Of a DNA stretch of 64,000 nt, positions 1 to 64,000 are shown in pieces. Every line of letters starts with the position of its first letter. Position 1 is the stretch's first letter. The notes below the pieces were generated by a model. It had not been told where the DNA came from. It was given only the letters and a program-made list of their open reading frames with translations, and did not search any database. A program made the translations under genes and the position numbers. Origin of the DNA: Hydractinia symbiolongicarpus (taxonomy: Eukaryota; Cnidaria; Hydrozoa; Anthoathecata; Hydractiniidae); assembly GCF_029227915.1 (NCBI RefSeq), contig NC_079888.1:6567001-6631000 (forward strand), in the 5' to 3' direction.

Positions 1-938
1 CGCAATAATATTTGTTACACACTTATTTTTCAAAATTGATTTGTGAGACCTTCCTGAACGTAAAATTCCTCGAACTTTTAATTTTCGATGGGTCCGTCTT
101 GGGTGAACCGACTGACAGGAAGAAGAAAGACCACAAACCCACAAACCCCAAAATTTGCGAAATTCATTAATTCAGTTAATTCTGCCTAAATTCACTTTTA
201 AAAAGTTTGGTGGAAACACCTTTATTTACTAGTTAGTTAAACAAGTGTTTTGAACACTTGTCTTATCTTTTTAAAAAAGAAAAAAAAAGTAAAAATAGTT
301 ACCAAGATGAGATTCGAACACACGACGACTCCCGTGTCGGTGCTCAGAGAGGCAAAAATTTCCATTCTTGTAGGACACATTTGCGTTTTAATACAAGCTC
401 ACGAGCTTGTAAAAACAAGACGTATGATATACGCAAACAACCTCGCGAATAAAGTTTACAAAAAGCTGTCTATCAAATTGGGATTTTTGTTACGAAGTTA
501 GACACGACATATTTTACTATTCAGATACGCAATAATATTTGTTACACACTTATTTTTCAAAATTGATTTGTGAGACCTTCCTGAACGTAAAATTCCTCGA
601 ACTTTTAATTTTCGATGGGTCCGTCTTGGGTGAACCGACTGACAGGAAGAAGAAAGACCACAAACCCACAAACCCCAAAATTTGCGAAATTCATTAATTC
701 AGTTAATTCTGCCTAAATTCACTTTTAAAAAGTTTGGTGGAAACACCTTTATTTACTAGTTAGTTAAACAAGTGTTTTGAACACTTGTCTTATCTTTTTA
801 AAAAAGAAAAAAAAAGTAAAAATAGTTACCAAGATGAGATTCGAACACACGACGACTCCCGTGTCGGTGCTCAGAGAGGCAAAAATTTCCATTCTTGTAG
901 GACACATTTGCGTTTTAATACAAGCTCACGAGCTTGTA
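1..938. repeat. Two tandem copies of a ~411-bp repeat (offset 527 bp)
   Basis: The sequence from 1 to about 411 recurs almost unchanged from 528 to about 938, separated by about 116 bp of unrelated sequence. The first copy starts at the window edge and may extend further left. Each copy contains, read on the minus strand, a tRNA T-arm/box-B-like stretch (GTGTTCGAATCTC, at about 307-322 and 834-849). This suggests a tRNA-derived or tRNA-containing repeat, but I see no convincing box A and no complete cloverleaf. Short ORFs across the copies are not credible genes. Confidence 0.85.
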
Positions 939-1259
939 ACAAAATAAGCCGAAGAAAATGTAAAGTGATGCTAAAAACATAAGATTTCTATGCTGTTCTA
1001 AACTCATTTAACAATGCGTGAAAAGGCGTACGTCGCAATCATGTTTTTACCCAAATTGTTCTTTTTTTATTTTCCTCTTCCTTTTTTTTTCTTGTTATGA
1101 TGTCAGCCACTGCACCTTGTACTGCGCTATCTACGTTTAGCAAGAAATTTAAAAGGATCGTGTAAACATTCGTGTAAACATCCTTTTAAAGTGATGGCAA
1201 GAACATAAGATTTTCATTTCTTCTTCGTGTATTTCTGCCTTTTCTCTAAATCTTTGGTA
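939..1259. other. Non-coding stretch with a small hairpin
   Basis: No gene seen. A pair of imperfect ~30-bp direct repeats (around 962-985 and 1189-1215) brackets the stretch, and an inverted repeat (TTTAAAAGGAT / ATCCTTTTAAA, about 1148-1190) could form a hairpin. Confidence 0.4.
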
Positions 1260-1884
1260 TTAACCCTATTCGGTCCTGGGTTTTTCGAACATACTATGAC
1301 CGGGGAGGGGGGGGGAAAGAATCCACCCCCCCCTAAATAACTTTTTATAGGGTTGTTCATATTGGATCAAACTCGACACACTTATAGTAGAAAAAGCACA
1401 TTTTTGTGACGTCATCAAAAGCCTAAAATTTGTTAAAAATACCACTATCTGCTTAAAACTTAATTACTTTTGTTCCAGAGCGAATTTTTGCATTCCGTCT
1501 GAAATTTCTAATTCGGTTTTTACATGGATCGCATAAGAAATGGCCAAAAATTGCCCGAAAATCCGTTTTTTCAAATTTTCCGGTAAAATCTGACAAAATC
1601 GGAAAATCGGATTAACTACGTGTCCAAATTATGCAAAATGAATCTTCTTAATAAAACAAAGTTGTGTTGTAAGTTTTAAATTCTAAGGATAATCCTTACT
1701 TTTAGAGGTAGTTTCGAGTAATGGCCAACATTATGGCCTCCGAAAGGTATGGGACCTAAAAATTTGGCATGCAGGTGTCTAATGGATAAATATTGAAACT
1801 TAGTAAGTTTCATAGCCATATAACACAGGATATATAACAAGGAGTTTGAAAAAATTGTTAGGGGGGGGGACCGAATAGGGTTAA
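1260..1884 (+). mobile_element. piggyBac-like MITE, copy 1 (full length)
   Basis: The element begins TTAACCCTATTCGGTCC and ends with the inverse, GGACCGAATAGGGTTAA. It is therefore flanked by TTAA on both sides with 13-bp terminal inverted repeats starting CCCT and ending AGGG, the signature of the piggyBac superfamily (TTAA target, CCYT termini). It is 625 bp including both TTAA sites and has no transposase ORF, so it is non-autonomous. Four further copies are recognisable in the window, at about 7600, 18911, 39013 and 56148. Confidence 0.8.
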
Positions 1885-2504
1885 AAGATAAACAGCTAAA
1901 GCTTTAAAGCGTAGTCATTCGGTTAATGCTATGATTCTTATCAAGTCTAGGACACAACTTGCTTTTTTCTGCACTCACAAAATTATTAGAGAGAGAAGTG
2001 AATACTTCTCAGTAAAGCTTCTTTCCAGCAACTTTTCCTTCATCTTTATTCAGTAGTTATATATTCAAAACTCAAAAAACTTCTTTAATAGGCAAGAAAA
2101 ACTTTTACATTACTATTACCATTGCTTTTTACACAACAAGTACAAAACGATTTCTCAAGCTCCTTTCGCATATTAAACTGGAAAAACAGGATTGATATCC
2201 GGGTTGAAAGTTTGACGAGGAACCTTTTAAACAGTAAGACTCGCGCAAAGCAATAAGGAAATATGTATTCTCATACAGCCGTCCACCAATACGGAATACA
2301 CCATTATTAAATATGTGACGTCAAGATAAATCTCACCGAAACCGTCCGATAGACACGAGCATGAAAACAAATGAATCGGGGAAAATAAAAATATGAATAT
2401 GCACCGATATGCAGTTCGATACTAGTATAAACCATAGTACTTCGGTAATGAACATTGGAGGAGGGTAAAACCTCGGCAAATTATCCTGGATGGAGCTTAA
2501 CTTA
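1885..2504. other. Non-coding stretch
   Basis: No gene, repeat or regulatory site that I can support; it lies downstream of the possible minus-strand peptide gene at 2505-2699. Confidence 0.3.
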
Positions 2505-2699
2505 TTAGGCGGGGTGTAAGAATCGTGGAAAAAAGGTTTTTGTGGTTATTATAAAGAATGCGCCTAATATTGATACAAATACACGAAACAGATATATAGT
2601 CCACATCTGAATTCTATTCAATTTTTGCGAACTAGCCATTCTTCTTTGAATAGTTTGGATATTGTTTGAAAAGAAAAGGGCTGACGTTGGTGTCAGCAT
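2505..2699 (-). CDS. Possible small membrane peptide, 64 aa
   Basis: I do not recognise this protein. The open frame of 64 codons starts at an ATG in the context AACAACAAAATG. A TATA box lies 45 bp upstream (2744-2750), at the right distance for a start site near 2720 and a 5' leader of about 20 nt. The C-terminal half holds one hydrophobic segment (WTIYLFRVFVSILGAFFII, roughly residues 33-51), so the product could be a single-pass membrane peptide or an N-terminal anchor. No splice partner was found. Promoter and start fit well, but the frame is short and could be chance; an internal Met at residue 21 is another possible start. Confidence 0.3.
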   Translation of the reverse strand: MLTPTSALFFSNNIQTIQRRMASSQKLNRIQMWTIYLFRVFVSILGAFFIITTKTFFPRFLHPA

Positions 2700-2743
2700 T
2701 TTGTTGTTGTTGTTAGGTTTGTAGTAAAGGTGTGTTCAGTCTT

Positions 2744-2750
2744 TTTTATA
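2744..2750 (-). promoter_or_regulatory. TATA box (TATAAAA) before 2505-2699 ORF
   Basis: TATAAAA reads on the minus strand about 30 nt ahead of a plausible start site and 45 nt ahead of the ATG. It is the main reason for listing the small ORF downstream. Confidence 0.4.
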
Positions 2751-3938
2751 CCTTAGGGTGGATTTCCACTTAAAAGCAAAATGGATCTGAACAAAACAAG
2801 AAAAATACTTAAACTTGATTGGCTATCTTCTAATTATTCTTTTGTTTTTTTAAGTTTTTCCGGTGCCGTATGAAAGAGAAGATGAAACATTTCAACTTTC
2901 AGTTTGGATTGGAACGAATTGGAACGGAAAACTTTATTAACCAATCAGATTTCAGAACTCCCACTTGTCCGTTCCGACCCGTTCCAATTCGTTTTTGTGT
3001 AGAAAAAAGCCTTTAGCTTTTTCATAGGCATAGCAAGAATAAATTTTGGTTGCCATGGAAACCACATTCCTAAAATTATATACGACAGATGTTCTGCTCC
3101 GAAGTAAAACGGAATAATAGAAGGTGCACATCGATAGCGGCGAGCAACGATTATCAAAGTTTAAAGAAAAATAGTGAATTTAAACCTATGTAAAAAATAA
3201 TGACAGAGAAAAACAAATTAAACGACTAAAACAAAAGATATGGTTCATATGAAAGTGAAATAGTAGTAAGGAGCTGAGGGACTTTAACAATTTCTACAAC
3301 GGACGCAATATTATACAACAAGCGGGAATTTACACTGAAACCATGTTCAAACGTTGCGAGTAGAAATTTAATTTAGGATAGGCTGTCTGTCCACACGGAA
3401 CTGAGCTTATCCAATATTTAAAACGAAAGAATTCCGTTTTGATGCAAAAAGTGCCATTATTTTGCTGCAATACTGAAACGGATCGTATAAACAAAAGTAT
3501 CGAAACAAAATGGCGACATGAAGCGGTAAATAGATGCTCAAGTTTTTACTTGATTTATCAGGTGACTGACTTTTTTCCTTCGGAATGATTTATATCCGCA
3601 ACGTGTAAACATGGTCGGAATATCATAAAAATCAAGAGATTTTTGCTGAAACATCACGAAACGCTTTTTAAAAAATCTAAAATCTAAAAAATCTGGTGTT
3701 TAAAGTCAAACTGCAGTAGCCTATTAAATTAACTTGAAAAATGATTAATAAATAAAAACTGTTATAGGAATTGATTTGGTTCTACATTCACGTTTTCATT
3801 TAAAAAAAACTCATAGCTGTAAATAAAATAAAGATGATCTAGAAATTTTTTGAGTATATTTAGCCCTTTCACATATTGCTTTTTTAAGAGCGACAATATA
3901 TTTCGGTCACGTCTAAAGCACCACACACGTAGCATAAC
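2751..3938. other. Non-coding stretch with a short inverted repeat
   Basis: No gene supported. Arms AACGAATTGGAACGG (about 2913-2927) and CCGTTCCAATTCGTT (about 2979-2993) form an inverted repeat with a ~50-nt loop, possibly the end of an old element. A 'GGATTTCCACTTAAAA' motif near 2760 recurs near 58290 inside an RTK-B intron. Confidence 0.35.
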
Positions 3939-4148
3939 GAGTGAACGCGAGTAACTACGAATGATCACGAGTAACCACGAGTGACCACAAAAGACCATGA
4001 GAGGCAATGAACGACCACGAGTCACTACGAGTACCCATCAGTGACAACATGTGACTATGCGCGATCATAAGTGACTGCGAGTGACTAGGAGTGACCATCA
4101 GAGACCACGAGTCTCCACAAGTGATCACGAGTGACTACTAATGACAAA
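3939..4148. repeat. 10-bp minisatellite (GAGTGACCAC)n, degenerate
   Basis: About 21 units of a 10-bp motif with consensus GAGTGACCAC follow one another with substitutions (e.g. GAGTAACCAC, GAGTCACTAC). The period stays at 10 through the array. Confidence 0.8.
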
Positions 4149-4533
4149 TCGCGACTACAATGTATTTTAATACAAATACATATATTACAATAAAATTTAA
4201 TCACAAGATAAAATAAAATCGTCAAAACGGAAAGCATGGATATTTATATATAACTATTAATTTTTTTTTATTCTTTACATATTGACCTTTATATCAAGAA
4301 CTCGTATTTAATAACATTTTTGTGTGGGCTAGCAGCAAATAAGTATCATTTCACTTGTGAAACTTGTGTCACAGGATCATATATCTAGATAATACTTTTC
4401 TAAACAGATTGTTTTGGTAGAAGGTACATTGACTATCTAAAAGTCTGAATCAGTATTCTTGAATATGGAGCCACTTCACCTTTAACGAACTGACACTGGT
4501 TTAACTTTACATACAATTTTTTTATGGATTCAC
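4149..4533. other. 3' flank of the Ly6 gene
   Basis: AT-rich, no other gene. Contains a minus-strand AATAAA near 4267-4272 that can serve the Ly6 gene. Confidence 0.35.
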
Positions 4534-5802
4534 TTAAGGATTGGATATTACCAAATGCACACAAGCATGGTACAAGGCAAGAAACGTAAATATGTCAACG
4601 AAACTTAAGGGTTGCTTTAAACTGCTGTTGTTTCGTTCATTGCAGAGATTCTTTCTACAACACTGTGCCTAAAAAAAACAGAGAAAGGCAAAATGATGTC
4701 ATATCACAATAGAAACTTTTCCTAACAACTTAAAGATGGAATTTGACCACTAGTTGTAAACTAAGGGACCCAGTTTGGTGACAAAAACATGTCATTTAAC
4801 ACGTCAATAAGACAGTAAATTTTCTATAGCTAGCTTGTGTTCCGCATGCGTTTCATTAGACCCAAAAACATAAAATTTAAAAACCGTAGTTGTTGGTGTC
4901 TGTTATACAATGATACTTTATGGAAATTATTTGAGACTTTTGCATATTAAACAAGTCAACCACAAGAAAGCAAACTAGACAAATAATAGAGTATCTATTT
5001 TATATTCCAATAAATTAACACAATAATATTTTTACCTCGCAATAATGCGAACGATGTCCATCACAGTATGACTTGCAGTTGAAAGAATCAGGTGGTACAC
5101 ACTTTTTCTCAGAATAATATCGTATCGAGTCATCATAATCTTTGTAAGAATACGTCAATGTTAAGCATGCATGTCCGTGTGATTGGCAGTATACTTTTCG
5201 TTGCTTTTCATTGCAATTTTGTGCGGATGTAGAGCATTGAAAACATCGAAGAGTGAACACTAAACGGAGAAGTTAATTACAAAAAGGATACATTGTTAAT
5301 AGTACACAAAATGACAGTTGTTAAAATAATTTTGTAGTCAATTTAAATAAAATATGTCAATCTGATATACAGCACTGAAAATCTTACACTACAAGGCGTG
5401 ATCTTGGACCTTATCTTTTTCTCGACGTCAACATTTGCTTTATGCCATGATTTTCTTGACGTCATCATTTGTTAGACGTCACCGCTACCTAAGTACTTTG
5501 ATGATTTTTGTCATGTTACTTAGCTTTTTCATATTTCTTGAATCTGGTAACTAACTTAACTGTATTATTTCTTATTTATTTAATAATATTTTTTCTTTTT
5601 ATTTCCTTAAGCATATACCGGATATCTTAAGGTTTAAGCTTTGTTTGTTAAAGTTATATACTAACATTGATGGTGAAGTGAGTGTGCTCATCATGTTTTT
5701 ATATTTAGCAAATTGTGGGGAAAATTGCTTATAAACAACTGACTTACCAAAAGAAAATAAAGAAGATAATGCCATAAATTTTAAAAACACTTGATTAAAC
5801 AT
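4534..5802 (-). CDS. Ly6/uPAR (LU, three-finger fold) protein, GPI-anchored, 137 aa
   Basis: Three coding exons on the minus strand: 5748-5802, 5036-5259 and 4534-4668, with GT-AG boundaries and phases 1 and 0; the joined frame is open for 137 codons. Exon 1 is a signal peptide (MFNQVFLKFMALSSLF). Exon 2 begins LRCFQC, the classic start of a Ly6/uPAR domain. Exon 3 carries the terminal CC-x4-CN signature (CCRKNLCN), followed by a hydrophobic C-terminus that fits a GPI-anchor signal. I count 12 cysteines (residues 24-102), two more than the classic 10. Ly6 proteins are extracellular binding modules at the cell surface; the partner here is unknown. An AATAAA lies about 265 nt past the stop (near 4267). 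The family call is strong; the exact start is less certain. Confidence 0.8.
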
Positions 5803-6562
5803 ATTTCATCACAACTGCTTCTAAAACAACATGTGATTCTGGAGTTTCAAATTTAATTCTTTAAAACGACAAAGTCTCATTAGTTTCGTCACTACTGTCG
5901 GAGAGCGCTAAGGATTGTTTACAATTTAAGTTAATGCAAATTAAAAAAAAACAATAGAAATTTTTTCTGACTAAATTAATTTTTAAATCCACCTGAAAAC
6001 ATCCACTATTTGTGTTGTTGTGAATTAATTTTTAATTATCTGTAATATTATTTTTCGTATTCTATTGTATATATTTTAAATAGCTTTAGTATTTTTTTAA
6101 ATAATATTCATCTCCCTAAAGTGATTCATATATCACACATCATTTCTTTTTATAATTTTGTTCCAGTTAGATTGTTCACTGGAAAAAAAATACCGTTTAC
6201 GTATGCCTTAAAAAAAACTACAGAAATATTTCATTCGCCTGAAGCTCCAGATTTGTTTTGAATCCTGTCTACACACCTGGAAAAGTTTCCTGTTATACTC
6301 TCAGCTTTCTTTCATTGAGCAATCACCATGGCAATAGGACCTCATTTGATCAAATGAGTAAATACTTGTTTAATTTTATACTACTGGCGAAAATACCATT
6401 AAAAATTTTGACCAAAGAAATGGTTGTTTTCAATGTTTCTTAAATTTATCTGCTCTTCAAATAGGTATATTTTCCCATTAATTTACACGTATGCAGAGCC
6501 AATCGGGTTTATTCTTGTTGCAAATGCTTTAACATCTTAAAATAAGTGACTAGTAAGTAAAA
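5803..6562. other. Non-coding stretch upstream of the Ly6 gene
   Basis: This must contain the Ly6 promoter, but no clear TATA box is visible. Nothing else supported. Confidence 0.3.
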
Positions 6563-6742
6563 TAAGGCTCGTTTTTATATGACTGCTGTTTTCGTTATAG
6601 CGCAAAACACTTACGAGTTTCTGTGTTTGCGCGTGCAGTTTTAGATATTGTTAGAGATTTTCGCCAAGAACATACGCGCTAACAAATAAACTCGTAAGCT
6701 TTTGGCGCTATAGCGAAAAAAGCAATCAGAAACAAGCATTAA
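6563..6742. mobile_element. Foldback MITE with ~55-bp inverted arms
   Basis: The two ends are imperfect inverted repeats about 55 bp long; both contain TATAGCGC and end toward the centre in CTTACGAGTTT. The loop is short (about 70 bp). A possible TAAAAT duplication flanks the element. No coding capacity. The superfamily cannot be assigned from the ends. Confidence 0.6.
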
Positions 6743-7599
6743 AATTCTTCCGAAAAATATTTAACAATTGGAGTCATTTAAGTTTAACGGAACACTAATA
6801 ATAATTATTTTATAGATTGCATTATCAATTGATCCTGCTTTTAAATCCTAAACTGGTTTTGTGGAACTTGATATCCAATATCTTTACCTATGTACCTTAT
6901 AATAATAGATTCTTGCGCCAAGTCCTCAATGCTTTAACACTACAACTGCAACCAAACACCAACAATTAGGTCATTGATCTTTAATAAATTTATATTGAAG
7001 GATCAAATTTATGAAGAAATGCTATGAAGAACTATGATTTTTAGGATTAGTTAACCAAGAACATTTCGCCTTCAGTCAGGAGCTTTGTGGCAAGCTTTAT
7101 ACTAAGAATCAATACGACTAGTTTTCACTAGTTTTTTAACACCAGCGCCACATGGATTTTTGTTAACTAGTAGGCGTATGTAGTAACAAGTAAAACAGAT
7201 TTTTTTTCTTTGTGTTAAGCTTGTAAAGAAACTGAACGATATGACTTCCTATTCTGTACGTATTTGACTTCTCTGACTACTATCGTTTCTTACACAGGAT
7301 GCATAAAATATCTTGAGAATGTCGAAATTTTTCTAAGTGGTTAAATACAGTACCTCCGTCCTAAAATACTTCCTCTTCCTAAAAACAACTCTTAAATGAT
7401 TTCCATCAACTGTTTAGCAATTTAGGGATCTCTCAAGTTGCAAAGCAGTCACAATACGCCAGAGCTTTACGTGTGAACTAGTTGTACCCTGATGCAAAAA
7501 AAAAAAGAGTTGTCCTTATGACATCAATTGAAAATTATTTTTCCATTATTTGTATATTTCCATACTATAATTCTGAGACCATTTTGTCATTTTTTGAGT
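6743..7599. other. Non-coding stretch
   Basis: No gene, repeat or site that I can support. Confidence 0.3.
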
Positions 7600-8195
7600 T
7601 TAACCCTATCCGGTCCGTGGTTTTTCGAACATATTATGACCGGGGGGGGGAGTCCGTCCAACCTCAATAACTTTTTATGGGCTTGTCCAAATTAAATCAA
7701 ACTTGGTTCACTTATAGTACGTCCCAAAAGGAACAAAATACCAGGAAAAAATTATTGTTTGCGTCAGCATATTTTCTGTGACGTCATCAAGAACTTGAAA
7801 TTTGTTCAAAATGCCACTATCTGCTTAAAATTCAATTACTTTAGTTCTAGAGCGAATTTTTACATTCTGTTTGAAGTTTCTGAAAATTAAATAAATGTTA
7901 TTTAACATATTTTCCGGTTTTTACATAGATCGTATTGAAAATTGCCAAACATTGACCGAAAATCCAGTTTTTTCCGATTTTCGGATAAAATCCGAAAAAA
8001 TTGGGAAATCGGATAAATCACGTGACCAAAACATACAAAATGATTCTTCTTGATGAAACAAAGTTGTGTTGTAAGTTTCAAGTTCTAAACATTATTATAA
8101 GAGTTTCATAGAGATTTTTAGGGGTAGTTTGGAGTAATAGCCAATATCAAATCCTCTGAAAGGAATCCGCCGCCCCCTGGACCGAATAGGGTTAA
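7600..8195 (+). mobile_element. piggyBac-like MITE, copy 2 (full length)
   Basis: Starts TTAACCCTATCCGGTCC and ends GGACCGAATAGGGTTAA. It is 596 bp including both TTAA sites and in the same orientation as copy 1. The interior aligns with copy 1 through shared landmarks such as GTGACGTCATCAA and the CGGATAAA-type stretches. Confidence 0.8.
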
Positions 8196-8547
8196 AGCTA
8201 AAAAAATTATTTTATGACATTTTTGCGTAAACAATACCTCTTAACGCATTAAACAATGAAATATTTTTAACACATTTGCATTTATTGAAAGTGCTTTCGA
8301 TTAATTTCGCATCACTCTCACATATTGTTTAATTATTGTTCGAAATATTCTCTCAGCAGTAGCTATTTAACATATCCGAAAAATAACTAGTAGGACACTT
8401 AGCGTAATTTTTGTAACGTTTTACAAATTAAACACAAGTTATATATGATTTTAATTTTATATTTCACAAGCACCAATCAAAATACATACGTTAACGTTGC
8501 AAGTTTTATCCCAGTAAAATATGAGTAGTTCTTTGTCCTGTTCTGCA

Positions 8548-9904
8548 TCAACCATGGAAACGCCCGCGTCTGCCTCTTCCTCTTCCTTTCCCTCTGCCTC
8601 TACCTCTGCCTCTACCTCTGCCTCTGCCTCGTCTGCCTCCACCTCTACCTTGTCCTCTGCCTCGTCCTCTGCCTCTGCCTCTGCCTCTTCCTTTTCCTCT
8701 TCCTCTGCCTCTGCCTCTTCTTCGAATAAAATCGTTTTGTTTTTGACGTATTCGAAACCGACGAACTCGGCGAATTCCTTGCCTTATTTTGCGACCAACC
8801 TTTCTCACTCGTCGAATTCCTCGCCTTATTTTGCGACCAACCTTTCTCACTCGTCGAATTCCTCGCCGTACTTTTCTCACCGCCTTTCTAACTTTTCTTC
8901 TAATCCTTCTCACGCCTTTTCTTATTTTTCGCTTGATTCTTTTAAACAGTAGTGGATCGTGACTGTCGACTAAACGAAATTGTGTGCAAATGAAAAAGTT
9001 TAATTAGTTTAAATTTGAAAACAGAATGTGTATAAAGCAATGGGTGTTCTTGAAGTAAGTAATGTTATACGGAGTGAAGTAAAAGAAATAAGAAAACAGA
9101 AAGGTTTCAAGAAGCTGATGTTAGAATAAAAAACCTAAAAACTGTGAGTTTGAAAACTAATAATATTTTCTTACCATCATTTCCCATGTGATATCGAACA
9201 TCAAATTGATTTTCTAAAAAACGAGGATACATATATTTTGTTTTCATTCGTTACTACCCTTAAGTCACATGTTTGGCACAAAGAAAATAAAGACGCATAA
9301 AAAAGACCTTATTCAAACGCTTACTTTCGCGAAGTGGTAATAAATTTAATTTTTACCAATTTATTAGTTTTAAGCCAAAAGTTAAAATGGCTAAACAAAA
9401 TCTAGTGCTATTGACAACTTGAATAAAATAAACTTATGCTATATTAGTCAGGATTACAATCTATTACGAATCAACTACTGAGAAGTTTGTAATTGTTAAA
9501 GAAAGAGCTTAACAAAGACCTATCTGCCCGGAAACTAATAATATCGCGGAAGACAATAAGATGGGTGTAGCAATCTCTGCCGGGAGATAAAAAAAGTCGT
9601 TAATATTAAGGGAATTAAGTTAAGTTGTCTTTGAGCTGTAAGTGGGTCTCAGATGATTGATGTAAAAAAACTAACCTGGCTGAATGCTGTACTCTTCTTC
9701 TTCATCTTTTTCAGCATGAACTAAAAAGAGAAGAGAAACCTTCATCATACAGAATTGTAATTGGTTTGAAATATTTGATTTTGATGGTTTTAAATGTACT
9801 GGATTTTGTGGGAAATGAGTGAAAAATGGAATTAGGTTTTAAACATCTTTCTTACCTGTTAAAACAGCAGCTGTGACAAGAAAAATTAGCAACACAGTTT
9901 TCAT
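8548..9904 (-). CDS. Secreted precursor, acidic pro-region plus Arg-rich cationic peptide (putative antimicrobial), 184 aa
   Basis: Four coding exons on the minus strand: 9856-9904, 9676-9720, 9175-9213 and 8548-8969. Every junction is GT-AG and in phase 1, so the short middle exons (45 and 39 nt) are symmetric. Residues 1-19 are a signal peptide (MKTVLLIFLVTAAVLTVHA). Residues 20-50 are strongly acidic (KDEEEEY and other D/E). From a KR pair at 54-55 onward the protein is almost only R, K, V, I and G. Residues 81-108 are two copies of a 14-residue unit (GIRRVRKVGRKIRR type) with V/I spaced as in an amphipathic helix, and residues 129-184 are an (RG)n tail. The order signal, acidic pro-part, cationic end is that of antimicrobial precursors such as Hydra arminins, but I see no sequence match to them. 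A mineral- or matrix-binding role is an alternative. Confidence 0.7.
8560..8900. repeat. Coding simple repeats: hexamer tract and 42-bp tandem repeat
   Basis: On the plus strand a GCCTCT-type hexamer tract (about 8571-8722) and two 42-bp repeats (about 8783-8870) are obvious. Read on the minus strand they encode the RG tail and the 14-residue cationic repeats of the precursor. Because 6 and 42 are multiples of 3, other frames are open as well, which creates misleading Ser-rich and Glu/Ala-rich ORFs. Confidence 0.75.
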
Positions 9905-9926
9905 TTTGTCAGGATTAAAAAAGTGC
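9905..9926 (-). other. 5' UTR part of the cationic precursor gene, after a 5' UTR intron
   Basis: A good acceptor (TATATATTTCAG) ends at 9927 on the minus strand, 22 nt before the ATG. This implies an upstream non-coding exon; a donor (CCA|GTAAAG) near 10228 would fit. Confidence 0.45.
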
Positions 9927-10298
9927 CTGAAATATATAAAAGTATGCACATTAAAATCACAGTTATCAACATGTCTTTTACAAGCTAAATTTTTATCATA
10001 TTGTCCGAGCAGCTGCCACAAGTTCATATATCTTGAGAATTACTAAAATCAAATTGAGTTGTCGCTCGAAACAAAGAAAAAACACCTGAGAAGAGACTAA
10101 ATGATTTAGTCCATTGGAACTGTCTTTAACTTCAGTAAATCAGCAATCTAAAATCATCATTTCAACAAGTTCACTGTACTTACAGCAAAAAATAAAAAGA
10201 AATTCTAACCTCACTATTTTTCTTTACTGGCGTTCACGTCTACTTCATTTATTTCTGGTCCTCAGTTTCCAAAGTGATACCTCTTTTTCTTTGAATGC

Positions 10299-10306
10299 CT
10301 TTTATA
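10299..10306 (-). promoter_or_regulatory. Possible TATA box of the cationic precursor gene
   Basis: TATAAAAG on the minus strand lies about 70 nt upstream of the proposed 5' UTR donor at 10228, so transcription would start near 10270. It fits the inferred gene structure, but a TATA motif in AT-rich DNA is weak evidence alone. Confidence 0.35.
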
Positions 10307-10344
10307 TCTTTCCAAACCAATTAGGTGATAATTACCAAATTTGA

Positions 10345-12990
10345 TCATTTTGCTATTTTCTAATTAATGGTTCATTAATTATGTAATAAAACCTACTTGT
10401 CAATACGAGGATGTTTCGACACATTTATCGAAACATTTATTTCTACCACAAGGAAGCTGTTAGAGGTACGGAAGTTCAATTAGTCATACTTTGCATGTTA
10501 CCAGTTCCAAAAAAATGTATGGTTAACCACGTGATGCAACACATAGGTAGTTTATGTGGTGAAATTCTTGGTAATTTTAATCATAGTTGATTTAACCACC
10601 TTGGCCCTTTTAACCCTCTTTAAGTCGGAGTATAGTTGGAAAATATGGAGTGTTAGAGTGGGATGAAAGGCTTAATTTTTTGTGTGTAATGTTTTATGCT
10701 TTTGGATAAGTAATGGCAGAAAAAAATGACGACTGCAATAATTTTGCTGACATCATATTTTTTGATTGTTATTTTTTTTAATTGTTATTTCAAATTCCAT
10801 CACTTGGTATCTGTTTTTGAAGAAAATTTGCTTTAAAAAGTAAAGCAATTGCTATTCTAAATGAAGTTCTATTTATTTGGGCTTAAAATCGTGTGCAAAT
10901 ATATCGAGATAAAATCAGCTTAAAGTTATGCTCAAAAAACCCCATATTTTAATGTTAAAGAGCCAGATGACCGAGTAACAGTATTTCAACATTGAGATAG
11001 GGGGGAGGAGGCATGTAAAGCGTTGGGGAGTTTTGGTGCCAAGTTTGTTTGTCTTTCTATTTATGCACGAGATTGTCGTCCACTAGCTTTTAAGGCGCCA
11101 TTACAGGCGACAAATCAAAAGTTTTATTAAATTTCTTTACTGTAATAAATACACTGTAAATCTAACACAACACAATTTTTTTTGATGAAATGTCAGTTAA
11201 CGGAGCATATTCGATGCTATTTTCCTAAGGCGTTGAAGCCAAAATAAAATTGTATAGTTGAAAATAGACCACGCGTCTGAAATTTACCCAAGACAAAAGT
11301 ATGTGGGAGCGTAAATGAGAGTTTAATCAAAAACGTATTTACCTTTGGACGTATCGTGTAAAAAATATGGCGCATATTGCGCTAGTTAGCTAAAGAAGGC
11401 AGGCTAATTAGAACCATTGTTGTGAAAGCAAACCTTCAAATTAATTTACTTAGCCTTAACCCACTTTTCGTCCCAAAACACAACATTAAGTCACGAGAGA
11501 ATGAAGTCCTCTCACAAAGTCAATTCTGTATTTGGCATTTTCCATCAGTTTGGCAATATTCAAGCAGGTTCAAGGCGTAAATTTTTAATTTTCAGCGTGT
11601 GTAGGCATACATATTTTGGAAAAAATTGTTATCATTATTTTTTCGACGAAACAACCATCATAAATTAAAAAGCATCCAAGTTCGTTCCGCCTTTAGCTTA
11701 TTTTTTTAATTATTCTCTAGTCAATATTTCAGCCATAGTTTGCTATTAAAAGCAAACTAGCAGAAAAATGATTTCGTATGTATCAATCGATTAATTTATC
11801 TTCAAATAGCTATCCACCGAGAAGATATAATTAATGCGTTCAAAATCAACAAAAACTTCGCTGCTTAATGAATTGACATAAACGATTACTCTAACACGAA
11901 AATAAGTTACATAACTCTAACGTTAATGTATAAGTTTGATAATGCATTTTTAAAAACGCATCTTTAAAACTAATGTGTTGCTTGAGTCCAAACATTGTTT
12001 ATACTAAAATTTTTCCAATTTCTTATAACGTTCTTGCTTGAAACAAATTACGTGTACCCCTAGAAGCCAACAAAAGACGCAATATAAGTTTTTCTGTGCT
12101 TTGTATATGAAAGAGACATAAACTTATAGCATATATTTTATTTTAAGAATAAAATGAGACAGTTTTTGTCAATTTAATTGACGTAAGTAACCAGTATATC
12201 AAAGGGTGAGTCATATTGAAGTAACTGGTACAAAATTCCTTGATATTGGAGAAAAACACGCGCTTAAAATGTGAAAACAAAATAAGAAGAAGCTAAAGCA
12301 GTCGAGGCTCAAAGTATTTTCTAAAGCTAGGAACAACTTGGACTAAGATTACAATACTATAAAAACTCACAAGATGATAATAGCCATCCAGCACCATAAT
12401 AGACTGGGCCTGCAAATATTACACTTTTTCAAAGATTGTTAAGAACAAAATGAGAAAAAATTAAGTCTCAAAATTTCTCAAGGAATAAGATCAACTTTAG
12501 TTATTTTCATATAAAATATACCTAGAAATATATTATTGTTGGTGGTGAATTTTATTTTCCTTGACAGTCTAAAGATGCAGGCGGAAGTCACATGACTTTC
12601 ATTTCTGACTCAACTGTGTATTATTTGTGGTGATCATTAATCGGTTCAGTGCAGCACGCGTGTCAGCAAGTTTTCAAACAATCAATGTAAATTTCCCTAT
12701 CATGTGTAAATGAGATTAGTTTTTCATTAGTCAATTTGTATTTTTAACTTCCGTACTCCTTATCGTCATGTTAATGGACCACATGATTATCACTAGAGCT
12801 ATATACAAACATGAATCGAAAGATTATTTCGTTTGGGGACTGAAATATAGTGCTTTAGTTAATAGATATCAAATTCATTTTTTAATAACCTATTACATTA
12901 ATTTATGCAGAATCAATTTGTCAGTAGAAAATACAATTTTTCTTCTCAGTGTTTAAATTAGAACAGTATCTAAGTCTCTTTAATAATAAT
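10345..12990. other. Long non-coding stretch
   Basis: No gene or clear repeat that I can support over about 2.6 kb. Only short chance ORFs without coding character are present. Confidence 0.3.
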
Positions 12991-14300
12991 GTGTGTTCAA
13001 AAGGGTTGCGCCCATCTTTATTTCGGACAATTCCCGCACAGCCCGATTTTTACGGATTTTCTCTTGGTTGCACGTAGCCTAATTTCGGAATCACGGCAGA
13101 ACCCGAAAAAAATAGGAAAGATGGTAGCGTAAATTTTGTAGGTCTACTTTTCACCTTTTACTCTTCTAAATACTTTGTGGCTCCCGTATGTCTTCACCAC
13201 GTTTTATAGCAATGTAAACAATTTTAAGTTTATGGCTACAACCATCCTGCTGAAGCCAGCTAGCTAGAGCTAGCCTTACTTATTTCTATTCTTTAAGGTT
13301 TTTATTCTGTTTGGTATATTATTATTTATTTTTATGTTGGGGCTGTTGGTATCTAGCTAGCTAGCTCTGGCCAAAAAGTGAAAGTAGTCAAATACAGTTT
13401 GGGTACAACAAAATTCTCATGCTTAATGTAGTTAGGTATCTACACTTTTTATTAATATCATAAAAACTTATTCCGCAATAAAAAATTGCTGTGTATTTTT
13501 TTAGCTGGACAGGATAGCGATGGGCTGTTTCCAGTGCTTTTATTTAAACCGAAGCTGTAAAAAGGCTTTTTTAGAAAAGGGTATCAGCCCTATACGGATG
13601 TGTGACGCGGCTTGCTGTACTAAATACTTGCACGATGAATTCCCTTTTTCGCAAAATAAAAAAAATGTGAACGCCTATCTTTGCTATGACTAAGTAACAA
13701 CATGTTGCTAAAATGTATTTTTATTTCAGCTAAAGTTACGGGAAAATTATGCTTTGAAAAATATATTACAGTAGAAACATTTTGATACTGTTTGCGCTCC
13801 ACACAATGTACGACATACTGTATACCTGTACTCCACCGAGATGTGTAGTTTATGGTTCCTTATAAGCCTGGCGTTCAACACTGGGTCATACATTTACTTG
13901 TTGTTTAACCCAGAGTTTCCGGCTAGTCACTTTTCGAGTAGCCATAGTTTGTTCAAAATAGTAGCGCGCAACTTTTTTGGAAAATTTAAATAATGCCCAC
14001 AGACGCCGATTTATACGGACAAAGGAATATAAAACAATGTTAAGATTTTGGCTACGAACGTAGATTTCGAGGGAGTATCCTAAAAAGCCAGCTAGTTAGC
14101 CTTAATGTTCAGTTTTGTACGACCTTTTGATATTTCTATTTGTGTTATTTTTACCAATCTGATTTTTACTATGCTGCAACTGAGGGCTGTCTAGCTGTTA
14201 TCTATCTGTAGCTAGAAAGGGGAAAGCTTTCAAATAATTAGCTACACCTTTTGTTTTAGTATAAACTTTGGCAAAATTTTATTAACTCAATGAGAGAACT
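12990..14300. repeat. Diverged interspersed repeat, two adjacent copies
   Basis: Two segments (about 12990-13930 and 13940-14300) share the same ordered landmarks. These are a 'GGCTAC-AAC' start, AGCCAGCTAG, a T-rich stretch, and TAGCTAGCT-rich sequence; the first copy also has TTTATTTCAGC and a 'GCGTTCAACACTGGGTCA' end. The same landmarks recur at about 19310-19830 and 20120-20585. Copies are too diverged to set exact borders. Confidence 0.45.
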
Positions 14301-15230
14301 GTCATAACTAACCTGTGATACTTAGGGTTTATTTTTTAGTTAAAATTAATTTTGAAACCACAGCCTGCAGTATATGATCTTATTTTCACTGTTAACCACT
14401 TTGTGAACAATGCCTGGACTATGTATGGCGGGCGAGAATTTAAAGGCTGAAATATGTTTAACAGACAAACCCCTTGATTTTTTTTTACAGGAAAAGGGCT
14501 AGTTAGTTATAATCGTAGCTGTGAATAAGTAACTATTAGATGAACGAAAGAACTAATTTTTTGAGCTTTTGAAGATTTTTCTTTGTTGTAAAACTCTCAC
14601 TATTAGTGAGATCCAATTTATTAATCAAAGAGGAGACAAATAAAAAAACAGCAAGCAATGAGTAAACAGCCAGATTTTTTTTCACATTTTTATAGTATAG
14701 ACGAATACTTAACATAACAACATCTCTACATGTCGCTGGGAAAATTCAGTAAGCTAGAAGCAGATATAAAATGTCTTCTACGACTGCAGATAAAAAAAAA
14801 CAGCAGCTGATAATAATTCAAATTTGTAATTTAGCCCACCTAAGGTTCTGAAATAAATTTTTAATGTCAAAGTTATTTTTAACCCTATTTCACATCTCTA
14901 CTGCACTGTCACCTCTAATAAAAATTTTGTTGTTCCGAATTGAAAAGCTTCTGCAGTAAGTGGAAAAGTAATACAAGGAGATTTTTAGATGCATTTAACA
15001 TTTACTGTCTAATAAATAAAAATAAAAACGACAAAATTCATCGTTACATTCTGTATTCAAGGCTTTCGGTAAAAGTTCTGCTGTTTTTAATGTACAGTCG
15101 TAAAAGGTTCAACAAATTTTATATATAGAACATTACAGTCAAGTAATAAAATAATTTCCTTTTTGATGGAATAATTCTGATCATTGAATCTTTTCGTGCT
15201 TTCACCATATTTGGTCAAAAAAGAAGAACT
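14300..15230. other. Non-coding stretch
   Basis: Nothing supported apart from short chance ORFs. Confidence 0.3.
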
Positions 15231-15300
15231 AATTTTATTTTATTTTATTTTATTTCATTTCATTTCATTTCATTTCATTTTATTTTATTTTATTTTATTA
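15231..15300. repeat. Pentanucleotide microsatellite (TTTTA/TTTCA)n
   Basis: About 14 units of ATTTT switch in the middle to ATTTC and back to ATTTT. Confidence 0.85.
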
Positions 15301-15527
15301 CTTTATTGTCCAGTTCTAAAAAAAATTGTTGATATTTATACGAATGTTCATTGAAAATAGTAGAAGTTCTACCGAAAGTGTTGCATACAGAATGTAACGA
15401 AGAATCTTGTTGTTTTTATTTTCATTTAATTTTTACGTTCTACGTTACTGTTCCATACATTTAGTATAACATAATACGCTATTTACATTGTAATATAATT
15501 CTTCTTGAGAGCTGTGCTCAAAATGTT

Positions 15528-17972
15528 TTAAATACATACTTTTGTGTTGAAATTGTTTTGTTTTTTCTTGCGCTTTTCTTTTTCAGTAGACTTGTTTACA
15601 TTTTCTCTCATGTTGGCCATCATTTCTTTATGAAATGCTTCCACAGTATTCTGTTCAGGCTTAGCTAAAATAATATACACTTTATATCCGTACAAAAACG
15701 GAATAAACAGAAGATTTACAAACAAAAGTCCAAATATGTTAACATATGTTTTGCTTATTTGGTCATGTTGACCATAATATAGGATAAACATGACAACAAA
15801 GCATAAATTAGTGACCAATGTTGCATAAACAATATATTTTGCTTCGTTAAAGTTTTGCGGTAACGTTCTAGCTCGAAATGCTTGGACATTGCATATGATG
15901 CTTAATATCAAGAGGAAACCAACTTGGACATGCAAATGATAATATGAATTGCAAAATATATCTCTCTTCAACTTTTTTTCGTTTAAACTCTGGGTAACCT
16001 GAATTGGTCGTTGTACTAATGTCACAGTAAACAAAGATGTCTGTATTAGGACAGCTACACCTACAATTGCCATTTCTGTTGCTTTTGACAAAAGAACTTG
16101 CGTACTTGAAAGTTTTACCTTGGCTTGAAAAGCAAATAACAACTTTTGAGTCTTTGCTAAAGTTATTGCATAGGTTACTGTAAAGCTGGCACCCACATAA
16201 AATGGAATGCACGTACATGTTATGGCGGACGGCTTTGCTATTGCAAGGAAGAAAAAAAATGGGTAAAATACAATTGAAATAAATAATTGGAAAAGGGTCC
16301 TAAACGTATCTGTGCTTTTCACACATGGAGTATTTCTATATTTGAAAAACACTGACGCAATGAAGATTGTGATGCTTCCACCAATGCATGCTAATATCAA
16401 TGACAAAACTGATGACATGCTTTTGAACTTAACAAATTTGTTAATATATGGATCATAACAACCGGTGCCATCATCAAGAGAAAGCGTCACTCCCTTACAT
16501 CGAGTACAAGCTTTTATGCTGTCGGTTTCTTTGAAATGACCGTCTTTACATTTGCGGCAACTCCATCCATGCGCAATACCCCAAAGCGTTTCATTTTGAA
16601 GAAGGTAATTGAATTTAGATTCAAAACCAGGAGGGCAGGATTTGTGATAGCATTTTGATATTGTCGGCGAGTTAGAATTTTGAGGCCAATATAAATCATT
16701 AGGAATTTCAGTTGATAGAAACTGTTTCTCCTCCATCTTGGTCTTTCCCCATCTGTTAAGACCAGTATAATTAACATTATAGAAAATGACAGAATTTCGA
16801 ACTTTTTCGAATCCTTTCAAATGCACCTTCTCAATATTTCCTTTCAAATAATTCACCGTGAATGCTCTTATTATGCGATACAGATGGGTAAATAAACTTT
16901 TTTCAGCTACTGTAAATAAACCAAATTCTGATTCTTCTTTTAAACGGTTGTCAAAATGACGTTTTAACCAACCTTCCTTCTCTGACCATGTTAACTTTGA
17001 AACAAGTTTCGTAAGGGATTCCGGGGCTAAAGTTTCATAGTTGTCGACTAAAATAAATAAACCATCGATAATTCTAGTGTTAATAAACTTCAATTTATCA
17101 TGTACAAAATATGGCTTTCCAAGAACAATCCAAGTTTTGTTTTCGACATTTTTGACGATATTTAAAAATTTTTGCAAGGCTTCATCGTTTCCCCATACAA
17201 CCACGACATTTATGCTTGTATCTGAGTTTAAAATTTGAGTAATATGAGAGAAATCGTCATTGATGTCCAGTTGAATGCTGGAAACACAATTATTGTCTAC
17301 TTTTGTGGCAAGTGCGGTAAATGTTTTGTTTAAAGACAAAACAAAATTTTCATTTCTAGCATTGAGATTGACGAGTCCAATGTTCTTCCACTTAAAATGG
17401 TCAATTAATCTTAAAATATGGTTGTAAGGTTCCCCATCTCCGAAAACTGTTAAGAACCGTGGATGGGAATGTTTTACATCAGGAAAAATAGAATATTGCT
17501 TGGTAGAAGAAAATGGAATCTCGGTAGGCAATAATATGTCAGCAGCCAGCTTGATCATTGTCTCTGGAAGGTAACCTAAAACTATCAAAATATTTGATTT
17601 TTTGTTTTTTTCATACTCGGGTATTTTTCTTGACGGAAAGCGTCCTCCTGGTGTATTTAAGGACATTCTAAATTTTTTATCAAGCGTAAGTGTAAGTAGT
17701 ATAGTCAACAATGCTTCTTTATTTTCGCAAATATTGTAGGTGATGAAACCGATATTTCTTCTTTGAACGTTTAATCTAACAGCCAAGCTGTGGAGGTATG
17801 GTTCCTTCATTAAAGGGAATTTATTAGCAGATAACCATGATGAAAATATTGCAATAACGTAAACTTCACCTCTTTTTTCATCAATTTCTCCAATTTTGCA
17901 AAGTTTTTTTGACAACGTGTTAATGCGTGTTGTAACAAGTGACAAGATAAAAGCAAAATGCTGAATTTCCAT
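15528..17972 (-). CDS. Class C G-protein-coupled receptor, intronless, 814 aa
   Basis: A single open frame of 814 codons has the full class C layout. A Venus-flytrap ligand-binding domain covers about residues 35-430. A cysteine-rich NCD3G linker follows (about 444-505; CPPGF, WSCRKCKDG, ACTRCKG). Seven membrane segments run from about 519 to 765, then a basic tail. The third-loop/TM6 region contains LPQNFNEAKYI, a hallmark of metabotropic glutamate, calcium-sensing and related receptors. The product should sit in the plasma membrane and sense a small extracellular ligand; the ligand cannot be read from the sequence. The N-terminus is only weakly signal-like (FAFILSLV) and an in-frame stop lies 15 nt upstream of the ATG, so a separate signal exon may be missing. 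AATAAA lies about 110 nt past the stop (15415-15420). One exon of this size is odd beside its intron-rich neighbours and may reflect retroposition. Confidence 0.88.
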   Translation of the reverse strand: MEIQHFAFILSLVTTRINTLSKKLCKIGEIDEKRGEVYVIAIFSSWLSANKFPLMKEPYLHSLAVRLNVQRRNIGFITYNICENKEALLTILLTLTLDKKFRMSLNTPGGRFPSRKIPEYEKNKKSNILIVLGYLPETMIKLAADILLPTEIPFSSTKQYSIFPDVKHSHPRFLTVFGDGEPYNHILRLIDHFKWKNIGLVNLNARNENFVLSLNKTFTALATKVDNNCVSSIQLDINDDFSHITQILNSDTSINVVVVWGNDEALQKFLNIVKNVENKTWIVLGKPYFVHDKLKFINTRIIDGLFILVDNYETLAPESLTKLVSKLTWSEKEGWLKRHFDNRLKEESEFGLFTVAEKSLFTHLYRIIRAFTVNYLKGNIEKVHLKGFEKVRNSVIFYNVNYTGLNRWGKTKMEEKQFLSTEIPNDLYWPQNSNSPTISKCYHKSCPPGFESKFNYLLQNETLWGIAHGWSCRKCKDGHFKETDSIKACTRCKGVTLSLDDGTGCYDPYINKFVKFKSMSSVLSLILACIGGSITIFIASVFFKYRNTPCVKSTDTFRTLFQLFISIVFYPFFFFLAIAKPSAITCTCIPFYVGASFTVTYAITLAKTQKLLFAFQAKVKLSSTQVLLSKATEMAIVGVAVLIQTSLFTVTLVQRPIQVTQSLNEKKLKRDIFCNSYYHLHVQVGFLLILSIICNVQAFRARTLPQNFNEAKYIVYATLVTNLCFVVMFILYYGQHDQISKTYVNIFGLLFVNLLFIPFLYGYKVYIILAKPEQNTVEAFHKEMMANMRENVNKSTEKEKRKKKQNNFNTKVCI

Positions 17973-18910
17973 TTTGTTAAAGTTCCATTAACAATCCCCA
18001 ATTTTTGGCTTCTTATTCAAATTCTACCAGTATTATACTGTTAGCAATTTGTGATAACAATTCTATTAATATCTTAAAAAAAGAATTTTTAAATTGACAT
18101 TACAATGATAGAATTCGTCTTTTTTTTCCTTTTATTAATATAAGACCAAAAAACCACCTGCATCATGTAAAGACAAAAAAGGTGTTGTTTCTTAAATTGT
18201 AAATAGTTATTGTTCTCCTCTGTTTACATTCGACGTTATCTATTATACACTAACACCTGCTGTTCTCACTTCTACTATACTTTTGACTCACAGCTAGTCG
18301 GTTATAAAATTGTCAATTGTCATTTATCAACCTGTCAGACTTTAATTGTTAATGTGTGATAATGTACACATAGTGATGTGGAACGAGAATTATGTCGCGA
18401 AATTAAAAGCCCAATTTCGCATATCTCGAATAACTGGCGCCTGTATATTCTAGAAACTTCCTGATCAAAGTACAATTAATTACTACAAACTGTATAACTT
18501 TTTGTCGCTACACCTTAATACTTCTAGGTTTAAACATAATATTACATTTCATCATACTAAATAACAAGCAGCATATAGTTATTGACCATGCGCGACCTTG
18601 GATATATTTCAGCAGTATCAAGATCATGGTGGAAACCCTGTAACTTAAATGTGCAATGAGTTCATACAACAACAATCATAGGTCGAAAAGGAACATCCTA
18701 AAGTGGTTTATTTCAACAATCACGTCAAGCTATATTTCAGGCTGTTCAATAAACATTATTTTATTACGCCATTTTGAATATGAACCACCGTAATGTTATT
18801 CTCTCATTTTGTTCACGACCTACAAACAACAAATACCACATAATTTTACCGCTTACGCATAGTGAACCAATCATGATCTATTTGGTTTAGATGTTGTGGT
18901 GTTGAGGTTT
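17973..18910. other. Non-coding stretch upstream of the GPCR
   Basis: It should hold the GPCR promoter and possibly a signal-peptide exon, but I could not identify either with confidence. Confidence 0.3.
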
Positions 18911-19298
18911 TGATTTTGTCGGATTTTACCCTAAAATCGGAAAAAAACGGATTTTGGGGGAATTTTTGGCAATTCTTTATGCGATCCACGTAAAAACCAG
19001 AAAATATGTTAAATAACCTTTATTTAGCTTTCAGAAACTTTAAACAGAATGCAAAAATTCACTCTGGAACAAAAGTAATTATATTTTAATCAGATAGTGG
19101 CATTTTTAACAAATTTCAAGCTTCTGATGACGTCACAGAAAATGTGCTGATACATGCAAAAACATTTTGCTGCAATTTTGTTCCTTTTATGACGTACTAT
19201 AAGTGTGCCAAGTTTGATTCGTTTTGAACTACCCTATAAGAATTTATTGAGGGGGGCGGATTAGCATTTTCGAAAAACCCCGGACCGAATAGGGTTAA
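18911..19298 (-). mobile_element. piggyBac-like MITE, copy 3 (truncated, inverted)
   Basis: Ends in GGACCGAATAGGGTTAA at 19282-19298. The interior is the reverse complement of a MITE half, including TGATGACGTCACAG. The opposite terminus is missing, so the copy is truncated near 18911. I call it inverted relative to copy 1 from the internal sequence. Confidence 0.7.
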
Positions 19299-19309
19299 AC
19301 ACATCAATT

Positions 19310-19830
19310 TTAGGATTTCGACTACGAACGTGCATTATAATCTGCAGGTGTTAGATTGAAGCTAGCTAGACTTTTCTTTTACGTTGTTATAAAAATAATT
19401 TATCCTAAACAATTGTTTTCTTTCTTTATGTGTTATCTTCACCTACTAGCTAAAGTAGCAGAATGTAAACAAACTTCCACAAAATTTCCTGCTGTTGTTT
19501 TTTTTAGTTTAACCTTCAAGTCATCTGTCTCGATAGGATGTTTTATGCTTCAGTGTAGCTAGATGATCTTGTAAATATTTTGTGATAGCGTTTATTTTTC
19601 GGACGTCCACACGAGTTTATTTTATGAGACAAAAAATGTTGCTACCAATTTTGCAAATAACTTATTTATTTTATTTAAACCGTTGCTGCGGGAAAGTTCT
19701 TCTTTAAATAACCGTTCAAAAGTGATTTAGTATACTTGCACTACGCGATTCAACCGAATCCACTGCTCGATTCACCTGCATTTAAACGTTCAAAGCTGGG
19801 TCACTAGTTTCTATTCTAACACCTGTACTT
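19310..19830. repeat. Diverged interspersed repeat, further copy
   Basis: Shares the landmarks CGACTACGAACGT, GCTAGCTAG, TTATTTAAACCG and GTTCAAAGCTGGGTCAC with the copies at 12990-14300 and 20120-20585. Confidence 0.45.
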
Positions 19831-19856
19831 TTTCTGTAAAGTTTAAATGAACAGAT

Positions 19857-20066
19857 CTAAAGTGTTTTTTCGTTGTTGCTATTCTCAAGGGGCACGGTTA
19901 CAGGGACTTTCGGACAATAGCAAGTGGTGAGGCAATCACTGTAAGTGCAGACTTGAATGTTGGTTTTTATTGTGGAATTATTCATATATTCTCCTAACAA
20001 GCCAAATCCCAAAAATATGATTAAAAAATATTGAGCCATTTTTACAACTTTGGCAAAAACCATCAA
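19857..20066 (-). CDS. Possible small secreted cysteine-containing peptide, 69 aa
   Basis: I do not recognise this protein. The frame of 69 codons has a hydrophobic N-terminal segment (MAQYFLIIFLGFGLLG, starting at Met-10) that would work as a signal peptide. A short region with four cysteines (C-x4-C-x3-C-x-C) and a Pro/Val/Asn-rich end follow. AATAAA lies near 19665. No splice partners were found and the frame is between repeat copies, so it may be chance. Met-1, Met-2 and Met-10 are all possible starts; Met-10 gives the best signal peptide. Confidence 0.35.
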   Translation of the reverse strand: MMVFAKVVKMAQYFLIIFLGFGLLGEYMNNSTIKTNIQVCTYSDCLTTCYCPKVPVTVPLENSNNEKTL

Positions 20067-20119
20067 CTAACCCATTAGCAGCAGCTGGTAAACTGTGGAG
20101 ATACAACTTTTTCAGATGC

Positions 20120-20585
20120 GTAGGTTTAGGTAAGTGTAGCTAGTGGCACTTTCTAACACGCCGGCTTTATGAAATAATCCGTGTTAAGGCCCACCAAATA
20201 TCATGCTAGCCATAAACATACATCGTGGCAAGGAGGACGCAAGCTGGGTAGCTAGCTGTCTAGCTCTGTTTAAGCTGTTCTATTGAGGTTTTTGTTAAGT
20301 TTGTTATGAGTGCGTTTTTTCTAGCCGCTACTATTCTTTCCTTTTGCGTTAACTTCACCAAAAATTATTGCCTTCACAAGGTAACTAAGTGTGTTTTTAT
20401 TTCAGCCGAAAGGGAAAGTTACTTTTTAAAATAAAATATTACACTCGAAATGCTATATCGCTCTATGCGCTTCATTGGATATGCGGTACGCCGTATATTG
20501 GTAACGCAGCAGTCCACTTAGATCTTTGGCACAGTTTATTTGTACTTAATCCATCAAGCTCGCGTTCAAATTTGGGTTGTTAGGT
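20120..20585. repeat. Diverged interspersed repeat, further copy
   Basis: Landmarks AGCTAGCTGTCTAGCTCTG, TTTATTTCAGCCGAAAGG and CGCGTTCAAATTTGGGTT match the order seen in the copies at 12990-13930 and 19310-19830. Confidence 0.4.
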
Positions 20586-23172
20586 ATTATAATGTTCGCT
20601 GTCTGTCTATGCTCTAAATTTAGCAGAAAAAAGTATTACATCTCGCGAAGCTAATTGTGTGCATATCTACTGAGACAAGCAATATTTACCTCTTTAACAT
20701 TTTACAGACCCCCTTTCCCATATCCCAATGTTAAAATACTGGCTCAACATTCAGAGATGTGGGGAGGGGTGTCACCATTTTGACCTGAATTTTTACTATA
20801 TATTATGCACACAAAAGTCCCAATTTAAAAAAGAAAAAAGAAAATACCTTGAGAAAATGCCTTGATTTTGCAACATATATTAATAATTTGATGAATTTGA
20901 TCCACGGGCCTTATCGACTAGTCTGTTATGATAGTAGTGGGATGAATGAGTGTTTGTGAGGGTCAATCTCGACATTTGTTTGTTTCCTTTGACGTTGCTG
21001 AAAAAGTAATGTCTGAAGTGTTAAGTCTTCTAACGTTACGGCGTATTTACGTAATTACAAGTAATCTAACGCCGATATCTTAATTTAAACTAATTAAGCC
21101 ATTACAATGCACTTAAAGGTTTGAGGCCAAATAACTTGGAAACAGGTTGGTGATGTCAGTCATTTTTCACCCCGTGTAGGTAACAAGAGACAACCTGGGA
21201 CCAAATTGAGTAAGTTTCCCATACATGGGCGCCCGAATTTGTTCCAAAATGAACGGGTTGATAAGCTCATCAAAGAACCCTTAAACCTCAATCTGCAACC
21301 GTTTATTAAAATTACATGATTCCTTGCATTATTTTGATCAGCGTTTTAAGCTCTAGACAATAGAGGCAACGGGTAAACAAATTGCCGAAAAAATATGTTT
21401 TGTGTATGGACAAGTGATGGTTCTCTTCTATATTTATATAAATATAGAAGAGATAGTTATATAAATATTTATCAGATGCATTTTAATTATCAGATGGTTG
21501 CCACATGATTGCTAAGGGCATATATGGGTCCCAGTGTTAAATTGCACAAAATATTTCAAGGAAATAATAATCCGGCGGAATTACGTCATTTCTACTCCCT
21601 ATGACATCATTAATTTATTTTCCTTACGTTCAACACCTTGAATGCATTATTCTACGTATAAGTTACAAATTTAATGACGTACGCGCTAATGTTTATGGAA
21701 GAACGGATCCTTTTATTTGTATCGTTAAAACACCACACTTCCTTGCAGATATGACGTCATCTTTAGTCCATAAGGTCATTAACATTATTTTTCTTCAAAT
21801 CATCTTTTGACCCACAGTTCCGAAGCCTACCATAAAATAAAGGTCGTAGCATCATAAACGCGTGATTCAATTCTATTGGAAATTGGCAAATGGCGTATCC
21901 CAAGGAAAAATTTCTAACAAAAATGAGTTTTTAATATAATTATTGCGTTTTGGTAGGTTTTTCAATAATGTTCTGGCATTACTCATGACAACTCACAAAG
22001 CCGAATTTGTCTTAACATATTAATAATCTGCCGTTAGTTCTAATACGTTATTCAACAACAAGACTTTAACAAATGTACTCCAAATACTTATTGTCGTCGT
22101 ATTTTTCACTTTAGAGCGAGTTTCGACCTTAAGGGCGGGATTTGACATTAGAAAAGATAACTATTTTTTGTGGCTTAAGCAGAAGATAAATTTTTTACAT
22201 ATACTTTGGAAGAACAGTTTATTTGCGGAAGAAAAATGTTATAACTTTCTTTTGCAGACCGTTTTTGGCGCAGTTGGTCCAACACCCCCAAAAAAATTCC
22301 GCAAGGCTACGCAGCTTTCCTTCTGTTTTTTTTTTATTTCATCATCTCTGTACATTCTTTTAAAATTTTCCCTTACGGTTATACTATCACATTCGAACAA
22401 AACATGTTTAACTAGCCGTCAGTTTAAAAGTTATTTGGAAAAACACGACATGCATAGCACGTCGTCGTTTTTATCGATTTTATTGAAATGAATTTATCAT
22501 TGTTTGCTTCTTAAAAATCGCCGTCTCTTGTTATAGCTTCCATTTTAACATTTGATCTCGCCCGTTTGTTTTTCTTAGCCAATCAAATTTAAAGCTTTGA
22601 TGTCTGCTGCGAGGTGCTCAATAATTTAAACAGAAAGAATAATCCAACAGCATAGCAATTGATTTTATTAGGAATAAAACAGTCCTGTTTATATTTTCAT
22701 GGCCCTCCCTTTAATTAGCGTGTGTTTTTTTTGTTTTCTTTTATAAATTTTCTCACTTCACTGCGACTTCTTTGTTCCTATTCGATATGAAAAGATTTTA
22801 ACTTCAAAAAATTCTTTGCAATAAAAAAAAATTTGGAAATGAAAAATAAAAATCACTGAATGAAATTTAATTGAATTTATATAAAATAATTGTTCTGGAA
22901 CTATCTTTACATTTTTGTTTAAAATTTTTCATATCCTATTTTAATTTATACCAAGCTTGGTCATACTTTTATTGTGTTTTTTTTCTTTATACATCATCGT
23001 TGTTTTCTTTCTTTTTTTTTAATCAATTTGACAAACGATAAACAAAACAAGAATAAAATGCAAAATAATATATTGATACGTTACTTTAAGAAATTATGAG
23101 AACAAGCTTGCAAAATCGTAAAAAAGTGAAATTGGGAAATGAAATCTGTATGATTTTGTAAACTTTGGAGAA
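20586..23172. other. Non-coding stretch upstream of RTK-A
   Basis: No gene supported. A perfect palindrome lies at 21422-21453 (arms TCTCTTCTATATTTAT). A short Helitron-like remnant (TCCACGGGCC...CGACTAGT) lies at about 20901-20922. The RTK-A promoter should be in the right part, but no TATA box stands out. Confidence 0.3.
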
Positions 23173-23230
23173 ATGATAATCTTAATGATTTTGTGTGCTT
23201 TAATGCATAATTCGTTTGCTGAGTGGAAAA
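23173..23230 (+). other. RTK-A exon 1: signal peptide
   Basis: ATG to donor A|GTAAGG, 58 nt, phase 1. Encodes [19 protein letters not shown], a clean signal peptide with likely cleavage after the Ala at 16. Joining to 23544 gives an Asn and then LFPYG, exactly where RTK-B has its Glu and LFPYG. Confidence 0.75.
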
Positions 23231-26200
23231 GTAAGGAAATTTGATTATGTGTCTTGTGATTCTTTTTTAATGTCGTCTGATGTCTGGATTAATGTGTATT
23301 TCTTTTTTCTGTGTAAAACAACTCCCTGTTGTTTACTTGTCTCCTCGAGTACTTCTTTTTTATAACTTTATTTGTTTGTGATGATAAGCGTACTACTTCG
23401 TGCATCGCTCACATAACGCTTGACAGTGAAAAACATTCGATTAGCAGTAGCCGCACTGTAACATCCTATTTATCCATTTGAATTCGCGTTAACATGCGTT
23501 CTCCTCCTTCCCCATTATGATGCAGTGTTTTACATTTTTTTAGACCTTTTTCCATACGGTTTTGCAAATGGAGATAGAAGACATTGTAGTGATGACGTAA
23601 TGGAGTTTCAGTTACAACAACCTATGCTTTTGTTCTCAAAAGAGGCGAACAAAATTTATGTGAGTAAAAAGCATCTTTATGATTTTGTAAAAAGTATAAC
23701 ATCCTTGAATTATTGTAAATCTGATTTTAAGTGATGTAATGTCTTTATAACAAATACTTTTCGTTCATAACCGAAATAATAGAGCCAAAAAATAGTTTTC
23801 TCTTAGAATCGTTTTTCTCTCATTCGTACACCATTTCTTTGTTACACATACCGGAAATCTCCTCAGTTTTATTACTCGACCAATCTGATTTGTGTGCCTG
23901 GGAAGAAATTCTATGTTTACATACTCAAAAAAAACATATTCAAGCAAATTTAATTCTTAACGGTTTAAAAGTGTGATTCTCGTAAGTGAATGCTAGTCAA
24001 GACATGCTAGTCATGTCTACAGCGCTCTCGATAATTATCTCTCTATAGTGTCACATCTTCTCCTCTTCCTATGTCAATGTACAATTTGAGCGGGGTACCG
24101 ATCAGGGACTTCAACTATAGAATAGAGAGAGGGGAAGAGAGATTGAAATTAATCAGCTACACGGTTCTTTGTATTCAAACAATGGGTTACGTTTTATCGG
24201 TTTATTTAAACCTACTTTTGTTGCTTAATTAGTATTTATTCCCGTTTACATCATTACAGTACAGTTAATTCCCTTTAATTCGAATCTCTATAACTCAAAT
24301 ATTTCTATAATTCGAACGAGTGCGTTTTACAATTCGAAACTTTCTATAATTCAAACAGTTTTTTTAGTCTCTTCATTCTCTCCCTAATTCGAATTAGGGA
24401 GAGAAAAGTGTAAACAAGGCTTTGACAAATCCGAATGTTTTTCTAATGTTCAAAAATTGTCTTTTGAACTTTATTTTCAAAACGAAAGCATTTTTCAAAG
24501 CATTTTTACATCGTTTGGTGTCGACCTGAGAAAATCACTTGGTGATGTAACTCGTCGAGTCTCTCCATGGTAAAGCAATCAAATATTCAACAATTTTTCA
24601 AATAAAGTTTCTTTTTTGTGTAAACTATGAAAATAAAGATTGAATGAAACTTGAACTATGTTTTCTTGATTTTGAAATTAACGGTATTTCTCTCTGTAAT
24701 TCGAATCTTCTCTCTCTGAAGTTTAAATGTCGAATTACGGAGACCATCTATCATTCGAATGCCTATAATTCGAACAAGAACTCTTCCCCGTGGGAATTCG
24801 AATTACGGAGAGTCAACTGTAATTATATAGTTCTACATGTAAAGGGGATGTTTTAACTGGTTGCGAAATAAGAGCTGTAAATATGTTTTTTTGTTATTTA
24901 GTACCAAATATAACCAAATATTTTAAGTAAATATTCTTGTAAATAAAAATCGCTTTACAAGAAGATCGATGCCCAAAAATTAAATAAATAATTTTACATG
25001 CTATCTATTCTTTACAATTTTTTACATAGATTGATAAGAACGGATTAATCACAATGATGAAGCCACCTGTAAAGAATGTTGTGTTGTCAAGTTCAATAAC
25101 CAGCTTTGCAGTTTACCACAAGCCTCTTGATAAATGTAGCAGGGGCGACATATTTTACAGAGAATCTTATAATACAACCATCCTCAACAAAGCGAGTTCA
25201 TTCATTCGTCTGTACTCAAATCAAAGTTACGATATTGCGCAAGCTGTTTTAATAACCTATGAGAATGTTTACTCAACAGAAAATCCGAACGAGTTAAACA
25301 CATTTCAAGTCGTTTTTGTTACAGACAGGTATTATACATTCGCCATTATAAATTATGCTGATTTGGAATCAAATAATGCGATTGTTGGTTCTTCTGAGCC
25401 GTTTTGTAGTTGGAAGGAATTTATAGATTCAGAAAATAGCAGTCAGTTAGCTTCTACATCGAATATCAATGTAACAGGCGTTCATGTGTATGAAATGACA
25501 AAAACATGCAAAATAATGAGTAAGTCTTTTTATCCACAAAAACTAATTTTCCGATGCTTTAAGGTCTTCCTTTGACGTATGTTTTGCTCAAAGTCTTTAT
25601 CTCTTATCGGAAGGTGTATTTCATTGTTGTTTTTGTTGTTGTTGTCTTTCGTTGCTTCTTTGTGGGCTTTTTCCTTTGTTTTATAATGTGAAAAGAATGT
25701 TCAACTTTGAACAGCGATAACGTTTAAGAATGTACAAAAACAACTTGAATATCGGACATTTACTTTGTTTATCCTAATTTATGCGAAAATGATCTTTATT
25801 TGTATTTTATTTTCAGGTTTTTATCCGTATTACAGCAGCTTTGGTGTAAACACCGATCTTATAGACTCTGGAGTTGGAATGAAATATTATCAATCAAATT
25901 TGGTAGTAAGTAAAGAAATATTATCTATATTAAAATGCCCGTATAAGTCTGTCCATCTGCCTGTCTGTCTGTCACGCAAAATAGTAGCTTAGCTGCGCAT
26001 GTAGAGAAAAGCACGCAATGTGGTATAAAAAAGAACAGGCAAAACCGTGGATTTTTCCACGGGCTAACGACTAGTCTATAATATTATCTCAAATTTGCGG
26101 GACTTATTTTTGTAATATTAGACTTTATAGGAAAAACTAAATTTCGCAAAATTGCACTTTTCAGGAAATCTCAAAATAATATTCTACAAATATGAGAAAA

Positions 26201-29200
26201 AATTGATTGTTCGCAGAAATAAGTAATTAAATCGAAAAAGCATTCAAAATTCTTGAAAACGATAGGTAAAGAGATACTGATTAAGAGGGATATATTTTTC
26301 TCAAAACATTTCTCTGCATCGTTTTCCTGAAAAATGGCTATCCAATCGCAGTTATTAATTATTTTTCTGTAAAAAAGCCAAACTCTGGTGAATTTCAAAA
26401 TAAACTAAAAATGGCAAACATTAACATAAATTTGCCAGACTTTTTAAGTAGAAGTCTTGTCGATTGTAAGAGATTTGACGGTGTTGTTGGATCAATTTTT
26501 TCAAAGTACACTTCTGTGGTTAAACAAACTTTTAAAAAAGTGCCGAGAGTCAAAGATGTCAAATTTTAAAAGCGAGAATTATTTTATTTATATTTTATTT
26601 ATTTTATTTATATTTCTTTATTACCTTAATTTTGTTGTCTTTACTAATAATTAAATATCGAAAATATGTTTTTTAGGGAGTCTTTCATTTATACGAAACA
26701 TCCACAGCTGAAATTCGTGAAATGTTGCTCGAGTTTCACTTCCTAAGAGGCGATGAGTCTGCAATCGGTCGATATCGCGAAGTATATGATACCAACACAC
26801 TCAACCGTGCCACAAATGAAATTCGTCAAGCCACTGGAAGTAACTTTACAGCCCAACGCGCCTATCTGCTTTCAATGACAGAATTCAAATTGTCCCAACC
26901 AACTGATGTTAGTTATCCACCGACATTACAAGTTTTAGTCGCACGTGACACCGATCTGGTTTATGCGACTTTTGTTTTTCACAAGCCATATGATGTGATG
27001 ACAGAAAGCCATAATTATGATTATCCAAAACGTACTATATACATGCAAAATGATTGGTTAAAAACATGGCTTCTTTACAACAAGGATTTGTATTCTGCTG
27101 GCGCCTATGTTCTGCCGATACCTTTAAATGCCAAAAAGATTGGTATGCGTCATTAATTTTATATTAATCTTCTTGAACTGGTGTAAACGTGCACGAATTT
27201 TTTTATAAGCATAGTTGAACGTTTAGCCAATGTTGACAAAACTTCACAGAGGCTTGGGAATGTCTGTACGTTGCGTACATATTCTTGCAGGTAAAAAGCA
27301 GGACAATATGTAGCTATTATACGTAAAATAAACTAAATGTAAGTCCATGAAATACAAGGTAGCTTTTTTATTTCTTTTATTTGCGTAGAACTTTACCCAT
27401 ATGGTGAACAGAGCGGAGATGAGACAAAACCCAGCGAGGATTACCACGCCTTCAATAGATCTTTAATGGATGAAGTTGAAAATGAAATGACTCTTTTTAA
27501 GAAATCATATTCACCTTTGAATGCCATAAAACGGGTAGCATTTCCTAACATGAAGGAAGGGTTTTACGTAAGTATCAGTTGTATTCTAGGAAATTAACTA
27601 TCGACAAAATTAGCTTCGGAAACGCGGTAAAACAAGATCTCTTACGTCAATTAAATTATTGCAGTGTCGGTTAACAATGTAACGAGAAAGTGTAATAAAA
27701 AAAATGACAAAAAAAATTTTTACTCTTTTTTCTTATGTGTACTTGTTAACCAGGTAAGACTCTAAAGTCAAGAAGATATTGTTACTTAATGGAAACAGTT
27801 TCAAGGAATCCGCTGTAATACTTAATTTCACTAGTTGTCTACATTTGTGCGCATGATATCGAGAGTTAATTTTTTAAAAACTAGCTATGTTGCTTCTTAC
27901 TGCATAGCATAAAAAAATTTCGGTCCATACACATCCACAAAAATTGTTGTAAGCTGTAATTTTTGTTTTAATTTTTAGATCGCATGCTCAAGTAGAAGAC
28001 GCATTTTAGATCTTTTTAACTTAACGTATAGAGAGACGAGTGATAATTTCACCCTTTTAAAAGCCACACAAGACATTAGGACTGCTCACAATTTAAATTT
28101 TTATCCAACCAAATGCGTCGTTATTACCATGAACGTAGGTTTTCCAATCAACAACGTGTTTCAAATCGTGTTTGCTATAAACGGGGAAACCATATACAGC
28201 ATTACTAGAACTCCTTACAAATGGGGATATTTTCAGTACTATGTCTATTACAAGTACTGCAAGTTTTTTGGTCACGCAACAAAAAACGACATGAAAGCAT
28301 CTGTCTCCTTGGTTACAAGAAGAAAGTGCCCTAAACCAGGTAAAGTTTGATTAATTTTACCTCTTCGTTAATTTAATTTTATTTTTTTATTGAGAAGGAA
28401 CACATCATAGCAGTTTTTGCCATAACATTTTTTGAACCGCGGTGTTGCGAAGGATGATGCAGAAATAAATTTTGTTAATTTTAGTGACATACCCATTCGA
28501 AGGAAGATATGGTTACACTCATTCAACTGGCAGATTCCATACATTTTCCTATTACACGCAACGACCTGTGCCTTTTTTTACTTTAATGCGTGAAAAGCTT
28601 TTTGTGAGTATAAAATTTAGCCTTTTAAGCATTTTTTAACCATACCAACATTTTAAGTACTAGTGTATTATTTCAACAAGTGCTGGACCAAATTAAAAAC
28701 ACTTTTGATATCCACAGGTCAATGCAAAAGGGTTTGTATCAAATGAAGAGAGTTTATCAACAGAGACAACTGTGATGTCTTTCTATAAAGGTACTATTAG
28801 CAAGGCTCTCACAACGGAATACTCTGAAAGCTATCGGATTCTACAACAGGCTAGCAAAGATGTTCAAGCATTCTCATCAAACAATTTTACAGCAAAACAC
28901 GCTTTTCTTATTGTGACTTCTGACTTTGGGGAAGGCAATTACGCTCAACTGGTTTTAGTTACCGACAAAAATCAAACGTATGCCATTTTGAATTATGAAG
29001 GAGAATTGATCAACGAAGGCTACGTTGGCTACTACGAACGCTTATGCATAGGGAAGACATACGCAGCAGGAAATGAGAGTAAAAAGTTGGTTTTCACTTC
29101 AAACATCAATGTACCTGGACGACATGTGATAAGACTCACACCCGATAGATGTAGCAAAACAAGTAAGGATTTTAAAAATATCACTCATCTGTTTAGTCAG

Positions 29201-32200
29201 CACTCGAATAAGCCTGAAATAAACTCACTTGTTCATGACATCATAGTATTTAAATTATTCAATGACAAGTAAGGATGATATAAATTTCTGTTTTCTAGTT
29301 TGTTACGATTATGTGATGATTTCTGAACACGTTTGAAAAATTTGATACCTTGTAAATAGTTGACTATATTTTCTTTGTTAAATTTTTACACTGTCTCACT
29401 GTAGGTTTGTTCCCGTACGGCAGTGCTGCGAATGATACAAAGATGAAGAGAGGCGATAATATTGCAGAGAAAGTTGTTTTAAAGACTCCTGTTCCTTTTT
29501 ATACAAAAATGGAGGACACCTTTTATGTAAGTTATAAAAACAACACCACAAAACCAGTTGATGCCAATTGACATTTCTAATATTGGGCAAAATTGCCTGC
29601 ATGAACTCCATTACGCATATGAAATTCCTGAAATTTAATACTAGCTTTAGAATAATTTTGCACGAGCTATAGTGTATCGAGCTTAAGAGCTTGCGCATTT
29701 TAAAGGAGGAAGATATGGTTATTTCGAAACAAAACTGTTAATATCGTTTAAACTGTAAGAAACAGATAATCTAGTTTTGTCAACTTCATTCCTATACGGC
29801 TGATGTTTAAATTTTACTTTGACACCTGCACCGGAAAATTCACTTCAAATTCACACTTTCAACTTGTCTTTACACTTCTTATACGTAAAAAAAGTCCGCT
29901 AAAAGTTCTACATTTCCCATTTAAAATAAATACAGTTGTTTTACATTGAAAGAAGATAAGAAAACATAATTATACCACAAGGAGCTTTGAAAAGTTGCAC
30001 AACTTAAAGAATCGAAACGCGAAAAAACTGTATAAATGTCGCGTAATATTGCCTACTTGGGCGTTAAAAGGCGAAAAGTATCATTCGTCAAATTTTACTA
30101 ACAAAATAAGTGCTGATAATTTTACTTGGTCAGTGGTTAATTTCTGGTTAATAATTGTTTAGATCAGCGTGAACGGTTTGATATCAATTGGAATTCCGGT
30201 TACGTGGAAATTACCTAAAACTGCTAACTTTAAACTTTATCCAGGAAACAAATATCTCTACCCAGGTAATGTATTAACGCCATATCATACAAACTTGGAT
30301 ACTACACACAGTGGCGCTATATACTACAGAGAAACGCAAGAACCAGACATCATTTCCAGCATCAATACCGACCTTAATTCTTTTTTCAACTTCTCTTCCA
30401 CTCGCTATGCTTTCATTGTGACTTATATTGATGTTCCAAAACACAATGCTCAACATGAAAAAAATTCTTTTCAAATCATACTTGCGCATGATGGTGTAAA
30501 CCATTCTTATGTGATGTATAAATACACGCAACTAAACAGTGTGGATGTCCATCCTGTTCTCCTGTCGATGGAATATTGCTTGGTAGTAGAAACAGAACAA
30601 TTTATAAAGAGCGCAACATCTCTTGTCAGAGCTTCTAACACTAATGAACAAGGAAAAATTATAGCAAAAATACAAGATGGTGGATTATGTGATCAATACA
30701 GCGATGCGGTCAACAATCCAGGTATAGAGTTTTCAAATGGGTGTAACTGTATTTATAATTGAAAATTATAGGTGTGATTTCTGTCAAAATTGCATATGTT
30801 GAGATAAGGTAGTTGTATTAAACAAAACCTTGTTGACATTTTGATTTTTAATTGCATCAAGATGGATCGTTTTTAGATAGACCCAGATTTAAATCAAGAA
30901 ATAAATATATGGCAACCATAATAGGCCTGTACGAAAGTGAAAATGAGCAAATTTTCTTCCTGATGACAGTTGCCAAAATAAGAGACATGTTTTCAACTGT
31001 TTTGAAATATAATTTAAAATTATTATTTTGAAAATTATAAACAACTAAACATCTGTATTTTAGAGTCTTAATGTAAACGTTTAAGTATGGCAAACCCTGT
31101 TCTTAAATTTGCATATGTTCTTTATTTCTTTTCTTTTTATAAGATTGTACAGCTCTACATCTAGCATTCTTGTTTCAGGCAAATTTACGCGTAGAATGTC
31201 TCGGTTGGAAGCGGTTTTTAATTTTCCTTTCCTGGAATACATTTCGAATCAGTTGATTAAGGAAGCATACATTAGAAGCGAAAGAAGTACACGTAATTTT
31301 TAGAATAATAAACAACAAGAGTCAGCTACTGGTGGTATAAAAATGTTCATTTAAATGTCACCTTAAATAAGCACAGAGTAAAATAAAATTTCTGAAAAGT
31401 AGATTTGAGAAAATAATTTTTCGTAAAATATTTAAACGGCTTATAAGCATAAAAAATCCTGGCGAACTATCCCAACATAATTTAGTCGCGAAAAGCATTC
31501 TTTATTAATTTCTTTTTCTTTTTTATTTAAACTAAGGTACTTACGCTATAGTTTTTCTTGAAATCTTTTTCAGATGGGAAACCAGAAGCCTTTCAACTAC
31601 TCAAGTTAGGATATGATTTTGCATCTTTCGTTTGGAAAAAAGCAATGAATCATCCTCAGCAAATCATGACATTCAAAAAGGGCGATTGGGAAGGAAAGTC
31701 AAGTAATTCCTGCCCTGGTGAACTTTCAAGTTATATGGAAGTTCTTTACCTACGAATCAATCAAACATACCATGTGGAACTTCTGACAGAATCCGGATCA
31801 AGCAATTTAGAACTTTCAACCAAAAATAAGTTAGGTTAGAACGATACTTGTTTTCGATTTAAACACTGTAAACCAATTTTTTGTTTTTTAACACCACAGG
31901 CTCAATGTGACTTACGTTTCTGTGTATTTCGCAGACTGGACTGTTGCTTAGTTGTGTCTTGTTAACTAACTTCTTTAAGGGATCAAACTTATATGTTTGC
32001 TTGCTCAGTTGTTCGCTAAGCAAAATCTCCGCTCTGCCTAAATTTCGTTTTTCGTCGTACGAAACCTATTGATTCTTGTGATAAGAAAGGTTTTGTTGTC
32101 TTTTTTGCTTACACGAGACTGGTTATTGCTTATGAGTTTGGTTTGTATTTTTTGAAAGCACCTGGTATTTCTGTAGCTTGCAAAAGTTGAGAGGTTGTAG

Positions 32201-35200
32201 ATAGGCGCATACATGTGTTGCCGTTTCCTAAATATCATAATTCGTACGGGAATTCTGGGCAAAATTATGAAATTAAATTGATGTTCCATCATTTTACAAA
32301 GGTGCAAGCAGAAATTTAATAATTCACTCGTGCGCAAATTAATACGAAAAAGAGAATTATATTTTTCAGAAAAATTAAAATAAAAAAAGTCATTGGTTTT
32401 AAAACTAAAAACAACCCGAGTCTAAATTTCCCCATGAATTAAGAACAATACAGAATGTAACTTCTTTGTTTTATATTTATATTTATACTGGCTCGAAAAA
32501 AACTTGATTTGACGTCACCATCTTTTTCATCACGCTTTTTTTCACCATTTTGTGGAAAACAGAAACAAGTCCCAGTCACTAACGAAAACCGAGAAATCCC
32601 CAGGGTGCATGCTATAAGAAAAACAGCGTTTTGTACAAAATAAGAAAATTTGAAAGCAAACCAAAAAAAATTTTAACATGACGCAGAAGTCGTTATTATC
32701 TTCAGGGAGCGATATAAACATCTCATCTTCAATGTGAACTTTTTTGCAACTTTTGTTTTATGGTTTTTAAATTCGGTAGCATGTGCGTAATTTTCAATTT
32801 TGTTAGTCTGTTACGGTTAAATGGTTTTTAATTTCTATTTCACTTTAAGCCTCGCTCTCAAGAAGTGACAAACGTAAATAATCAAATAAACCGTTAGAGC
32901 TGGTTATGCATTTGCACTATGATTCTGAAAATTTCGGACTTTATTAAATTTTTACTAAACATGTCAAATATTTTAATACTTGTTTTTCATCAGATGTTTT
33001 TAAAAAAATTTGGCACACATCAAAAGAAATAAACTCGGAAAGTGAATAATCAATAACTGCCTAGTTAAATTTTAGACGCTGTTAAAGACGTGCATTTTAC
33101 TCAAGATGGCACCAAAGCTACGATGGATTGGAACATTGAATCCCACTTAATTGCCGAAATCTCTGGTTTCTACTTTTCTTTGACACACAGATCAACTGAT
33201 AACGATGAGTTAATAAAACTTAACTTTACGAGTTTTGATGTAACATATTCGTTCAATGGAACAATAGGTTCTGTTCATTATTTTGAAATCACGACATGGC
33301 TTCACAATCAAGCTAGTTCTGTTAAAAATGCAACGTACACCTTTACAGAAGGTAATGACTTCTTTACTACCAAGTTTCTTGACCCTGAGAGGCAAAATTA
33401 ACTAAATTCATGTCATAGAATATGGTAAACTACTCATAGATAGAAATAAGCTTAATGTTTATTATTAGGGTATAACAATACAGTTAACTACTGCTTCAGT
33501 TTTTGTTACAAGAAATTTCAGAAAGAGTAGTTTTCAATCACTTCGTAATGAAAAAATCAAACTGGCAACCTACCTAGGATTTTCAGCTACCAATTGTTTC
33601 TTGTTTATCTTCGGTTTTAATGCTTAATTAATATGTAATTTATACTAGCTATATAGCTAAAAATTTAGCTAGCAAAAACACATCCTGGGTAAGGGTACAA
33701 CGTATGTTTCTTGTCCTCATTAGTGTTTTATTTATACGTTGTGTTTATAGTTTTGAAGCAATAAAGTTAAGGACCCTGACGTTAGCAAAGACGCGCCAAA
33801 GCACCAAAAATTTTAATAAATAGTAAAAATTGTTTCCATTTTTGACAGTACAAGCGAGTAATTATAACGTATTTAAGTTTTTTTTACATCAGTAACGAAA
33901 ATTTGACGAAGATTTTCTGGAAATCCTTGCTTGTCTTTTTCTCCAATAAGCTTTGTTTTGATTTTAGAATCAAAATCGGATGTATCAGAGTTGATCATTA
34001 TTATATCATTATCCAGCGCAGCCTTCGTGATCATTCTTGTTTTGACTGTACTGTTCTATTACAAAAGAAAAAAAGCTAAAAGAAAAGCCAACAGATTTTT
34101 ATTATCACATGGCTCGAACAAGGTAAGAAATAATGAATACATGTTTCAATTTATGGTAACTACAAATTCTGACGTAATATATTAGCGTGAACATTTTTTT
34201 TGCCAGTTAGTCACGCAACAATTAGTGCACAAATGCATTGACACCATTTTTCAAATTTGATATTTTAATTCTTAGTTCATTTTTATTGTTACACACATAT
34301 CTATATTATATTATTCGTTGTTATGTCTTTGTTAGTCAAGTTAAAAACTGGTGTTGTAATCAAAAAACGCAATTTTTTTCGCACCTGTAATATAGAAATG
34401 ACCACCATCCAAGTAAATTTTCATGTTACCCTGATTTTCCACGTGTTAATAACTAGTTTGTAATAATTTTCTAGATTGATCCAGATCGAAGTATTCTTGA
34501 ACAATGCAACAATCTATACTACGATCCAAAATTTGAATTTCCAAGGCATAACATTTATTTGTTAAAAGTTCTTGGAGAAGGCACGTTTGGCCAAGTTTGG
34601 ATGGCTTCTGCAGCAGGCTTAGAATGGTTTCGTCCAAGGGCAAATAAAACAAAAAAGAGCGCTATTAAAAAGGCTTTGTCTACAAGAAGAAGTAAAAAGG
34701 TCGTAGCCGTAAAAACGTTAAAAGGTTTGTTGAGAGATGCATAATTTCCTAATCATACAAAAAAATAAAGGAAAAATATTTCTTTAAACTCTGCAAAAAT
34801 TTATTTTGATTTAGCAGACATTAACACGCTAACAGTGAACACTACATTTTGACAGGATGCTTTCATTATAGTAGAACTCTAAATACATATCTTTTCGGAA
34901 ATTTTTATAAACGAGATAGACATAATAAGCGAATGGGTTTCTTTTGGCAAATTGCAACTTTCTTTTATGAATTAAACAAGAAACTGAAGCGGTTTTAACA
35001 CTCACAATAAGACAACAGATAAATAAATTTCTTGAAAAAAATAATTAAAAAACCATCAAAATATCCGTATAAACGGATACAGCGAATATTGATCGATACG
35101 GCGCCCTAATTAAATTTGTTGTTGCATCCGCGGAACTCTGTTGCATATTAAACACTCTCACCCAGGGGTGTTACTAAATAACTGCGTAGACAAAAAAGAA

Positions 35201-38019
35201 TACGCTGTAAACATTTTTTAAAAGCGAGCTGAAAGCAAATTCCTACACCTTTTTATAAACATAAGAGTGTCTAAAAAGGTTGTATAAAGAGGTTCAATCG
35301 AAGTTGTTACCGGCCTTAAAAATAAGGTGCGAAAAATCAAATATGCCGTTGATTTCCTATTAAATTTTTTTTTGAATGTTTAAATTTTTTTTCGCGAACA
35401 ATACACAGTGGCACAGTGTATTATTAACGCGAGATCATCACTGCTGACATCACAAAATCTCCGAATATGTTTTTGTTCATCATCTTCAATAATAGGAAAT
35501 GCTACAGACGCAGAATACAAAGATCTGGCAAACGAATTAAAGCTGCTGATACACATTGGCGAACATAGAAATATTGTGAATTTGCTAGGTGCTTGCACAA
35601 AGGGCGAAGATTTGTTAGTTTTGCTTGAATATTGTGCAAATGGAGCTTTGCTCAGTTACGTTCGGTTGCATCGTGATGATTTTGAATTGAACTGGCATCG
35701 TCTTGAAAGTAAAGAAGTAAACTGGTATCAGTTAACTTGGATTGGTGTGCAAGTAGCTGATGGAATGAACTTTCTGGAACAACATAACGTAAGGTCTTAT
35801 AAGTTTGCTTCATAGTTTTTTAGAGATTATGGTACAAAATAAGATTGAAATATGATTCCTGTACATGCTTAGTGTGTTCATCGTGATCTCGCTGCTCGAA
35901 ACGTTCTCCTTAATGATGAGATGGTGGTAAAAGTCGCTGATTTTGGTCTTGCAAGGGATACTACCGGAGAAAATTATTACAAAAAGGAATCTGAAGGGAT
36001 GCTCCCTATGAAATGGATGGCACCTGAAGCAATTGTTGACCAGAAGTATACTTCGAAGAGTGACGTGTAAGTTCCATTTGAAATAAATATTCGGAAGTAG
36101 ATAGAAATTAAAAGACACTTTATATTTATATTTATAGATAGACAGACCAGTTAGACAGACCAGAGAGACAGACCAGTTAGACAGACCAGGTAGACAGACC
36201 AGGTAAATAGATCAGGTAAAGTGACCAGGTGGGAAGCGTTAAAAAATATTACTACAGAATACGTCTACAAAGACCAGAAAAGGATGTAAAGAGAGTGGCT
36301 AGGCTGGACCCATTTAGCTTTTAAAGCTTGTATTTAATAAAATAATTAAGAAGTAATCAAATTTTAAACAGTTTAATATAGAGTTGTTTAAAATCTAAAT
36401 TTGCAGCTGTGCGCTAACATATTTTAACCAGAAGTGTACCTTATGGTTCAACTGTTGCAGATTTTTAATATTTCGATATTACTTTGAAAGAGATGATTGA
36501 CTTTTATATATTTTACTTTACCTGATATACCTTGTATATTTTACCTCCAAACGCTACTTGCCTACTAGGTGGTCATATGGTGTCCTTCTGTGGGAAATGT
36601 TTTCACTAGGTTTGGGCCCGTATCCAGGGATTCAGAATGAAGATGTTTTGAAATACATTAAAACTGGTAGAAGAATGGAAAAGCCAAAAAACTGTCCTGA
36701 TGATGTGTACGAAATAATGCTTCAATGCTGGTCTGTTGCAGTTGACCTCCGACCAACATTCATTAACCTTAGAAACATGATGGACGGTATCTTGTTGAAA
36801 AATGTAAGTTTATGTTATTTGTGATGGGCCATTATCCTTCACAAAGAAACTTTTTAACTTTATTGGTTGTCTAATAAATTATATTTTCTTTCAGGAAGAA
36901 AGCTTTCACTCGAAACACACCATGGCCAGTTTATATAAAATCAATTATGCTCCGAAAAAACAAACAAATTCAAATCCTAGATATACCAACACCTTGCCAG
37001 TGTAAGTTTACTTGATGTATGTTATCCAACGCTACCCAACTATGAACCATCGAGGTGTTGTTCTCAACCACCAATCGCGCGTTACGTTTTAATTATTTGT
37101 CAACTAAAAAAGGAGTCTTTTCAAAACAGGGGTGTCCTTTGATTGTTACGTAACGATTAATAATATTTTCCGATCGGATCAAGTATGAACACAGGTAGTC
37201 TACTGAATAATTGTCGTCCCTTTAGTGTTTGATGAGTTCCCACCCCTCGCTTATTTATTTCTTGAGATCAGCAAAGTATTTTAGTTATTAGAAGCATCCA
37301 ACTAATTAAATTTTGCTTGTAATCAAATTAAAGCAGTATGTCAACAATGCATCAAATCTACAGAAACGCATCACAAACAATGTTCCACTACCATGACATG
37401 CCATTCAAGTGAAAAAAGCAACTTTAAAGATTTGTATTCGCAATATCCATGTTTTCTACTCCTCGCCCACTTCCTCCTAATTTTTCCAGCCCACGCACAC
37501 AGTTGTTAGTTTTAAATAGAGTTCAAACACCTTTGTTTGTTCCAGCCCATAGTTGAAACAGACAGAAATGTATAAAATGTATATAAATAGAAATATTTAT
37601 AATAAATACTTTGTTATAATGGACTAGCTTTTGTTGAAGCATAGAAATTTTATTACAAATGTGTGCAATATAAAGCAAAATATTCTTGCCAAAAAGAAAA
37701 TTCCCTTTCAACTTAGCGTGACAATGCCACGTATATAACGCTTGCTTACTTTGAGGTTAGTGAAGATAAAATTATTTATAACTGTGCCAATTCATTATCT
37801 TTCGTATTTAGACAACCTGCAAAAACCGAGACGAATGAAATAGAGAATGAAGACTTGTATTTGACACTTGGTGCTGATGGCGAAGCTCCATCAACTGAAA
37901 CAAAAGAAACACTCAAGATGGCGGTGTTAGAAGAAAATGATGAAAACTATATCGTTCCTGAGAATATGGCGTGTGATACTGACAGTTTATACTTGGTGAT
38001 GAACAAAGAAATAGAATGA
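23173..38019 (+). CDS. RTK-A: receptor tyrosine kinase with five NIDO domains, 1660 aa
   Basis: Twenty coding exons: 23173-23230, 23544-23659, 25030-25519, 25817-25905, 26677-27142, 27389-27567, 27979-28339, 28485-28603, 28718-29162, 29405-29526, 30163-30721, 31574-31834, 33076-33351, 33968-34122, 34475-34724, 35496-35788, 35873-36066, 36569-36803, 36895-37001, 37812-38019. All junctions are GT-AG, phases agree and the sum is 1661 codons with stop. Order: signal peptide (1-16), five NIDO modules (20-1001), two FN3-like modules (1002-1180), TM helix (about 1189-1212), tyrosine kinase (about 1260-1550), tail. GEGTFGQV, the VAVK lysine (1312), HRDLAARN (Asp 1418), DFG (1436) and the activation-loop YY (1448-1449) are intact, so it should be an active kinase closest in look to FGFR/VEGFR. 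The ligand is unknown; NIDO domains occur in nidogen, mucin-4 and tectorin-type adhesive proteins. The paralogue RTK-B follows 3.9 kb downstream. Confidence 0.88.
23544..25519 (+). other. RTK-A NIDO module 1 (2 exons)
   Basis: Exon A (23544-23659) encodes LFPYG...NGD...NKIY. Exon B (25030-25519) encodes [28 protein letters not shown] and the closing TSNIN..GVHVY with a final cysteine. All are NIDO landmarks; this is one of the two best-preserved modules. The intron between carries a Tigger-like MITE. Confidence 0.88.
24262..24819. mobile_element. Tigger/pogo-like MITE in RTK-A intron 2
   Basis: Ends are CAGTTAATTCCCTTTAATTC and, inverted, CAGTTGACTCTCCGTAATTC. A TA dinucleotide flanks each side (24260-24261, 24820-24821), as for Tc1/mariner-pogo elements. 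About 558 bp, no transposase. A perfect inner palindrome (CTCTCCCTAATTC arms, 24378-24403) may mark a nested copy. The superfamily call rests on the CAGTTGAC end and the TA sites. Confidence 0.6.
25817..27142 (+). other. RTK-A NIDO module 2 (2 exons), diverged
   Basis: Exons 25817-25905 and 26677-27142. YRE and the following LNRA...IR..TGSNFTA pattern are present, but the NTFQ motif has become TLQVLVARD and the front lacks PYG..GD. Exon lengths (89 and 466) are identical in RTK-B, so the divergence predates the gene duplication. Confidence 0.75.
25924..26074 (+). mobile_element. Helitron-like element, short copy, in RTK-A intron
   Basis: Starts TCTATATTAAAATGCCCGT, close to the Helitron 5' end TCTMTAYTA. 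Ends with the hairpin CCGTGGATTTTTCCACGG about 8 nt before CTAG, followed by T. This is the canonical Helitron 3' structure with A|T insertion. 151 bp, non-autonomous. Confidence 0.7.
27389..28339 (+). other. RTK-A NIDO module 3 (2 exons), diverged
   Basis: Exons 27389-27567 and 27979-28339. ELYPYG..SGDE opens the module; [15 protein letters not shown] and [11 protein letters not shown] are NIDO-like; the C-terminal SN.G.PG segment is not recognisable. Exon A is 179 nt here but split into 107 and 63 nt in RTK-B. Confidence 0.75.
28485..29162 (+). other. RTK-A NIDO module 4 (2 exons)
   Basis: Exons 28485-28603 and 28718-29162. The YRE motif is replaced by [30 protein letters not shown] and [14 protein letters not shown] are kept, the last being the typical NIDO C-terminal strand. 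Confidence 0.8.
29405..30721 (+). other. RTK-A NIDO module 5 (2 exons)
   Basis: Exons 29405-29526 and 30163-30721. [43 protein letters not shown] and YVMYKY make this, with module 1, the most typical NIDO copy. Confidence 0.85.
31574..33351 (+). other. RTK-A membrane-proximal beta-sandwich pair (FN3-like)
   Basis: Two symmetric phase-1 exons, 31574-31834 (about 87 residues) and 33076-33351 (about 92 residues). The first has the FN3 pattern of a core Trp (SFVWKK) and a [10 protein letters not shown] strand. The second has MDWNI and several N-glycosylation sites (e.g. NGT, NAT). FN3 is my best guess; an Ig-like fold is possible for the second. Confidence 0.55.
33968..34122 (+). other. RTK-A transmembrane exon
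   Basis: Encodes a hydrophobic helix ([20 protein letters not shown] and onward) followed at once by a basic stop-transfer run [12 protein letters not shown]. Enters in phase 1, leaves in phase 0. Confidence 0.85.
34475..36803 (+). other. RTK-A tyrosine kinase domain (4 exons)
   Basis: Exons 34475-34724, 35496-35788, 35873-36066 and 36569-36803. GEGTFGQV loop, [49 protein letters not shown] and [10 protein letters not shown] are all present. The Arg in LAARN and Pro in the P+1 loop mark a tyrosine rather than serine kinase. Between the G-loop and the VAVK lysine there are about 35 residues, many basic, more than in FGFRs. Confidence 0.9.
36138..36230. repeat. Short minisatellite (GACAGACCAG)n in RTK-A intron
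   Basis: About seven imperfect units of 13-14 bp, with core GACAGACCAG, just after the donor of the HRD/DFG exon. Confidence 0.7.
36895..38019 (+). other. RTK-A cytoplasmic tail (2 exons) with SH2-type motifs
   Basis: Exons 36895-37001 and 37812-38019; TGA at 38017-38019. The acidic tail has three tyrosines in docking-type contexts: YLTL, YIVP and YLVM. YxxM is the classic PI3-kinase p85 site; YxxP and YxxL are typical for other SH2 domains. Use of these sites is inference. AATAAA follows at 38660-38665. Confidence 0.8.
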
Positions 38020-39012
38020 TTACATTCTCAATATTCTACGTGAGAATGCCAGGACGTCCAACCTTGTCAATTTAATAGCTTACAAATGACAATGCAATGT
38101 AAAATAACGATTTAGTATGTCATACGCGTTTTCTAAGGATAGTAGTAAACGACACACATGTTTCAAACTTTTGGAAAAGCTGTCCAAAGCTATACGCTTT
38201 TATCTTTTATCTTATAAGCAACAAGAGGTTGAAATCCTTCAAATACAAAGCAACTGATAAGCAACAGCCAAGCTTTAATTGGGTAAATGAAAAAGAAGGG
38301 AAAATATAGAGAACGATATCCCAAGACATGTTTTGTTAAAAGTTGCGTTATTTTCGTTTAGAAAAGTTGATTAAAACTAAATAATTTTGATCGGCGCAGT
38401 AGCCTAACTAAGCAAGGAATCTGTTCATGTAGTCAGGCAGATAGCTAATGAGCCGAGCCTTTAAAAGAGAGAAATTATGTAGGTTGTAAGTTTCTTTTAT
38501 TTTTCTCTACGTGAGAGGGGTCAGAATAATGTAACTGTGTTGTTTTTTATCTAAGGGTTTGCACTAAAAAAACTTGTGTGTAAATTTAGAGAGAAAAATA
38601 GATAAAAGTATTTATCTAATAATGGTAGTTTTACTGAGTACTCTTCTCAACAATGGTCTAATAAACAGGGTAGAGAGTATTTAATTCGATATTGGTATTG
38701 CATAACTCCCTTTTTGCTAAATTTGTGTTGGGTGTTTTATCTGCTAAGCAACTTCGAAAATAAGCCAGTGGTACAGATTTTTTATGGGTTTTGCGTTCTT
38801 ACAATGCCATATCATATGCGCACAAGAATACTGCGTCGTAGTCCAATGACTTGACCTTTATTTTGAAAATGGGACCCATGAGAAGTTGTAGATTTTATGT
38901 ACCAACCCTTAAAACTGCTAAATCGTAAGCTTAGCTCGATATTAACTTTTTAAAAAGCGAAAAAATATGCTGGGAATGTTTTTTTTGTGGCAATGTGTAA
39001 CGAATAATTCTC
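38020..39012. other. RTK-A 3' UTR and flank
   Basis: AT-rich; first AATAAA at about 38660-38665. No gene supported. Confidence 0.35.
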
Positions 39013-39412
39013 TTAACCCTTTTCGGTCCAGGAGGAGGAGGGAGGGGTGTAAGAGCATGTGACTAATCCGCCCTGCAAATTTTTTCCGATTTTACCCAAT
39101 AATTGGAAAACTACGGGCAATGTAAAAACAGGAAAATATTTTAAATAACTTTTATTTAGCTATCTAGCAGAATGTGAAAACTCGCTTTAGAAATAAAGTA
39201 ATTGAATTTAGATAGTAGCATTTAAACAAACTTTAAGCTTTCGATGACGTCACAGAAAATAAGCTGACGCAAGTACAAATGTATTGCCGCTATATTCTTC
39301 CTTTTGTGACGTACTATAACTATGCCAAATTTAATTCAATATGAATAAGCCCATGAAAAGTTATTAAGGGGGAATGCCCCCGGTCATAATATAAACCCGG
39401 ACCAAATAGGAT
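39013..39412 (-). mobile_element. piggyBac-like MITE, copy 4 (internally deleted, decayed end)
   Basis: Left end TTAACCCTTTTCGGTCC is well kept; the right end GGACCAAATAGGATT is decayed and has lost its TTAA. The interior runs like copy 3 (CGATGACGTCACAG), inverted relative to copies 1 and 2 and shortened to about 400 bp. Confidence 0.65.
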
Positions 39413-41899
39413 TCGTAATTAATTTTTAACTAATCCCCAGGGGCGGAATTTCAAAATCAAACTTAAGGATACCATCTTCATAAAATCATACTGAAAAATG
39501 AATCTGAAATAGATCTGGAATATTATTACACGTGGCGTTGAAAGCTAAAATATTCACTATCTGGTTAAAACGTTTACAATAAAAATTTTAATAGATTTAA
39601 TCTATGATCTATTTCAAGTCTTTTTTTTCTTTGTAGGGTGCATTAATTTTCTCATGTCGCTTTTTAGTTAAGATTAATTTTATAAAATCAAAACTCGCTA
39701 ATAAAAACATACGAACAAAATGTCTGTCAAAATGTATTCATTCGCACAAAGCAAGTATAATTTATTTTTAACATTTAGCTTATTAATTTATAAGCGGTCG
39801 ACTTCGTTCGTTTTTATTTTTTTTGTTCTATGATTCGTGCAACATAAAACAAATATATTCTTAGCTGAGAGAAGTAACTTTCAGAATATATCACTAGTTA
39901 TCTGTTTAATACATTTATCAAACTAGTCTTATATACCACACATGCATCGCATATATGAAGGTTATATAAAGTTAGTAAATCAAGTTAATTTCGATTGAAT
40001 GCAATGATGTTATTGAATAATAGAAAATAAAATGTAACAAACAAGCAAGTTTGTTCTGGCTACGTTTCCACAGTTACAGCTCTTACATTGCGAAGGAAGA
40101 AGTGCGTCCACATTTCCGTTTGTAGCTAATACTTGAATTCTTGTCATGTTTGGAAGTGGCTTTTTATCCATTATACTTTTTTATCATCATTGTTACCTAT
40201 TTTTAACTAGCTACTTATTTTTACCTCTGGGGCTAAGTTATTTTTCTTTACATTAAACCTACGACACAGGAAGTTTTATTATATATAGCAAAAGTTTACT
40301 GTGACGATAAATGAACTTTCGAAAGTTCCGTTATTAATTTAGGAATATTGGCTTCAGCGAGAATAATTTTTGTTCGTTTTCTTCCTTCTTACTTAATTTT
40401 TACTTAAAATTAATTTCTTTGAAGATTATAATATATTAAGTATTTCTATTAACTTTTAGAGAAATGATATAATAGAAGAGAGGCATTTAAAAGATTATAC
40501 CAAAAAACACTGTTTCTATGTTAGACACACAGACTTTGCACTTATCATAGTTCACAAACGAAGCTCGAAATTTTGAATTTTTTGGGCCGGGAGGGAGGAG
40601 TTGAAAAGACCCCGCCCTAATATTTTTGAAATAACTTCTAAAGCATACTGTTTTAGCGTTTTTATTGTGTTTCGTTAGCTTTAGAATAATCAATAAAATT
40701 TTCGTATTATGTCACGTCTCTTGTTTTTGGTTATCATGTGGTCAAAAACAATAGGACTGTTTTCAAATATCCTTGTCAACTGTTCAGAAGTCATATTTTA
40801 GCCCTCTAAAGGTTTTTTGAAGTAGTTTCACACCTTTAAAACGTTTGCAACCTTTTTTCTATTCTGATAGTTTATGTTCCACCGTTTAAGCCTTATTTGG
40901 AGTCATTCAAATTTTTTATCAACTACCTCTGATGTGCTACCAAACATTCGTGCTACGCTTTGTGGCAATACTATGTCACTTTCGGCTATAGAAACCCCGC
41001 ATAAATCCAAACGTGAAAAGTCGCAATACCCTTCCGAGCCGGAAAAAAGGGTCCCGAAACCCCATCCGTAGATCTCCACAGTTTGCAAGTAATATATCCA
41101 GAATTTTGAATTTTGAACTTTAGAGGAAACAATATGGTATAACATTAGCCTAGTTGAAGTCAATAAAACATGTTCTACTTGAGCAGGCATTAATTCACTA
41201 ACTCTGACTTGCGCAGCGATTAAGAAACATATTGTTCTTCGGGCTAAAGTGCTTTACATGTAATTAGCGCATTGAAACTTCACTTTTGTTAGCCGAACGA
41301 ATGTGCTACCAAAGAGTATTTCAATTCGCCTGATTTGATAGATAGTGTAAATAGTCCTAGAAAAAAACTGAAATAATTCTTAATACCTGGGAGGAGTTGG
41401 CGTAATCTAGTTTTCTTAAAATGTCGAAAAAATATCTTTGACACCATGCCATGAGGCATAAGCAAAAGCTGAAAAGGTCAGAAAATAACATATCACTTAA
41501 AAGATATTTCACAAGGATTTTTATTGTTTAATTAAATTTAAGATTTATTTTAGGATGATTGTTATCACAGCTAGGTTTCCGGCTGGTGTCGTGATGGGCC
41601 GAATTCTAATTTTTAATTTTTGAAACAAAAACAAAATGTATACTTATCTATCAAAAATAAATTTTTAGCAATTTCAAAGAAAAACAATATGAATTTTTAA
41701 TCATCAATTTTATGTAACATCTCATTCTCTTATAAATATTACTTATAAATTTGATTATTATTTGATTATTATTTCTTATTTTCTTTAAAACCATCTGTTC
41801 AGCTTTAGCAAAACACTCCACAAACAAATAATGATATTGTTTGAACATTTTTCATTCAGTGTAGCAAAGTAAAATGCAAGTGGAACTCTTTTCTCAGCC
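39413..41899. other. Non-coding stretch between RTK-A and RTK-B
   Basis: No gene supported. Short ORFs around 40874-41190 on both strands show no recognisable domain. The RTK-B promoter should lie in the right part. Confidence 0.3.
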
Positions 41900-41951
41900 A
41901 TGATTCCGTTTCTTTTAATCTTGCTGTTTGGAAAAAGTTTTTCTATGCAAG
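41900..41951 (+). other. RTK-B exon 1: signal peptide
   Basis: 52 nt, phase 1. Encodes [18 protein letters not shown] strong acceptor-like site (CTCTTTTCTCAG) ends only two bases before the ATG, implying a 5' UTR intron or a trans-splicing site. Confidence 0.75.
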
Positions 41952-44900
41952 GTAGGAAATATTTTCTCAATCTTTAGTGTAATATCTATTTTTTGAGCCA
42001 AAGAAAGGTAGATTAACAGAGACGTTTTATATTTAGAACAGGGTGTTTTTTCGTTACCTTAAATCTTCATTAATCATACTTTATTAGTAATACAAACCCC
42101 CGTCTAAGCTGTAGCTTTTTCCGAAATAGGTCGCCAAACTACTGTGGGCTTCCTTTAACATTTTTTTACTGTCGAAGCAAGACTCCTGAATAAGAAGTTC
42201 ATGTAAAAATTAGAAAAATAATCAACTGGATCAAAAATTCATTACCTGTTTAACTTTTCGTCTCTGCCAGGTACAGTTAAAAAATTTTTTGGAACCTTAC
42301 TAACAACGATGAAACTACTCCAACATTCCGTTGTTTTGTTTATCTGAACGAAATTTTAAGTATTTTTTAGCACGGTAATTTCAGGCAGTGTAAATGACTT
42401 TAAAAATATTTATATTTTGGTGTAACTGTCTTTGTATCGCTTCCATTCTTCAGAACTGTTTCCTTATGGGTATCATGAAGGAGATGCTCGACTTTGCAAG
42501 AATATGGAAAGACTGGATTTAAAATTTTCAATGAAGTTATTTTATCACGAACATGAGAAGATTTACGTAAGTTTTTTTATAATTTTATCTTCAGAATTTG
42601 TTTCTTTGTTTATTTGTTTGCTTTTAAACCATTCGCACAATATCATCGCACATCACTAAGCCATAAAGCTTTCACATCTTGCTCTATTAATTATTTTTAA
42701 GTAATAAGATCTGTTAGAAAAATGGTGGACCGCAAAATGATAAGCGATTAGTAATAAACCTTATTGCACGCAGAGGAAAACCTGTGGCTAATCATATTCC
42801 TTATGTCGGAATTTTCATGGCTATTTACTACGAGGCCGAAATTATACTAGCACTGGTATTTTCGAAAATTATGGGTATTTTTATTGTCATATATTTGTTG
42901 ACCTTTTAGAGGATATAGATTCAAACTTGCATGTAAAAGTTGTAGAGACACACTGAAGTCTATTAAAAAATTCTTAAAACTAACACTACTGAACTCGTTT
43001 CGGGATTCCTATATCTATCGATTTGCTTGTCATTTTTTCTTTAACGTTTATGAGCATAATCATGAAACCTGTTGGTACTGACCTGATTTTTATGAGGTAA
43101 AGTAAGTAGTAAACGAGCCAAAAAAATTATTATTTGTATTGATGAGATAATGGTAATAATAATAATTACCAATACACCAGTAAAATTAGTCAGTATTCGT
43201 ACAGTAATTTGCAAAGGAGTAAATGGAGATTCTGTTAAACATAAGAACTGTTATTCTAGATACATCAAGATGGCATTATCTCTATCAATAAACCGTTGTC
43301 TGATGGTATAGGTTTGTTATCAGATAAGACTGTGTTAGCGATTTACTACAAACCAGTAAACAGATGTCTTGGTGGAGATATTTATTATCGTGAGGAACAT
43401 AAGCCCACTTTGCTCAGACGAGCTGGAATAACAATCGCAAGAAATTATCCTGAGCGGAAAGATATTATTAATGCGGTTATAATAACCTACATTGACATGC
43501 CTTCGGCAGAATATCCCGAGAAAATTAATACATTTCAAGTTACTCTTGCATCGGATCGCTATAGTACTTACGCCATTATGAACTATCCTCGTTTGAACTC
43601 AAACAACGCTACTGTTGGTGTTTCTGATCCATTTTGCAGATGGGAGGAATTTGTCAATCCAAAGAACAGCAATCAATTATCATTGACATCGAACATCAAT
43701 CAAACCGGTGTTTATGTTTACAAGCTGACTCAGAGATGCATCCAAACATGTACGTTTATATCTCTCATTGCGTTTTTTATCCTAATACTAGTCGTTAGCT
43801 CGCAAAAAAAAATCACATCCTCTCCTGTCCTGTTGTGAAATTCCCAGTCAGTAGGTGACCGTTTCGGACATCTTCTATATTATAATGCCCGTCTATACGT
43901 CTGTCTGTCACGCAACATGGTAGCTTAGCTGCGCGAGTAGAGAGAAGCACGCAATGCAGTATAAAAAGGCAACACCGAATTTTTAAAATGCAGACGAATA
44001 TCAAATGCGATATATTTTTATCCACTTTGTTGCGATGGGTAAATTTAAAGGACGAGCGAACGCGACAGGCGACCTTGTGGATTTTTCCACGGGCTAACGA
44101 GAAGTCTCTTTAATAATAGCCGTCACCTGTCTGTGTGTCCGCGAAAGCGGCGTCCCGTAACGGAAACACGAAATTTTTAAAATGCGCACGAATATCAAAT
44201 GCAATGTATTTTATCCACTTTGTTGCGACGGGTAAATTTAAAGGACGAGCGAACGCGACGGGCGACCTCGTGGATTTTTCCACGGGTTAACGAGTATCTA
44301 TATTAAATTACCCGTATACGTCTGTCTGTCTGTCACGCAAATAATAGGGAACTTGCGCAAACCCCTATTTTACAAACGTACGAGCCTCTGGGGTGCGGAA
44401 ATCGGTCCCGATCCCGTTTTGATGTTTACATCGAACTTGCGCAAAAGTCAAAAGGTGGCGAACGTTGGCGCGAAACATTTTTTAAAACTTGTAAACAAAC
44501 ATGGAGGATGTGTTAATACTATTACTTTTATGGCAAGATTGATATACTGGGAAAGCAAAATAAATAAATTTCCTTTTTCTTAAAAAAACTGAATATATAT
44601 TTTAAGCTAAGCTTTTACCGTTTTTCTGTTAAACTAGTTGATGATGTCTTTTGTGTAGGTTCGTTCTTTTCTTAAAATTGCATGGTTCATGATAATATTG
44701 GCTGACTAAATAAAAAGAAATTAGTACGTTGTACACTTGGTTCACGCTGCGAGATATACTTGGCCACTTCTAGAGATCATGCAGTCAGCATATAGCTGTG
44801 CTAGACAGTTTAAACTTTGTGTTGTCTAACAAGAAGCTAGCCAGCCAAAACGTAGCAAGCTAGCTACAGCTAACTATTCCTTTTACTATATATATAGCTA

Positions 44901-47900
44901 CCTAGCTAAATAAAAAGGCTATTCAACTATACTATAATAAAAAGTCTCACTATTCAACTATGCTATAGCTAGCTAGCTACCTCGTCATAATTTATCCTAC
45001 TCTTCCAGAGCTTATTTGCCATCACTCCGATGTACTATAAAATCTGTTGGAGTTGAATTTGTTTTAAAATAACTTTGACCTGTGTTGTCTCTAGGAACTT
45101 TTGCCAGGTGACGGTAGAGATTTGCATAATTTTGCAGTAAATCTTCGTTTATGACAATTCTTTTCATCCTGCTATGCTTATGAAGTTTTCTCTCTGACTT
45201 TGTTTATGCTTGTCAGTTTCATTATTGCTTTACCATTTATTTGCCGCACATTTTTTTCACCCTAAGCATTTGTGCCTGAAGAAATGATTGTAAAATCAGT
45301 CTTAGGTCACAACCACTGTATCTTACGTGCCTATGTATGGTTTTCACGTCGGCAAGAAAAAGGATACGGCGCGGGGAAGTTATGCAGGGTGGTTATTTCC
45401 AAACCAATTGGCTATTCCCAATCTGTAAAGGTACCGTCATCCGTCAAATATGAGTTTGCGCAAGTTCCTTAATAGCTAAGCTGCGATGGGCGAACCCGTA
45501 AATTTTTCCACAGGCTAACCACTAGTACTATCAAATTCTTCCAAATTTTGTTCTTTTCACTACCTTGTGTATGTTCACCACTCTTTTCTTGGGCAACAAA
45601 AAGCAGGAAGAATCAAATGCGAGCATGTATTAAGTTAAGGAATATGTCCTTTATAAAATCGTCCAAAACTTGTTGCAAAAACCCTACTTTGACAGAAATT
45701 TTTATGGTTGTTGTTTGTTCGCCGTTTCCAATCTGATGTCTTCTTTGTTTTGTTCGAGAGCATGGCTTGACTGCCATTGAGGGCGCATGTTTTGCATCTC
45801 ATTAAGCACAGTGATCAAATCAGAACAAGTGATGTTTTCCTTTTCTTTGTTTTTTCATCAATGTTGCTTTTACAACCTTTGTTTTTGTCTTGTACACGAA
45901 ACATTTTTTGATGCTTAGATGTATTAGATTCTGTACTCTGTTTATGGCAGTTTTTTTTTTTGCACTTTCTTGCTATCCAATTTCTTGATCGTTAATCTCT
46001 AAAGCTGAAATATCAAACGTGAACGCTCGAATTTATCTTCGTCTTCCACTTCTATTAATTGGTTCTCTTCTTTGGCGATTGCACATTTTTTAAAACAATT
46101 TTTCTGGTTGCCTTGTGACATTTTTTCATGATTCTGGTACGCATTGATTAATTTTAAGAACGTTGCAGCTTTTGACGATCTCTAAAGCAGATTTCTTTTT
46201 GTATACCCTTGAAAGTACGTACTTAATCAACCTTTTGTGGTAATTCACATTTTTAAAGTTTTGTATTACCCCTGCATCTAACAGTTGAAGCCTTGAAAAT
46301 GCCGGTAAGAAACGAGCTTTATTTGGGAAAATCTACTATTAGAAGATTCCAGTTGACATGTTCCATTATCGAGAAAAGAAATTACCTTTCTTTATTCATA
46401 GGATAGCTTTTGATTATAAGCGGTATTTACATATCTTAGGACGTCACCCATGCTTTAGGATTCGAGTAATTATTTGTATCAAATGGTTGGGATGGGTCTT
46501 TTAACTTCTTAAAACAAAGTCGTAATGTACTTTTCCAGATTGCAACAGGCTGATCAATCTTTTAATATGCTCCTTTTATAAAAAAGGCAAAAGTTAATCG
46601 TTGTTTGTACTCTTTGCTTCGGCTACCATTTTAAACACAAATAAAACTAATAAAAGCCTAGATGTTATTATTAACCATTTATTATCGGTGTAAATCTTTA
46701 GGAGCTTATTCGCATATTTTTTAAAAAGCATAATGCATGTTCATCTACGTCAGAATTTGTACTTTCCAAAATCCAAAAAATAAATGTGCTAAATGTACTG
46801 AAATTAAGCAAAGTTATTAGCAAAGATTTTCCTAATTCCACAAGGTCTGGATAGGTGATTTGCTAAAATAATTTGTATTTGGTCACTCAATTTGATGTCT
46901 TTTTTCTTTCTGATGTAAATCCAAAAATTAGTAGCCATGACTGAGTAACAAGTGCTCTTTTATCAAATGTTCAGTTAGTAAATTTCTCCTTAGAATGTTT
47001 ATTTAACATTAATAAACGACAAAGTAATATTTTTTTCTAGCCACAAAGCGCAAATTAACTTTACAATCTGTTTTTCTTTTATTTTAGATGGCTATTCATT
47101 TGTTAATAACAGAGACTATGGACAATTACGAAATTCTAAAATCACATTCCATGATGTTGTAGACGGTGTCTTAAAGGTTAGTGACCGAGATTTGTGCAAC
47201 CGATATTAAAAGAGAGACCACTTGCTTAATTTTCCTTTATTTTCAGAGGGATGGGAGATGGATTTATTTGCATAGTTTTGTATCTTGTGAATAATGAAGC
47301 ATCAAAGAGATTAAATGCTATTCAATTCCTTAGGCGCTTCTTTGAAATTCACTTGTTGCGACAGTTTTGCTTAATAATAGTAACATTCGTGTTTCAGGTA
47401 ATGATGGTTAATTTAGGAAATATGATTTGGATCTAAAAGGGTAGTCCCTTTTTATGCAGTGACTAAACTACTGTAGTGTGACTTTGTATGCCAAATGGTT
47501 TAAAAATAAAAGAAGGAAATTTCAATTTTCGATTTTCCTTGATACAGCCTAGAATATTAAAAAGAAGCTTCTATGGTAAGTAACCATTACTAGACGTAGA
47601 ATACATTGTGAAATTTCTATTTGTAGGTCGACTTGTACCTCTACAAACTTTCCAACAAGTATCTACAAGATGTTCACTTTAATTTATCAATCTATGTTGG
47701 AAAAAATGCAGATATGCATAATCGCTACAGAGAGGCAAATGAACCTGCACTACTGAAGAGAGCAACGAAAGATGTCCGTGACTACAATAATAACTCTTTT
47801 GTAGCCAGTCAAGGCTATTTAATGGCATTTAGGGACAAACGTTACACACTTGAAAATGTCTGGACCTTTCAAATTTACATAGTACGTGGTATTGATGACT

Positions 47901-50900
47901 CATTTTACTGTCTTTTCATCTTTACTACTGGCAGACAAATCAGCATCACTTCAAATTTTAAAGAGTCTAAATCGATTCATGCGAGTTTGCCAAACGATTG
48001 GATGAAGAACTGGTACTTTGTTAACAAGGACTTGCAACTGGGCAGTGCCTATGCATTCAAGAAGAATTTCAATGATCTGACAAAGAAACTTGGTATGTGT
48101 GAAGGCAACACGTTAAGAAACTTAACCTTATGTGTGAATAATTTTGTCTTGTCTAAGAATTGGGAATTAACAAAACCATTTACCGGCAGACATCAGTTTA
48201 AGTAGATCTGCGGTCGAAAAGCAGGCCTCTCTACAGTTGTACCGCTGTAACTCCAAGGATTATGCAAAATACTCCACATGATTTGAAAATAGGATGTATG
48301 AGCTACACAGTAGTACCAAACATAAAACATTAACATCTATATTTCTTGGCCAACAATAGCAACTTAACCTTTGGAAAGTCGATTATTTTTTAGCCCAAAA
48401 TGGGTATTTTCAAAAACGGTTAAGTTTTTCTTTTGCTTACGGGTTATAACTGCTTATCTATTTTGTTTCTAAAAGTTGGTAACTATCAACTATCTGAACG
48501 ATTGCTTTCAAGATATTTTTTTCCTTTATTTTTTGCAAGCAAACCGTTACAAATTCTGACTGACGCAGTAGCTGTCACCAAACTTATCGCATCAAAAAAA
48601 ATTTTTGTGTAACATAATGTGAAGCCGCATTTAGCGTTTTAGGAGAATGTTTAAAAAGGTTTTAAAAAAATGAAAATTATTAACCTTCTTTGATGTTAGA
48701 AAGGTTTTCTCTTCTCTTCTGTTTTTTTTTTTTTTGCTTTCTTTTTCATTACAGGCAAACCCTTACCAATTCTGATGATATTTTTATTATTTTTGAGCTT
48801 GCTGCATTATTTTCCATATTACAATAGCTCTTTGTCTTACAAAAACTGCTATATTTTTTATTCTACAGTGCTTCCACTAAAATTACGTTTTTGATATCTT
48901 GGCAGAAATTTTTTTATCCACATGGAACAAATTTCGATACCTTTGCAGAAATTATTAATTATCTGGCCTATTAATTTTAAATTTATAGAATTCTACAAGC
49001 AAAATGGCAATGAAGATGTTTCAGATAAACAAATTTACTATTTTAATTCATCCACTTTGGATATGAGAAAGACCTATAACTATTTCGCATATGAGGTAAG
49101 GTGGAAGGAATTTTTTTAAATAAATAGTGCATTGGATCGTGGTAATTGATTAAGGAGTTTAAATGGTAAACATAAAGTAATAAATAATACTTTAGGTAAG
49201 AACTAGACCATACACACAGAAATTTAACAACCTCTTCGCAGTACTGTTAGCATATTATTATGTAACAATTGTTAGAATCGTCAAAAATCCACTGCAGCAG
49301 ACTAGGAATGGAAAAAAAATAATTAATATTAAAAATGTTGATGACATCAGCACAGACGCAAAGTTACAGAGATATTAGTGTTGAAACACTTCCTAATGAA
49401 GTCAGTAACCCATTGGTCCAGAGTCGGTTAGATTGGCGTAGCTTTGAGGCGGTCCCTAATAACCTAAATCAGTAAGAACAGCAAACGACAATGCGCTGTG
49501 TCTAAATTTATAAGTGTGCTATAAATTCAATATTTGTTATGGACATGAAATAAATTTATTGCCGTCGTAACGTAACTTGTCGATTAGGAATTCAGCCGAT
49601 TCAGAAGATGAGACATTATAACAGATGGATCCAATTATTACATTAGTTTATTAAATGAGCTCACTATTTCCATCAATATAATGCATCATTAGGTGCTTCG
49701 ATAGCTGATTCTAAAAGTGCATTAATAGCTGCTTTAATAGAGACATCAGAATGCTTTAAAAACTGCATCACTAGCTGCATCACTATAACTGCATTACCAG
49801 CTGCATCACAAGCTGCTTTAATAGCTGCACCACTAGTTGTTCAACAGCAGCATAACTACCTTCATCAGTACCTTCATCACCCAATGCTTTACTAGCTGCT
49901 TCAATAGCTAGTTAATTAGCTGCTTCATTAGCTGCTTCACTAGCTGCATCACTAACTGGTTCACTAGCTGCATCACTAGATGCATCAGCTGCTTTAATAG
50001 TTGCATTAATAACTACATTAACAGGTGTATCAGCCATATTTTTTAACGTATCTAATTTGTTTTTGCTACTAGAACGAGGAAGTTTTCAACAGAATGATGG
50101 GGAAAATCTATTTCAAAGTTACAGATAATTTTTATGTAAGTAACACTAAAATCTTTATTCATCATTGCTTCCAATCGTCTATTTATTGTCAATTAAACAT
50201 CCACTCATTGCATATTCATTGTCCATGCATCATCCATTTATTCATTATTTTTTCTTATTTATCCTTCTGAATCATATTAGGAACAATCATTAATTTAAAT
50301 CAACAATTATTTCTTTATCGTCTCTGTTATACAGATTTTTTCAGTAATAGACATCATAGCCAGCATCATCATTTTCCATTATCATGTTACCAATTGTATG
50401 TAAATAGTTTTTATTTATCCGTTGTACAGTCAATTACTTATTGATTACTTATTTTTTAGATTGCTTTCTACTTTTACATTGATTACGACATGGGTGATTT
50501 TGACCGATATCCTTTAGACGTTAGCGCTATGCATCGTAGAAACGCATTAGATAAAAACACAAGAGAAAAAGTCCGTGAAGATATTCAAAAAGTATCGAAT
50601 ATAACCTTCTATCCAGAGGAAGTTTTGGTGTTGACATTTTTTCTGACTGGAGAAGGAGGGTTTAATTCAAAATTTCAACTCGCAATCGCTAGAAATGGAG
50701 AAACTATATATGTTATTGTTCAAAGTGACTCGTACAAACACTTTGTCCACTATGCAATGATATATAAGTACTGTAAACACATAGGAAGTATTTCAGCTAT
50801 CTCCAGAAACAATGTGTTTTTACTAACAAACACCACTTGCCATCCACCAGGTTAGTTTTGTTGTATTTGTTTTCTATTAAATCTGTCTGTTAGACCAGTC

Positions 50901-53900
50901 TATTTGTATTATTATTAATAGATTCACTTTATCTTCCAATAGTTTTAAGTAGTCAAATAAATTCTGTAAGTTAAGAATGCAAGCATAATAATCTTCTGTG
51001 GTATCCTTTTCACTTAACTTTAAAGGAAAATAAAAGGGAAAGGGTAGCAGCTGTCATCTAAGATACAAACCTTTGGTTTTCTTCGAAAACGTAATAATAT
51101 TCGTAGAAAAAGAAGACACAAGAGGGACCAGGAACAACAGCTACATAAGGAGTTATAATACTTGAAAAATCTTATACATTTGTATATTATAACTAATTCT
51201 ATTTCTATTCAATTTCCTATTTACCTTCCTAGAAACATGCCCGCTTTTCTCTAAATCAAACCCCATGTGTTTAAATTTCAAACTAAAGTATCCAGAGTAT
51301 TATACACCATTAATTAAATGGGCGCATCTTGAAAGGAGGGAGAACTGCGCTTAAATATTAGAGTACAACATTGCATTCATGGAGCAAAATTTAAATAAAT
51401 TTTTTACATGACATCATTATTGATTATGTTCTAGTTATCTATCCTTATCACTTTTCTGGATCAACTTCTGTTCATCCGTACTCGAGAGGCATGTCAGGCG
51501 GTGTTGACAGGATTAAATTCTCCCCTGCCATCCCCTTTTTCTCATCAAAGACAAGTACAGTTTGGGTAAGATTCTATCTTTACTTATGTAATGCAAATAG
51601 ATTACGTTAGAAACGCATAAGTTGGAATAAGTTGGAATTTTGTTATACGCTTTTTAATGTTGCTTAAAATTAATTTAGCATTTTACCGCGGTTATTGTAG
51701 CAAGGAATTGAGTTATTATGATTATGGCAACGTACAAATTTTGGGGATTACTAGTAAAAATATGACGAGACATCTGCCTAAGAAGTTAAACGACAGCACA
51801 GTGCAGAAAAAAGCATAGAAATTTGGAATTCTCGATTGAGTTGCGAAAGTTTCAATTACTGACTGAGAAAAATTTTCCACATAAACAGTATCTGGTGCAG
51901 AAAATGAGACGTGATAAAACCCATATTTCACGTTTCGGACAATTTGGTTATTTGGCAGCCACAAGTTGGTTGTTCTAAAGGTTGACGCAAACATATCCAA
52001 CATTTCTTCAAACTTTTTGATTCGAATGCTGAATAAATGCTAGTATTATTTAGCGTTTGACAAATCGCAACATTCCATACAACATTTAGATGTTTTGTTT
52101 TTTGACCCGTTCATCCTAATTTTCAAGATGACGGACAGCGTATGGAAAAAAAGCATTTCTAATTTTAAATAAAAATGGATTCCGATGATGTAAACCTTAT
52201 CGCGGTAACAACAACATTGTAGATTTAAAATTAGAAGAATTAGCTAGTTTCAAGGATATATTTAAAATGGACATGCCAAATTTCGGATACATATTGAGTC
52301 AGATTTCTGACCTAATTTCGCCCAAATAGTAATAGACCTTTCCCAAATTTCCTAATTATGCCAAACTCAATTAGAGGTCGATACTAAAAATAATTCTTAT
52401 CCATAAATTCTTTAGCAAAAGGTAGAACAAATTACCTAATTTCGTAAATATTTTTGTTCGTGAAGTGCCGTAATTCCGAGCTGAAAGTTTAAACCCTTTA
52501 TATAGCCGAGCTTTCCAAGAATAGCCTCGTTTTCAAAATAATTATTTACTTTAAATCTAAATAAAATCCAACCAAAACATTATATTGCTCTAAAGCCTTT
52601 ATTTCTGTCATGATAATTTAATATTCTTTCTTAATATCCTTATTTGAAGAGCACAGAACAATTATAGAATTGGATGACGTCATAGTTATTACAATTTACG
52701 AAGTTTAGAAAAAGGTGTATTTCTCCTAAAAAATTCACTTGATGTTTACGCTTATTTTCTTACTTTTCTTAACAGGAAGAGAACAATATAGCACTTATAT
52801 ACTTATATTATCCACTTATATACCGTATACTATACCGTTCTTTTTCCATAACGTGTGGGTTATATACTTAACGTTCTGGTGATTTGTCGTAATTTCGTAC
52901 ATGATTGCAGGTTTTCGAAACACAGTCGCTCTATACTAACTGGAAATGTTTTAAATACTCATCTTGAAGAGGCTTATACCAGTTATGCAGTTTAAAAAGA
53001 TCGTTGAACATCGTAAGCCACACCAGAACGTTTTGCCATACTCATATATTTAAGTTCTTGCTTTATGAGAATCTAATTCAAGAAACAAAAATTAAAAAAG
53101 TCTTCATACCTGTTAATAGGACAATTTTTAGTTTTTGCACTTCGGAGCACGTAGATAATTATCCCACCAAACTTAAACACTACATGACCGTCAAAAGCTT
53201 AATTAAGCGTAATTTTTCACTTTGGGATTTCTAAAATGTAATCCAATATTATTTCTTACGTCCTTAAAGGGCTAATGAGGGCACCTCCTTTAACACCCTA
53301 AATAAGCAACCCTTTGCTTAAACAATTTCCAAAACCAATTTAAATCGCCATCTTTACTGTATTTATTTTTATTTGTAGTATACCCAGTACGGCACCCTTT
53401 TCGATGATAAATCTTCAAACGTGCCGACAAAAAACCATCAAACAGATTTTGAAAAATTCCCTTTTCAAGGCATTGTATTAGCTGTGTTTAAAGGAGTTCG
53501 GTGGCATAGTTTCGATTATGGTACAACAGAGGAGCTACCTTTACGAGCTCAAGCAGATGAAGATATAAAAAAGTTCACAAATGAAAGTTTTAAATCAACT
53601 CAACTCTCCTTCTTTACATTTGGATATGGAAACAACGAATACTCGCAGGTTGTACTAGCGACAGATAAGAAACAGTTATATGGAATTTTTAATTTCGCCA
53701 GAAGTAGTTATAAGGAAGGATTGGTTGGTTTTGGGGAAGACTTCTGCGGCTGGAAAAATTATGCTTCAGGATGGGAAAGCAGTCAGTTGGGAAGAACATC
53801 AAACATTGGTGTGCCAGGAAGACATGTCATGCGATTAAGTTCTGATAACTGTAACAAAACAGGTAAAATGTTCTTTATTTAATTTTTTACCTAAATCCAC

Positions 53901-56900
53901 AATAATTTCGCCGATTAAAGCCTTAATCAAGGATTAACCTCCTAATCAACCTCCTTGCTTTAATTCAACATCCACTTTTAACATCCAATTTCTTTCTGTG
54001 TACAACACTAGATTTCAGTTACGTTGCATTGCTTGATTCTTTTCGTGTAATATTTTCCCACATAGCTAGCGTTAGATCTTTCTCTAGGCAATTTAGTGTT
54101 TGAACGCTTTTTTTTCCATGGAAACGCAAATACATAACCACAACAGTTGATAAACATTTAACATCGTGTTGACTTGTTCCTCTGTAGTTCTGTTTCCATA
54201 TGGACCAAATGTTGGAGATGTAGAAATGCAGCGAGGTGATAATTATGTGGAAGTGATGAAGCTAAATACATCATTCCCGGGTTTTGAGAAGTCACTTTAT
54301 GTAAGTATTAGAGTAGCTTTTCATATGAAGTCAAATAATTTTTGTGTGTGTATATGTGTGCAAGTAAAAGTTTAACCATAGAAGAAACCATAAAATATAC
54401 ACTAGTAGGGCAGCGGTTAGCAAATCCACAATCAGGGTGGTGGGAGGTTTTTTAAATTTTTGAATAATACCATATTTTATCTTGAGCAATTTCTATCTCA
54501 AAAAAATATTTGGTCCTTTCTGGTTTTATTTACCTATATTATTTTTCTCTATCACAAACATTTTCCATCTGGAACAAATTTTTTGGTCCCTTGTTCAAGG
54601 TGAGAAATTCAACGTAGTAAGTGATTTTCTGACTTGTCGTCTATACGTTTCAGAAGACCACATATATACGACATATATAAGAGCACTTGTAATTTCAACA
54701 ATAAAAAATACATAATTTTGATTTCAAGGTTTTCCTGAGGAGAAAGAGGAGATATAATATGAGCGTTGGATTTACATTTAAGTGTACACGTCTCAATTTG
54801 TGAGTTTAACATGTTTAGATTGATACATGTCTTCATAAATTTCCTGTCAGCTAATAGCGGGTCGTGCTTACCACGCACGAAAACTTTTAGCTACGAATAA
54901 AAAACGCGATAAAATTTCACAGGTTAACGACTAGTTTAATATACTACACGATTCATTTAACACGTGTTTAATGGATTTTTAGATTAGTACAAATGGTGTT
55001 GTGTCACCAATGCTTAATACGTCAGTTGAAATTGATTATCATAGAGAAATGATGGATTATCCTTATGTTGCCATCGCACCATTTCATGGAGATTTTGATA
55101 CATCTCATAGTGGACACATTTATTACAGAGAATCAAGAGATCCTGAGTTATTAAGACAAATAAACGAATCTATTACAAAATCACAAATGGTTTATTCTCC
55201 AGTGACGCATGCGTTAGTCATATCTTTTGTTGATATACCCAATCATGATTCACCCCAAGAACGAAATACATTCCAAATAGTAATAGCCCACAATGCATCG
55301 CAAGATGTTTATATGGTTTTTAAGTACACACATTTAGATAGCACAAAGGGTTCGGCATTCTGGAAATACTGTGGAGAAAATAATTTGTTAGATCGAAGTA
55401 TATTCCATTATACAGAAAACCCGTCGACGCTAGTTGGAGGGTCAAATCCAAATGCAAATGTAGCGGGGGAATATTGGTTTCACAGCAAAATCGCTTGTCG
55501 TAAGAATATTTCCTACCGTTTGTTTTACCAGGTCTCTAGAGTGACACCGGCGATGCTATAGCGACACCGACGGCGTTATGGTGGCACTGACACCATACTT
55601 GCACAGCACTTTTTTTATCATTGACACTTCTTATTTATGCCGAAAAATAAATTTCATTTCTTTTCTAAATTTTAAATGAAGTTAGGAAGCGCATGAAAAA
55701 GCACATGGAGATTACTTCTGTTTTGCATATGTGGAATTTTTTTTTCTTAATAGGTGCTCAAACAGTACTACAGGACTTAAAACCAGTCCGGATTGGACAT
55801 GATTTCATCAAAGTGATGTGGAAGATGACCGCTGTTGATGATGTGCAATGGATGCGACTTCATGAATTTGGAAGTTTTGAAAATAAAACAAAAGTATTTT
55901 GTATTCATAGCAAAAGAACATCCTATCAAATTAACTATCTGGCTCCTGGTCAAACCTATGATATTGAGGTCTTCTCAAGAGTAGTACCTTTTACGCTTCG
56001 AAGATATGTTGGATTGTATGGCATCTCAACTCTTCCAATTGGTAAGGTGATTTGCTTCACTGTGCTATGACATTTTAAATCCCTGCAATCAAATTGCGGT
56101 TATCTTGGAAACCCGCGAAAATGTTGGGAAATTCTACTTCTCTCAAGTGTCAACACGTTTTCTGTGACGTCATCGAAAGCTTAAAAATTGGTCAAAATAC
56201 CGCCATCTACTTACATTACATAAATTACGAACTTTCACATTCTATTTGAAGTTTCTGGAAGCGAAAAAAGTTATTTAACGTATATTCTGTTTGTAACCTT
56301 CTTCGCCTAAAAAAATCCAAAAAAATTGTTTGTCCCAAATCCGAAAAGTAAACTGAAAAAAACGGAAAACCGTTTTAATCATGTGTGCAAAACATACAGA
56401 GGAATACTACTTGATAAAACAAAGTTGTGTTGTTAGTTTTAAGTTCTAAGGATAGTCCTAACAAGATTTATTATATCTTCCCGTTTATAAGGATTTCCTA
56501 GAGATTTTTAGGGATAGTTTCGAATAATAGCCAACATCAAAACCTCTGAGAGGTATGGGACCAAAACAGTTGGCACGCAGGTGTCATATAGATAAATATT
56601 GAAACTCAGTAAGTATCATACCTATCAAACATAACACGAAGGAGTTATTAAAAAAACCATCTGGGGGCGGAACCCCCCGCACCATAGGACCGAATAGGGT
56701 TAACCTAAAACAATTTAGCTATATCGCATTTTCTGAACCTATTTCAATTTTTGGCTGAAATTTTTTTCCACCAATTCTTTTAAGACAATATTTTATGTTT
56801 AAATGTTTAGCGGGCGTTCGTAATGTATTTGTGACACAACAGAAAACTGGAGGGAAACTTCATTGGTCTGTAAATCAAGAATTGTTCGTGGATGTTTTTA

Positions 56901-59900
56901 ATGTTCAAGTCATCGTTAACCACACTTCCACAGATTTTGATGGATCGTTCGAGTATAACTTTACTTTGTGGGATGGTACATATGAATTTAATGGAACTAT
57001 AGGTTCAGTACATAGCTTTGAGATAACATTGTGGTTTCATGATGAAGCAAGTCCCCCTGCAATATACTCATATACGCTGAAAGGTAGTAATTCATTATCA
57101 GAAAGTTTTCCAAGAATTTTTTTTTCGAACATTCGCGAATTTAAATTTCGTAAAATAATATTTTTTTATTTAAACTGCTTAAATACAACCCGCGAAATGT
57201 TTGAATGTCTTAAACCACGTAATTTTACTGTAATGTAAAAATGTATAATCTGGGCAAAAATTTCGCGCCTATTTTCAAACCGCGAAAATTTTTAACAATA
57301 CTGCCATGCATTGTTAAAAATACGTTCATAATGAATACAAGCAAGTGCATGTGTTTTTTTTTTATAAATTATTGCATTTTTATTATTTTCAACATATCCT
57401 TCAATTTCTCTGAATCTCTATTTTGCAAAAGACATTTGCAGTCATGCAGTAACTTTCACAAGTATTTAAAATTTTTATAGGAAACAAAAACGATTCAAAG
57501 TTGGACATTATCATATCAATCGCTTCTGTCTCTGTTTGTCTCATCATTGCGCTCATCTTGAGGTATCGTTACCAAAGAAAAAAGCTGAAACGAAAGGCGA
57601 ATCGATTTCTTTTAGCACGTGGAAATAAGAAGGTAGAACTTTGTATCATGTTAAAAATATTCCCTATGTTTCTAACATGTGTTTTTGAACAAAGACCTGA
57701 AATGCAAAACTCGTATGTTATTGGTTTCAAATTCCTGACATAGTTTACGCACAAAGTGGACATAAATTTTGGCAAAAATCAGAAATAATGTTTCAGTTTT
57801 TTACAACCCTCAATTTTCAGGAGTCAAACATTTGTCAAATACAAAAGAGTTAAGCTCTTTATATAAAATTGCATCAAAGAATGCATGCTTTTGAAGGAAG
57901 TTATTTCCAGAAATGTTAAGTTCACGATTGCAAGTAGTGTGATAGGCCAGTTACATTCTTCATACTATTCTGTCGTACCCTTAGTTGGATCCTGATCGAA
58001 GTATTCTTGAACAATGCAACAACTTAAGCTACGACCCAAAATTTGAATTTCCAAGAAATAACATTTCACTGCTGCGAGTTCTTGGAGAAGGTGCATTTGG
58101 ACAAGTATGGATGGCCTCTGCACATGGAATAGAATGGTTAAGACCAAGAAGAAAGAACAAAGGGAGTATAGTGAAAAAAATGTTCTCGAGAAATAACAGA
58201 AAAACTATTGTAGCCGTTAAATCATTAAAAGGTCGGTTGCTTTTCTTGTTGTCGTTTTTATATCTACTGTGTGACTTTCTTTAAGACTTTAAGGGGGATT
58301 TCCACTTAAAACAAAAATTTATCGAATCAATTGACATCAATTGTCAAAGAAAGATGAACGCAATTAGACTGCTGCCATCAATTGGCGTCGATTGATTGAC
58401 TTATATCTCATTTAAGGATTTACTAACCTTTGTAGCATTTACTTTCAGTGCACTTTTTCTAATGAACGTTATTCACTAATAAACAGAAGCTGTACGACAT
58501 CGGCTTTCAACCTACTCGAATAAGGGTTCTTAGCACGCATAAATAATACGCAATTCTTACAAGAATCGAGTATTATTACCGGCGAAATTTCGCGAGGAAA
58601 GTCTTTTGTAAATTCTTGAATCGCTAAATATACACATATGTCAAAAAGCAGAATTGACGGCCTCGTTAGCTAACATTTGTGAAGCTATCTAGAACTCCGC
58701 TAGCTGGAACTAATTATTGGTCCCTAGCGATAAATTACGGACGTTATCTGGAATTTTTTAGAAAATGTCATAGAAAACAGTTTGTTGTTTTGCATGTTCG
58801 AATTATTTTTCAACTTTCGATTTTGTACGGTTTTTTTATGTTCCTAATTTTTTGAAGACGTTGTATTCTTTTGACATCCCATTTTCCGTTCCGAGGGGCG
58901 TGATTGTTGGAGTGTGAGGTAATGAGGCTCAACTACTGCTCAACCAGTAGTTGAGTATTTGTTCATTAGCCCCCTCAATATTTTTAACACAAATACGCCA
59001 CTGGGTCCACTGAGAGTTCAAAATAACGATACAACTGTATTTGCATTGTAAAAAAATATTCATAAAGCGATATTTCTTCAAGCTTAAAAAAAAACTTTAT
59101 CTGAAAAGGAGCTGTTACATTGTTTATTTGTGACGACAAGGTGAAAAAGAAATTCATTACACACATTTCTACGCAAAACTTTCCAACTTGTGCATTCGCA
59201 AAAGTTTATCCAAAAACCTTTGCGTGTTTTCGCACTTGGAAAAGTTTCTCCGATCAAAGTATTCCAGTTAAGCTAAAAAAAAATATTGTGGTGAAAGCAA
59301 GAACAGAGATTTTGAAAGAGGAAAACAGTTGACTAAACATCTCTTCACCTGTTTCATAGAGATAACTTTTTTACTGTGGATTTTGAGGTGCAAAAGTAGT
59401 CTACACTTTCTCCTAAAGTGATTCGTCTATTTAGCTAGCGCAACTGAGAATGAATACAAAGATCTGGCAAACGAATTGAAACTTTTGATTCACATTGGTG
59501 AACATAGAAACATTGTAAACCTCCTTGGTGCTTGCACAAAAGACGACGATCTGCTAGTAATACTGGAATTTTGCTCGAAGGGTGCTTTACTAAGCTATAT
59601 TCGATTGCGTCGCGATGATTTCAAACCAACATGGTATCGTAATGAGGATGAGATTGTGAACTTTTTTTTACTAACTAGGATTGGTGTGCAAATTGCTGAT
59701 GGGATGAGCTTCCTAGAAGAAAAAAAAGTAAGGTTTCTCCTTGCTATTGATAATATGCCATATCAACGAAGTCTAGGCAACATTTTACCAGCAAGAGAAA
59801 TTACTTACTCAGAATTTAAACATATTACCCAATGCTGACTTATCCTATTCTCCTGGCTGGAAAAGCCATCTATATCTGACTAAGCTTCACATAAAAACAT

Positions 59901-62900
59901 TTTAAATGTTACATTACAGTAATGTGGATTTTTTAGTGTGTGCATCGAGATTTAGCGGCAAGAAACATTCTGTTGACTGATGATATGACTGTAAAAGTGG
60001 CAGATTTCGGTCTTGCGAGAGACACTACTGGGGAGAATTACTACCACAAGAAAACTGAGGGGATGCTTCCCATTAAATGGATGGCACCAGAAGCAATTAT
60101 TGAGCAGAAATACACTTCGAAGAGTGACGTGTAAGTCCCGCATTAATTCGCAGTACAGTTAGAACATTTGCTGTAAATGTGTAATGTCTGATGATATATT
60201 GCTACCCAAGGAGGGGGGGGGGGGGGGGGGAGGAGGCGGAATACCTTCCCTTGTTACAGCATGATAAAAAAGGCGGTATTGTGCGCAACAAAAGAATAAG
60301 TAAGGTGGCTTTCTAAAATTGAATAACTTGTCAAATTTTAAAACTCTCTTTAATCCTTTTTAAAAAATTGAAATTGCTTGGCTGGAAAGGGTTAAACTTT
60401 GTTGAACATCTGCGGAAAATACAACCGTGTCACTCGTAAAATACGAAAAAAACATTTTTTCAACATTTAAGAAAATATAATAATAAAAGGTTGGAAGTTT
60501 TGTCATTTAACGAATGTTTGTACTGTTTAGTAGTTTAGAGATACTAGTCGTTAGCCCGTGGAAAATCCACGTTTTCGCCCGTCGCAGCTAAGCTACCATT
60601 TTGCGTGACAGACAGACAGACATACAGACAGACAGACGTATATGGGCATTATAATACAGATTTACAATAAATTTTGTAAAAAACCTGTTACCAGTATTCC
60701 TAGGGAGTATAACGATCATTTTTTAACTTGTTTTTGTTGGACGGAGGCAACGATTTATTAAGTGGAATATGTTTTTACTGTTTCAGATGGTCTTTCGGTA
60801 TACTTTTATGGGAGATTTTTACACTCGGATCAACACCATATCCAACCATAAAAAATTCTGACATACTGCATTACATTAAAAGCGGAGAGAGGCTTGAAAG
60901 TCCGAAGGATTGTCCAGAAGATATCTATAAAGTGATGTTGGATTGTTGGTCGCATACCACTGAAGCAAGACCAAACTTTCTTGATGTAAGAAATGAGATT
61001 GACGGTATCCTAACAAGCAACGTAAGAATAATAACTTAAGTTTGATAAGTCCGCTTTACTTTCGAATTATTAACTTCAGAGAAAGTAGATTCTATGTGTA
61101 GCAGACAGTGTTGAAAATTTCTCATAATGGTGTTGTAGGAATTGGATAGATATTGCCCTTTCACCCCAATAAATTTATTGTTTTCTGTTAAGAAGATATT
61201 TAGTTTCATTTTTTTAGTACTGCAATAAAAAGTTGTTCTAAAGACTCATTGTTAGCAAATATGTTCTTTTCTTATCCTTAGGAACAAAGTGTTTTCTCGA
61301 AGACGACGATGGCAAGTGTTTATAATTTGGATTATCGAAAGACAGGAAAGTCGCAAACAGAAGCGTCAAATAAATATACAAAGGAAATGCCAAGGTACAA
61401 ACTTTAAAAATATAAAACAAGTCTAAGGAAATGGTTTCCCTTATGCAGGTTTTATTTTTATTTTTCTCTGCCAATGATTTTCTTCTTATCCCAATTAAAC
61501 TGATGACTTCTGCCTTAAAAATGGAAAGTGAGGGGCGGTGGTGATGCATTACGGAAAATGGAAAGGAAACGGTGATGCATTATGGTACACATAAATCCAA
61601 TACATTATACCTTGCTTATTAGTTATAACATTGATAAAGAAGAAGAAGAAGAAACTAACGGTGACGAGGACGACGGTAATGGCACCTTATACTTGACTCT
61701 TGGTGGAGATGATGAGAAGAATATTGGTGAAGTCAACAGTTCTTTCAACATGGATGAACAACCGTACGCAAACCAACTTGAACTAACCACGGATGATTCG
61801 TACCTAATTCTAAAGAAAAGCGACTTTACAGGTAACAGTGTCGACACGAAGGGACCTGCTGACGTTCAAGAGGACGCCGATGAGTCGGATCTTCGACTGA
61901 CAACAGAAAATACTCAATTTGAGAATACCTTTGAAATACAGGGAGAAGAGAAAAAAAGAATAACATGGAAAGATATAGAAGATGGCGAAACTTCACAAAG
62001 AGAGATCGAAAATGTTACCGAACTAGAAGTTAAATGTGTAGATAAAATCGCAACATATGCAAATCTGCAAGAAGACGAAGGTAGACTCAATACAGGAAGT
62101 AATAAAATGGGAGAATTTGAAATAGAAATGAAGACATACGGAGATGTGTTTTGTGGACCGACAAATGAGCCAATCAAAAATCAAGATGATAATGCTGAAC
62201 AACTTGAAGATACATCCAGCAAAGAGGCTGATGGTAAAATTGATCATTTTGTGGATAATGATGCCATTGAAAATGCATCTCAGCAACAGATCAAAAATTT
62301 AAATGTTGCAGAAACGAGCTTAACAGATAATGAAGTTAAACACATAGTTGAGATGCATTACCATGCATTGGATGTTGATGACATAAAGGAGAGATTGCGT
62401 CCTGCCGAAATTGAAAATGAAGAACAATGCAACAGCAAAAATGAGATAAAAGAAGATAAGGAAAACAAAGTTGAGGCAAACGAGGAATCTAATACCAATC
62501 ACGACGTAAATGATTGTCACACTAAAGACAAGAATACAAATGGATCTGATGATAAAAAAACAAAAGTAAAGACATATGTCGAGGGAGAAGTTGAGACGAA
62601 TGTCGAGGGAGAATTTGAGACGAATGTCGAGGGAGAAGTTGAGACGAATGTCGAGGGAGAAGTTGAGACGAATGTCGAGGGAGAAGTTGAGAAGAATGTC
62701 GAGGGAGAAGTTGAGAAGAATGTCGAGGGAGAAGTTGAGACGAATGTCGAGGGAGAAGTTGAGAAGAATGTCGAGGGAAAAGGTGAGAAGAATGTCGAGG
62801 GAGAAGTTGAGAAGAATGTCGAGGGAGAAGTTGAGACGAATGTCGAGGGAGAAGTTGAGACGAATGTTGAACGAAAGGATGATACAAATGTCGAACGAAA

Positions 62901-62928
62901 AGATGATACAAATGTCGAACGAAATTAA
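41900..62928 (+). CDS. RTK-B: receptor tyrosine kinase with five NIDO domains and long repetitive tail, 2038 aa
   Basis: Twenty-one coding exons: 41900-41951, 42454-42566, 43260-43749, 47088-47176, 47627-48092, 48989-49095, 50073-50135, 50460-50850, 51435-51565, 53379-53862, 54188-54300, 54983-55499, 55754-56041, 56811-57083, 57481-57632, 57985-58231, 59435-59727, 59937-60130, 60787-61021, 61282-61394, 61623-62928. All junctions GT-AG with matching phases; total 2039 codons with stop. Layout as RTK-A: signal peptide, NIDO x5 (18-1005), two FN3-like modules (1006-1192), TM (about 1200-1219), kinase (about 1270-1560). [12 protein letters not shown] (Lys 1322), HRDLAARN (Asp 1428), DFG (1446) and YY (1458-1459) are intact. 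The tail exon adds 434 residues, acidic, ending in 8-residue repeats. Several introns carry transposons. Weakest junctions: donors after 57632 (GTAGAA) and 58231 (GTCGGT). Confidence 0.87.
42454..43749 (+). other. RTK-B NIDO module 1 (2 exons)
   Basis: Exons 42454-42566 and 43260-43749. [43 protein letters not shown] and [12 protein letters not shown]. Exon B is 490 nt, the same as in RTK-A. Confidence 0.88.
43874..44104 (+). mobile_element. Helitron-like element, tandem copy 1, in RTK-B intron
   Basis: Starts TCTATATTATAATGCCCGT; ends with the TGTGGATTTTTCCAC hairpin and CTAACGAGAAG, where the usual CTAG is altered to GAAG. Copy 2 begins at the next base. Confidence 0.65.
44105..44294 (+). 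mobile_element. Helitron-like element, tandem copy 2
   Basis: Starts TCTCTTTAATAATAGCCGT; ends with the CGTGGATTTTTCCACG hairpin and TTAACGAG. About 120 bp before its end is nearly identical to copy 1. Confidence 0.65.
44297..45525 (+). mobile_element. Helitron-like element, copy 3 (1.2 kb)
   Basis: Starts TCTATATTAAATTACCCGT; ends with a decayed hairpin (AATTTTTCCACAGGCTAACC) and CTAG|T. Carries about 1 kb of extra internal sequence, bounded by inverted copies of GGAACTTGCGCAA (44349 and about 45459), perhaps a nested element or captured DNA. No Rep/helicase coding capacity. Confidence 0.55.
45526..47087. other. Remainder of RTK-B intron after the Helitrons
   Basis: AT-rich, no further element or exon that I can support. 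Confidence 0.3.
47088..48092 (+). other. RTK-B NIDO module 2 (2 exons), diverged
   Basis: Exons 47088-47176 and 47627-48092 (89 and 466 nt, identical to RTK-A). [20 protein letters not shown] is kept; NTFQ has become [10 protein letters not shown]; the end segment [14 protein letters not shown] matches [14 protein letters not shown] of RTK-A. Confidence 0.8.
48989..50850 (+). other. RTK-B NIDO module 3 (3 exons), diverged
   Basis: Exons 48989-49095, 50073-50135 and 50460-50850. The first two together (170 nt) correspond to the single 179-nt exon of RTK-A; the extra intron is phase 0. [16 protein letters not shown] and the YKYC segment match [15 protein letters not shown] and YKYC of RTK-A. 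Confidence 0.72.
49690..50033. repeat. 12-bp minisatellite (TAGCTGCTTCAC)n in the RTK-B-specific intron
   Basis: About 25 degenerate units of TAGCTGCWTCAY fill the part of the intron just before the acceptor of the 63-nt exon at 50073. Confidence 0.75.
51435..53862 (+). other. RTK-B NIDO module 4 (2 exons)
   Basis: Exons 51435-51565 and 53379-53862. [10 protein letters not shown] opens it; [26 protein letters not shown] and [14 protein letters not shown] follow; the YRE motif is lost, as in RTK-A module 4. Confidence 0.8.
51566..53378. other. Long RTK-B intron (1.8 kb)
   Basis: No element or exon supported; AT-rich. Confidence 0.3.
54188..55499 (+). other. RTK-B NIDO module 5 (2 exons)
   Basis: Exons 54188-54300 and 54983-55499. 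[44 protein letters not shown] and [11 protein letters not shown]: a typical NIDO copy. Confidence 0.87.
55754..57083 (+). other. RTK-B membrane-proximal beta-sandwich pair (FN3-like)
   Basis: Exons 55754-56041 and 56811-57083, both phase 1-1. The first shows the FN3 signature more clearly than RTK-A: FIKVMWK and [15 protein letters not shown]. The second has LHWSV and [13 protein letters not shown], matching [13 protein letters not shown] of RTK-A. Confidence 0.65.
56148..56703 (+). mobile_element. piggyBac-like MITE, copy 5 (5'-truncated), in RTK-B intron
   Basis: Ends AGGACCGAATAGGGTTAA at 56703. The interior follows copies 1 and 2 (TGACGTCATCGAAAGC, ACAAAGTTGTGTTGT). The left terminus is missing. 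Confidence 0.7.
57481..57632 (+). other. RTK-B transmembrane exon
   Basis: Hydrophobic helix [20 protein letters not shown] followed by [15 protein letters not shown]; same exon position and phase as RTK-A, one codon shorter. Confidence 0.85.
60213..60230. repeat. Poly-G run (18 G)
   Basis: An uninterrupted G run inside an RTK-B intron, followed by AGGAGGCGG; striking in AT-rich DNA. Confidence 0.8.
60544..60660 (-). mobile_element. Helitron-like element, short copy, inverted, in RTK-B intron
   Basis: Read on the minus strand it starts TCTGTATTATAATGCCCAT and ends with hairpin CGTGGATTTTCCACG, GGCTAACGA and CTAG followed by T. A GTCTGTCTGTCTGTC tract follows the 5' end, as in the other copies. 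Confidence 0.7.
61282..62928 (+). other. RTK-B cytoplasmic tail (2 exons), long and acidic
   Basis: Exons 61282-61394 and 61623-62928. The first about 70 residues of the last exon correspond to the RTK-A tail ([11 protein letters not shown] against [17 protein letters not shown] against DSLYLVM). YANQ and YANL fit the Grb2 YxN consensus. The rest is Glu/Asn/Lys-rich and ends in repeats. AATAAA lies at 63197-63202. Confidence 0.8.
62578..62928 (+). repeat. 24-bp coding minisatellite, VEGEVETN repeats
   Basis: Twelve 24-bp units encode VEGEVETN or close variants ([24 protein letters not shown]; 62578-62865), then two VERKDDTN units and a final VERN before the stop. Units are nearly identical at DNA level, so expansion is recent. 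Because the unit is a multiple of 3, long ORFs in other frames here are by-products. Confidence 0.9.
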
Positions 62929-63400
62929 TGAATATTTGGGGGATATATAAAGATATTTAAAATTGCATAAAATGTGAAAATCCTGCAGACATGGAAGCCT
63001 GGGGAACGGATCATTGTTATTTCATGAAATCGCTATTGCTTATGTATGGTTACACATAGTTCAGAACAAGTAAATTATTTTGTAATGGGGAAGTTACACG
63101 AGTGCCACACACAACAAAGAAAATGTTAAAACCCTAAAACGACTTCTCTTTTCTTTCTGTAATATTTCACCACGAGAGAATGTTACCTAATTATTTAATA
63201 AAAAATTAACACGGACATATTCTCCCCGTTTATTTTTTTACGTCAACTGGTTAATAAGTAACGAGGTAAACAAATCGATTCCTCTCAAACTTTCACGGAC
63301 AAAACTTCTGTGATTGGAAAAAGAAAATTTCATTTTGCAAATGAGCCTTTTTTATTATAATAGCTGTTTTCCACCATGGCTAATTTTGACGAACTCGATT
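62929..63400. other. RTK-B 3' UTR and flank
   Basis: AATAAA at 63197-63202, about 270 nt past the stop. Nothing else supported. Confidence 0.4.
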
Positions 63401-63910
63401 CTATGGCACAACTTGTACCCGCGACTTATTAATAGCGGCCTGCGTTTTTCAACTAGCGGCAGCCAGATTTACCACCAGTTATGTTAATTCTGGTCATGAT
63501 TTCAACGCATGAGTTACTTTTAGTCCACAAGTTTCGGTAATACTGGCGGGCAAGTTAGTGGCCGTGCTTTTTACTGACAATTATACCAAATCTAGTCCTG
63601 CATTTAACAATTCATAACTCGCGCATATAACTCGCGGCCGCGACATTATCTATAGCGGCCGAATGGTATAATTCACAAGGGTATTGTATGTCGCGTCCGC
63701 GATTTATATACTCAAAGTCGCAAGCAAAATTAATGGCTCATAATTCGCGACTGCATGTTATAAGTTGCGGCCGCGAGTTATAACTGGCGGCCGCGTCTTT
63801 TTGCCATACAATTTTCTAGCCCACTACGTGACCAACACATTCCACAGACCAGATCCACACTGCTTCTGGCTGCGACTTATATTTGTAACACGCGGCCGCT
63901 AGTTGTAAGT
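63401..63910. repeat. Cluster of GCGGCCGC motifs in degenerate repeats
   Basis: GCGGCCGC occurs at 63634, 63767, 63787 and about 63893, with near matches at about 63434, 63655 and 63691. They are separated by AT-rich spacers often reading TATAA or CGACTTAT. This looks like a degenerate, partly palindromic repeat; its class is unknown. Confidence 0.55.
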
Positions 63911-64000
63911 TTTGAACTAGAATCCAGTTCGTCCAAATCAGCCACGCTTGTTTTTTTTTTTTTTTATGACGATACATATATTTTGTCATTCAGTACATAT

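Follow-up and report, generated by a model that had tools for sequence, protein, structure and literature searches.

Two genes lie in tandem on the + strand of contig C14 of Hydractinia symbiolongicarpus, within the 64,000-nucleotide stretch of DNA that we refer to as the window. Gene 1 (positions 23173–38019, 20 exons) and gene 2 (41900–62928, 21 exons) are open from start to stop and encode proteins of 1660 and 2038 aa, respectively; both exon chains are free of internal stops and every intron is GT-AG. The exon phases of the two genes agree along the whole chain, six exon lengths are the same in both (490, 89, 466, 293, 194, and 235), and gene 2 has one additional intron. The first-pass annotation had proposed that each gene can be spliced without a break from signal peptide to stop, and this was borne out for the exon chains: they close at exactly the outermost positions it had given (23173 and 62928), and the NCBI proteins agree with them. 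Gene 1 is LOC130625556, labelled uncharacterized, whose isoform X2 (P0001) is identical to residues 243–1660 and begins in exon 4, without the leader and module 1. Gene 2 is LOC130625370 (P0008; 99.4% identity), also labelled uncharacterized, which has zero mismatches and a single 12-aa splice difference relative to our model. The features of both genes are collected in Table 1.

Table 1. Features of the two tandem genes, with positions in the window
Gene	Feature	Position	Exons	Strand	Evidence
1	Putative signal peptide, 19 residues	23173..23230	exon 1, phase-1 donor	+	Hydrophobic leader; absent from P0001
1	NIDO module 1	23544..25519	23544-23659, 25030-25519	+	Pfam NIDO E 5e-20
1	NIDO module 2, divergent	25817..27142	25817-25905, 26677-27142	+	Pfam E 0.045; module 2 pair hhalign 96.1%
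1	NIDO module 3, divergent	27389..28339	27389-27567, 27979-28339	+	Pfam no match alone; module 3 pair hhalign 95.5%
1	NIDO module 4	28485..29162	28485-28603, 28718-29162	+	Pfam E 4.5e-6, 27.2 bits
1	NIDO module 5	29405..30721	29405-29526, 30163-30721	+	Pfam E 4.2e-17
1	FN3-like domain 1	31574..31834	one exon, phase 1-1	+	No Pfam match; gene 2 counterpart fn3 E 0.07
1	FN3-like domain 2	33076..33351	one exon, phase 1-1	+	40.7% identity to gene 2 counterpart, which has an FN3-matching fold model
1	Transmembrane and juxtamembrane exon	33968..34122		+	Hydropathy 2.86 across 19 residues; remaining stretches ≤ 1.6
1	Tyrosine kinase	34475..36803	34475-34724, 35496-35788, 35873-36066, 36569-36803	+	PK_Tyr_Ser-Thr 2.3e-88
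1	Cytoplasmic tail	36895..38019	36895-37001, 37812-38019	+	YLTL, YIVP, YLVM motifs
2	Putative signal peptide, 17 residues	41900..41951	exon 1, phase-1 donor	+	Hydrophobic leader; same start in P0008
2	NIDO module 1	42454..43749	42454-42566, 43260-43749	+	Pfam E 2.7e-20
2	NIDO module 2, divergent	47088..48092	47088-47176, 47627-48092	+	Pfam no match; module 2 pair hhalign 96.1%
2	NIDO module 3, divergent	48989..50850	48989-49095, 50073-50135, 50460-50850	+	Pfam no match; module 3 pair hhalign 95.5%
2	NIDO module 4	51435..53862	51435-51565, 53379-53862	+	Pfam E 0.042 alone; module 4 pair hhalign 98.4%
2	NIDO module 5	54188..55499	54188-54300, 54983-55499	+	Pfam E 5.9e-21
2	FN3-like domain 1	55754..56041		+	fn3 E 0.07, NDNF FN3 E 0.032, both below cut-off
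2	FN3-like domain 2	56811..57083		+	AlphaFold pLDDT 80.8, seven strands; Foldseek FN3 matches
2	Transmembrane and juxtamembrane exon	57481..57632		+	Hydropathy 2.71 across 19 residues; remaining stretches ≤ 1.6
2	Tyrosine kinase	57985..61021	57985-58231, 59435-59727, 59937-60130, 60787-61021	+	PK_Tyr_Ser-Thr 7.4e-90
2	Long acidic tail	61282..62928	61282-61394, 61623-62928	+	Holds 24-bp coding minisatellite at 62576-62918

Scanned singly with the NIDO profile (PF06119, curated cut-off 25 bits), five of the ten modules scored above the cut-off (27.2–75.8 bits: modules 1, 4, and 5 of gene 1 and modules 1 and 5 of gene 2), among them, in each gene, the first and fifth modules, whose failure against the profile the first-pass annotation had named in advance as a refutation of its reading. 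Two were below the threshold (gene 1 module 2 and gene 2 module 4), and the profile found no match in gene 1 module 3 or in gene 2 modules 2 and 3. Whole-protein Pfam searches returned NIDO with E values of 3.2e-40 for gene 1 and 6.3e-43 for gene 2, the latter scanned to residue 1680. When the second, third, and fourth module pairs were each compared with the other four pairs in hhalign, the percentages listed in Table 1 were obtained, against at most 2.5% (module 2) and 0.7% (module 3) in 30 column-shuffles each and 0.1% in controls with FN, kinase, and tail sequences; a single pair of modules may score weakly (2.1% for module 1 vs module 3). The profile comparison with its controls, together with exon phase, is the reason that we regard modules 2 and 3 of both genes and module 4 of gene 2 as related to NIDO. 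For module 3 of gene 1, an AlphaFold model (pLDDT 73.6) gave no match at E 0.001 in a search of the PDB. On these sequence comparisons, the count of five NIDO modules per gene is right by descent, with the middle modules degenerate. The NIDO cassette of both genes consists of a short exon (phase 1 to 0) followed by a long exon (phase 0 to 1); it is thus a phase 1-1 unit and can therefore be duplicated or lost with the reading frame kept. The short exon of gene 2 module 3 is interrupted by an additional phase-0 intron.

Pfam found nothing for FN3 above the cut-off in the FN3-like domains of either gene. In Foldseek, the model of the second FN3-like domain of gene 2 matched many FN3 domains at a probability of 1.00 (TM approximately 0.46–0.70, E about 0.002–0.01); one of 1457 rows, a POMGNT2 chain, reached E ≤ 0.001, and other beta sandwiches match as well. 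An FN3 fold is supported by this model for the second domain, whereas the assignment of the first is weak. Hydropathy predicts a single transmembrane stretch between ectodomain and kinase, from about residue 1190 in gene 1 and 1201 in gene 2. The domain order originally read from the DNA (five NIDO domains, two FN3-like domains, a transmembrane segment, a kinase, and a tail) stands for the NIDO modules by descent, the second FN3-like domain, the transmembrane segment, and the kinase, and has to be softened for the middle NIDO modules and the first FN3-like domain.

The kinases of the two genes are 70.0% identical, in contrast to 26.6–46.3% for the NIDO modules. Their catalytic motifs are intact, including GEGx, and the activation loop of each holds a pair of tyrosines (ENYYKK in gene 1, ENYYHK in gene 2); in NCBI isoform X2 of gene 2, the fourth kinase exon lacks its last 12 residues. 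In a kinase tree, the ten family kinases sampled cluster as a single clade (100/100) whose stem is long (0.79 changes per column); this clade groups with 18 cnidarian FGFR/VEGFR-type kinases (95/93), the outgroups being few and long-branched. The solved structures matched by the kinase comprise 59 of FGFR1-3 and one of EGFR among the 60 listed of 2383. The tree places the family kinases within the FGFR/VEGFR group as a whole. This kinship would also be expected if the genes encoded ordinary FGF or VEGF receptors that had kept their ligands, the NIDO array serving as a passive spacer. However, FGF and VEGF receptors bind ligand via Ig domains, no Ig family was found in any family member scanned with Pfam, and H. 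symbiolongicarpus itself possesses an FGFR2-like protein with Ig domains (P0022); we consider this alternative very unlikely.

A genome-wide search with the gene 1 kinase gave 132 kinase rows, which correspond to 64 loci. NIDO exons lie upstream, on the same strand and within 40 kb of the kinase, at 13 of these loci and at none of the other 51; the 40-kb intervals downstream of NIDO matches cover about 0.4% of the genome. The 13 NIDO-linked loci are the loci with the four kinase exons of this subfamily, and NIDO, FN-type, and kinase exons were found in the DNA of all 11 loci besides genes 1 and 2. A kinase fragment of 41 residues (66% identity) is located at C8:26936863, with no NIDO nearby. 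The first-pass annotation had called for a search for NIDO and kinase in one protein, and NIDO and a tyrosine kinase do occur together in eight NCBI Hydractinia proteins (P0001, P0008, P0009, P0011, P0012, P0018, P0095, and P0125) and in two further proteins, P0017 (1784 aa on a 5934-bp contig; gap-free identity to P0018, 89.5%) and P0010 (1269 aa on a 4135-bp contig; identity to P0011, 86%). Given that these two contigs are too short for introns while the matching genomic loci are broken into many exons, we interpret them as spliced RNA, with processed copies the less likely explanation. The C15 member carries HRDLAART and DLG; it may be catalytically dead, so that signalling through a member's own kinase need not be universal in the family.

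These data bear on the possibility that NIDO-array matrix proteins simply adjoin separate kinase genes, in which case by-eye splicing or gene prediction would have produced the joins artificially. Some joins do have low splice scores (−0.9 at 35873 and −1.0 at 57985), and kinase-less NIDO arrays are present in the same genome. Nevertheless, the predicted NCBI proteins match the joined models residue for residue, the phases close along the whole chain, the two near-intronless contigs hold both NIDO and kinase, and 13 loci spread over six contigs repeat the order NIDO, FN-type, kinase, each on a single strand, so that we regard separate genes as extremely improbable. The other refuting result named by the first-pass annotation, RNA with NIDO and kinase exons on separate transcripts, did not arise. 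Genes 1 and 2 are members of a family of approximately 13 loci encoding single-pass RTKs with NIDO cassettes (about 2–12 per locus), one or two FN3-like domains, a transmembrane exon, and an FGFR/VEGFR-group kinase. The earlier proposal of an undescribed cnidarian receptor family represented by two genes holds as to a repeated-NIDO RTK family; it is now extended to about thirteen loci and narrowed to Hydractinia.

Taken as a whole, the evidence is best explained, with high probability in our judgment, by a NIDO-array RTK family of single origin that signals by ligand-driven clustering. We posit that a NIDO-array ectodomain, from a donor resembling the kinase-less arrays of the same genome, became fused to a kinase end of the FGFR/VEGFR type, and that the family then spread via tandem and dispersed duplication. 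The receptors would bind extended extracellular partners such as matrix or cell-surface proteins, perhaps including other NIDO-array proteins; clustered receptors would trans-phosphorylate the paired activation-loop tyrosines, and SH2 adaptors could be recruited to tail motifs such as YLTL. Ectodomain divergence combined with kinase conservation suggests paralogues that differ in their binding partners and not in signalling mode.

As the first-pass annotation had suggested, the receptors may sense matrix or large adhesive ligands. One alternative is a conserved, DDR-like sensor of matrix or basement membrane, in which the NIDO arrays would recognize one invariant component, for instance laminin, collagen, or a nidogen partner. 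Nidogens, which contain NIDO, are among the proteins returned after the family, and FN3-like stalks would fit a matrix-binding receptor; however, the number of modules and their sequence (27–46% identity between the tandem genes) vary more than a single fixed ligand would lead one to expect, and one genome has 13 loci. We judge this reading possible but less likely than not. Diversified recognition, in which each paralogue would have its own partner (a microbe, another colony, or a NIDO-array surface protein) and the family would evolve through gain and loss of cassettes, accords with the frame-neutral cassettes, the conserved kinase below a divergent ectodomain, and the tandem and dispersed copies, including arrays at C2:18.78 and 18.93 Mb that are much alike but oppositely oriented. 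Yet P0017 and P0018, the one pair of likely orthologues compared, have no faster-changing ectodomain (90.2% vs 91.2% for the kinase), and we judge such a system somewhat unlikely. More speculative still, and in our view doubtful, is a contact or non-self recognition system in which frame-neutrally exchangeable NIDO cassettes read different partners, in part the kinase-less multi-NIDO proteins of the same genome, with one conserved FGFR-type kinase downstream and at least one pseudokinase member as a modulator.

The family clearly exemplifies the late emergence of a new receptor class, in which an FGFR/VEGFR-type kinase combined with arrays of nidogen modules grew to about 13 loci, and the likely exon-phase mechanism is readable in the genes. 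It also provides a testable receptor set in a tractable model animal, the colonial Hydractinia, whose colony recognition, regeneration, and stem cells are well known. It is the ectodomain that defines an RTK class, and the majority of classes are widely shared across animals; the NIDO-RTKs are a new ectodomain class, undescribed in the open papers searched. The term "nido" is absent from the main text of a survey of the holozoan tyrosine kinome (PMC8662651). The architecture is found in Hydractinia, a statement about this genus and not cnidarians at large, and the matches listed include none from any other named species that combines NIDO with a kinase.

Cnidarian FGFR/VEGFR-type RTKs share with this family the kinase group and a transmembrane segment ahead of the kinase, but those of Hydra, Clytia, Rhopilema, Nematostella, and corals are Ig-type without NIDO (120 listed of 7657), whereas here no Ig was found, the ectodomain is composed of NIDO modules and FN3-like domains, and the kinases form their own clade. 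The NIDO domain is shared with nidogen-1 and nematode NIDO-EGF proteins, and also occurs in SUSD2, MUC4, and tectorins. The 11 NIDO proteins returned after the family combine NIDO with EGF-type domains, the nidogens also with G2F and other matrix domains (as we read their domain numbers), and none has a kinase. The kinase-less multi-NIDO genes of the same genome (C10:15.008-15.024, C11:26.377-26.386, and C14:17.227 Mb) have the same short and long exon cassette in rough models, and the C11 model ends, by eye, in a TM-like segment; they differ in that no gene 1-like kinase exon lies near them and, for C11, in that the cytoplasmic tail is short. Non-Ig ectodomains that probably read matrix or adhesive ligands are likewise present in DDR receptors and in choanoflagellate RTKs of unusual ectodomain; we know of no NIDO in either, and the ectodomain of DDR receptors is built on FA58C, in contrast to the NIDO arrays of the Hydractinia family.

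The window contains two tandem receptor tyrosine kinase (RTK) genes, as the first-pass annotation had proposed, and both chains are open from start to stop across GT–AG introns. The gene models were obtained by a splice-aware search of the window and edited by comparing both genes and looking for leaders; exon phases match throughout between the two genes, and six exons are identical in length. The NCBI proteins, compared after editing, match the edited models except for one 12-residue splice choice: isoform X2 of LOC130625556, recovered by a protein search that used the alignment of both genes, is identical to residues 243–1660 of gene 1, and isoform X2 of LOC130625370 matches gene 2 at 99.4% over 2038 residues, with zero mismatches, the 12-residue splice difference, and an identical leader. 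Both loci are labelled only "uncharacterized protein" at NCBI, and the joining of NIDO and kinase regions in genes 1 and 2 rests on these predicted models together with the splice models of the window. Pfam identifies NIDO (gene 1, 3.2e-40; gene 2, 6.3e-43) and tyrosine kinase domains (2.3e-88 and 7.4e-90) in both proteins, and the same scan found no Ig domain in either.

Features of the window and related loci elsewhere in the genome
Feature	Location	Strand	Description
Gene 1	window 23173-38019	+	20 exons, 1660 aa
Gene 2	window 41900-62928	+	21 exons, 2038 aa
Coding minisatellite	window 62576-62918		24-bp unit, 14.3 copies, 93% match; C-terminal repeat of gene 2
Class C GPCR frame	window 15528-17987	-	intronless, 819 aa stop to stop; seven-TM domain (7tm_3, 1.6e-34); ANF_receptor sub-threshold
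Direct duplication	window 1-411 and 528-938		translated matches mostly 100% identical
Dispersed related repeats	window 1224-1867, 7549-8166, 18870-19310, 39167-39338, 56109-56667	both	about 47-84% alike, translated
NIDO-kinase loci, C14	6.14, 14.59 Mb
NIDO-kinase locus, C1	22.18 Mb
NIDO-kinase loci, C2	17.94, 18.39, 18.78, 18.93, 24.95 Mb
NIDO-kinase locus, C4	20.29 Mb
NIDO-kinase locus, C8	5.40 Mb
NIDO-kinase locus, C15	8.72 Mb
Altered-kinase member (L027, L028; P0018)	C15:8.721-8.738 Mb
Similar NIDO-RTK loci, opposite orientation	C2:18.778-18.815 Mb	-
	C2:18.900-18.932 Mb	+
Kinase-less multi-NIDO arrays	C10:15.008-15.024 Mb (L012-L013)		similar exon cassette
	C11:26.377-26.386 Mb (L023)		similar exon cassette
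	C14:17.227 Mb (L025)		similar exon cassette

The dispersed repeats of the window, one of which sits within a gene 2 intron, are probably members of an old transposon family.

The five NIDO modules and two FN3-like domains first read in each gene stand to different degrees. All modules are related, but singly only five of the ten score above the cut-off of the NIDO HMM, two being sub-threshold and three giving no match; modules 1 and 5, whose failure the first-pass annotation had named as a refutation, pass in both genes, and modules 2 and 3 are worn. When each module pair was compared with the other four using hhalign, the probability was 96.1% for module 2 and 95.5% for module 3, against at most 2.5% and 0.7%, respectively, in 30 column-shuffles each and 0.1% for FN, kinase, and tail profiles; single-pair comparisons were uneven between modules (lowest for module 1 vs. 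module 3, 2.1%). Judged by these sequence profiles, modules 2 and 3 are homologous to the other NIDO modules, though worn. An AlphaFold model of the gene 1 module 3 long exon, built with its nine sibling exons as alignment, reached middling confidence (pLDDT 73.6) and had zero matches in the PDB at E 0.001, and thus speaks neither for nor against a NIDO fold; the sequence of gene 2 module 5 matched nothing in the PDB to E 1. The FN regions gave zero Pfam matches above cut-off. The model of the second FN domain from gene 2 (pLDDT 80.8) is a seven-stranded sandwich whose Foldseek matches include many FN3 domains (probability 1.00, E about 0.002–0.01), which supports the second FN3 domain, whereas the first has weak HMM matches only.

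Two further NIDO-kinase proteins, P0010 (1269 residues) and P0017 (1784 residues), are encoded on contigs of 4135 and 5934 bp. P0010 shares 86% identity with P0011, which is encoded by exons spread over more than 6 kb at 18.39 Mb of contig C2, and P0017 is 89.5% identical, gap-free, to P0018, whose locus has a rough model of 16 exons over about 18 kb. Processed copies would be the less likely source of these short contigs, which are most simply explained as spliced RNA; read as spliced RNA, they place NIDO and kinase on one molecule in these relatives.

Whole-genome searches, in which the best candidates were scored, returned at least 125 NIDO exon matches and at least 132 matches to the gene 1 kinase. 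Grouping kinase rows within 10 kb placed the 132 rows in 64 loci, of which, among the matches listed, 13 have NIDO at most 40 kb upstream in the same orientation and the other 51 do not; each of the 13 contributes four kinase-exon rows. Stretches reaching up to 40 kb downstream from any NIDO match make up about 0.4% of the genome. For the kinase exon at query residues 84–180 (36 of the 132 rows), NIDO is upstream in 13 of the 14 rows with at least 60% identity and in none of the 22 below; the fourteenth, at C8:26936863, is a 41-residue match with no NIDO nearby. All 11 loci outside the window have NIDO, at least one exon resembling the FN-type exons, and kinase exons in genomic DNA, and NIDO plus kinase occurs in at least eight NCBI proteins of Hydractinia symbiolongicarpus. 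The original observation is confirmed, and its interpretation as a receptor family with repeated NIDO domains is supported and enlarged, since there are 13 loci rather than a pair. The protein P0125 was rejected as the product of the C2a model (39% identity) and matches C2:18.93 Mb instead. Exons of the closely similar minus-strand copy on C2 are about 87–96% identical to P0125, the plus-copy protein.

In genes 1 and 2, each NIDO module spans two exons, a short one (phase 1 to 0) followed by a long one (phase 0 to 1); module 3 of gene 2 has one additional phase-0 intron. The same pattern dominates the models of relatives on C8 (20 exons), at C2:17.92 Mb (35 exons, 12 of them long NIDO exons), and at C14:6.13 Mb, all of which are rough; among the models of C14a, C2a, C15, C14c, C2d, C2b, and C8, several include doubtful small or stretched exons, and the first exons are unreliable. 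Pfam NIDO stretches, counted to E 5, number two each in P0009, P0010, and P0011, four in P0018, and six in P0012; P0125 has 11, counted to E 1. Gaining or losing a phase 1–1 unit leaves the reading frame intact, and this would account for the varied array lengths. Rough models of the kinase-less arrays are likewise dominated by short-plus-long cassettes; that on C11, read by eye, includes a Thr-rich stalk, a TM-like segment, and a short tail. These arrays may have given rise to the NIDO-RTKs or may serve as their partners.

The catalytic motifs of genes 1 and 2 are intact. We envisage that a partner would cluster the receptors, that activation-loop tyrosines (ENYYKK in gene 1, ENYYHK in gene 2) would then be phosphorylated in trans, and that SH2 proteins might be recruited to tail motifs, which are EDLYLTL and DSLYLVM in gene 1 and GTLYLTL in gene 2. 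The C15 member and P0017 have HRDLAART/HRDLGART and DLG in place of HRDLAARN and DFG. The replacement of the catalytic-loop Asn by Thr and of DFG by DLG is common to both likely orthologues, and these motifs suggest a retained pseudokinase. Genes 1 and 2 are 70.0% identical in the kinase and 26.6–46.3% in the NIDO modules. Fast ectodomain evolution even between orthologues was considered and is unsupported by the one pair compared: P0017 and P0018 are 90.2% identical in the ectodomain and 91.2% in the kinase. The ectodomain is thus no faster than the kinase in this pair, a result that argues against runaway change of the ectodomain from one species to another.

A tree of 36 kinase domains unites the 10 NIDO-RTK kinases (100/100) and places them, on a long stem, together with 18 cnidarian FGFR/VEGFR-type kinases (95/93). 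The tree does not fix the exact sister, its outgroups are few and long-branched, and an amphioxus row, taken from a protein with several kinase domains, is wrongly placed with a branch length of 2.47. Among the best 60 of 2383 matched solved structures, 59 are FGFR1–3 and the first-ranked is an EGFR entry. An ectodomain search yielded 15 proteins: four NIDO-kinase proteins (three from named Hydractinia), then five nematode NIDO-EGF proteins and six nidogens. PF06119 occurs in nine proteins among the best 120 of 7657, seven from Hydractinia and two from short contigs. No NIDO-kinase protein of another named species appears among the matches listed; candidates were preselected by length and shared words, so absence from other species is indicated rather than proven. 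We found no description of NIDO-bearing RTKs among the matches listed in the open-access PMC literature: in the accessible part of PMC8260672, NIDO is present only within a list of extracellular domains, and "nido" is absent from the main text of PMC12549020. The NIDO-RTKs are a new ectodomain class within a known kind of receptor. In contrast to their NIDO ectodomain, the FGFR/VEGFR-type proteins of Hydra, Clytia, Rhopilema, Nematostella, and corals among the best 120 of 7657 have Ig-type domains.
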